Source: Pilibacter termitis (lineage in GTDB: Bacteria; Bacillota; Bacilli; Lactobacillales; Streptococcaceae). From it: DNA of 37,715 bases. The stretch covers positions 64,521-102,235 of the forward strand of contig NZ_FUXI01000008.1 in assembly GCF_900167335.1 (NCBI RefSeq), in the 5' to 3' direction. Positions 1 to 37,715 of this stretch are shown piece by piece; the stretch's first letter is position 1, and every line of letters starts with the position of its first letter. The notes beneath the pieces are model-generated. The model did no database searches. It worked only from the letters and a program-made list of their open reading frames with translations, and had not been told where the DNA came from. The translations under genes were made by a program, and so were the position numbers.

Positions 1-15
1 ACTACTTCGCTTTTC
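1..15 (-). repeat. Tail of a palindromic repeat unit cut by the window edge
   Basis: The first bases read ACTTCGCTTTTC, the same terminal motif (GAAAAGC on the minus strand) that closes every other unit of the 123-125 bp palindromic family. The array downstream of kdpE therefore continues to the left of the window with at least one more unit. Confidence 0.7.
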
Positions 16-138
16 TTTGTCTAGCTACGTAGTGCTGAATTTTGGTCGCTGTTCGCAGTGCCACCTGAAGCTGTGCTTCAGGCAAGTAAATGGCACGGCT
101 CACTGCGACAAACTCCTAATCGCCCCTCTCCGCTTTTC
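16..138 (-). repeat. Palindromic repeat unit (array unit 1)
   Basis: A 123 bp imperfect palindrome running from TTTGTCTAGCT to GCTTTTC on the plus strand. The apex is CCTGAAGC/GCTTCAGG, the next helix GTGCCA/TGGCAC and the outer helix GTCGC/GCGAC. The unpaired blocks GTTCGCA, AAGTAAA and GGCTCACT are shared with the other units. Orientation is given as the strand on which the unit starts with GAAAAGC, which is the direction of kdpE transcription. Confidence 0.9.
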
Positions 139-262
139 TTTGTCTAGCTACGAAGTGCTGAGGTCTGGTGGTTGTTCGCAATACCGATCGCAACTGGGGT
201 TGCGAGTAAATGAACGGTATGGCTCACTACCACAGACCTCAACCCGCACTTCTTCGCTTTTC
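139..262 (-). repeat. Palindromic repeat unit overlapping the 3' end of kdpE
   Basis: A 124 bp unit with apex CGCAAC/GTTGCG, inner helix ATACCG/CGGTAT and outer arms GAGGTCTG/CAGACCTC. All of these differ from unit 1 but remain self-complementary. On the minus strand its GAAAAGC edge lies inside the last codons of kdpE, so the repeat supplies that protein's C-terminal residues and its stop codon. Confidence 0.9.
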
Positions 263-952
263 CTTTAGCCGATACCCTATGCCGATTTCTGTTATGATGT
301 ATTCTGGTTGTGCGGGATTTGTTTCTATTTTTCTGCGAAGGGCAGACATTAAGGCACGAAGTGCTTGTGTGTCTTCACCATATCCAATGCCCCAGATTTC
401 TTTTATAATCATTTTGGTTGTCAGCACTTTTCCGATATTTTGGAAAAAGAGAGCGAGCAGTTTGTATTCCATAGGAGTTAGGTGAATACTTGAGTTATTG
501 AGAAAAACGAGGTGTTTTTCAAAATCAATGCGAAGATTTCCTACTGCGACAATAGATTTTGTTGTAGTGTTATTTTGCTTTTTCAAATGACGAAGTGCTA
601 CACGAATACGTGCGAGTAGTTCCACCATAGAAAAAGGTTTGGTCAAATAATCATCAGCTCCTGCATCTAAAACTTCCACTTTTTCTTTTTCTTGGTCTCG
701 TGCAGAAATCACAAGGATAGGAATGTCCGACCATTCACGGATTTTGCGAATCACTTCCAAACCGTCCAAATCTGGCAGTCCTAAATCAAGCAAAATCAAG
801 TCAATTTTTTCAGCTACCACTTGCTCCATTGCACTTTTCGCTGTTGAAACAGAGAGATAATGAAATTCCTCTAGCTTGAGTGAATAGCAAATGAAATTTC
901 TAATTTGAGCATCATCCTCGACAATTAGAATAGTTTCTTTCAGCTTACGCAT
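239..952 (-). CDS. kdpE: KdpE-like OmpR-family response regulator
   Basis: A 237-residue response regulator with an N-terminal receiver (acidic pair at 13-14, phospho-acceptor Asp56 in LILLDLGLP, switch Lys in the LTKPF motif) and a C-terminal OmpR/PhoB winged helix. It should bind DNA when phosphorylated by the KdpD-like kinase encoded just upstream. I start it at the ATG at 950-952, which has GGAGG about 8 nt upstream and overlaps the kdpD stop by 8 bp; the reading frame stays open further upstream, but that stretch lies inside kdpD. The last residues, about KRRSAG, and the TGA stop are encoded by a palindromic repeat, so the native C-terminus seems replaced by a few residues. KdpE normally controls the kdpFABC potassium pump, which is not in this window, so the target is unproven. 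Confidence 0.85.
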   Translation of the reverse strand: MRKLKETILIVEDDAQIRNFICYSLKLEEFHYLSVSTAKSAMEQVVAEKIDLILLDLGLPDLDGLEVIRKIREWSDIPILVISARDQEKEKVEVLDAGADDYLTKPFSMVELLARIRVALRHLKKQNNTTTKSIVAVGNLRIDFEKHLVFLNNSSIHLTPMEYKLLALFFQNIGKVLTTKMIIKEIWGIGYGEDTQALRALMSALRRKIETNPAQPEYIITEIGIGYRLKEKRRSAG

Positions 953-2492
953 AATTTTTTTCCTCCATTGGCAATGTAAAAATAATTTCGGCACCTGTAT
1001 GATTTTCTCGATTTCTCGCAAAAATTTCACCACCGTGTGCGTTGACAATACTTTGACAAATCGCTAGTCCAAGTCCTATCCCGCCTTTGTTTTGTGCGGT
1101 ATGAAACATTTCAAAAATATGAGGTAATTCATTTTCCGAAATGCCACGACCTGTATCACTTATGATAAAACAAACGTTTCTTTTTTTCCTATCTTTTTTG
1201 ACAGTAACAAGAATTTCATTGCCAGCTGGTGTATGAGTGATCGCATTGTCCAAAAGATTGATAAGAGCTTGTTCGATGAGTTTTGCATCCATTGGCACAA
1301 GGAGAAGTTCTAAGGGAATGTTAACGCTAAGTTTGTATGGTAAAAGTAGCTTATCCATGCGATTTATCGCACTTCCCACCACTTCCTCGACAGCCTCTAA
1401 TTCCTTGTTTACCAATAATTTCCCCTCCTGTATTCGAGTGAGATTCAAAATATTTTCAACGAGCGAATGTAACCAATTGGCATCTTTGTGAATATTTTGG
1501 AGCAATTCTCGTTCGTCTTCAGACTTCGTCATATCCAAAAGCATTTCCGTTGACCCTAAAACGGACGATAAAGGCGTTCGTATGTCATGTGAAATAGAAC
1601 GCAATAAATTGCTACGAAATCTCTCTTGCGTTACTCTCTCACGTTCTTTTAGGCGAGATTCTGTTGCATAAAAACTTTCCATTGCAAGAGAAATGGTTTC
1701 TATCATGGAAAGAAGTAAATTCATTTGTGCAGAAGAAAGTTTGTTCGCTTTTTCATTTGGCAGACGAAGGACACCAAAAAGATTTTCTCGCCCAACAATC
1801 GCCCAATCGTGAAATTCTTCGCCAAGAATTACTTTTCCTTGAGAGTGGAGCAATTGATTTTGAAGTTTTTCAAGTTGAGACACTCTACGATGTACGATTT
1901 CTCCATTTGGATTTTCTTGGAGGAAAAAATTTTCTAGTTTGTTATCATCATCACAATAAAGAATCCCCACAGAACAACGAAAATAAGTACTTAAAACATG
2001 AACAGAAATACTTGCAATTTCTGGCATTTCACGAGCAATTGTCAGCTGTTTAATCAATTCGTACACCGCTCGACTCTCTGCCTCACGCTCTTTAGCGGAA
2101 AGTGCGTTTTGCAAAGCACGAGTGGTTAAACTACTTGTGATGAGAGCTGTGAGAATCATGATAAATAGCGTAATAATGTAACTTGCCTCATTTACCGCAA
2201 GAGCAAAATAAGGTTTTGTAAAGAAAAAATTAAAGGCAAGTGTTGCCAAAATCGAAGAGGCAATACCAAACAAAAATCCCTCGATTAACCAAGAAGATAG
2301 CACGACTGCCAATAAATAGACAAGCACAATTGTCGCCTCTGGAAATGCTAAACGCTGAAAAACATAGCCAATACTTGAGGCAAGAAAAAGAAACGTCAGC
2401 AATAAAAGCAAATGAATAGCTGTTTTTTGTAATGGTATGTTTTTTTTGGTGAACAAATGAATCTTCCTTTCTAGTTTGCTTTTCTTTTTCAT
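945..2492 (-). CDS. kdpD: Short KdpD-like sensor histidine kinase (no N-terminal KdpD/USP domains)
   Basis: A 515-residue membrane kinase. Residues about 24-125 form the four-helix DUF4118 membrane block typical of KdpD (FNFFFTKPYFAL motif). About 145-275 is a GAF-like region. The H-box SISHDIRTP has His302, followed by N-box (INLLDNA, near 411-417), G1 (DTGRG) and G2 (GIGLGLA) ATPase motifs. Classical KdpD is near 890 residues and carries a KdpD sensor domain and a universal-stress-protein domain before the membrane block; both are missing here and no trace precedes the ATG. The gene overlaps kdpE by 8 bp, so the two are cotranscribed. No strong ribosome site precedes the ATG at 2490-2492, so the start is less certain than the identity. 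Confidence 0.85.
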   Translation of the reverse strand: MKKKSKLERKIHLFTKKNIPLQKTAIHLLLLLTFLFLASSIGYVFQRLAFPEATIVLVYLLAVVLSSWLIEGFLFGIASSILATLAFNFFFTKPYFALAVNEASYIITLFIMILTALITSSLTTRALQNALSAKEREAESRAVYELIKQLTIAREMPEIASISVHVLSTYFRCSVGILYCDDDNKLENFFLQENPNGEIVHRRVSQLEKLQNQLLHSQGKVILGEEFHDWAIVGRENLFGVLRLPNEKANKLSSAQMNLLLSMIETISLAMESFYATESRLKERERVTQERFRSNLLRSISHDIRTPLSSVLGSTEMLLDMTKSEDERELLQNIHKDANWLHSLVENILNLTRIQEGKLLVNKELEAVEEVVGSAINRMDKLLLPYKLSVNIPLELLLVPMDAKLIEQALINLLDNAITHTPAGNEILVTVKKDRKKRNVCFIISDTGRGISENELPHIFEMFHTAQNKGGIGLGLAICQSIVNAHGGEIFARNRENHTGAEIIFTLPMEEKNYA

Positions 2493-2514
2493 GTAAAAAA
2501 TCCATGATTATTCT

Positions 2515-2543
2515 AGCATATTATGTGAAATATAAAAAGACAA
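2515..2543 (-). promoter_or_regulatory. Candidate promoter for kdpDE
   Basis: On the minus strand TTGTCT (2543-2538) is followed after 17 bp by TATGCT (2520-2515), about 23 bp before the kdpD ATG. The spacing is ideal but the -10 hexamer is moderate, and the 5' leader would be very short. Confidence 0.45.
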
Positions 2544-2661
2544 GCGTGATAAAATCAAATATAGAAAGAAAACTCTACAAATATAATAAAAGAATAGCCA
2601 AATAGAGAATTATGGAAAACCTTTCTTTTTTGTAAATTTGACTCGTAGTAGCAAGGTTTTA

Positions 2662-2691
2662 TTGTCTTTTTTGCTTGGTTTCTTATAAAAT
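2662..2691 (+). promoter_or_regulatory. Candidate promoter for ypiAB
   Basis: TTGTCT at 2662-2667 precedes TATAAA at 2684-2689 (16 bp) or TAAAAT at 2686-2691 (18 bp), about 32 bp before the ypiA start codon. Confidence 0.5.
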
Positions 2692-2722
2692 AAAGATATA
2701 CAAAAGAGATAAGGAGTACGAA

Positions 2723-3982
2723 ATGTCACACGCAGTTAAAATGCTAGAAGCACTACACAATCAAGAAATGGAGCTTGCAGAAAAAGAGTTTCATTTAGCA
2801 TTGGAAAAAGAGAAAAACGAAGAACTGTTTTCCCTCGCAATCGAATTACAGAGACTTGGTTTTTTATCAGAGGCAAAACAAACTTTTGAAAAATTATTGC
2901 TTGATTTGAATTATCAAGATGAGGCGAGAATACAGTTAGCTGAAATTTTAGTTGAAGATGATTTGTATGACGAGGCATTTGCACTCTTAGATGAAATCCA
3001 AGAAAATAGTGAGCAATATATTGCACGTTTGCTCGTGGAGGGAGATATTTATCAAATATTAGAATTATCTGAGGTAAGTCTTGCCAAACTGCATAGAGCA
3101 AAAGAATTGGCACCTGATGAGTCGATTATTCGTTTAGCTCTTGCAGAGTTGCTTTTTAGCCTAGGCGAATACAAAAAAGCGGCAAAAGAATATGCCACGC
3201 TTGACCCAATAGAAATAAAAGAGTTGACAAGTATTTCGATTTACGAGCGAATTGGTACAGCGTACTCTCTTTTGGGACGGCTAGAGCAAGCACTCCCGTT
3301 TCTTGAAAAAGCGTTAGAGGAAGACCGTGACAATGAGGAATTGCTTTACAAAATTGGACTTGACGCTTTCTTGATGAAAGATTACGAAACGTCTATTCGT
3401 CACCTTGAGCGTTTGCGTGCGATTAGCGAAGAATTTGAAAATTATCAGCTCATTTTGGCAAAAGCATTGCTAGAAGAAGAACGCACGAACGAAGCATTTG
3501 AAGTGTTAGTCGAGTCTTTACGTTTGAATCCTTATCAAGCTGAAGTTTACCAATTGGCAAGTGCTATTAGTTATCAAAAAGGCGAGGTCAATCAAGCGGA
3601 AGACTATTTACTTCAGGCGATTACGCTTGATGATTTACGAGATGAAAATTTGTATCGCTTGATGAATTTATATTTGGAAGAAAATCGCCTGCAAGATGTG
3701 CTTAGAGCATTTGAGGAGATAGAATTTCAAGAACACGCTCTGGCAAATTGGACAGTTGCAAAAACTTATCGAAAACTTGAGGAAGACGAGAAAGCGGAAA
3801 GTTATTTTGAAACAGCACGACTTGAGCTTTTAGGGGATGCCGAATTTTTAAAAGACTACGCTCTTTATTTGCGAGACAACGGAAAATTATCAAGAGCAGA
3901 AGAATTTTTACAACAAGCAATGGAGGAATTTCCAGAGGATATAGAAATTCACCAACTTGCTGATGAGATAAAGGAGTGGTAG
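2723..3982 (+). CDS. ypiA: YpiA-like tetratricopeptide-repeat protein
   Basis: A 419-residue soluble, acidic protein built almost wholly of TPR-type helical hairpins: repeated patterns of about 34 residues such as LAELLFSLGEYKKAAKEYA, and a C-terminal DYALYLRDNGKLSRAEEFL. There is no signal peptide or membrane segment. I chose the ATG at 2723 because AAGGAG lies 6 nt upstream; the frame is open further upstream but has no ribosome site there. The gene order TPR protein followed by a UPF0302 protein matches ypiA-ypiB of Bacillus and relatives, which is the main basis for the name. The biochemical role is unknown; TPR arrays usually mediate protein-protein contacts. Confidence 0.8.
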   Translation: MSHAVKMLEALHNQEMELAEKEFHLALEKEKNEELFSLAIELQRLGFLSEAKQTFEKLLLDLNYQDEARIQLAEILVEDDLYDEAFALLDEIQENSEQYIARLLVEGDIYQILELSEVSLAKLHRAKELAPDESIIRLALAELLFSLGEYKKAAKEYATLDPIEIKELTSISIYERIGTAYSLLGRLEQALPFLEKALEEDRDNEELLYKIGLDAFLMKDYETSIRHLERLRAISEEFENYQLILAKALLEEERTNEAFEVLVESLRLNPYQAEVYQLASAISYQKGEVNQAEDYLLQAITLDDLRDENLYRLMNLYLEENRLQDVLRAFEEIEFQEHALANWTVAKTYRKLEEDEKAESYFETARLELLGDAEFLKDYALYLRDNGKLSRAEEFLQQAMEEFPEDIEIHQLADEIKEW

Positions 3983-3984
3983 CA

Positions 3985-4515
3985 ATGAGTGTTAAAGAAA
4001 AAAAAGAATTTCTTCGTTGGTTTATTACTCATGCAAAATTTTCAAGACGAGAAATTTATTGGATTATCAACTATCTTGAAAGTCATGAGTCGATTTTAGA
4101 AAATGTGCATTTTGTGGAACACGCAAATAAAACACCACGTGGGATTTTATTTGCCACGACAGAACAGGAATTTAGCAAACAAATTGTACTTTTCAAGGAT
4201 AAACAAGAATTTTTAGATGTCGATCAAATTTTCCATGAAATCCGCCTAAACTGGCGAGAAAATTTGTATATTGAAGTGCTTTTTGAAAATGCGTGGAGCA
4301 ATGAAAAATACCTCAAAGTCTTAGAAGATAATCCATTTTCTTCATGGAACGAAGAAGTAGACGAGGAAATCTCAGAAGAAATCGAGCATTATTTCTCCGA
4401 ACAAGAAGTTCTTGCCAAAAAACAACTCCTCTACGACAAAATCAACGAGGCGTTGGATAAGGGCGATGAGCAAGAGTTTCAAAAACTTTCTCATGAGCTA
4501 CAAGAGATGAATTAA
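3985..4515 (+). CDS. ypiB: UPF0302/YpiB family protein with C-terminal IDEAL domain
   Basis: A 176-residue protein of the UPF0302 (YpiB) family. The N-terminal domain opens KEKKEFLRWFITHAKFSRRE and the C-terminal about 37 residues (KINEALDKGDEQEFQKLSHE) fit the short IDEAL helix-turn motif found at the ends of several Firmicutes proteins. It starts 2 nt after the ypiA stop. The Shine-Dalgarno AAGGAG (3971-3976), inside the end of ypiA, favours the ATG at 3985 over an in-frame GTG at 3976. The pair is clearly translated from one message that ends at the hairpin just downstream. Its cellular role is not established. Confidence 0.85.
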   Translation: MSVKEKKEFLRWFITHAKFSRREIYWIINYLESHESILENVHFVEHANKTPRGILFATTEQEFSKQIVLFKDKQEFLDVDQIFHEIRLNWRENLYIEVLFENAWSNEKYLKVLEDNPFSSWNEEVDEEISEEIEHYFSEQEVLAKKQLLYDKINEALDKGDEQEFQKLSHELQEMN

Positions 4516-4517
4516 TA

Positions 4518-4556
4518 ACAAAAGCCACTTGCATAAACGAGTGGTTTTTGTCTTGT
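4518..4556 (+). terminator. Intrinsic terminator after ypiB, usable in both directions
   Basis: A 12 bp stem ACAAAAGCCACT/AGTGGTTTTTGT with one G-U pair and an 10 nt loop. T-rich and A-rich flanks let it serve ypiB and the converging minus-strand gene at 4573. Confidence 0.75.
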
Positions 4557-4572
4557 GAAAAACGTATTTTTA

Positions 4573-4917
4573 TTAATGTTCGCCTTGAATCATCTCCACA
4601 CGATAAGCAATCATTTTTTCAATTAATGCAATCGGTAATTCTCGACTTTCTGGCAATTGTACCGCACCTTTTGAAGTTTTATACTCACTCAACTCTTCTT
4701 GAAATTTCGTGATAACGTTAGGTGTCGGGTAAAAACCAATATGTTTTTTACAGGGAGCAAAGTAAAAAATGGGTTTTTGATTTAACTTAAAGCATGGCAT
4801 ATTGTAGCTAATGCACTCCGTAACATTTGGCAAAGAACGACCTAATTTTGCCAAAGCGAATAAACGCTCTTGTCTATCAACAGGCTGTTGTAAAATAAAT
4901 TGTTCAATTTCGTTCAA
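4573..4917 (-). CDS. YdhG-like DUF1801 protein (frataxin-like fold)
   Basis: A 114-residue small soluble protein. The core NMPCFKLNQKPIFYFAPCKKHIGFYP is cut here to its hallmarks: a cysteine-containing YNMPCFKL strand and HIGFYP, both typical of the DUF1801/YdhG family, members of which in Bacillus have been described as frataxin-like iron chaperones. The start codon is TTG at 4915-4917, preceded at 8 nt by a near-perfect AAAGGAGGT; no ATG lies in frame with a ribosome site. It stands alone, convergent with ypiAB and divergent from the VanR-like gene. A role in iron handling is inferred from the family only. Confidence 0.75.
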   Translation of the reverse strand: MNEIEQFILQQPVDRQERLFALAKLGRSLPNVTECISYNMPCFKLNQKPIFYFAPCKKHIGFYPTPNVITKFQEELSEYKTSKGAVQLPESRELPIALIEKMIAYRVEMIQGEH

Positions 4918-5020
4918 ATGTTTTACCTCCTTTAAATTGTACCTTTATTATACATGAGTATAGGATTAAAAAGACAAAGTAGCACCAAAATTTGACTTGG
5001 AAAATGAAGTTTTTACCATA

Positions 5021-5063
5021 TTAAGAATTATTTAAGAAAATAAAGCATTTTTCTGGTTATAAT
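5021..5063 (+). promoter_or_regulatory. Promoter with two direct repeats ahead of the VanR-like gene
   Basis: TTAAGAA occurs at 5021-5027 and again at 5032-5038, an 11 bp period as in OmpR/PhoB-type boxes. A TATAAT -10 follows at 5058-5063 with no good -35, so the repeats lie where a phosphorylated regulator would contact polymerase. This suggests autoregulation. A similar 11-bp-spaced pair lies ahead of dltX. Confidence 0.55.
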
Positions 5064-5104
5064 AGAGTATGAGCAAAAAAATTTTTTAGAAAGAGAATAG
5101 TATA

Positions 5105-5809
5105 ATGGATATAAAAATTTTAGTAGCAGATGATGATGAGGCGATTCGTACTGGAGTGAAAATTTATCTCAAACAGGCGGGATTTGTTGTTTACGAGGCT
5201 GAAAATGGTCTTGAGGCATTAGAAAAAATTAAACAGGAGAAGTTTCAGCTGTTAATTTTGGATATTATGATGCCGAAAATGGACGGTTTTGCAGTTTCCG
5301 AAAGATTGCGTAGCGAGGGGAATAATATCCCGATTTTGATGCTCTCAGCGAAATCAGAAGAAGCAGACAAAGTAAACGGGTTAATGCTTGGGGCAGATGA
5401 CTATTTGACCAAACCTTTTTCACCAGTAGAACTAGTCGCACGTGTGAAAAGTATGCTGAGAAGATTTATGGATTTAGGAAAATATACAAATTCTGAAGAG
5501 GCGGTGTTGACGCTTGGTGGCTTGGTGTTAGATGAGAAAAAACGTACGATTTCTGTTGACGGAGAAATACGAAAAATGACACCTAAAGAGTATCAAATTA
5601 CAGAATTGATGATGAAAAATGTCGGCAAAGTGTTTTCGATAGATGAAATTTACGAGGCAGTTTGGCACGAGTCAAGTCTTGGTATGGCGGATAATACGGT
5701 GAGCGTGCATATTCGCAAAATACGTGAAAAAATCGAGGCAAATCCGAAAGAACCGAAATATTTAAAGGTGGTGTGGGGCGTTGGTTACAAAATGGAAGAC
5801 TCTATTTAA
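5105..5809 (+). CDS. VanR/OmpR-type response regulator
   Basis: A 234-residue regulator with receiver domain (acidic triplet at 9-11, phospho-acceptor Asp53 in LILDIMMPKMDG, TKPFSP switch) and OmpR-type winged helix ending in VVWGVGYKMED. The sequence falls in the VanR-like branch common in Gram-positive bacteria; nothing nearby suggests glycopeptide resistance genes, so no van name is given. It overlaps the kinase gene by about 29 bp if the TTG start of the latter is right, so the two form an operon. Direct repeats at 5021-5038 suggest it activates its own promoter, and a similar box before dltX makes the D-alanylation operon a candidate target. Confidence 0.85.
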   Translation: MDIKILVADDDEAIRTGVKIYLKQAGFVVYEAENGLEALEKIKQEKFQLLILDIMMPKMDGFAVSERLRSEGNNIPILMLSAKSEEADKVNGLMLGADDYLTKPFSPVELVARVKSMLRRFMDLGKYTNSEEAVLTLGGLVLDEKKRTISVDGEIRKMTPKEYQITELMMKNVGKVFSIDEIYEAVWHESSLGMADNTVSVHIRKIREKIEANPKEPKYLKVVWGVGYKMEDSI

Positions 5810-8060
5810 AGGAGTAAGTGTAAGGAAATTCTTTTGGAACTACAAAGGTTTGATGATTTTGAGTGTGTTGTTTACGCTATTGGGATTGCTGTATGGCATT
5901 GGAGAAAGTTATAGTTTTACGAAAAACAACTCTCATGACGGGTTTGATAGTTTTATTTCTTATGAAATTCGCCGAGAACTTTTTGCAGCAAACCAAAAAG
6001 CTCTACTAGAGACTCCTTTGAAAGCCGAACAAATAACCAATGAAGAAGCACGCAACTATGCAGATGAACAGCCGGATTTAAGTTTGCGTGTGACAGGAAT
6101 TGAGGAAGAGGCAAAAAAAGATTTAAAAGGTGTTTCAACGGATAAGGAAAAAGCGGATATAAAAAATTCGTTAAAAGAAGATATTAATAAAGAAGTAGAG
6201 TTTAATTTTCTTCCCGAACAGGCACGGTTAGATCGTTACAAGGAAAAAATTGCAACGGCAATTAATAATGAAATACAAGATATGTATGGAAAAGATAGAT
6301 ATATGCTACTCAATTCCCAACAAAATTGGGATCAATACGGCAATCCACGTTCATTAACTGACTATCTTTATGTGGCAGAAGCACAAGGGTTGAAATCAGT
6401 TCAAAGTGTGAAGAATGCGAAAAAATTATTAGAGGATGTCTCCAGCAAAGAAAAAGTTGAGGGAACTGCAAATATAAGCGAATTTAGAATATTTGAATCT
6501 CCTGCACTCAATACGGTGTTGAGCAATCACTATAATTATCATTACACGCTTTCGATTGCTTATAAGAATAAAGAAAAACAACAAGTTTATACCGTACAAA
6601 CGAAAATCATGGAAAAACTGAAAAAATATCAAATGCTCCTTGGTGTATTAAGTTTTGGTGTTATCCTCCTTATTTTATGGCAAATATTAAAGCAAAAATC
6701 AATTGGAGAGAGTGTTAAGAAGATATTCGAGCTGATTCCATTAGAAATTCGCATAGTGATTTTGTTATTCTGTCTCTTTTTCTATACATTAATAATGAAA
6801 TATTTAGTATCATTTATCACTAGTTATGAATATTTATATGATTCCTCTGGTTTTAGAATGGTAGAACAGTTAATTTCAGTATGTTTACTCTTTTTCTTTG
6901 TGTTTACGAGTATTTTGATTGTCAAACATCTTTGGCTTTCTATTTTTCGCAGTGGTACGGCAACGTCCATTCGTACGCAATTTCAAAACGGCATCATTAT
7001 CAAATTGATTCATTGGGTGGGGAAAAAAGTGAATCGTTTGAGTGCAAAAGTTTATTTTTACTTTTTACTTTTGAGTGCAGCGTTTTTAGGTTCGGTCTAT
7101 ATTATTGGTGCGTTTATTGCAGTTTCAGCAAGCTCTTACCCAAATGCGTTACCGTTCTTCATTTCATGGTCATCTTTTATGGCATTGGTATTTTTCGGTA
7201 TTTACCAATTCCCTGTAAAACGTTTTGTGTCAGGGCTGTTTAAGATGAAAAAGGTGCTTTCAGAAAATGACTTGCAATTTGCAGACGGTGAAACACTTAG
7301 TGCAAATGATGAAAATATGAAACAAATTGCCACTTTCGTTGCAGAAAATAACCGAAAAAGAAGTGACAGTGAACAATTTAAGGCAGAATTATTAACCAAT
7401 ATTTCACATGACTTACGTACTCCGTTGACAAGTATTATCACGTATGGCGATTTGTTGACACACGCAGAATTGTCTGGTGAAGAACAACAGCAATTTTTAT
7501 CGGTTATCAACCAAAAAGCCTCGTATATGAAAGTGATGTTAGATGATTTATTTGACGTTACCAAAATGGATAACGGTCAGGTGGAGTTAAATTGTCATAC
7601 GGTCAACATTGTCGAGTTGGTTCGTCAAATTCTCGGTGAGCGAACGGAGAATTTTGAAAATAAATCTCTTACTCTTGTGACAAAATTTCCAGAACTTCCG
7701 ATTGAAGCAAACGTTGATGCGGAAAAAATCTGGCGTATGTTTGAGAATTTATTGACAAATGCAGAAAAATACAGTGCTGCTCATACTAGAATTTACGTGA
7801 AACTTTCTGTTCAACAGGATGAATTTATTTTTGAAATCAAAAACACCTCTTTCTATGAGTTAAATGAGGATGCAGACAATCTTGTCCAACGTTTCAAACG
7901 AGGAGATGCAAGCAGACAAAGCGAAGGAAGTGGCTTAGGTCTTGCGATTGTAGATTCTATCGTCAAACTTCATTCTGGCGAATTAAACGTGATTGTAGAC
8001 GGCGATTTGTTCAAGGTGATTGTTTCGATTCCAATGGAACAGAAGAAAATCGAAGAATAG
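5781..8060 (+). CDS. VanS-type sensor histidine kinase with large external domain and six membrane segments
   Basis: A 759-residue kinase. One membrane helix (about 24-41) precedes a charged external region of about 240 residues, followed by five further helices (about 284-303, 323-345, 361-383, 425-450, 456-476). Then come a short linker, the H-box ISHDLRTPLTS with His543, the N-box (FENLLTNAEKYS) and a GSGLGLAIV G-box near the C-terminus; the catalytic domain is compact. The external domain is unfamiliar to me. The start is uncertain: TTG 5781 overlaps the regulator gene, while ATG 5853 would begin just before the first helix. AAAGGAG at 5808-5814 is out of phase with any good in-frame start. 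Function: partner kinase of the upstream regulator; the signal is unknown, but the architecture suggests cell-surface sensing. Confidence 0.8.
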   Translation: MVTKWKTLFKGVSVRKFFWNYKGLMILSVLFTLLGLLYGIGESYSFTKNNSHDGFDSFISYEIRRELFAANQKALLETPLKAEQITNEEARNYADEQPDLSLRVTGIEEEAKKDLKGVSTDKEKADIKNSLKEDINKEVEFNFLPEQARLDRYKEKIATAINNEIQDMYGKDRYMLLNSQQNWDQYGNPRSLTDYLYVAEAQGLKSVQSVKNAKKLLEDVSSKEKVEGTANISEFRIFESPALNTVLSNHYNYHYTLSIAYKNKEKQQVYTVQTKIMEKLKKYQMLLGVLSFGVILLILWQILKQKSIGESVKKIFELIPLEIRIVILLFCLFFYTLIMKYLVSFITSYEYLYDSSGFRMVEQLISVCLLFFFVFTSILIVKHLWLSIFRSGTATSIRTQFQNGIIIKLIHWVGKKVNRLSAKVYFYFLLLSAAFLGSVYIIGAFIAVSASSYPNALPFFISWSSFMALVFFGIYQFPVKRFVSGLFKMKKVLSENDLQFADGETLSANDENMKQIATFVAENNRKRSDSEQFKAELLTNISHDLRTPLTSIITYGDLLTHAELSGEEQQQFLSVINQKASYMKVMLDDLFDVTKMDNGQVELNCHTVNIVELVRQILGERTENFENKSLTLVTKFPELPIEANVDAEKIWRMFENLLTNAEKYSAAHTRIYVKLSVQQDEFIFEIKNTSFYELNEDADNLVQRFKRGDASRQSEGSGLGLAIVDSIVKLHSGELNVIVDGDLFKVIVSIPMEQKKIEE

Positions 8061-8061
8061 G

Positions 8062-8107
8062 AACCTGAGGGTATTGATTTGTGTCAATATCCTCAGGTTT
8101 CTTTTTT
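8062..8107 (+). terminator. Intrinsic terminator of the VanRS-like operon
   Basis: A 16 bp stem AACCTGAGGGTATTGA/TCAATATCCTCAGGTT with one G-U pair, followed by TTTCTTTTTT. Confidence 0.9.
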
Positions 8108-8139
8108 AAGCATTATGCTTTAAAATAAAAGAATACAAA

Positions 8140-8264
8140 GAAAAGCGAAGAGGGGCGTTCAGGAGTTTGTCGTAGTGAGCCACAGCATTTATTTACTGGA
8201 AACGAAGTTTCCAGTGCTGTTGCGAACAGCGACGCAACTCCTGCCCCTCACAGCTAGACACAAA
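8140..8264 (+). repeat. Palindromic repeat unit (single copy)
   Basis: A complete unit from GAAAAGC to CTAGACA, with apex CTGGAAAC/GTTTCCAG, inner helix ACAGCA/TGCTGT and outer arms GAGGGGC/GCCCCTC. It lies after the terminator of the VanRS-like operon, in the same direction as that operon, and immediately before the ribosome site of the DUF1294 gene. Confidence 0.9.
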
Positions 8265-8281
8265 AATAAAAGGAGCAAACA

Positions 8282-8530
8282 ATGATTTACTATTTACTAG
8301 GTATAAATATCCTCCTATTTTTACTAATGGGAGTAGACAAATTTAAGGCGAAAGCTGGGCTTTGGCGAGTGAGTGAGCGTGTTTTGTTAGGGTTAGGTAT
8401 TATCGGTGGCGGATTCGGTGGTTTTATAGGCGGACGAATATTTCGACATAAAATACGGAAAATTTATTTTCAAATTGTTTGGGTGCTGGGAATGATTGTT
8501 GCGTTACTATTGTTCTTTAAAATAAAATAA
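8282..8530 (+). CDS. Small DUF1294 membrane protein
   Basis: An 82-residue protein with three hydrophobic segments (about 2-18, 34-55, 62-80) and the DUF1294 pattern: MGVDKFKAK near the N-terminus, a glycine-rich GIIGGGFGGFIGG, then FRHKIRK before the last helix. The function of the family is unknown. The ATG has AAAGGAG 7 nt upstream, directly after the CTAGACA end of a palindromic repeat, so its transcription may pass through or start within that repeat. A hairpin follows its stop and is shared with the clpB control region. Confidence 0.85.
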   Translation: MIYYLLGINILLFLLMGVDKFKAKAGLWRVSERVLLGLGIIGGGFGGFIGGRIFRHKIRKIYFQIVWVLGMIVALLLFFKIK

Positions 8531-8533
8531 AAA

Positions 8534-8577
8534 GGTCAAACAATTATTTTGACCTTTACTGACTAAAGAGGTATAAT
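8534..8577 (+). promoter_or_regulatory. clpB promoter with CtsR-type operator
   Basis: TTGACC (8549-8554), 17 bp, TATAAT (8572-8577) is a near-consensus promoter. On the minus strand 8564-8548 reads AGTCAGT-AAA-GGTCAAA, close to the CtsR operator pattern of two (A/G)GTCAAA heptads separated by NAN, with the perfect heptad on the -35. A further GGTCAAA lies at 8534-8540 on the plus strand and forms an inverted pair (stem 8531-8557) that could also act as a weak terminator for the DUF1294 gene. CtsR normally represses clp genes until heat or protein stress. Confidence 0.75.
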
Positions 8578-8600
8578 TTTTTATGTAGGGAAAAAAGAAA

Positions 8601-8622
8601 AACTTTTTAGAGGTACCCTTAT
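8601..8622 (+). repeat. Remnant end of the MITE-like family upstream of clpB
   Basis: AACTTTTTAGAGGTACCCTT matches the right terminus of the full element at 16651-16815 (AGTTTTTAGAGGCACCCTTA). It lies in the clpB 5' leader, 25 bp before the start codon. Only one end is recognisable. Confidence 0.55.
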
Positions 8623-8646
8623 AGTTATTCAAAGGAGAGAAAACAA

Positions 8647-11250
8647 ATGAATATAGAAAAAATGACCACAACTATGCAAGGAGCGATTGCTGAGGCACAG
8701 CAAATTGCTCTTACTCGTCAACATCAAGAAATTGATATTCCACATCTTTGGAAGATTTTTTTACAACCAGATCATTTTGCTTACAACTTTTACAAAGATT
8801 TAGGAGTGGACAATGAAAAATTTTCACAGGTGATTGACACTGCACTCGATAAAATTTCGGTTGTTGCAGGCGAAAATGTTAAATACGCTCAGGCGATGAG
8901 TGCGAATTTGTTTCGCTTGTTAAATGAGGCGGATAAGCTGGCAAAAGAGTTTCAAGATGAATTTCTTTCCACAGAAATTATTTTACTTGCTCTTTTTGAG
9001 CAAAAAGGCAATGTTTTAACAAAATTTCTGGTGGAAAGTGGTGTTGACCAGAAAAAGATGAAAGAGGAAATTGAAAAATTAAGAGGGGGGAATAAAGTGA
9101 CCAGTCAAAATGCAGAGGAAAGCTACAAAGCACTTGAAAAATATGGTGTAGATTTAGTCAAACAAGTACGTGAGGGCAAAATGGATCCAATCATTGGACG
9201 AGATGAAGAAATTCGTGATGTGATTCGCATTTTGTCAAGAAAAACAAAAAACAATCCCGTTCTAATCGGTGAGGCGGGTGTCGGAAAAACGGCGATTATT
9301 GAAGGACTAGCACAGCGAATTGTCAAGCGTGATGTACCTGAAAACTTGAAAGATAAGACGATTTTTTCGCTTGATATGGGTTCTCTCATTGCAGGAGCAA
9401 AATTTCGTGGGGAATTTGAAGAACGTTTGAAAGCTGTTTTGCAGGAAATAAAAAAATCGGATGGACAAGTTATTTTGTTCATTGATGAACTTCATACGAT
9501 TGTTGGAGCAGGAAAAACGGAAGGGAGCATGGATGCAGGAAATCTCTTGAAACCAATGCTTGCTCGTGGAGAATTGCATTTGATTGGTGCGACAACGCTT
9601 GATGAATATCGTCAATATATGGAAAAAGACAAGGCGTTGGAACGTCGTTTCCAAAAAGTACAAGTCAAGGAACCAACAGTTGAAGATACGATTTCTATTT
9701 TACGTGGATTAAAAGAACGTTTTGAAGTCCACCACGGTGTAACGATTCACGACAATGCACTTGTGGCGGCAGCTACTCTTTCTGACCGCTATATAACGGA
9801 TAGATTTTTACCAGATAAAGCAATTGACCTTGTAGATGAAGCGTGTGCAAGTATTCGTGTAGAAATGAACTCTTCGCCGACTGAGTTAGACCAAGCAACA
9901 CGTAGATTAATGCAGTTAGAAATCGAAGAAGCTGCACTGAAAAAGGAAAATGACGATGCAAGTAAAAAACGTTTGAGTGCTTTGCAAGAGGAACTTGCTG
10001 ATTTACGTGAGGAAACCAATAGCTTGAAAATGCGTTGGGAAACGGAAAAAGAAGAAGTCAATGCGATAAGTAGCAAGCGGGCTGAAATTGAAAAACTTCG
10101 TCATGACTTAGAAGACGCAGAGAATAATTATGATTTGGAGCGGGCGGCAATTTTACGTCATGGTCGTATTCCAGAGCTTGAAAAAGAGCTTTTTGAGCTA
10201 GAAAATAGTACAAGCCACAACGAACTTTCTCTCGTACAAGAATCTGTAACAGAGCAAGAAATTGCTGAAGTAGTAGGTCGTTTGACAGGTATTCCAGTGA
10301 CCAAATTAGTCGAGGGAGAACGTGAAAAACTTTTGAAACTAGGAGAAGTTATTCACAAGAGAGTTATCGGACAAGACGAGGCGGTAGATGCGGTGGTGGA
10401 TGCAGTATTGCGAAGTCGTGCAGGACTGCAAGATCCGAATCGTCCGCTAGGGAGTTTCTTATTCCTCGGTCCAACGGGGGTTGGGAAAACGGAGCTTGCC
10501 AAGGCACTTGCGGAAAATTTGTTTGACTCAGAAGAACATATGGTGCGAATTGACATGAGTGAATATATGGAAAAACACGCTGTCTCACGTTTGGTGGGAG
10601 CTCCTCCGGGGTATGTTGGTTATGATGAGGGAGGACAACTCACCGAGGCGGTTCGTCGCAATCCGTACACGATTATTTTACTTGATGAAATCGAAAAAGC
10701 TCACCCAGATGTGTTCAATATTTTACTTCAAGTGTTAGATGACGGGCGATTGACGGACTCACGTGGCACACTTGTGGACTTTAAAAATACCGTTCTTATC
10801 ATGACAAGCAATATCGGTTCGCCATTATTGCTGGAAGGAGTGGACGAAAATGGGCAAATTCCTGAGAAAGTATTAGAAGAAGTCTTGAATATGTTGAAAA
10901 ATTACTTTAAACCTGAGTTTTTAAATCGTATTGACGACACCGTTCTTTTCACTCCGCTTTCGCTTGAAAATGTGAAAGACATTATCGTGAAAATGACGGA
11001 ACAACTTGCGAAACGCTTAGAGCAACAAGAAATCGAACTTGATTTGAAAGAAAATGCACAAGTTTGGATTGCCGAGAATGCGTATGACGCGGCATATGGA
11101 GCGAGACCGCTCAAACGTTATTTGACAAAAGAAGTCGAAACTCCACTAGCGAAGTTACTTATCGGAGGAAAGATTTTGCCAAAATCACGTGTATGCGTAG
11201 AAGTAGTGGATGAAAAAATCACTTTTCGGATAGAAAGTTTAGAAGAATAG
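8647..11250 (+). CDS. clpB: ATP-dependent disaggregase ClpB
   Basis: An 867-residue Hsp100 ATPase that, with DnaK, extracts polypeptides from aggregates in the cytoplasm. Seen in order: N-terminal Clp repeat domain (1-145), first AAA+ module with Walker A GEAGVGKT and Walker [12 protein letters not shown], coiled-coil middle domain (about 405-530, rich in Glu/Lys), second AAA+ module with Walker A GPTGVGKT and Walker [15 protein letters not shown], and the C-terminal small domain (YGARPLKRY). The middle domain and full length separate it from ClpC, ClpE and ClpA. The ATG has AAAGGAGAG upstream. It is monocistronic: own promoter with a CtsR-like operator, own terminator. Confidence 0.97.
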
Positions 11251-11257
11251 GAAAGAT

Positions 11258-11297
11258 AAAAAATGCTTACAGACCATATGGTTTGTGAGCATTTTTT
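11258..11297 (+). terminator. Intrinsic terminator of clpB
   Basis: A 15 bp stem AAATGCTTACAGACC/GGTTTGTGAGCATTT with two G-U pairs, loop ATAT, then TTTT. Confidence 0.9.
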
Positions 11298-11307
11298 AGC
11301 CCAAATT

Positions 11308-11348
11308 ATCAATTTTGAGAAAGCGTGAGTTTTTAGAGGTAACCTTAT
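11308..11348 (+). repeat. Remnant end of the MITE-like family upstream of the GDPD gene
   Basis: ATCAATTTTGAGAAAGCGTG followed by AGTTTTTAGAGGTAACCTTA aligns along about 40 bp with the right end of the element at 16651-16815. It occupies the place where a -35 element would be. Confidence 0.65.
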
Positions 11349-11356
11349 GAGAATCG

Positions 11357-11365
11357 TGCTAAAAT
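11357..11365 (+). promoter_or_regulatory. Extended -10 promoter for the GDPD gene
   Basis: TGCTAAAAT (TG-n-TAAAAT) lies 33 bp before the start codon with no recognisable -35; the upstream DNA is the MITE remnant. Confidence 0.45.
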
Positions 11366-11398
11366 AGAAAGTAGAAAAAAGAAGAAACGAGCGAGAAA

Positions 11399-13213
11399 AT
11401 GCAATATTATTTCAAAAGAATTGGAAGAAACACTCTTGATTTTTTTAAAGGGACAAAAGGGTATTTGCGAGATGTTTTGTTGTTGCATTTTGTGATGATT
11501 TTCCTCATTTCACCGATTTTGGTACATTTGGCAAGGGGGATTATGAAAGTAGGAAATGTCGAAATTCTCTCTTATGACAACCTTGGTGTAATTGCTCGTG
11601 AACATTTTTGGGTGCTTGTTGGTTTGATTTTAACCGTTGTGTTAATGTTATTGTTAATTTATTTTGAGTTTACATTTTTTACGATTAGTATGTACTTTAT
11701 TCAAAAAAAACAAAGCATTTCGCTACACCAGCTTTTACGCATAACGCTTGCTCAAATGTTGAGGATAAGGTTTGGGATTGGGATTTTTTTCTTGTTTTAT
11801 TTTTTCCTGATTTTGCCTTTTGGCGTTCTTGCGGGACATTTGGATATTTTGTCAAGTATTAAAATACCTGCATTTATTATGGATTTTATTTTTGCCAATC
11901 GCTTGATGATTGTTCTTTCATGGGGATTGTTTTATCTTTTTTGCTCTTATTTAGGTCTTCGATTTATTTTTGTTTTGCCACTTTTAACATTGAGAGAAAT
12001 TTCACTTCAAATGGCAATTCAAGAAAGTTGGTGCTTGACAAGGAGGAAATTTTTACGTTTGCTAGGACAAATTTTATTGATTGAGTTAGTGATTGTTTTG
12101 TCTTACGCTCTTTTTAATACGATTATATTCACGCTTCAGCAACAAATCGAGCATTTTCTTCCGACATTTGCACTGAATTATGCGGTTTTCAATATGTTAT
12201 TGTTACAGATAGCGAGTATTCTAAACTTGACATTGTCTACATTTTTCATTTATTTCGTGACTATTCGACATTTGGAGTATGAAAATGAACTTCCAGATGT
12301 ACCGAAATGGTTTAAAATAGAGGAAGGAGTGGCAACTGCTAAAGCGATAAAGTTCGAGTTTCTTGTTATATTGAGTGTAACGGTTGGGGTGATTGTCTAT
12401 TTTCTTCACTATAATTTGAATTATTTAAAGGAAAATGAATTGTCCACCCCGTTGATTTACTCACATCGTGGCGTGAGCGGGAATAATGGTGTGCAAAACA
12501 CCTTGTCGTCTCTTGAGAAAACGGCGAAGTTGCACCCTGATTATATTGAAATGGATATTCAAGAGACGAAAGACAAGCAATTTGTCGTCATGCATGACGA
12601 GAATTTGGAAAATTTAACAGGTATTAAGGCGAGTGTGGGGGAGTTGACGCTGCAAGAGCTGAGCGAACTTACAGTAAGTGAAAATGGTTTTACTTCTCCA
12701 CTTGCAACGTTTGACGATTATCTAAAAAAAGCACAAGCACTTAATCAAAAATTATTGATTGAAATCAAAGTGTATGGTGAAGTTTCAGGGGAAGTAGCGG
12801 AGAATTTTTTGAAGAAATACAAAAAGGACATCAAAAAGTACAAACATAGAGTACATTCGCTAAGTTTTCAGATTGTCTCAACAATCAAAGCAAAAGATGC
12901 AGAGATTTATTGTAGCTATATTATTCCGTTCAATATTGTAGGACCACCAACAACAAATACGAACGCCTATACAATGGAATACTCTACGCTCAACTCAAGT
13001 TTTGTTGATGTTTCGCATAGAGAGAAAAAACAAGTGCTTGCTTGGACGGTAAATGATGAAAATTCAGTGGAACGAGTGCGAAGTTATGGCGTAAATGGTA
13101 TTATTACAGATGACGTGGAAATGCTCCAACGTGTATTAAAAGAAAGCAAAAAGGAAATTCCTTATTCTAAAAAACTAGCGATTTATGCTTTAGGATTAGA
13201 TGTAACTCAATAA
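11399..13213 (+). CDS. Membrane-anchored glycerophosphodiester phosphodiesterase
   Basis: A 604-residue fusion. Residues about 1-345 hold some seven or eight membrane helices resembling the GPDPase membrane domain; about 350-590 is a GDPD TIM-barrel. Catalytic signatures are seen: SHRGVSG (His-Arg), the metal-binding EMDIQ pair, and VVMHDENL (second His). Such enzymes hydrolyse glycerophosphodiesters to glycerol-3-phosphate and an alcohol; membrane forms may act on lipid or lipoteichoic-acid breakdown products, with the catalytic domain probably outside. The ATG at 11399 has only a weak ribosome site. The methyltransferase gene follows after about 17 bp, so cotranscription is likely. Confidence 0.88.
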   Translation: MQYYFKRIGRNTLDFFKGTKGYLRDVLLLHFVMIFLISPILVHLARGIMKVGNVEILSYDNLGVIAREHFWVLVGLILTVVLMLLLIYFEFTFFTISMYFIQKKQSISLHQLLRITLAQMLRIRFGIGIFFLFYFFLILPFGVLAGHLDILSSIKIPAFIMDFIFANRLMIVLSWGLFYLFCSYLGLRFIFVLPLLTLREISLQMAIQESWCLTRRKFLRLLGQILLIELVIVLSYALFNTIIFTLQQQIEHFLPTFALNYAVFNMLLLQIASILNLTLSTFFIYFVTIRHLEYENELPDVPKWFKIEEGVATAKAIKFEFLVILSVTVGVIVYFLHYNLNYLKENELSTPLIYSHRGVSGNNGVQNTLSSLEKTAKLHPDYIEMDIQETKDKQFVVMHDENLENLTGIKASVGELTLQELSELTVSENGFTSPLATFDDYLKKAQALNQKLLIEIKVYGEVSGEVAENFLKKYKKDIKKYKHRVHSLSFQIVSTIKAKDAEIYCSYIIPFNIVGPPTTNTNAYTMEYSTLNSSFVDVSHREKKQVLAWTVNDENSVERVRSYGVNGIITDDVEMLQRVLKESKKEIPYSKKLAIYALGLDVTQ

Positions 13214-13230
13214 AAAGTAAAGGACAATTG

Positions 13231-13866
13231 ATGATGAAAAAGAAAAAGAAAAACCATGTAGAAATGAGCCGTCAACATTATAATAAACACGCAGTAAAAT
13301 TTGACAGAAGCATGGACGGGTTATTTTCTGCACCTTTTAAACAAGAAATCGTGCGACTTGCCCCAATTGAAAATGGAGATGTTGTGCTAGATGTGGGGTG
13401 TGCAAATGGGAAGTTACTCACCATGTTGAAAGAGCGACATCAAGGAATGATTGGTGTGGGGCTTGACATTAGCGAGGAAATGATACGTGTGGCACGTGAA
13501 AAACATCCAGAATTTACGTTTGAGTGTGCCAATGCTGAGAAACTTCCTTTTGATAATGGAACGTTTGACTGGGTGATTTGTTCAGCAAGTTTTCACCATT
13601 TCCCAGCACCAAAGGAATTTTTAAAAGAGGCAATTCGTGTACTCAAACCAGCAGGGAAACTTCTGATTGCTGAAATTCATTTTCCAAAAGTAACCTTGCC
13701 TGCGTACAATTTTTACATTGAAAAATTCAATAAAGAAGGAGACGTTCGCATTTATTCACCTCAGCAGTTGAAAATGATGTTGGCAGAAAGTGGTTTTCAT
13801 GTGCTTGGCAAAACGAATTATCGTTTTCAAGTGCAGGCACATATGGCGATGAAACCTGAAAACTAA
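13231..13866 (+). CDS. Class I SAM-dependent methyltransferase
   Basis: A 211-residue cytosolic methyltransferase. Motif I VVLDVGCANGK binds S-adenosylmethionine, GLDISEEMI is the acidic loop after strand 2, ANAEKLPF is motif II/III, and SFHHFPAP resembles the UbiE-like group. The substrate cannot be read from sequence. Three tandem start codons (TTG, ATG, ATG) occur; I use the first ATG, 7 nt after AAAGG. The next gene, tmcAL, starts 18 bp after its stop; methyltransferase genes next to tmcAL occur in other Lactobacillales, but this protein does not look like the usual YqeM there. Confidence 0.8.
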   Translation: MMKKKKKNHVEMSRQHYNKHAVKFDRSMDGLFSAPFKQEIVRLAPIENGDVVLDVGCANGKLLTMLKERHQGMIGVGLDISEEMIRVAREKHPEFTFECANAEKLPFDNGTFDWVICSASFHHFPAPKEFLKEAIRVLKPAGKLLIAEIHFPKVTLPAYNFYIEKFNKEGDVRIYSPQQLKMMLAESGFHVLGKTNYRFQVQAHMAMKPEN

Positions 13867-13884
13867 AGGGAAACGGAGCAAGGA

Positions 13885-15045
13885 ATGCAAGCAACAGGGT
13901 TAATTACAGAGTACAATCCTTTTCATAATGGGCATTTGTATCATGCAAAGGTTGCACGCAAACTTTCAGGATGTGATTGCGTGATTGCAGTGATGAGCGG
14001 GAATTTTACTCAGCGAGGAGAAGTAGCACTTGTTGACAAATGGAGTCGAGCAACCATGGCACTTCAAAGTGGTGCAGTGGACCTTATTGTTGAGTTGCCG
14101 CCACAATGGTCAGTGCAATCAGCGGATTATTTCGCAAAAGGAGGAGTGCAATTATTATCAAGTTTGCAATGCAGTAGTATTGTTTTTGGGACAGATGTAA
14201 AAGAGCGTGTTGATTATGAAACATTTGGTCGATTTGCAGTTGAACAGGAGGAAGTTATCAATCAAAAAGTGAGAGACTTTCCGCAGAAATCTGCTAGTTT
14301 CCCAGAGAAAATGACGAGTATTTATCAAGCGTTATTGCCAGAGTTTACTCTTGATTTTTCAAGTCCCAATCATATTTTGGCAATGGGGTACGCAAGAGAA
14401 AATGCCAAGTTAGCACAACCGATGAAATTACAGCCAATTCAGCGAGTTGGTGCAAGTTTTCACGATACGCTAGTAAACGGAAAAATTGCAAGTGCGACAG
14501 CCATTCGGCTTGCATTAGCAGAAAGTGGCGATATAAGTAAGGCAGTACCACCTGCTACGCTGCAATTATTGCAGGAGGCAACAATGGTTTCGTGGGAAAA
14601 TCTTTTCCCCTTCCTCCGCTACAAACTGCTCTCTACCTCAGCAGAGGAATTGCACGCTATTTATCAAATGAGCGAGGGATTGGAATATCGCCTCAAGGAA
14701 AAAATTGAGCAAGCTCAAAATTTTGAAGATTTTTTAGCAAAAATTGCCACGAAACGTTATACCGCAGGCAGATTGAAACGTTTGTTATGTTATTGTCTGT
14801 GGAACGCAACCGAAGAAGAAATACGGCTTGCACAGTCAAAAACAAGTTTGCACGTTCTTGGTATGAATGAAATCGGGCAAAGATATTTGAAAGAGAAAAA
14901 AGAGAGCATGACACTCCCGGTTATTAGTAAAATTTCTAAACGTGAAGAAACAACGAAATTTATGGTGCGAGTAGACAGCATTTTTCAGTTAGCGAACCCG
15001 AAGATAAAAGAACAAAGTCGTGGTCGATTTCCAGTAAAGGTATAG
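13885..15045 (+). CDS. tmcAL: tRNA(Met) cytidine acetate ligase TmcAL
   Basis: A 386-residue nucleotidyltransferase-like enzyme (formerly YlbM/DUF795). The N-terminus GLITEYNPFHNGHLYH carries the HxGH ATP-binding signature, followed by VMSGNFTQRGE and DLIVELPP. The family activates acetate with ATP and forms N4-acetylcytidine at the wobble position of elongator tRNA(Met). Length and motifs are those of the full enzyme. The ATG follows GGAGCAAGG at 6 nt. No terminator follows; the nagA promoter begins 5 bp after its stop. Confidence 0.93.
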   Translation: MQATGLITEYNPFHNGHLYHAKVARKLSGCDCVIAVMSGNFTQRGEVALVDKWSRATMALQSGAVDLIVELPPQWSVQSADYFAKGGVQLLSSLQCSSIVFGTDVKERVDYETFGRFAVEQEEVINQKVRDFPQKSASFPEKMTSIYQALLPEFTLDFSSPNHILAMGYARENAKLAQPMKLQPIQRVGASFHDTLVNGKIASATAIRLALAESGDISKAVPPATLQLLQEATMVSWENLFPFLRYKLLSTSAEELHAIYQMSEGLEYRLKEKIEQAQNFEDFLAKIATKRYTAGRLKRLLCYCLWNATEEEIRLAQSKTSLHVLGMNEIGQRYLKEKKESMTLPVISKISKREETTKFMVRVDSIFQLANPKIKEQSRGRFPVKV

Positions 15046-15050
15046 ACCAA

Positions 15051-15079
15051 TTGACTTTCCTCTAAAAAGGGAGTAAAAT
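15051..15079 (+). promoter_or_regulatory. nagA promoter, which decides the nagA start codon
   Basis: TTGACT (15051-15056), 17 bp, TAAAAT (15074-15079). The -10 hexamer overlaps an in-frame ATG at 15078, so a transcript from this promoter would begin near 15086 and could not use that ATG; the ATG at 15111 is the first usable one. Confidence 0.7.
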
Positions 15080-15110
15080 GACAGTAACAAAAAGAAACGG
15101 AGATGACAGG

Positions 15111-16265
15111 ATGAAAACGTACATCAAGGCAGATAAATTTTTCTATGCAGCAGGAGTCAAAAACGCAGGATATTTGGAAATTAACAATGGAAAATTTGGT
15201 CGTTGGTCTGAAAATTTACCAGATGAAACAGCAGAAGTGATTGACTACACAGGAAAATGGATTGCTCCGGGGCTTGTAGATACGCATATCCACGGATTTG
15301 GCGGAGTGGATGTTATGGATAATGACTGGGAAGGTGTCGTAACGACAATGAGCGAGGGCTTGCTTTCAACAGGTGTGACCTCTTTCTTGCCAACTACTTT
15401 AACCGCTGACCATACATTGCTAAAAGAAGTTTCAAAAGGAATTGGCGAACATTATAAAGAGGCGAAAGGGGCAAAAATTCAAGGGATTTACTTTGAAGGA
15501 CCTTACTTTACAGAAGAATTTAAAGGAGCTCAAAACCCGATTTATATGACCAATCCGTCTATTGAAGAATTTCGTGAATGGCAAGAAGCGGCAGGTGGTT
15601 TGATTTCAAAAATCGCCCTAGCTCCAGAACGTGAAGGTGTCGAAGAATTTGTTCGTACGCTAACAGAAGAAGGTATCGTAGTTTCACTCGGTCACTCAAA
15701 CGCTACATTGGTTGAGGCGACAAAAGCAGTAGATGCGGGTGCAAGCGTATGGGTTCATGCCTACAACGGAATGCGTGGGTTAACACATCGTGAGCCGGGA
15801 ATGGTCGGAAGTGTGATGAGTTTGCCACATACTTATGCAGAGTTAATTTGTGACGGTCATCACGTTCACCCTAGTGCGTGTGGCATTTTAATGGATAAAA
15901 TGGGGCATGAGCATATTGCGATGATTACAGACTGTATGCGTGCAGGAGGAATGCCAGACGGGCATTATATGCTTGGCGAATTTGGTGTTAACGTACAAAA
16001 TGGGACAGCAAGACTTGAAGAAGGTGGAAATCTTGCAGGGTCTATCTTGAAATTAGAGCAAGGCGTGCAAAACGTTGTCAATTGGGGCATTGCGACAGCA
16101 GAACAAGCGATTATGATGGCAAGTTTAATTCCTGCAAAAAGTTGTAAAATTGATGACAAATGTGGGCAAATTAAAGCAGGACGTGATGCGGACTTTATCG
16201 TTTTAGATGAAGAATTACACTTGGTTGCAACTTACCTAGACGGTGAAAAACGTTACGAGGCGTAA
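15111..16265 (+). CDS. nagA: N-acetylglucosamine-6-phosphate deacetylase
   Basis: A 384-residue amidohydrolase converting GlcNAc-6-phosphate to glucosamine-6-phosphate and acetate, for cell-wall sugar recycling or GlcNAc use. Seen: metal-binding loop DTHIHGFGGVD, EGPYF, SLGHSNA, HAYNGMRGLTHREPG, DGHHVHP and the catalytic ITDCMRAGG. An in-frame ATG 33 bp upstream (15078) has a close GGGAG, but it lies within the -10 hexamer of the likely promoter; the ATG at 15111 has CGGAG at 8 nt and gives the usual N-terminus. No nagB is in the window. A terminator follows directly. Confidence 0.95.
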   Translation: MKTYIKADKFFYAAGVKNAGYLEINNGKFGRWSENLPDETAEVIDYTGKWIAPGLVDTHIHGFGGVDVMDNDWEGVVTTMSEGLLSTGVTSFLPTTLTADHTLLKEVSKGIGEHYKEAKGAKIQGIYFEGPYFTEEFKGAQNPIYMTNPSIEEFREWQEAAGGLISKIALAPEREGVEEFVRTLTEEGIVVSLGHSNATLVEATKAVDAGASVWVHAYNGMRGLTHREPGMVGSVMSLPHTYAELICDGHHVHPSACGILMDKMGHEHIAMITDCMRAGGMPDGHYMLGEFGVNVQNGTARLEEGGNLAGSILKLEQGVQNVVNWGIATAEQAIMMASLIPAKSCKIDDKCGQIKAGRDADFIVLDEELHLVATYLDGEKRYEA

Positions 16266-16278
16266 ACTTGAATCAGTA

Positions 16279-16318
16279 CAAAGACCTATGAATGAATCCG
16301 TCATAGGTCTTGTTTTTG
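16279..16318 (+). terminator. Intrinsic terminator of nagA
   Basis: The stem AAGACCTATGA/TCATAGGTCTT with a 9 nt loop is followed by GTTTTT. Confidence 0.9.
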
Positions 16319-16327
16319 GATTAGAAG

Positions 16328-16408
16328 TAAAGAAATTATAAAGAAACTCTTAATAATCTCGAAATTTTTCTTAGAATGATATTGGTTTGAAACAAAAATG
16401 ACTATAAT
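16328..16408 (+). promoter_or_regulatory. dlt operon control region: 11-bp direct repeat and -10 box
   Basis: TAAAGAAA occurs at 16328-16335 and 16339-16346, an 11 bp period, resembling the TTAAGAA pair before the VanR-like gene. A TATAAT follows at 16403-16408 with only a weak TTGGTT 15 bp upstream; a TAGAAT at 16372-16377 is closer to the repeats. The leader from here to dltX is about 110-140 nt, AT-rich, with no recognised riboswitch. Confidence 0.45.
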
Positions 16409-16520
16409 ATGAAAAAAGACCGTAACAAAGAGATGATTTTTTTTCTATTTTCGTGTATGATATTTCATGATACAGTTTTTCTTGAAGAATAGGAAAAAGT
16501 AGAAATGAGGGGGAAGTCGT

Positions 16521-16655
16521 ATGAAATTTTTACAGAATGAGTGGGTGAAGTTTACTCTAAAAACAATTTTTTATGCAGGTATTTTACTTTTACTTTTGTA
16601 TTTTTACCATTTCAGAAATGCAGGCGGTGGGAATTTCATTTATAATGAATTTTAA
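16521..16655 (+). CDS. dltX: DltX, small membrane protein of the D-alanylation system
   Basis: A 44-residue single-pass protein: N-terminal KFLQNEWVKFTLKTIFY, a hydrophobic helix (about 15-30), and the C-terminal motif GGGNFIYNEF, ending in the F-I-Y-N-E-F signature conserved in DltX. DltX links the cytoplasmic D-alanyl carrier DltC/DltB side to DltD on the outside during teichoic-acid D-alanylation. The ATG has GAGGGGG about 7 nt upstream. The stop codon TAA is also part of the left end (TTTAAGGG) of a MITE-like element that separates dltX from dltA, yet the coding sequence appears intact. Confidence 0.92.
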   Translation: MKFLQNEWVKFTLKTIFYAGILLLLLYFYHFRNAGGGNFIYNEF

Positions 16656-16815
16656 GGGTACCTCTAAAAACTCCACTTAAGACTAAATTAGCTAGTTTTT
16701 CGATTTTCGAGGAAATCGACGAAAGCTATGTGGTTCATAGGTTGAGGAGATTGACGAAGAAAATTGGAAAACTAGCAATTTAGGATAAGTGCGAGTTTTT
16801 AGAGGCACCCTTAAA
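16651..16815. mobile_element. MITE-like element within the dlt operon
   Basis: A 165 bp element without coding capacity. Its ends are inverted repeats of about 45 bp: left TTTAAGGGTACCTCTAAAAA continuing to a CTAAATT/GCTAGTTTTTC block, and right, read inversely, TTTAAGGGTGCCTCTAAAAA with the same continuation, differing at a few positions. The interior holds a small hairpin (TCGATTT/AAATCGA). No clear target duplication is visible. Four partial copies occur elsewhere in the window. It fills almost the whole dltX-dltA gap and would fold into a long hairpin in the dlt mRNA. Confidence 0.8.
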
Positions 16816-16859
16816 GCAACGTTTTCGTTTGAAAAAGGAAGAAAGATAGTGGAGGAATT

Positions 16860-18359
16860 ATGTTAAATATTATTGAAAAAATTGATTATTGGGGAGAAGC
16901 AACACCTGAAGCACCTTGTTTTGTTGAATCTGGAAAAGAATATTCATATAAACAGTTAAAAAATTTAAGTGACAAAATTGCCAAGACAATCCTTGCAAAA
17001 GGTTATCCAAAAGAACCAATCGTGGTTTACGGAGAGAATAACTTTGAGGCACTTGCTTGCTTTTTAGGCTGTGTGAAATCAGGTCACGCTTATATTCCGA
17101 TTGAAGCACATACGCCACTTGAGCGTGTGAAGACGATTGTAGAAGTGAGCGAGCCTGTGGCAGTAATTGCTCTTTCAGAGTGGACGATTGAAACGGTGTA
17201 TCCCGTTTTGACGATGACAGATTTAGAGAGCGAGAATAGCGAAAAAATAACAAATGCTACGTTTGTGAAAAATGATGAGAATTTCTACTTGATTTATACA
17301 TCTGGCACGACAGGTGTGCCAAAAGGGGTGCAAATTTCTCATGATAACTTGCTTAGCTTTGTTTCGTGGATGAGAAGTGATTTCAGTATACCTGATAGCA
17401 TACGCTATTTATCTCAAGCACCGTTTTCGTTTGATTTATCAGTGATGAGTATCTATCCTGCCTTGTATTCGGGGAGTACGCTAATGGCTTTGACAAGAGA
17501 AGAGACGATTAATTATAAAACGTTATTTGAAACCTTGCCAACACTTCATGTTAATGCGTGGGTTTCGACACCGTCATTTATGGATATTTGCTTAATGGAT
17601 AAGAATTTTCACGCTGAAAACTATCCAGAAATGACAGACTTCCTGTTTTGTGGCGAAGAATTGACGAACAAAACGGCACGAACATTAAAAGAACGTTTCC
17701 CAAATGCAACGATTTGGAACACCTATGGCCCGACAGAGGCGACAGTTGCGATTACGAAAGTGGAAATTACAAACGAAATTTTAGAAGAATATCCTCGTTT
17801 GCCGATTGGTGTCGCAAAATCTGATATTGAAATTCAAATTTTGGATAACGAAGGCAATCTCTTACCTGCAAATGAAACAGGAGAAATCGTTCTTATCGGT
17901 GCGAGTGTTTCAAAAGGGTACTTTAAAAACGAAGAAAAAACAGAACAAGCCTTTTACAAAGCAGGTGAAAGACAAGCCTACCGAACAGGCGACGCTGGTT
18001 TTTTAGATGAAAAAGGGCAACTTTTCTATCGTGGGCGAATGGATTTCCAAGTGAAACTAAACGGCTACCGTATCGAAATTCAAGATATTGAAAGTCATCT
18101 GCTCCAAGTACCACTTGTCAAACAAGCAGTAGTTTTGCCAGAAATGCAAGACTTTAAGGTGAAACGATTGGCGGCAGTTGTCGTAGCAGGTGAGCATGAG
18201 TTTGAAAAGGAATTTCAGCTTACAAAAGCCATTCAGCAAGATTTAAGAGAGCGAGTAATGGACTACATGGTGCCAGCGAGATTTATCTATGTCGAAGAAT
18301 TTCCGCTAACGCAAAATGGAAAAATTGACCGTAAAGCACTAGAACGAGGTGTTTTATAA
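16860..18359 (+). CDS. dltA: D-alanine--D-alanyl carrier protein ligase DltA
   Basis: A 499-residue adenylate-forming enzyme that activates D-alanine with ATP and loads it on the phosphopantetheine of DltC in the cytoplasm. Core motifs seen: YTSGTTGVPKGV (A3), NTYGPTEATV (A5), YRTGDAG (A7), RGRMDFQVKLNGYRIE (A8) and NGKIDRKAL (A10) near the C-terminus. The length is typical. The ATG has GGAGG 5 nt upstream. The dltB start overlaps its stop codon by 1 nt (TAATG). The upstream gap is filled by the MITE-like element, so expression must read through it from the promoter before dltX. Confidence 0.97.
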   Translation: MLNIIEKIDYWGEATPEAPCFVESGKEYSYKQLKNLSDKIAKTILAKGYPKEPIVVYGENNFEALACFLGCVKSGHAYIPIEAHTPLERVKTIVEVSEPVAVIALSEWTIETVYPVLTMTDLESENSEKITNATFVKNDENFYLIYTSGTTGVPKGVQISHDNLLSFVSWMRSDFSIPDSIRYLSQAPFSFDLSVMSIYPALYSGSTLMALTREETINYKTLFETLPTLHVNAWVSTPSFMDICLMDKNFHAENYPEMTDFLFCGEELTNKTARTLKERFPNATIWNTYGPTEATVAITKVEITNEILEEYPRLPIGVAKSDIEIQILDNEGNLLPANETGEIVLIGASVSKGYFKNEEKTEQAFYKAGERQAYRTGDAGFLDEKGQLFYRGRMDFQVKLNGYRIEIQDIESHLLQVPLVKQAVVLPEMQDFKVKRLAAVVVAGEHEFEKEFQLTKAIQQDLRERVMDYMVPARFIYVEEFPLTQNGKIDRKALERGVL

Positions 18360-19546
18360 TGTTTATGATTCCGTATGAAACACCGTACTATTTCGTGTTT
18401 TTAGCGATTTTACTAATTCCATATGTTGTTATGATGCTACTAGGCAAAAGAATGGTTTGGTATCAAACGCTGATTACGCTGTTTTTCCTGTATATCAGCT
18501 TTGCAGGACCTCACATTCAACAAGGAATTGCGTTAATTCTCTATCTCATATGGCAAACAGTACTCATCATGAGCTATCTCGGGTATCGCAAGCGAAAAAA
18601 CAGTGGCGTTGTCTTTTATTTAGCAGTCGTTCTTGCGATTTTACCACTTGCAATTAGTAAAATTTTTCCGATTTTGCATATTGCGGACACATTGTTTGCA
18701 TTCTTAGGAATTTCTTATTTGACGTTCAAGTCAGTGCAAATGATTATGGAAACAAGAGACGGGTTGATAAAAGAAATCAATGTTTTTCATTTACTGCAAT
18801 TTCTCGTCTTTTTCCCAACAATTTCATCGGGACCGATTGACAGATTTCGCCGTTTTGAAAAAGAGCTGAATGCACCTGTTGAACGTGTAAAATATATCGA
18901 ACTCTTAGATAAAGGAACGTTTTATATTTTCCTAGGTTTCTTGTATAATTTTTTGATTTCGTATATTATCAATTGGAAATTGATGCCTCATTTGCAAGGA
19001 AATCTCTTGCTAACAGGTAGTTTAAAAGATTTACTTCTTTATATGTACGCCTATGGATTTAATTTGTTCTTTAACTTTGCAGGATATAGTTTGTTTGCAG
19101 TAGGGACAAGTTATTTGCTTGGCTACGAAACACCAATGAATTTCCATTATCCGTTTCGTGCAGAAAGTATCAAGGATTTCTGGAATAGATGGCATATGTC
19201 ACTTTCGTTTTGGTTTAGAGATTATGTTTATATGCGGTTAACTTATTTGATGGTGAAAAAACGTTGGTTTAAAAATAGAGTAACGGTGAGTAATTTATCG
19301 TATTTAGGGCTATTTTTACTCATGGGCTTATGGCATGGGTTAACATGGTACTACGTTGCCTACGGTTTATATCACGCAACGCTTATCATTATCAATGACG
19401 CATGGATTCGTTATAAAAAGAAACGAAAAGACAAATTACCAAGCAACCTCCTCACACGTGGACTCTCAATTTTCATCACATTCCACGCAGTAATGCTCGG
19501 TTTCCTAATCTTTTCAGGAATACTAGACAAACTATGGTTCAAATAG
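18359..19546 (+). CDS. dltB: DltB, MBOAT-family D-alanyl transferase
   Basis: A 395-residue polytopic membrane protein of the MBOAT family, moving D-alanine from DltC across the membrane step towards DltX/DltD and teichoic acid. The conserved block FWNRWHMSLSFWFRDYVY and the catalytic histidine (His326 in MGLWHGLTW) are present, with about eleven hydrophobic segments. The start overlaps the dltA stop. Its TAG stop shares its last G with the GAAAAGC edge of a palindromic repeat, so the repeat array begins exactly at the stop codon and separates dltB from dltC by about 500 bp. That is unusual, because dltB and dltC are normally adjacent or overlapping. Confidence 0.96.
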   Translation: MFMIPYETPYYFVFLAILLIPYVVMMLLGKRMVWYQTLITLFFLYISFAGPHIQQGIALILYLIWQTVLIMSYLGYRKRKNSGVVFYLAVVLAILPLAISKIFPILHIADTLFAFLGISYLTFKSVQMIMETRDGLIKEINVFHLLQFLVFFPTISSGPIDRFRRFEKELNAPVERVKYIELLDKGTFYIFLGFLYNFLISYIINWKLMPHLQGNLLLTGSLKDLLLYMYAYGFNLFFNFAGYSLFAVGTSYLLGYETPMNFHYPFRAESIKDFWNRWHMSLSFWFRDYVYMRLTYLMVKKRWFKNRVTVSNLSYLGLFLLMGLWHGLTWYYVAYGLYHATLIIINDAWIRYKKKRKDKLPSNLLTRGLSIFITFHAVMLGFLIFSGILDKLWFK

Positions 19547-19668
19547 AAAAGCTACGAGGGGCGTTCAGGGGTTTGTCGCAGTGAGCCACAGCATTTACTT
19601 GCTGGAAACGTAGTTTCCAGTGCTGTTGCGAACAGCGACCCAACCCTTGCCCCTCATAGCTAGACAAA
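19546..19668 (+). repeat. Palindromic repeat unit in the dlt operon (a)
   Basis: A 123 bp unit: outer arms GAGGGGC/GCCCCTC, inner helix ACAGCA/TGCTGT, apex CTGGAAAC/GTTTCCAG. The first base is the last base of the dltB stop codon. Confidence 0.92.
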
Positions 19669-19790
19669 GAAAAGCGAGAGGGGCGTTCAGGGGTTTGTCG
19701 CAGTGAGCCACAGCATTTACTTGCTGGAAACGTAGTTTCCAGTGCTGTTGCGAACAGCGACCGAACCCCTGTCCCTCACAGCTAGACAAA
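19669..19790 (+). repeat. Palindromic repeat unit in the dlt operon (b)
   Basis: A 122 bp tandem neighbour, nearly identical to unit (a) and therefore probably a recent duplication. Small differences lie in the right outer arm (CGACCGAACCCC instead of CGACCCAACCCT). Confidence 0.92.
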
Positions 19791-19914
19791 GAAAAGCTAC
19801 GAGGGGCGTTTTGAAGTCTGTGGCAGTGAGCCGTGTCGTTTACTTGCTAGAAACGCAAGTTTCAAGCGGCACTGCGAACAGCCACCAGACTTCAGCCCCT
19901 CACAGCTAGACAAA
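19791..19914 (+). repeat. Palindromic repeat unit in the dlt operon (c), variant arms
   Basis: A 124 bp unit with changed but still paired arms: GAAGTCTGTGGC against GCCACCAGACTTC, and apex GAAAC/GTTTC. The unpaired blocks match the other units. The paired changes relative to units (a) and (b) are part of the covariation evidence. Confidence 0.92.
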
Positions 19915-19965
19915 GAAAAGCTACGAGGGGCGTTCGGGGGTTTGTCGCAGTGAGCCACGTCGTTC
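19915..19965 (+). repeat. Half repeat unit ending before dltC
   Basis: Only the left half is present (GAAAAGC to GCCACGTCGTT). The sequence then leaves the repeat pattern (CAATGTTTATC). The half unit at 25662-25713 stops at the same internal position. The remaining 83 bp to dltC are AT-rich and hold its ribosome site. Confidence 0.8.
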
Positions 19966-20048
19966 AATGTTTATCAAAGTAAACAACACTCAAATTTTTG
20001 TGCAAAAAAATAAAAACAATTTTAACTAAGGAAAGGAAGAATTTAAGT

Positions 20049-20285
20049 ATGAAAGAGCAAGTATTAGACATTTTAGAGCAAGTAACAGCGAGTAGTGAAG
20101 TGCGTGAGGATTTAGACCTCAATTTATTTGACGCAGGGATTTTGGATTCAATGGGGAGTGTTATGCTCATGGTAGAACTTGAAAATGCGTTTGGTGTGAC
20201 GGTGCCAATTTCAGAATTTGACCGTGAGGAGTGGGATACACCAAATAAAATTATTGCTAAGGTGGAGGCTTTAGGAAATGCCTAA
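20049..20285 (+). CDS. dltC: D-alanyl carrier protein DltC
   Basis: A 78-residue acyl-carrier-type protein. Ser34 in [11 protein letters not shown] is the phosphopantetheine attachment site; the rest ([22 protein letters not shown]) is typical of DltC. I take the ATG at 20049, with AAGGAAG about 10 nt upstream; the frame is open 51 bp further upstream but has no matching ribosome site, and that extension would be atypical. dltD overlaps its end by 8 bp. The 500 bp upstream are palindromic repeats, so DltC supply may depend on read-through of, or processing in, that array. Confidence 0.95.
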
Positions 20286-21531
20286 AAAGCAAAAATTATT
20301 TTTTGCAGTTGCTCCATTTTTCTTGGCGGTATTGCTTGTTGGTGCGGTTTTGTTTTTCCCACGAACACCAGAAAAAATGACACGTCAAGAGCTAAAAGAT
20401 GTGTCCGTTGCACGCAATGTTCAACTGTTCACAGGAATGGAGTTGAAACAACAAGCGTTTCAAGACAAGAAAGTGATTCCTTTCATGGGAAGTAGTGAAC
20501 TTTCTCGTATAGATTTAATGCACCCGTCTGTTTTGGCGGAAAAGTATCAGCGTGATTATTTGCCGTTTTTAGTTGGAGCGGCAGGGACTTCGAGTTTATC
20601 GCATTATTTTTTCTTGAAAACCAATGAAAAAGAAATGTATGGTAGAAAAGCAGTCTTTATCATTTCGCCACAATGGTTTACACCAGAAGGTGTTCCAAGT
20701 GACGCTGCTGGAAAATTCATTTCGCCAATGCAAGTGTGTGATTGGCTCGTCAATACAGGTGAAATCAATGATGATGAGGCTTATCTTGCCAAACGTTTGT
20801 TGAAAATGCCAGCATCAACGAGGAGTCTTGTAATTAAGAATTTCATTCAGAAAGTCGCAGAGAAAAAGGAATTGTCGGCACTAGAAATTGCCTTTGTAAA
20901 AGCGGAACTTGCGGTTTATCAGCGAGAAGACAGCCTGTTTCGCCGTTTAACAGACGGCAGCATTTGGAAGAGAGTGTTACACCAAGAAAAAGAACTTCCA
21001 AAGGAGTATTCTTATGAAAAATTGGACGAATTGGCAGCGAATAAAGCGAAAAAACAAATGACCAATAATGAATTTAGAATACAAGATAGATTTTTCAAAA
21101 CAAGAATCGAGGGTGGTTTGCATAAACTCAAAGGCTCGCAAGCAAAATGGAGTTATTTGAAATCACCTGAATACAATGATTTTGAAATGGTGCTAGAAGA
21201 AATGGCGAAGTTGAAAATGGACGTGATGTTTGTTATTCAACCAACGAATAAATTATGGACGGATTATACAGGACTTTCTAGCGAAATGCTTAATGATTTT
21301 TCAGTCAAAATTCGTGAGCAATTGACTTCGCAAGGATTTACGAATGTCATAGATTTTACCGACAAATCTACCACTCCTTATTTTATGAATGATACGATTC
21401 ATATTGGGTATAGAGGTTGGTTGGCTCTTGACAAACACGTCTTAGATTTCATGAAACAAAGTAACAAAGCTCAATACAATATACAGGAAAAGAAATATTT
21501 TTCTAAAGAATGGGCTGATTTTAAGCCTTAG
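20278..21531 (+). CDS. dltD: DltD, teichoic acid D-alanylation protein
   Basis: A 417-residue protein anchored by one N-terminal helix (about 7-26) with the catalytic domain outside. The SGNH-like signature [10 protein letters not shown] holds the probable nucleophile serine, and [10 protein letters not shown] near the C-terminus supplies the Asp-x-x-His pair. DltD takes D-alanine from the membrane side and hands it to lipoteichoic acid. The ATG overlaps dltC. A strong terminator follows, closing the operon dltX-A-B-C-D. Confidence 0.96.
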
Positions 21532-21537
21532 AAGAAC

Positions 21538-21599
21538 AGAAAACCTAGGTATAAACGAATCTTTTTGGAAAAATTGGTTTGTGCTAGGTTTTCTTTTTT
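21538..21599 (+). terminator. Intrinsic terminator of the dlt operon
   Basis: A long stem AGAAAACCTAG/CTAGGTTTTCT, extended by AAAC/GTTT pairs, is followed by TTTTTTATTTT. Confidence 0.9.
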
Positions 21600-21650
21600 A
21601 TTTTGTCGTTCTTTTGTTAGAATAAGAATAACTAGAATGTGAGGTAGAAG

Positions 21651-22613
21651 ATGGGCATACAAATTGAATTTCCAAAGAATTTTGAGCGTTATGTAGATAT
21701 GGGGCAAAAGGCAATGAAAGAGCGAAATTTTGCTCAAGCAGCGGAGTATTTTCTAAAAGCATATGAAATCGAACAAGATTTTCCGTTGAATTTTTTGATT
21801 GCCAATACGCTTTTTGATATTGGTGAATACAAACAGGCATTAAATTTGGCAAAAGAATTTGAGGAGGATTATCATAGCCATTTGGAATATTTTTCCTTTT
21901 ACATTCAACTTTTAGCTTTAAACCGACAGTTTATTGAGGCACATAGGGAAATTAACACACGTATTTATGAGGGCGAAGAAAATGAAATGGAAGAACTTGT
22001 TCGCCTGAAAAAAGAAGTGCGACATAATGAATTGCTATTCCGTCAGTTTGAACGAAAAAAAATAGAAGAATTAAAAAACGAGATTTCCTTGTTGCCGGAA
22101 AAAGAATATTTTCAGCAAATGATAGAGGTAAAGAAAATGTCATTGCTCACTCAAGAAGATTTTCTTGAAGTGGCGAGAAATTTTTTAGCCAACGAAAACG
22201 TACAGATTTTGGTAAGAAGTTGGATATTGGAAATGCTTGTCGTAATGGGCGTTCAGGAAGAAATGGAATTTTTATGGGTAGATAAAAGTGTGCAAAAAAT
22301 CAAGCCGAATGAAACTACCCTACCTTATCAAACCAAAAGCTATCAGCAAGTATTTCAAGAATTAGACGAATTACTCGGTCAAAATGACCCGATTTTAATG
22401 GTTAATTTAATGGAGGAAGTGCGTATATTTTTCGCTGTAATTTTTCCGCTATCTGATAGCATTATCACCAATCCTGAAGTTTGGGCAAAAAGTTTTCTTG
22501 TTGATTTTTGGGGTGAATACGACCTTATCCAAGAAGTTGAAGAGTTACAAAAGGAAATTTTGGAGAAAAGTCAGTGGAGACGTGGAGTTTTGCTTGGTAT
22601 GGATTCAGTATAG
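21651..22613 (+). CDS. TPR-repeat protein of unknown function
   Basis: A 320-residue soluble protein. The N-terminal 100 residues form TPR-type helical pairs (GQKAMKERNFAQAAEYFLKA, ANTLFDIGEYKQALNLA); about 110-160 is a charged Glu/Lys-rich stretch likely to form a coiled coil; the C-terminal half is helical without a motif I know. The ATG has GAGGT 7 nt upstream, and a TG-n-TAGAAT extended -10 lies at 21615-21623. It is transcribed alone between the dlt terminator and its own hairpin. It is probably a protein-interaction scaffold; there is no basis for a more exact role. Confidence 0.75.
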   Translation: MGIQIEFPKNFERYVDMGQKAMKERNFAQAAEYFLKAYEIEQDFPLNFLIANTLFDIGEYKQALNLAKEFEEDYHSHLEYFSFYIQLLALNRQFIEAHREINTRIYEGEENEMEELVRLKKEVRHNELLFRQFERKKIEELKNEISLLPEKEYFQQMIEVKKMSLLTQEDFLEVARNFLANENVQILVRSWILEMLVVMGVQEEMEFLWVDKSVQKIKPNETTLPYQTKSYQQVFQELDELLGQNDPILMVNLMEEVRIFFAVIFPLSDSIITNPEVWAKSFLVDFWGEYDLIQEVEELQKEILEKSQWRRGVLLGMDSV

Positions 22614-22631
22614 AGGTGTCCTATAAGAGAT

Positions 22632-22665
22632 GAGCTAGAGAACTCCCGCCTCTAGCTTGTTTTGA
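22632..22665 (+). terminator. Terminator between the TPR gene and the ferredoxin gene
   Basis: The stem GAGCTAGAG/CTCTAGCTT with an 8-9 nt loop is followed by TGTTTTGATTTTG. It overlaps the last codons of the convergent ferredoxin gene. Confidence 0.7.
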
Positions 22666-22870
22666 TTTTGTAAATAGCTTTAGTTGGACATTTGGAAAGT
22701 GCTTTTTTGAGATTTTCTGACTTCTCTAGAGTGATATTTTTATCGTCTGGGTGGTGTTTAAACAGTACAATTCCCTCATCATCATATTCCAATACTTCAG
22801 GTAAAAAAACGGCACATAGACCGCAAGCAATACACTGGTCTTTTTCTATGGCAATCTGAATTTTTTCCAT
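22652..22870 (-). CDS. Ferredoxin, single [4Fe-4S] type
   Basis: A 72-residue electron carrier. CIACGLC near the N-terminus supplies three cysteines (C-x2-C-x2-C) and KCPTKAI near the C-terminus the fourth; one [4Fe-4S] cluster is expected, as in the small Fer proteins of Firmicutes. The acidic middle fits a ferredoxin. The open frame extends 60 codons upstream, but only the ATG at 22868-22870 gives a normal ferredoxin N-terminus; its ribosome site is weak. A near-perfect promoter lies 86 bp upstream on the same strand. It is divergent from the hemG-like flavoprotein, which might be a redox partner (inference). Confidence 0.88.
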   Translation of the reverse strand: MEKIQIAIEKDQCIACGLCAVFLPEVLEYDDEGIVLFKHHPDDKNITLEKSENLKKALSKCPTKAIYKIKTS

Positions 22871-22955
22871 TTCATTCTCGCTTTCGTTGACACCAAATTT
22901 CTTTTCTTCCAAAAAAGAAGAAAAGATAAAGTGGTGGTAAATCGTATGTAGATTG

Positions 22956-22984
22956 ATTATAATAAACAAGGACAACTTTATCAA
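22956..22984 (-). promoter_or_regulatory. Promoter for the ferredoxin gene
   Basis: On the minus strand TTGATA (22984-22979), 17 bp, TATAAT (22961-22956). The AT palindrome at the -10 also gives a TATAAT on the plus strand (22958-22963), possibly used by the divergent hemG-like gene, though no good -35 exists for it. Confidence 0.65.
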
Positions 22985-23010
22985 TAGTAAAAATGAAGGG
23001 GAATTTTTAA

Positions 23011-23541
23011 ATGATTTTTTTATATTATTCAACCGTTGACGGACAGACAAAGCGAATTGCTGAAAAAATCGAAAGTGTGTTGAAAGAGAACGGGGAGAGG
23101 GTTACAATAAAAGAGATAGAAGAAAAAACAGTGACAGATGACTATACATTTTCTGGAAATGACAAAGTGATATTGCTTGCCTCCATTCGTTATGGATTTT
23201 TTCCTAAGAAAGTGTATCGCTTTGTAGAAAAGGCACGTCTTGCGAATGTTTCTTGTGAGAGCTACTTTATTGGGGTGAATTTGATTGCGAGAAATGTTGA
23301 AAAACAGAGCGTTGAAAACAATGTATATGTACGAAAATTTTTAGAAAAAATAACATGGCAACCGACAAAAGTGAAAATTTTTGCTGGAGCATTGAATTAT
23401 ACAAAATACAATTTTTTCGATAAAAAGATGATACAACTTATTATGAAAATCACAAACGGTCCAACAGATGCAAGCGTGGATACTGATTTTACAGATTGGG
23501 CAAGTGTCAAAGAGTTTGCGGAAAGTTTGATAGCAGAGTAA
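23011..23541 (+). CDS. hemG: HemG-like flavodoxin-fold protoporphyrinogen oxidase
   Basis: A 176-residue flavodoxin-fold protein very close in layout to Escherichia coli HemG (181 residues): FMN phosphate loop YYSTVDGQTKRIA, ASIRYGFF, the long insert with VNLIARNVEKQ and YVRKFL, then IFAGALNYTKYNFFDKKMIQLIMK and a terminal TDW. HemG oxidises protoporphyrinogen IX to protoporphyrin IX, passing electrons to menaquinone. This enzyme type is mainly known from gammaproteobacteria; no other haem gene is in the window. The ATG follows AGGGGA. It lies 18 bp upstream of thyA and may be cotranscribed. Identity at family level is firm; the reaction in this host is inference. Confidence 0.82.
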   Translation: MIFLYYSTVDGQTKRIAEKIESVLKENGERVTIKEIEEKTVTDDYTFSGNDKVILLASIRYGFFPKKVYRFVEKARLANVSCESYFIGVNLIARNVEKQSVENNVYVRKFLEKITWQPTKVKIFAGALNYTKYNFFDKKMIQLIMKITNGPTDASVDTDFTDWASVKEFAESLIAE

Positions 23542-23559
23542 AGGAAAGGGAAGTAAGAC

Positions 23560-24399
23560 ATGACAAAAGCAGATAACATTTTCAAAGAAAATATCAAAAA
23601 AATCCTAGAGGAAGGGGTGTGGAGTGAGAATGCACGTCCCAAATATAAGGACGGCAATACGGCAAATTCAAAGTATATTACAGGAAGTTTTGCAGAATAT
23701 GATTTGTCAAAGGGAGAATTTCCTATTACGACACTTCGTCCGATTGCCATTAAGACGGCAATTAAAGAGTTGATGTGGATTTACCAAGACCAAACCAATG
23801 ATGTAGATATTTTAGAGGATAAATACAATGTGAAATATTGGCGTGATTGGGTACTGGAAGACGGTAAGACCATTGGGCAACGCTATGGTGCAACGGTCAA
23901 AAAATACGATATTATGAACAAACTTTTGGACGGGTTTGAGAAAAATCCGTGGAATCGTAGAAATATCATCAATCTTTGGCAGTATGCAGATTTTGAAGAA
24001 ACGGACGGACTTTTGCCTTGTGCGTTTCAGTCGATGTATGACGTTCGCCGTGTGGGTGAGGAAATTTACCTTGATGCAACGCTTGTGCAACGGAGTAATG
24101 ATATGTTAGTGGCTCACCACATTAATGCGATGCAATACGTGGCACTTCAAATGATGATTGCGAAGCATTTTGGGTGGAAAGTCGGGAAATTCTTTTATTT
24201 TGTTAACAATTTGCATATTTACGACAATCAGTTTGAGCAAGCTCGTGAATTGCTCAGTCGTACACCGAGTGAAAAAGAGCCGAAATTGGTGTTAAATGTG
24301 CCAGATAAGACACCGTTTTGGGATATTCGTGCAGAAGATTTTGAGCTACTTGACTACGAACCGGTCAAGCCACAATTAAAATTTGATTTGGCGATATGA
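23560..24399 (+). CDS. thyA: Thymidylate synthase ThyA
   Basis: A 279-residue enzyme making dTMP from dUMP with methylene-tetrahydrofolate. Seen: [16 protein letters not shown], the active-site cysteine in [13 protein letters not shown], the substrate-binding [17 protein letters not shown], and a C-terminal KFDLAI. The active site reads LPCA rather than the common PPCH, and length and sequence recall the Bacillus subtilis ThyA/phage phi-3T subgroup rather than the approximately 316-residue enzyme common in lactic bacteria. It heads a run of 4-nt overlaps (ATGA) through the lipase and membrane genes, with folA, the partner regenerating tetrahydrofolate, at the end. Confidence 0.95.
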
Positions 24400-25079
24400 A
24401 AAAGAAGTTTTTAGAGAAAAATTTTGATGTAAAAGTCTATAATCTTGAGCAAAAAACACCGTATGTCGTGCTAATTCACGGTATTTGGGGAACGCACAAA
24501 GATTTATCATTTGTCAAAGAGCGACTACTTCCCAAGAAATTCCGCATTATCAGTATTCAATATCCGAGCGTTGAAAAAATTGAGACGATTGTGCAGAAAT
24601 ATATCGCTCCAACGCTTGAGAAGCTTGATAGTGATGTACCTATTCATTTTGTCGTTCATTCCATGGGGGCGGTAGTGTTGCGTTATTATTTGGCAAATTT
24701 TGCCGAACAAACAGGAAAAGTAATCATGATTGCTCCAGCAAATCAAGGAAGTGATTTAGTGAGCATGGTTCCAAAACGACCGCTTTCTCTTATTCTAGGT
24801 GAGGCTATGTTTCAGCTAAAGAAAAATGGTGCGTGGATGAACGAACTTCCGTATTTGAAAAAAGATACTTTTATTTTCATGGGGAATCGCTCGAATAATT
24901 TTTTGTATTCCTTGTTTATCAAAGGGGAAGATGACGGCATGATTGCAGTTGAAAGTGCAAAAATGGGAGGATTTCCTGTGGAAATAATAGACGGTCAAAC
25001 GCATACCTCGATTTTGAAAAATGAAGAAGTGTTGTTAGAAATTGAAAAACTATTAATGAAAAATGGAGTCGGAGAATGA
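24396..25079 (+). CDS. Lipase/esterase-like alpha/beta hydrolase (intact copy)
   Basis: A 227-residue alpha/beta hydrolase. IHGIWG (28-32) forms the oxyanion region, [11 protein letters not shown] holds the nucleophile Ser89 in a VHSMG elbow (the first Gly of the usual GxSxG is Val), and the likely acid is in [11 protein letters not shown] and the base in GQTHTSIL. There is no signal peptide. It overlaps thyA by 4 nt and the following membrane-protein gene by 4 nt, so translation is coupled. The substrate is unknown. About 300 bp of its coding sequence recur almost unchanged in the broken copy downstream. Confidence 0.85.
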
Positions 25080-25672
25080 CAAAGGAAAACTATTTAGAAA
25101 TGTATCGTGAGGATTTATTGCGAAATCAAGCGAGAGTGACTTCGGTGTTGTTGGAAAATGGTTATTATATTCAGTGGAAGAAAGTGAGTATTTACATTGT
25201 TTATTGTCTAACTATCTCTGTTGCCTGTATATATTTTAGCAATCTTTATCCGAGTTTATTCGCTATCTTTTTTTCTATGCTTGGAATATTAGTAGGGAAT
25301 TTTATTCTTGTAGCAATTAGGTTGAAAATTATTTACAACTATCGTAAGAAAATCAAAGAAAGTTATTCAGAATTTGTTGAAGAGCACTTGAAATTGGCAA
25401 CGGCTATTTCAGGAAGTAGAAAAGTAGTGGCAGAAGATGAGGAAACTTTTACAATTGAAGGATTTGTTAGAATTGGAAAAGGAAAGTTTGAAGAAAGAAA
25501 AATTACTCTGTCTAAAAAACAATACTTACTCAAGGAAAATTCTGTAAATGAAGATCTTTTATTTACCATTTCAATGGGCTATTTTTCACAAAGGAAAAGA
25601 AAAAGGAAGGCACCTTTAATTCATTACAGAAATAAAAAAGACGAAACGTTTTACGAAGACAGAAAAGCGTAG
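25076..25672 (+). CDS. Two-helix membrane protein, paralogue 1
   Basis: A 198-residue protein of unknown family. The N-terminal NYLEMYREDLLRNQ is followed by two membrane helices (about 36-55 and 60-82), then a cytosolic or surface domain of about 110 residues. It is homologous over its whole length to the product of 26119-26715 (shared YSE-V-E and K-NSVNE blocks). The start overlaps the lipase stop. The last three codons and the TAG stop are formed by the edge of a palindromic repeat (GAAAAGCGTAG), so its C-terminus has been remade by the repeat. Function unknown; it always travels here with the lipase gene. Confidence 0.7.
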   Translation: MTKENYLEMYREDLLRNQARVTSVLLENGYYIQWKKVSIYIVYCLTISVACIYFSNLYPSLFAIFFSMLGILVGNFILVAIRLKIIYNYRKKIKESYSEFVEEHLKLATAISGSRKVVAEDEETFTIEGFVRIGKGKFEERKITLSKKQYLLKENSVNEDLLFTISMGYFSQRKRKRKAPLIHYRNKKDETFYEDRKA

Positions 25673-25713
25673 AGGGGCGTTTTGAAGTCTGTGGCAGTGA
25701 GCCGTGTCGTTTA
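25662..25713 (+). repeat. Half repeat unit at the duplication junction
   Basis: The left half of a palindromic unit (GAAAAGC ... GTGAGCCGTGTCGTTTA), matching the arm variant of dlt unit (c). It stops at GTCGTT, as does the half unit before dltC, and passes directly into lipase coding sequence. Lipase copy 1 has TGTCGTTCATTCC at the matching place, so repeat and gene share a short homology at the joint. Confidence 0.88.
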
Positions 25714-26122
25714 TTCCATGGGGGCGGTAGTGTTGCGTTATTATTTGGCAAATTTTGCCGAACAAACAGGAAAAGTAATTATGATTGCTCCAGCAAATCA
25801 AGGAAGTGATTTAGTGAGCATTGTTCCAAAACGACCGTTTTCTCTTATTCTAGGTGAGGCTATGTTTCAGCTAAAGAAAAATGGTGTGTGGATGAACGGA
25901 CTGCCGTATTTGAAAAAAGATACCTTTATTTTTATGGGAAATCGCTCGAATAATTTTTTGTATTCCTTGTTTATCAAAGGGGAAGATGACGGCATGATTG
26001 CAGTTGAAAGTGCAAAAATGTCTGACGTTTCGTTTCAGATAGTCCATGGGGAAAATCATGTATCTATTTTAAAAAATAAAAAAGTTATTAGTGAAATCGA
26101 AAAGATTTTGGAGGACAAATGA
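25714..26122 (+). pseudogene. 5'-truncated mosaic second lipase copy
   Basis: The reading frame begins at the codon matching the Ser elbow of the intact lipase (VVYSMG here, VVHSMG there) and lacks the first 85-88 residues, including the oxyanion loop. From 25714 to about 26018 it is almost identical to copy 1 (about five amino-acid changes in about 107); after AVESAKM the two diverge sharply, although Asp and His equivalents remain (GENHVSIL). A TTG in the repeat at 25682 would give a hybrid product, but no active hydrolase is expected. The end overlaps the next gene by 4 nt, preserving the operon arrangement. Confidence 0.8.
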
Positions 26123-26715
26123 ATAAAAAAGAATATTTATTGACATTTGAAGAAGATTTATTAGCCAATCAAGAACAAATTACAAATGAAGTAATTTCAT
26201 TTTTGAAAAAGAGAGTACGACTTAACTTTATTGTAGGCATAATTGTATTTATTTTATCTGTAGTGGCGGAAATTTTGTTTTACTTGGAAGGCAATGATTT
26301 TCTTTTGGGGCTATATGTGGTTTGTGATGTTATCCTATTTTTCGGTGTTTTGTTAGTAGTGCAACAGTTAAACAAGCAAAAAAAGAAACTCAAAACAAAC
26401 TATTCTGAATACGTAAAGGAAAATGTTGAAACACTTTCTTTTACATCTAGTCAAACGAAACTATTGAAAGAAGATGCAGAGGCTTACGTCCTTGAAATAT
26501 TTGTGAGAGCAAATAAAAATACAATAACGAAGAAAATTTTTACATTACCAAAAGAAGCATATTTGATCAAAGGAAATTCAGTAAATGAAAAATTCATATT
26601 TTACCTTTCGCTTGCTAGTTATAAGAGATTATGGAGTAACGTTCCAGCCATTCTTTTTACGTATAGGTATAAAGAAAATGGAGAACTTTTCATATTAAAA
26701 AAGGAGGGGGAGTAA
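26119..26715 (+). CDS. Two-helix membrane protein, paralogue 2
   Basis: A 198-residue paralogue of the product of 25076-25672, with the same length, the same N-terminal plan (KEYLLTFEEDLLANQEQ), two membrane helices (about 33-52 and 59-81), the YSEYVKEN block and a KGNSVNEKF motif. Divergence is much greater than in the lipase patch, so the two pairs are an old duplication with a later local exchange in the lipase part. Translation is coupled to the broken lipase frame (4 nt overlap) and to folA (TAATG). Function unknown. Confidence 0.7.
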   Translation: MNKKEYLLTFEEDLLANQEQITNEVISFLKKRVRLNFIVGIIVFILSVVAEILFYLEGNDFLLGLYVVCDVILFFGVLLVVQQLNKQKKKLKTNYSEYVKENVETLSFTSSQTKLLKEDAEAYVLEIFVRANKNTITKKIFTLPKEAYLIKGNSVNEKFIFYLSLASYKRLWSNVPAILFTYRYKENGELFILKKEGE

Positions 26716-27212
26716 TGTTAACAGCAATTTGGGCAGAAGATAAAAATGGTTTAATAGGGAAGAACAATCAACTTCCTTGGCATTTGCCGAATGATTTACA
26801 ATTTTTTAAGGAAAAAACGCTAGGAAACACCATAGTAATGGGGCGAGAAACTTATGAGGGAATGGGCAAACGTCCTTTGCCGAATCGCCAAACAATTGTG
26901 CTGACAAGAAATGCTGACTATAATTCAGAGCATGAAAATGTGCTTGTGATGAATAGTGTGGACGAAGTAATGGAGTATGCAAAAAATAGTGAAACGCTAG
27001 TCATGATTACAGGCGGTGCAACGGTGTATAAGGCATTTGAGCCTTATATGACTACACTTTATCGAACGGTAGTGCAAGAAGAATTTGAGGGGGATACTTA
27101 TTTTCCAGAATGGGATTTTTCCCACTTTGAATTAGTAGAAACAATTGAGGGAATAGTAGATGAAAAAAATAAATATCCTCATGTTTTTGAACGGTGGGAA
27201 AGTGTAAAATAG
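26715..27212 (+). CDS. folA: Dihydrofolate reductase
   Basis: A 165-residue DHFR, target of trimethoprim; it reduces dihydrofolate made by ThyA. Seen: AIWAEDKNGLIGKNNQLPWHLPNDL, here quoted for its hallmarks GLIG, LPWHLP and the acidic Asp of NDLQFF; TIVMGRETYE (NADPH binding); ITGGATVY; and a C-terminal HVFERW. The length is normal, with no sign of a resistance-type variant that I can judge. The start overlaps the previous stop and has a strong AAGGAGGGGG. Separation of thyA and folA by the lipase/membrane modules is unusual; they are often adjacent. Confidence 0.95.
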   Translation: MLTAIWAEDKNGLIGKNNQLPWHLPNDLQFFKEKTLGNTIVMGRETYEGMGKRPLPNRQTIVLTRNADYNSEHENVLVMNSVDEVMEYAKNSETLVMITGGATVYKAFEPYMTTLYRTVVQEEFEGDTYFPEWDFSHFELVETIEGIVDEKNKYPHVFERWESVK

Positions 27213-27216
27213 CATA

Positions 27217-27275
27217 TGGTCATCTCTAAAAACTCGCACTTCTTCTAAATTGCTATTTTTTAGAGTTGCCCATAA
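27217..27275. repeat. Short internally deleted copy of the MITE-like family
   Basis: TGGTCATCTCTAAAAACTCG begins a left end that matches the full element through CTAAATTGCTA, and TTTTTTAGAGTTGCCCA is a right end in inverse orientation. The interior is missing, leaving about 59 bp that can form a hairpin between folA and the acetyltransferase gene. No other terminator follows folA. Confidence 0.7.
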
Positions 27276-27289
27276 GAAAGAGGTAGCTT

Positions 27290-27769
27290 ATGAGAACGAT
27301 TAGAATGGTTGAACCACAAGATTATGCACAACTGATGAAGATTGAGAATGAAATTTGGACGAATGACAATTCTCCTGTTTTGCATTGGTATGAAAATGTT
27401 GAGGAATTTCAAGAAAAAATGCAGAATGCGACAATTGTTGTCGCACTTGAAAATGAAAAAATACTAGGTTTCTTGAATTTATCTCAAATGAGCAAACTTG
27501 AAAGCAATCGCTTTTCTATGTTGATTGGCATTGGTGTGGCGAAAAACGCTCAATCTAGCGGTGTAGGAAGGAATTTGATAAGCTGGGTGAAAGAATACGC
27601 ACGAGAACATGGAAAGCATAAGATTGGTTTACGTGTACTTTCGACCAATGAAAAAGCCATTCGTTTTTACGAAAAAAACGGGTTTATTGAAGAAGGACGA
27701 TTGAGAGATGAATTTTTCATTGACGGAAAATTTGTTGATGATGTATTTATGGCTTGTTTTTTAGAATAG
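27290..27769 (+). CDS. GNAT-family N-acetyltransferase
   Basis: A 159-residue GCN5-type acetyltransferase. Motif A is seen as IGVAKNAQSSGVGRNLISW (acetyl-CoA pyrophosphate loop, Q-x-x-G-x-G variant QSSGVG), followed by LRVLSTNEKAIRFYEKNGF (motif B) and an RDEFFIDGKFVDDVFM end, close to the RimI/ribosomal-protein or spermidine-acetyltransferase-like group. The substrate is not determinable. The ATG follows AGAGGT by 6 nt; a MITE remnant lies directly upstream. Confidence 0.88.
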   Translation: MRTIRMVEPQDYAQLMKIENEIWTNDNSPVLHWYENVEEFQEKMQNATIVVALENEKILGFLNLSQMSKLESNRFSMLIGIGVAKNAQSSGVGRNLISWVKEYAREHGKHKIGLRVLSTNEKAIRFYEKNGFIEEGRLRDEFFIDGKFVDDVFMACFLE

Positions 27770-27784
27770 AATAGTAGAGGGAAA

Positions 27785-28666
27785 ATGAAAATATATTATC
27801 CGAAAAATGAAAAGAAAGTTTGGAAAAAACTTATTGCGACACCGTTATTTGAGCAAGTTTTTGCCTATCTTCTTTCGCATGAAAATGTGATTTTAAGGGA
27901 GTTAAAGCAAAAATTTCCAGAGAAGAATTTTGAGAAATTATTGGACGAAATGATTACGCTTGGCATAGTAATTCGAGAAAATCGCAGGTATAGAGTAGGT
28001 GTTCAACTGCTGGAGGAGTTGCCAAAATTTGATGTGGTCGAGCATGATTTTTTACAAGGTTATACGCAGGAGGAAGTAAGTTGCGGTTGGCATTTGTTTT
28101 TGCAGACGATTGAGTTTGATGTGGAAACTCCATTGTTTGTGAAAAATTTTACTCCGCTTGCTCTCGCACTTGAGAAACTTCCGCTTGCTCAAGAGTTGCT
28201 AGATGAAAAAAGTCAACTTCATTTTTGTTCTTTTAGCACGATTGGGCTTGATAAAGGTACGATTTCAGATTATTTTCAGAAGCTGAGTGAAAATAGTAGA
28301 TTGAGCGGCGAAGAAATGGAGATTTATTCATTGTTAGGCGATGTTAACCCGAGTTATGCAATGCGTGCGTTTTCGATATATTTGTTGAAATTCTTAGAGA
28401 ATACTTCGTTGGAAAAAAGACGTGAGGACATATTTTTGGATGCTTTGGTGCATTTTAATGTGTTAAGGCAAAAAAAGACAACGTATTTTTTAAATGTTCC
28501 TTTTTACCAAAAAGAGTGTGGTCAAGAAGTCTTAGGCTTGCTCAAGGAAAATTTCCCAGAAGTTACAAGAATAGAAGATTTTTTGAAACTATCGGAGTAT
28601 TTTGCTAGGTATTCTCAAAAAATCAAAGAAAATTTTATAAGTTTGGAGCGAAAAGATGAAAAATAA
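27785..28666 (+). CDS. DUF1803-like protein of unknown function
   Basis: A 293-residue soluble protein. The first 80 residues (KIYYPKNEKKVWKKLI ... VILRELKQKFPEKNFEKLLDEM) look like a winged-helix region and recall the DUF1803 proteins of streptococci and enterococci; I am not certain of that match. The rest is helical and acidic, without catalytic motifs that I recognise. It starts 15 bp after the acetyltransferase and overlaps the MazG-like gene by 11 bp, so the three are probably one operon. Confidence 0.6.
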   Translation: MKIYYPKNEKKVWKKLIATPLFEQVFAYLLSHENVILRELKQKFPEKNFEKLLDEMITLGIVIRENRRYRVGVQLLEELPKFDVVEHDFLQGYTQEEVSCGWHLFLQTIEFDVETPLFVKNFTPLALALEKLPLAQELLDEKSQLHFCSFSTIGLDKGTISDYFQKLSENSRLSGEEMEIYSLLGDVNPSYAMRAFSIYLLKFLENTSLEKRREDIFLDALVHFNVLRQKKTTYFLNVPFYQKECGQEVLGLLKENFPEVTRIEDFLKLSEYFARYSQKIKENFISLERKDEK

Positions 28667-28955
28667 CATCATGCAGGAGATTGAACAATTTATCACAGAC
28701 CGCAATTGGCGACAAAATCATAACGCGAAAGATTTGGCAGTTGCGATTTCGATTGAGTCAGGCGAGCTTTTGGAGGATTTTCTATGGCTTTCTGCCGAGG
28801 AGGGCTTGGCGAGAAATATGGAAAACATCAAGGAGGAGTTGGCGGATGTGCTGATTTATGCTTATCAGTTGGCAAGTTTGCTTGATTTGGATGTAGAGGA
28901 GATTATGCGAGAGAAAATAGCGAAAAATGCGTTAAAATATCCGATTGAGAAGTGA
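28656..28955 (+). CDS. MazG-like nucleotide pyrophosphohydrolase
   Basis: A 99-residue all-alpha NTP pyrophosphohydrolase. The metal-binding pattern is visible: ISIESGELLEDFLW (E-x-x-E type) followed by EELADVLIYAYQLA (E-x-x-D). Such proteins hydrolyse (deoxy)nucleoside triphosphates to monophosphates, cleaning the nucleotide pool; the specificity here is unknown. The ATG lies inside the end of the previous gene with GGAGCG upstream. The ssrA promoter follows 17 bp after the stop. Confidence 0.85.
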   Translation: MKNNIMQEIEQFITDRNWRQNHNAKDLAVAISIESGELLEDFLWLSAEEGLARNMENIKEELADVLIYAYQLASLLDLDVEEIMREKIAKNALKYPIEK

Positions 28956-28971
28956 TTTTCCAAAAAAACAC

Positions 28972-28999
28972 TTGCATTTTTCAAAAAATCTGATATACT
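28972..28999 (+). promoter_or_regulatory. ssrA promoter with extended -10
   Basis: TTGCAT (28972-28977), 16 bp, TATACT (28994-28999) preceded by TG-A, giving an extended -10 (TGATATACT). Confidence 0.75.
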
Positions 29000-29002
29000 A
29001 AA

Positions 29003-29033
29003 GTTCCTACCTTTTGAAGTAGGAACCTTTTTT
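29003..29033 (+). terminator. Terminator-like hairpin between the ssrA promoter and mature tmRNA
   Basis: GTTCCTAC/GTAGGAAC (8 bp perfect stem, 8 nt loop) is followed by CTTTTTT. Its left arm coincides with the predicted ssrA transcription start, so it may stop read-through from the MazG-like operon while being incomplete in RNA started at the ssrA promoter. Confidence 0.65.
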
Positions 29034-29035
29034 AA

Positions 29036-29394
29036 GGGGTTGTTACGGATTCGACAGGTGTAGTTTGAGCAGGGATTGCGCTTCGCAGGTTACGTCTGCG
29101 TTAAAACGTTACAGTTAAATATAACTGCAAAACAAAACAATTCTTACGCTTTAGCTGCCTAAAAAACAGCGGGCGTGAGCGTCTTGGTGTCGCCCATGCA
29201 CTCAAGTAACGCTCTCATTTCAGTGGGATACGATAAATTTTTCCGTCTGCAAAATTTATAAGAGATCATCAGACTGGCAATTTGGAACGCGAGTTTTGCC
29301 GCGACCCAAATTGTAAGAAAAAATAGCAAGACTATGAGCGTAGATATGTTTGTGGCAATATGCTTGGACGCGGGTTCAATTCCCGCCAGCTCCA
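29036..29394 (+). ncRNA. ssrA: Transfer-messenger RNA (tmRNA)
   Basis: The 5' end GGGGTTGTTACGGATTCGAC and the 3' end GACGCGGGTTCAATTCCCGC-CAGCTCCA form the tRNA-like part: acceptor GGGGTTG/CAGCTCC with G-U pairs, and a T-arm with GGTTCAA. The CCA tail is not encoded after the discriminator A at 29394. The tag frame starts at the resume codon GCA (29127) and ends with TAA (29160-29162), encoding AKQNNSYALAA, whose YALAA end is the usual degradation signal. tmRNA with SmpB rescues stalled ribosomes. The mature RNA is about 359 nt. A terminator follows closely. Confidence 0.97.
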
Positions 29395-29401
29395 TTTTGA
29401 G

Positions 29402-29442
29402 AAACTCCTTGAGCCTTTTGATTGGTTTAGGGAGTTTTTTTT
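29402..29442 (+). terminator. Intrinsic terminator of ssrA
   Basis: A 14 bp stem AAACTCCTTGAGCC/GGTTTAGGGAGTTT with G-U pairs is followed by TTTTTT. Confidence 0.9.
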
Positions 29443-29496
29443 ATTTGGGTAATGAGTGTGATTTTTTCAGATTTTTTGTTTTATTCAATCTTTAAT

Positions 29497-29611
29497 AACT
29501 ACGAGGAGCAGGAGTTTGGCAACTGTTCGCAATGTCGAACGCAACTAATGTTGCGATTAAATAAACGACATGGCTACTGTTGCAAACTCCTGACCGCCCT
29601 CTCCGCTTTTC
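29497..29611 (-). repeat. Palindromic repeat unit (outermost of the phoR array)
   Basis: About 115 bp, lacking the usual TTTGTCTAGCT edge. Arms GGAGTTTGGCAAC/GTTGCAAACTCC, inner helix ATGTCG/CGACAT and apex CGCAAC/GTTGCG are all paired yet different from the neighbouring units. Confidence 0.88.
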
Positions 29612-29736
29612 GTTTTGTCTAGCTCCGAAGTGCTGAAGTTTGGTCGCTGTTCGCAACAGCACTGGAAACTACGTTTCCAGCAAGTAAATGCTGTGTCTCA
29701 CTGCGACAAACTTCACCCCGCCCTTCTCCGCTTTTC
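29612..29736 (-). repeat. Palindromic repeat unit (middle of the phoR array)
   Basis: A 125 bp unit: outer arms GAAGTTTGGTCGC/GCGACAAACTTC, inner helix ACAGCA/TGCTGT, apex CTGGAAAC/GTTTCCAG. Confidence 0.92.
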
Positions 29737-29861
29737 GTTTTGTCTAGCTCCGAAGTGCAGAAGTTTGGTCGCTGTTCGCAACAGCACTGGAAACTACGTT
29801 TCCAGCAAGTAAATGCTGTGGCTCACTGCGACAAACTTCACCCCGCCCTTCTCCGCTTTTC
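29737..29861 (-). repeat. Palindromic repeat unit abutting the phoR stop codon
   Basis: A 125 bp unit almost identical to its neighbour, hence a recent tandem copy. On the minus strand phoR ends TAA, then one C, then GAAAAGC of this unit. Confidence 0.92.
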
Positions 29862-29862
29862 G

Positions 29863-31620
29863 TTATAACTTTACAACAAATTCTGTTCCTACGCCTACTT
29901 GACTATTTAATTCGATTGTTCCGCCAAGTAAGTCTACATAATTTTTAACAATGGATAATCCTAATCCTGTTCCGCCAGAATAGCGTGTGCGTGCTTTGTC
30001 TACTCGATAGAATCGTTCGAAAATTCGTTTTTGGTTTTCGAGGTCAATGCCGATACCGTTGTCTTTAATGCTTAGTGTAAGAGAAGTTTCGTCTATCGAA
30101 AAATGAAGTTCGATTTTTCCTTTTTCTTTGGAATATTGTATGGCATTTTCAAATAAATTTTTCACAATCGGTTGGAACAATGCAGGTTTTGTTGAAAAGC
30201 AAGGCTTACTTGTTGAAGTAGAAGAAATTTCTACTTGTAATTCTTTTTCTTGAATTTGACTAATATAACTTTTCGTCAAATCTTCCAAAAAATTTTTGAG
30301 ATTAATCTCTTGATTTTCGCCCTCGTAAGTATCTCGTCCTCTAGACAATTGTAAAATTTCTTGTATGAGATGTTCTAAACGTTTCGCATCTCTTTGCATA
30401 ATCTCAAGAAACTGGCGAGTTAATTCTTTGTCTTCCATCGCACCGTCTAAAAGTGTTTCGGTAAAACCGATTAGACTGGTAACAGGCGTTTTCAGCTCAT
30501 GAGAAACATTGCCGACAAAATCACGTTGCATTTGCTCAAGTTGTCGCACTCTTGTCAAATTGTACGCTGATCCAATCATCGAAAGTTCGCTTGAAGTATG
30601 ATCAATATATCTCAAAGTAACATCTAGCACACGTTCAGGTGAGGATAAATGAATTTCCTTTTGCTCGGAATGTTTTGCTTGTAGACTTTGTTGAATTAAT
30701 AACAAAAGTTCACTTTGAGCAAATACTTGCGTATAATGCTTATTTTTACATTCGTCAACCTCTAAAATTTGAGCAAGTGCAGGGTTTATCAACAGAACGG
30801 TGCCATCTTTTTTTAGCAAAAATACACCAATCATCAATTCTTGTAAAAATTGATAAAATTGTTCTTCGGTTGATTGATAGGCTTGATAGGTTGCACTCAT
30901 TTTTTGGTTGAGAGAATTGATGACCGTGTAAAATTCCTGCATATTTTTCGATTCTGTCAAAATTGCATGGACTTCTTCAGGTTTTCGCAAACTTTTTTTC
31001 AAAACAGGCAAGATCATCTCAATAGGTTCATTTTTTTGGCGAATCAATCGTAAAATGGAAATGCCAAGAATAATGAACAGCACGCTTAAAATTCCAATCA
31101 TATAGCTACGAAATAGCTCGATTGCCTTGGAAAAACTTGCGACTTCGTTAGAAATTCTCAAAAAACCAATCAGTTTTCCGTCCGTTTTGACAGGAAGGGC
31201 AACGTAGAGCCAATCTTTTTTTTGCTGAGTAGGACTTTTGCGAACGGAAGTGCCAATATTTGCTCCTTTTTCAATGGCTTGAATTTCAGGACGATTTTTT
31301 CGACTGGTGCCAATTTTATCCCCCGCACTATCAAAAAGAATTGTGCCGTCGGAAAGAAGAATCGTCAAACGATCTTGATCCACACGAAGAAAATCAGCCA
31401 TTGTTTTTTCTTGTTCTGCATTCAATGTTTCCTTTTCCAAGACTTGCTTGGTTGGAAATGTATCAATGAAAAGCGTTAATTTCTTCTCTAAAAGCCCTGT
31501 TTGTTGATGAATGACTTGTTCTTTGAAAAAATGATTGCCTACGAGCAAACAGGTGATGAAAAGCAACAGTAGCACAAGAAGTGCAGAAAATCCTTCACGA
31601 AACGTTTTGGAACGTAGCAT
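29863..31620 (-). CDS. phoR: PhoR-like sensor histidine kinase
   Basis: A 585-residue kinase. It has two membrane helices (about 10-28 and 173-193) flanking an external sensor domain of about 140 residues, then a linker/HAMP-like stretch and a PAS region (about 250-355, ELMIGVFLLKKDGTVLLINP). The H-box FVGNVSHELKTP has His374, and the ATPase domain has KDNGIGI and GGTGLGLSIV. The layout is that of PhoR/WalK kinases of Firmicutes; the partner and the single PAS favour PhoR. The ATG follows GAGGT at 6 nt, 9 bp after the phoP stop. No intrinsic terminator follows; the palindromic repeats begin one base after the stop codon. The signal in this group is usually phosphate or wall-precursor status. 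Confidence 0.85.
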   Translation of the reverse strand: MLRSKTFREGFSALLVLLLLFITCLLVGNHFFKEQVIHQQTGLLEKKLTLFIDTFPTKQVLEKETLNAEQEKTMADFLRVDQDRLTILLSDGTILFDSAGDKIGTSRKNRPEIQAIEKGANIGTSVRKSPTQQKKDWLYVALPVKTDGKLIGFLRISNEVASFSKAIELFRSYMIGILSVLFIILGISILRLIRQKNEPIEMILPVLKKSLRKPEEVHAILTESKNMQEFYTVINSLNQKMSATYQAYQSTEEQFYQFLQELMIGVFLLKKDGTVLLINPALAQILEVDECKNKHYTQVFAQSELLLLIQQSLQAKHSEQKEIHLSSPERVLDVTLRYIDHTSSELSMIGSAYNLTRVRQLEQMQRDFVGNVSHELKTPVTSLIGFTETLLDGAMEDKELTRQFLEIMQRDAKRLEHLIQEILQLSRGRDTYEGENQEINLKNFLEDLTKSYISQIQEKELQVEISSTSTSKPCFSTKPALFQPIVKNLFENAIQYSKEKGKIELHFSIDETSLTLSIKDNGIGIDLENQKRIFERFYRVDKARTRYSGGTGLGLSIVKNYVDLLGGTIELNSQVGVGTEFVVKL

Positions 31621-31629
31621 ATTGCGACC

Positions 31630-32367
31630 TCACTTTTCTTCGGGTTGCTGGAAACGATAGCCAAATCCACGAACAGTCACTAAATATTTTGGATTTTTTG
31701 GGTCGAGTTCAATTTTTTCACGCAAATGACTTACGTGAACGTCAACAATTCTCGTTGTACCGTCAAAATCAAAACTCCACATTCGATCAAGCAACACTTC
31801 ACGAGGAATAATTCGCCCAAGTCGTTTCATAAAGTAACTCAGCAACTCAAATTCTTTAGGTGTGACATCTACTTTTTTGCCACGAACATTGACAGAAAAA
31901 TTATTCGGGTCAACGATAATTTCCCCTGCTTGCAAAAGTGGTTGATGAACTTCAAGTTCTTGGTCGTTCATTTGTTCGGGTGTGTGAAGTTGAGCTTTGG
32001 TAATTTCTTCTCGACGAAAAATAGCTTTCATGCGTGCAATCACTTCACGTGGCGAAAAAGGTTTGGTTAAATAATCATCCGCTCCGATTTCAAGCCCGAT
32101 AATTTTTTCCACTTGGTCATCTTTTGCGGTCAAAATCAAGATTGGCACATCAATTTTTTCACGGCGTAACTTCCGTGTAATTTCCATTCCGTTCATGCTT
32201 GGCAACATGACATCCAACACAAGAAAATCATATCCGCCATTTATCGCCATTTCAAACGCAATCTTCCCGTCCTCAGCAGTATCAACGGTGTACCCCTCTT
32301 TTTCCAAATTAAATTTCAAAAGCGTTAGAATAGACAATTCATCGTCTACTACAAGAATTTTTTTCAT
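31630..32367 (-). CDS. phoP: PhoP-like response regulator
   Basis: A 245-residue OmpR-family regulator. Receiver with acidic residues at 8-9 and phospho-acceptor Asp52 (LVLDVMLPSMNG), the TKPFSPREV switch typical of Bacillus PhoP, a linker of about 30 residues rich in Gln/Glu, then the winged helix (DVTPKEFELLSYF, RIVDVHVSHLREKIE, VRGFGYRF). The ATG at 32365-32367 has GAGGA 9 nt upstream; a GTG 21 bp earlier has none. It is the first gene of phoP-phoR. By family it would control phosphate or cell-wall genes; no pst genes are in the window. Confidence 0.88.
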   Translation of the reverse strand: MKKILVVDDELSILTLLKFNLEKEGYTVDTAEDGKIAFEMAINGGYDFLVLDVMLPSMNGMEITRKLRREKIDVPILILTAKDDQVEKIIGLEIGADDYLTKPFSPREVIARMKAIFRREEITKAQLHTPEQMNDQELEVHQPLLQAGEIIVDPNNFSVNVRGKKVDVTPKEFELLSYFMKRLGRIIPREVLLDRMWSFDFDGTTRIVDVHVSHLREKIELDPKNPKYLVTVRGFGYRFQQPEEK

Positions 32368-32423
32368 TCCGTTTTCCTCTATTTTCACTTTTTTACTAAA
32401 GGGAGACTTTAGGTTTTATAGAA

Positions 32424-32432
32424 ATTATATCA
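32424..32432 (-). promoter_or_regulatory. Extended -10 promoter for phoPR
   Basis: The minus strand reads TGATATAAT, i.e. TG-n-TATAAT, about 57 bp before the phoP start codon. No good -35 is visible. The region between phoP and lepA is divergent and about 200 bp long. Confidence 0.5.
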
Positions 32433-32571
32433 TTATTTCACTGAATTGAGAGGTGAATTTTTTGTTTTTCTATTAGATTTTAAAATTGCCTCGGTATTCA
32501 CTTGAAAACAATGCAAAGTCTACCCTTTTTATGTTAAAATAAAAAGACTGAATAAGAACAAGGAGTATCAG

Positions 32572-34416
32572 ATGAATTTAGACAAAAATGAATTAAAACA
32601 AAGACAAGAAAAAATCCGTAATTTCTCGATTATTGCACATATTGACCATGGAAAATCGACACTTGCCGATAGAATTTTGGAACAAACGAATACTGTAAGC
32701 AAGCGTGAAATGCAAGATCAGTTGCTTGATTCTATGGATTTGGAGCGTGAGCGTGGGATTACGATTAAGCTGAATGCGATTGAGTTGAATTATACGGCAA
32801 AAGACGGGGAAACTTATATTTTCCATTTGATTGATACACCGGGGCATGTTGACTTTACCTATGAAGTATCACGTAGTTTGGCTGCTTGTGAGGGGGCAAT
32901 TCTTGTGGTGGATGCCGCACAAGGGATTGAGGCACAGACACTTGCCAATGTATATTTAGCATTAGACAATGACCTTGAAATTTTACCTGTGATCAACAAA
33001 ATCGACTTGCCAGCAGCAGATCCAGAGCGTGTACGTAAGGAAATCGAAGATGTTATTGGCATTGACGCAAGTGAGGCAGTGCTTGCGAGTGCAAAGGCGG
33101 GGATTGGGATTGAGGAAATTTTAGAGCAGATTGTTGAAAATGTTCCTGCACCAAGTGGCAATCTTGATGCACCGCTGAAAGCATTGATTTTTGACTCCGT
33201 TTATGATGCGTATCGTGGCGTGATTTTAAATATTCGTGTTATGGATGGAATCGTAAAAGTTGGAGATACGATACAGTTGATGAGCAATGGCAAGACATTT
33301 GAGGTAACAGAAGTCGGTGTATTTTCTCCAAAAGCGATTGGACGAGATTACTTAATGGTTGGGGACGTTGGTTACCTTGCTGCAAGTATTAAAACCGTAC
33401 AAGATACACGTGTGGGGGATACGATTACGCTAAAAGACAATCCAGCAAAAGAGGCATTAGACGGTTATCGCCAGTTGAATCCAATGGTGTTCTGTGGACT
33501 TTATCCGATTGATACCGCGCGTTACAATGATTTGCGTGAGGCACTTGAAAAATTACAGCTCAATGATGCTGCTTTGCAATTTGAACCAGAAACTTCTCAA
33601 GCCTTAGGTTTTGGTTTCCGTTGTGGATTCTTAGGACTTTTACACATGGACGTAGTGCAAGAGCGTCTTGAGCGTGAATTCAATCTTGAGCTTATCATGA
33701 CGGCTCCTAGTGTAATTTATCATGTCAACATGACAAATGGTGAGCAAATTATTGTCAGCAATCCAAGTGAGTTTCCAGAGGCAGTGAAGATTGATAGTGT
33801 AGAAGAGCCTTATGTAAAAGCTGAAATCATGGTACCAAATGATTATGTTGGGGCTGTTATGGAGCTTTCACAGCGAAAACGTGGGGAATTTGTGACAATG
33901 GATTATCTTGATGATTACCGTGTAAATGTGGTGTACAATATCCCACTTTCAGAAATTGTCTTTGACTTTTTTGACAAGCTGAAATCCTCAACAAAAGGAT
34001 ATGCTAGTTTTGACTATGAAATTTCTGGCTATAAAGCAAGTAGATTAGTGAAAATGGATATTTTACTCAACGCTGAAAAAGTCGATGCACTTTCTTTTAT
34101 TGTGCATAGAGATTTCGCTTATGAACGCGGAAAAATCATCGTAGAGAAACTGAAAAAACTTATTCCAAGACAACAATTTGAAGTGCCAATTCAAGCGGCA
34201 ATTGGAAGTAAAATTGTGGCACGTAGTGATATTAAGGCACTGCGTAAAAACGTTTTGGCAAAATGTTACGGAGGAGATGTCAGTCGTAAACGCAAACTCC
34301 TAGAAAAACAAAAAGCAGGGAAAAAACGTATGAAAATGGTCGGAAGTGTTGAAGTACCGCAAGAGGCATTTCTTTCTGTGCTTTCTATGGATGAGGAAGA
34401 GAGTAAGAAAAAATAA
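32572..34416 (+). CDS. lepA: Elongation factor 4 (LepA) GTPase
   Basis: A 614-residue translational GTPase. G1 AHIDHGKST, the switch RERGITIK, G3 DTPGHVDF and G4 NKIDLPAA are seen, followed by EF-G-like domains and the LepA-specific C-terminal domain ([20 protein letters not shown]). EF4 binds ribosomes and affects translation under stress or during initiation-complex biogenesis. The length is standard. The ATG has AAGGAG 7 nt upstream. No clear promoter could be assigned, and a strong terminator follows. Confidence 0.97.
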
Positions 34417-34424
34417 GGGATGGG

Positions 34425-34469
34425 AACATCTATTATTTTCAGTGGAGTGAAAATAGTAGATGTTTTTTT
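34425..34469 (+). terminator. Intrinsic terminator of lepA
   Basis: A 17 bp stem AACATCTATTATTTTCA/TGAAAATAGTAGATGTT with one G-U pair is followed by TTTTT. Confidence 0.92.
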
Positions 34470-34501
34470 GGTTATTTTCATTCGGATGAAATGATATAGA
34501 T

Positions 34502-34545
34502 AGCAATTTTGGGTAAATGTGAGTTTTTATAGGTATTTATAAATT
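34502..34545 (+). repeat. Degenerate remnant end of the MITE-like family
   Basis: AGCAATTTTGGGTAAATGTG followed by AGTTTTTATAGGTATTTATA aligns with the right end of the element at 16651-16815 (AGCAATTTAGGATAAGTGCG and on). It lies between the lepA terminator and the corA promoter. Confidence 0.6.
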
Positions 34546-34595
34546 TTCTTCCTAATTTATCAACAGACTTTTTTGAACACAAAAATAAAAATAGA

Positions 34596-34624
34596 TTGAC
34601 CAAACCCCAATAAACCGTTATACT
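34596..34624 (+). promoter_or_regulatory. Promoter of the M-box/corA transcript
   Basis: TTGACC (34596-34601), 17 bp, TATACT (34619-34624). Transcription would start near 34631, just before the riboswitch. Confidence 0.8.
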
Positions 34625-34639
34625 TAAACTAGAGATAAT

Positions 34640-34828
34640 AATTGTTAGGTGAGGCTTCTGTCGGAACATAGGCTATCGCCCAGAAATGTCGAGAGACGCC
34701 AATGGGCAGAACAGAGATTGTCGTTAAGGCATTCTTTAGAATAGCTTGGAAAACCATACGTCCGTCACGTGCCAAAGCTCAACGAACGAATGTTCTTTTG
34801 CTTACGCCTATTTATGTAGGCTTTTTTT
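34640..34828 (+). ncRNA. M-box (ykoK leader) Mg2+ riboswitch with terminator
   Basis: The aptamer is recognised by GTTAGGTGAGGCT at 34644-34656, then CGCCCAGAAATGTCGAGAGA and CGCCAATGGGC, and the closing GTGCCAAAGCTCAACG near 34770-34785. These are the conserved blocks of the M-box. The expression platform ends in GCCTA/TAGGC (34806-34821) plus TTTTTTT, an intrinsic terminator. High Mg2+ should favour termination, low Mg2+ read-through into corA. Confidence 0.9.
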
Positions 34829-34922
34829 ATGTTCCGGAGTGTCACAAAGCAATTATTTTCCAAAAGGAACTGTTGGTAAAAACGAACAAAATCCTTAATT
34901 TTCAAAGATGGAGAAAAAGCAC

Positions 34923-35864
34923 ATGAAAACAATTTATCAATCAACTGTTGACACCTTTCGTGAAATTGAAGAATCACAAAATGGTAGCTGGATAAAATTG
35001 GTTAATCCAACGCAAAAAGAATCTCTTGTGATAGCTGATAGGTACAATATTGACATTGAGGACTTGCGTGCTCCGCTTGACTTGGAAGAACGCTCTCGTA
35101 TTACGGTTGAGGACAATTATACGATGATTTTGGTGGATATTCCAATGCTTGAGGACCGGAACAAAAAAGAGTGGTACACGACGATTCCGCTTGGTATTAT
35201 TATCACAAATGAAGTATTGATTACCACTTGTCTACAAGAAACACGTGTATTGGATGATTTTGAAAATGGTCGAGTGAAAGATTTTTATACATTCATGAAA
35301 ACGAGATTTATTTTCCAAATCCTTTATAAAAATGCAAAAGTGTACTTGCAATATCTTCGTGCGATTGACCGTAAAAGTTCAGAAGTGGAAAAAAAATTGC
35401 ACCAATCTACCAAAAATGAAGAGCTAATCGAGCTTTTGGAACTTGAAAAATCCCTCGTTTATTTTACGACAAGTTTGCGTACAAACGAGCGTGTGTTAGA
35501 AAAGTTAGTGAAATTAAAATCAATCAAGAAATACCCTGATGACGAAGATTTATTGGAAGATACCATTGTCGAAAATCAGCAGGCAATGGAAATGGCAAGC
35601 ATTTATGGAAATATTTTAAGTGGCATGATGGATGCGTTCGCCTCTGTTATTTCAAACAATCAAAACATTATCATGAAAGTGTTGGCGTTGATTACGATTG
35701 TTATGTCTATTCCTACCATGATTTTTTCTGCTTACGGTATGAACGTTGAAGGCAAAGGAATGCCGTTTGCCGAAAGTCCATTTGGTTTTTGGATTATTAT
35801 CTGTATTTCGTTTGTGATTAGTATTTTTACGACTGTTTATTTTATTTGGAAAAAGTGGTTTTAG
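34923..35864 (+). CDS. corA: CorA-family Mg2+ transporter
   Basis: A 313-residue CorA-type channel. A long cytosolic N-terminal domain is followed by two C-terminal membrane helices (about 250-270 and 285-306); the signature YGMN is at the end of the first and the acidic loop GKGMPFAES follows. It mediates Mg2+ (or other divalent cation) influx. The ATG at 34923 has GGAG 9 nt upstream; an in-frame ATG at 34908 precedes that ribosome site and is unlikely. It is controlled by the M-box just upstream and ends at a strong terminator. It is the last chromosomal gene before the integrated element. Confidence 0.92.
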   Translation: MKTIYQSTVDTFREIEESQNGSWIKLVNPTQKESLVIADRYNIDIEDLRAPLDLEERSRITVEDNYTMILVDIPMLEDRNKKEWYTTIPLGIIITNEVLITTCLQETRVLDDFENGRVKDFYTFMKTRFIFQILYKNAKVYLQYLRAIDRKSSEVEKKLHQSTKNEELIELLELEKSLVYFTTSLRTNERVLEKLVKLKSIKKYPDDEDLLEDTIVENQQAMEMASIYGNILSGMMDAFASVISNNQNIIMKVLALITIVMSIPTMIFSAYGMNVEGKGMPFAESPFGFWIIICISFVISIFTTVYFIWKKWF

Positions 35865-35869
35865 TAAAT

Positions 35870-35910
35870 AACCCCTTGAGAACATTGCGTTTTCAAGGGG
35901 TATTTTTGTT
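35870..35910 (+). terminator. Intrinsic terminator of corA
   Basis: The stem ACCCCTTGAGAAC/GTTTTCAAGGGGT is followed by ATTTTTGTTTTT. The integrase gene converges on it. Confidence 0.9.
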
Positions 35911-35930
35911 TTTAGTTATGAAAAGTAGCA

Positions 35931-37073
35931 CTAAAGTAGCGAAATTTTATCAAGTTTATTTACTATATTACTTTTCATATTCTCTGTAACATGATTGTAT
36001 ATTTCTAAAGTTGTGCTTTGGTTTCCATGTCCAACACGTTCTGAAATTGCTTTTATTGGCACATTTAATTCAGCTAAAAGTGAAATATGTGTGTGTCTAA
36101 ATATGTGAGATGTTAGTTCTTTTTTTATTGTTGTTTTCTCTTTTGCTGATTTTAGGAACTTATTAAACTCTTTATTGGAAACAATTCCACCATATCGTGT
36201 GCAAAAAATTCGTTTTTCATCATTGCAATAACGTTCGTTAACAGAAAAGATTGTGTTTCTTTCAATTTGCATATTGAGAATTTCTTTTGTACGTCTATCA
36301 ATTTCAATGACTCTATAAGAATTGAGATTTTTTGGACTTGTTATTTTCGGTTTTGCTATCCCATTGATTGAGTCTACACTACCAACGATTTCAATTTTAT
36401 CTCCCTTTATATTTTCTTCACAAAGTGCAATACATTCCCCGTAACGCAAACCAGTTCTTGCAAGAAATTCGGCAATTAAGCAGTAGTTATTATTTTCTGA
36501 TTGCATAGCTTTCAATAATTCTGATAATTCTTCCATTGTGAGATACTTATTTCTAATGTTGTTTATTTGGTCTATCGTTTTTTCTTTCTTTGGAACTTTT
36601 ACTTTTTTCACAGGGTTTATTTGTAAATATCCCATATCTTCAGCAAAAGAAAAAATCATATTGAGTACCATTTTATGATTTTTCTTATAACCATTGGACT
36701 GTTTCATTATTTTTTCGTTTTCAAAGAAAGATTGTATAAAAGAAGTGTCAATGTTACGAACAAGAGAAGAAGTATCTAGTAATTCATTTGCGTAGTAAAT
36801 CGTTTGAGAATATGTTAACTTCGTCCTTGATTTTACAGACGGAAAATGCAACGCTTGCCATTTCTCAAACAATTCAGCGAGCGTTATATCGCTTTGTGTT
36901 TGTTTCTGTATCTTTCTATCAATCTTTTCATTCAAGAGCCGTAGAGCCTCTTTTTGAGCTTGTGGAGTGTCTTTGGCGAGCGTAACAGAAACGTATTTTG
37001 TTTTTTCGTTATAAGGGTCTTTGTAGCGTTCGTTGTATTTGTATTTACCGTTTTTTAGGGTTTCTATCCACAT
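35931..37073 (-). CDS. int: Tyrosine-recombinase integrase of an integrated element
   Basis: A 380-residue phage/ICE-type integrase. An N-terminal arm-binding domain (about 1-55, KYKYNERYKDPYNEKTKYVS), a core-binding SAM-like domain (about 63-165) and a catalytic domain with the full set Arg210 (ARTGLRYGE), Lys near 248, His323-x-x-Arg326 (HIFRH), His349 (GHGNQ) and Tyr359 (LEIYNHV). It catalyses integration and excision of its element. The gene ends 20 bp from the corA terminator, so the attachment site probably lies in this small gap. The ATG has AAAGGAAG upstream on its strand. Its leader carries a mini-ORF and a terminator-like hairpin. Confidence 0.93.
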   Translation of the reverse strand: MWIETLKNGKYKYNERYKDPYNEKTKYVSVTLAKDTPQAQKEALRLLNEKIDRKIQKQTQSDITLAELFEKWQALHFPSVKSRTKLTYSQTIYYANELLDTSSLVRNIDTSFIQSFFENEKIMKQSNGYKKNHKMVLNMIFSFAEDMGYLQINPVKKVKVPKKEKTIDQINNIRNKYLTMEELSELLKAMQSENNNYCLIAEFLARTGLRYGECIALCEENIKGDKIEIVGSVDSINGIAKPKITSPKNLNSYRVIEIDRRTKEILNMQIERNTIFSVNERYCNDEKRIFCTRYGGIVSNKEFNKFLKSAKEKTTIKKELTSHIFRHTHISLLAELNVPIKAISERVGHGNQSTTLEIYNHVTENMKSNIVNKLDKISLL

Positions 37074-37099
37074 TTTTTCACTTCCTTTCTACTGTCAAA

Positions 37100-37238
37100 T
37101 AAAAAAAGGCTAATTTCATCTTGCGATAAGTTAGCCTTAAAAGTCTAATAACCCAATCCTCACAGAGTGAATCATGAGCGAACGGTCGAACCGTTCTTTC
37201 CTTATCTATATATTATTCTTATTTATTTAGATAGTCAA
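37100..37238 (-). promoter_or_regulatory. Integrase leader: promoter, mini-ORF and attenuator-like hairpin
   Basis: On the minus strand: TTGACT (37238-37233), 17 bp, TAATAT (37215-37210); then AAGGAAAG; a GAACGGT/ACCGTTC hairpin (37196-37180); a 12-codon frame at 37175-37137 (MIHSVRIGLLDF, ending TAA); then AAGGCTAA/TTAGCCTT (37138-37106) followed by TTTTTTTATTT. The mini-ORF stop overlaps the left arm of this terminator-like stem, the layout of translation-dependent attenuators. The integrase ATG follows 27 nt later. Confidence 0.55.
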
Positions 37239-37251
37239 CTATCATTAGCGA

Positions 37252-37715
37252 TTACTTGCCTTCTAATCTTTCAATTTCTTTGCTAAGATTTTCTAAATAA
37301 TCTTTCACTATAGGGGAGTTTGGAGGATTTAACGTTTTGTATTTTATAAATTCTTCTAGTGCTTTTTCATTCGCTTGTTTACGCGTAATTTTTCCTTTGT
37401 CCTGTAAAAGAATATCGTCTGTCAATTCAATATATCTATCAACTTGCGTTATCCAGTCTACCATTTTCATTTGTTTTTTTCTTCGTGCTTGACGTTCAGC
37501 AATATCAAGAAAAGCTGACGACATTTGATTTAAATCTTCTAATTCATTTTTTAGTAAGTAATTTTTTGCAACTGTAATGTCTGCTTTTTGTGGATAATTG
37601 CTTTTCATGGTTGTTAACCCCATATTAACTTGTTGAGCATTCGCACGAGAAAACACAATTTCAGGGGCAGTATGTCCAGTGATTGCATAATGGAGCTTGT
37701 TTTGAATTATTTGGA
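37252..37715 (-). CDS. RhuM-family protein (C-terminal part, cut by the window edge)
   Basis: The frame is open from the window edge (no start in view) to TAA at 37252-37254, giving at least 153 residues. The visible part, QNKLHYAITGHTAPEIVFSR at the edge, then VNMGLTTMKSNYPQKADITV and AERQARRKKQMKMVDWITQV, matches the RhuM family of genomic-island and phage-associated proteins. The molecular function of RhuM is not established. An internal GTG at 37654 should not be taken as the start, because the family sequence continues upstream of it. It reads towards the integrase, both on the minus strand, and is separated from it by the leader region. Confidence 0.85.
   Translation of the reverse strand, partial: QIIQNKLHYAITGHTAPEIVFSRANAQQVNMGLTTMKSNYPQKADITVAKNYLLKNELEDLNQMSSAFLDIAERQARRKKQMKMVDWITQVDRYIELTDDILLQDKGKITRKQANEKALEEFIKYKTLNPPNSPIVKDYLENLSKEIERLEGK

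Follow-up and report, generated by a model that had tools for sequence, protein, structure and literature searches.

Head-to-tail hairpin repeats in Pilibacter termitis, folded as one strand and oriented in sense between genes

The genome of Pilibacter termitis carries several hundred copies of a repeat unit of about 123 bp, each of which is one long imperfect hairpin. The maintained fold is that of the sense strand and of this strand only, as RNA or as single-stranded DNA, and arrays of the unit lie sense-wise in gene spacers, mostly immediately downstream of a stop codon or a short way upstream of a start. We tentatively favour, as a nearly even chance, the reading that this is a mobile non-coding repeat which moves about as a folded single strand and inserts, in the sense direction, into DNA that is transcribed but not translated. 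With several hundred units in one genome and diverged relatives in 13 others, the family shows covariation in a bacterial repeat with unusual clarity and makes two questions testable: whether repeats of this type are kept as host RNA or as selfish strands, and whether the insertion of small elements can be guided by transcription and ribosome stop sites. Rows of strong hairpins within operons are also relevant to how gene expression in these bacteria is interpreted.

In the window, the whole stretch of 37,715 nt that was analysed, a sequence-only reading had reported nine units, two half units and a tail. The nine units are found where it placed them, within a few bases; both half units are confirmed, and the tail is taken here as the first 15 bases of one more unit, at the left edge. 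Sense orientation is defined as GAAAAGC...CTAGACAAAG, which is the minus strand for 1-262 and 29497-29861 and the plus strand for 8140-8264, 19546-19968 and 25662-25717. The features are as follows.

1..15, minus: array tail, the 5′ fragment of one more unit; the sense strand after the last unit reads AAGAAAAGCGAAGTAGT
16..138, minus: full unit, profile 1-120, a row in alignment A1
139..262, minus: full unit, profile 1-120, a row in alignment A1
8140..8264, plus: single full unit, lying about 21 bases upstream of an 82-aa ORF located ahead of clpB
16656..16810, plus: MITE-B, another palindromic repeat; this copy carries no hairpin unit, and the insertion point of filled copies is 16740/16741
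19546..19668, plus: full unit, whose first base doubles as the final base of the dltB stop codon
19669..19790, plus: full unit in the dltB-dltC spacer
19791..19914, plus: full unit in the dltB-dltC spacer
19915..19968, plus: 3′-truncated last unit, model 1-53, which stops at the apical bulge
25662..25717, plus: 3′-truncated single unit, model 1-55, at a tandem-duplication junction
29497..29611, minus: nearly full last unit of its array, model positions 1-115 of 120
29612..29736, minus: full unit
29737..29861, minus: full unit; a PnpS/PhoR-like histidine kinase gene (29863-31620, minus) stops 1-2 bases before it begins

The census covered 727 kb of the 2.79-Mb genome and counted 403 units in about 160 arrays; the unit alignment took in 316 units, 87 of the 403 being left out. 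The period within arrays is 122-125 bp, and every one of the 318 full units points the same way as its array, head-to-tail. The longest rows hold up to eight units, and the dltB-dltC spacer has three and a half. Blocks previously described as constant map to the unit ends, the bulge and the tandem-G.A region, and the arm sequences occur as discrete alternatives with few intermediates. The period keeps no reading frame; short ORFs over units appear in the mechanical ORF list.

For one unit the folding energy is -61.1 kcal/mol (z -8.6). Covariation was tested on 82 diverse units, aligned by MAFFT without structure, against 500 shuffles. Paired cells amount to 96.0% as against 83.1% (sd 0.3) in the shuffles, 28 of 40 pairs have changed on both sides (21 shuffled), double-changed cells number 509 (169 shuffled), and the score is 0.427 (0.182 shuffled). 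A fifth measure, the number of further pair types, stays within the shuffled range (64 versus 61.3, reached in 60 of the 500 shuffles). When the arms are slid by 1-3 columns, pairing falls to 34-41%, a comparison in which the proper register has an advantage because the structure was drawn from the same 82 sequences. Covariation is also present in 63 copies from 13 other genomes, in an alignment fitted to the structure. The sequence-only reading, which held that the arms covary while pairing is kept, is borne out by paired changes beyond chance; paired substitutions at chance level or arms decaying independently, which it had named as contrary outcomes, were not seen in this much larger set of copies. 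Decay of chance palindromes is ruled out by the same shuffles, and selection on a folded RNA or a DNA hairpin, which it had proposed over decayed repeats, is supported.

The strand is revealed by the closest copies. Among the 100 closest unit pairs (at least 95% identity), GC pairs differ as G.U 56 times and as A.C 6 times, and AU/GU differences number 17 versus 8 for AU/AC, which gives a pooled 73 to 14 for G.U over A.C (p 9e-11 if independent). Unpaired letters show similar rates of A/G (78 of 5562 letters) and C/T differences (49 of 3166), and this control excludes a mutational strand bias as the cause of the G.U excess. In the relatives' copies, GU outnumbers AC by 127 to 34. Units borne by MITE-B, in any orientation, have 0.94 broken pairs per unit (n=31) versus 1.39 in the others (n=236); pairing therefore seems independent of lying in a transcript, though such copies may be young.

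Gene context was scored with genes called by a simple script, at least one array (29497-29860) being scored against a spurious ORF over tmRNA; 43 of the 160 arrays, near stretch ends or N runs or with one side lacking a gene, stayed unscored. Relative to their flanking genes, 96 arrays divide into 75 same/same, 12 same/opposite, 7 opposite/same and 2 opposite/opposite, so that 94 have a neighbouring gene on their own strand and 77 lie between co-directional genes. As many as 83 adjoin a same-strand stop (within 15 nt) or start (within 35 nt), for which uniform nulls give 33% and 19%. A purine-rich target is rejected as the cause of the sense bias, since target context favours sense by only 2.3:1 and the observed bias is 75:2. 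Replication direction is only weakly disfavoured as the cause of orientation: array direction agrees with GC skew in 81 of 96, and the 15 arrays against the skew comprise 5 same/same, 5 same/opposite, 3 opposite/same and 2 opposite/opposite. None of the 39 listed 3′ ends shows the T run after the unit that an intrinsic terminator would have.

MITE-B serves as a yardstick from the same genome. Its copies are 9 same/same and 6 opposite/opposite, against 75 and 2 for the hairpin arrays (p 2e-4), and of 31 cases scored by its outer ends 14 lie near a same-strand stop or start, versus 83 of 96 (p 1e-5), so that the nearness of hairpin arrays to genes is only partly special. An earlier control, in which 1 of 21 MITE-B-borne arrays lay near a gene, was withdrawn as unfair, because MITE-B arms of 70-85 bp hold the unit away from genes, and was replaced by these outer ends. 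In the first 32 stretches, 6 MITE-B copies are empty and 11 are filled with hairpin units, and the two kinds differ by these units at one exact point. Since all filled copies carry units there, they may descend from a single insertion; the contrast may also reflect loss of units rather than gain. The comparison is compatible with a 2-bp AG target duplication or with none.

The arrays themselves turn over. For 166 of 256 units in multi-unit arrays the best match sits in another array, which rejects tandem duplication as their only source. Two species that are 96% identical (G019 and G026) carry arrays at the same loci, and these differ by whole units. The family is patchily spread in the host's order. 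Mobility is read from these three observations together with the filled and empty MITE-B copies. In the reading that we favour, units would spread as folded single-stranded DNA or RNA, a putative trans-acting enzyme would recognise the conserved apical bulge and stem, and insertion would take place into the non-template strand of transcribed stretches that ribosomes leave uncovered. Arrays might then grow and turn over by recombination between units. The outcome for the host would be a string of mRNA hairpins between cistrons, with effects on message stability or translation that are probably side effects, perhaps sometimes useful. A bolder version strikes us as a long shot: a new class of mobile element, moving with neither reverse transcriptase nor Y1 transposase, whose folded single strand would be inserted into the non-template (sense) strand where DNA is transcribed and free of ribosomes, frequently at stop codons, its 5′ end fixed and its 3′ end ragged.

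An alternative that is possible, if rather unlikely, is a host-selected mRNA element: arrays past stops would brake terminating ribosomes, block 3′-5′ exonucleases or act as an RNase III site, and selection would keep the useful sense copies. It agrees with the 58 of 96 arrays that begin within 15 nt past a same-strand stop or overlap a gene end, with kept pairing that tolerates G.U, with the loci shared by G019 and G026, and with E. coli REPs within 15 nt of a stop, which are reported to stall ribosomes (PMC12306157). However, units borne by MITE-B keep their pairing equally, more than 100 loci are involved, and array content changes between close species.

Less probable still is an ordinary MITE moved by a DDE transposase, in which template switching driven by the palindrome, or gene conversion of one arm by the other, would produce the covariation, and a purine-rich target site the orientation. 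The unit is short and palindromic, as a MITE is, it may have the AG duplication, and its discrete arm alternatives would suit such conversion. Yet arm correction would be strand-blind and leave no such G.U excess in the closest copies, target context falls far short of the observed orientation, and MITE-B in the same genome lacks such a strand bias. In RNA-mediated retroposition a transcript, perhaps circular, would be copied into concatemers that run head-to-tail, fixed at the 5′ end and ragged at the 3′ end. This would explain why 17 units are cut at the 3′ side, each last or only in its array, versus at most 4 at the 5′ side once N runs and contig ends are discounted by eye, and why, of 100 arrays whose last unit is full, 25 go on with at least six bases of the next (13 of these 25 with nine). 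It is very improbable, as reverse transcriptase (PF00078, RVT_1) has no match in the genome (G000) and neighbouring units differ as much from each other (identity 0.78, 162 pairs) as do units from separate arrays (0.76).

PF00078 matches 2 of 26 genomes, G006 and G015, both carriers of the hairpin repeat. REP and BIME repeats are tied to RAYT (Y1) transposases; Y1 transposase PF01797 has no match in the P. termitis genome, with matches in 5 of 14 control genomes, and RAYT mobilisation is rejected. No autonomous copy of the repeat was seen. Integron attC arrays are head-to-tail imperfect hairpins that are active as one folded strand; the likeness is one of layout only, and no cassettes lie between the hairpin units. 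The family had not been recognised as a named one, and Rfam concurs: the window at gathering scores matches only tmRNA and M-box, and the loci of six relatives at E<=1 only rRNA and tRNA. No described family of this kind was found in the literature searched, whose scope lay mostly outside subscription journals.

Published work allows comparison with other repeats. BOX elements of Streptococcus pneumoniae (86 in Table 1) are likewise modular palindromes of varying copy number, in their case of the inner module, and can be co-transcribed with operons (PMC3049150). Their orientation reflects nothing beyond coding bias (60.8% on the leading strand), and they are over-represented between convergent genes (PMC3049150), whereas hairpin arrays, compared by position only, nearly always have a same-strand neighbour and mostly lie between co-directional genes. 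The bcr1-bcr18 repeats of the Bacillus cereus group are hairpins in UTRs and operon spacers, some MITE-like and some RNA-like (PMC3446304); the present family is set apart, by description, through its head-to-tail arrays, sense rule and one-strand G.U signature. E. coli REP/BIME are also palindromes, some close to stop codons (446 of 4,072 within 15 nt; PMC12306157), but a REP measures 20-40 bp (PMC3733652), in contrast to a 123-bp unit with no Y1 match and all full units in array direction.

Among other genomes, blastn against plasmids and phages found nothing useful, exact-pattern scans of genome and viral contigs, possibly leaving out the host's own genome records, gave no match, and a class-level model search, scoring at most 8 candidates per genome, returned only the host genome among 398. 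The 63 diverged copies in the 13 other genomes came from a model search. There, 28 of 51 arrays are same/same and 12 opposite/opposite, a sense bias significantly weaker than in P. termitis. Copies in two genera are antisense at a like locus, and one relative's copy lies in a 16S-23S spacer.

In its sense orientation the hairpin unit reads GAAAAGC ... CTAGACAAAG, and a single unit forms one long imperfect hairpin, with an outer stem, inner helices with two interruptions (an A.A mismatch, a tandem G.A pair), a one-sided bulge of 8 bases (TTTAYTTR), and an apical 8-pair stem closed by a loop of 3–4 bases. All nine units of the sequence-only reading, its two half units and its short tail are present in the window at the places it gives. 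That the arms keep pairing as their sequences change, also proposed there, is borne out by 82 units that were aligned with no structure supplied: a 40-pair structure, which was drawn from the same sequences on which it was then scored, pairs in 96.0% of cells (shuffles, 83.1%), and pairing falls to 34–41% when the structure is slid. Both sides have changed at 28 pairs (shuffles, 21.3), doubly changed cells number 509 vs 169 in shuffles, and several pairs (columns 32-93, 46-79, 59-74) are seen as three or four Watson-Crick types; the 64 further pair types in this alignment are not above shuffles (mean 61.3, equalled in 60 of 500). Pairing reaches 89.8% of cells (shuffles, 56.3%) in the 63 copies that come from 13 other genomes, and 39 of the 40 pairs have changes on both sides, in an alignment that was fitted to the structure and so favours it. 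Within the bulge TTTAYTTR, the bases at alignment columns 53 and 56, two apart, covary (C..G 174, T..A 140, C..A 1, unmatched 1; n = 316 units). These columns cannot pair within an ordinary hairpin, and perhaps reflect a tight turn or unit-to-unit contact.

The fold maintained is that of the sense strand, either as RNA or as single-stranded DNA. When closest copies were compared in 100 pairs (identity 95% or higher), single differences at paired positions were of the type GC/GU in 56 cases vs GC/AC in 6, and AU/GU in 17 vs AU/AC in 8, with 41 other mismatches, the direction of change being assumed without polarisation; unpaired columns were free of strand asymmetry (A/G 78 of 5562 letters, C/T 49 of 3166). 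All 316 clean units hold 254 GU and 113 AC (199 vs 111 without the dominating pair 34-91), and relatives 127 vs 34; p values for such counts are only indicative because the copies have common ancestry.

A census of 87 stretches (727,377 bases), picked for containing copies, counted 403 units in 160 arrays, each array holding between 1 and 8 of them, with some arrays split and some units cut by N runs and stretch borders. Of the units, 318 are full, 38 carry a nested insert and 47 are partial. The genome-wide model search gave at least 150 matches, as the best 150 candidates all matched. Every full unit (318/318) agrees in direction with its array. Mean identity is 0.783 between neighbouring units (162 pairs, 18 of them at 0.95 or above) and 0.762 between units from separate arrays. 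In the window's genome, truncation affects 17 units on their 3′ side vs no more than 4 on their 5′ side, and six or more bases of the next unit trail 25 of the 100 arrays that end in a full unit, nine bases in 13 of these 25. The nested insert of the 38 long units has 59 bases, is a hairpin in itself and lies at the same apical point in units with differing outer arms; 33 of the inserts have a mean identity of 98%. Examples, in two of the stretches read, are:

L061:4015-4195, long unit with nested insert
L038:4481-4660, long unit with nested insert

Gene context could be scored for 117 of the 160 arrays, 96 of them outside MITE-B, a second palindromic repeat of the same genome used as a control. 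Genes were called by our own caller with at least one wrong call, the array at 29497-29860 being scored against a 78-aa ORF overlying tmRNA. Outside MITE-B, 75 arrays lie between two genes of the element's strand, 12 downstream of a same-strand gene with an opposite-strand gene facing, 7 upstream of a same-strand gene, and 2 antisense to both flanking genes. Near a same-strand gene, that is, starting at most 15 nt past its stop or overlapping its end, or ending at most 35 nt before its start, are 83 of the 96; uniform insertion gives 33% in the same spacers and 19% in array-free spacers. A target-context matrix predicts sense over antisense at just 2.3:1. Of the window's arrays, one takes up the dltB-dltC spacer and a further one comes after a PnpS/PhoR-like kinase; the tmRNA gene and an M-box riboswitch lie at 29036-29397 and 34634-34797.

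MITE-B is about 156 bp long with ends GGGYACCTCTAAAAACTC, and is represented in the window by:

16656-16810, MITE-B copy with TTAA on both flanks
near 8601, 11327, 27218 and 27254, MITE-B end-like motifs

Hairpin units occur in 21 of its 32 two-armed copies in the stretches read, at one fixed internal point (6 empty and 11 filled copies in the first 32 stretches). Empty copies read CATAG^GTTGAGG and filled ones CATAG-AAAAGC...CTAGACAAG-GTTGAGG, one unit adding a net 122 bp; the left junction is somewhat altered in five filled copies. This common point may trace to one insertion. Neither the 21 scored MITE-B-borne arrays (6, 6, 5, 4) nor MITE-B copies overall (both flanking genes on its strand in 9, both opposite in 6) show an orientation preference, and 75:2 for the hairpin arrays differs from this 9:6 (p 2e-4). 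The outer ends of MITE-B satisfy the near-gene rule in 14/31, below the 83/96 of the hairpin arrays (p 1e-5) yet above the uniform nulls, and gene nearness is thus partly general among repeats here. Unlike such nearness, the strand rule is not a general feature of them. MITE-B-borne units are no worse paired than others, with 0.94 broken pairs each against 1.39.

Matches to the search model (R2) were found in 13 of 335 genomes of the window's taxonomic family, its own included, and in 6 of 10 genera; in the order, 3 others among 395 genomes matched, one weakly (E 0.007), and in the class only its own among 398, absence elsewhere being soft because at most the best 8–10 candidates per genome were scored, under strict filters. 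This taxonomic family is probably Streptococcaceae, judging by the closest ClpB relatives, which come from a Lactobacillales MAG (77%) and a Streptococcaceae MAG (73%). The flanking genes in the 13 other genomes were both on the element's strand in 28 cases, both opposite in 12, and mixed in 6 and 5, a sense bias (p 0.017) weaker than in the window's genome. The single copy detected in one relative (G069) lies in the 16S-23S rRNA spacer (L087:2306-2429 = L069:1501-1624), on the rRNA strand, 62 bases upstream of the 23S match. Antisense copies in two genera (L082:5134-5257, L088:4940-5062) apparently share one location, with an 80-aa ORF on one side and ORFs of about 250 and 737 aa on the other.

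The main rival explanation of these placements, that the host selects mRNA hairpins located after stop codons, has a reported precedent in E. coli REPs (PMC12306157). The proposed mechanism, entry of a folded single strand into the non-template strand of transcribed, ribosome-free DNA, would jointly explain the one-strand pairing, the sense orientation, the adjacency to stop codons and the rRNA-spacer copy. A search of the genome, which is 98.67% complete, turned up no Y1 transposase and no reverse transcriptase. The nearest known system in organisation is BOX, whose inner boxB modules the nested insert resembles; PMC3049150 gives BOX a leading-strand placement of only 60.8% and an over-representation between convergent genes. 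The family is filed among bacterial palindromic interspersed repeats as a new variant, apart from BOX, REP and bcr.

Arrays also differ between two close genomes, G019 and G026 (96% identity at two compared loci), in which six orthologous arrays were aligned and inspected by eye. Two of the loci carry a pair of full units plus a fragment in G019 and the fragment alone in G026; a third array has three units vs two, in a fourth the unit order differs, a fifth has an internal deletion, and the sixth is alike. In all six, the last full unit is followed by a 5′ fragment. In the window, a 300-bp duplication (24650-24949 and 25705-26004, 97% identical) has its junction in the half unit 25662-25717, at the common stretch GTCGTTYATTCC, and the unit seems to have acted as its breakpoint.
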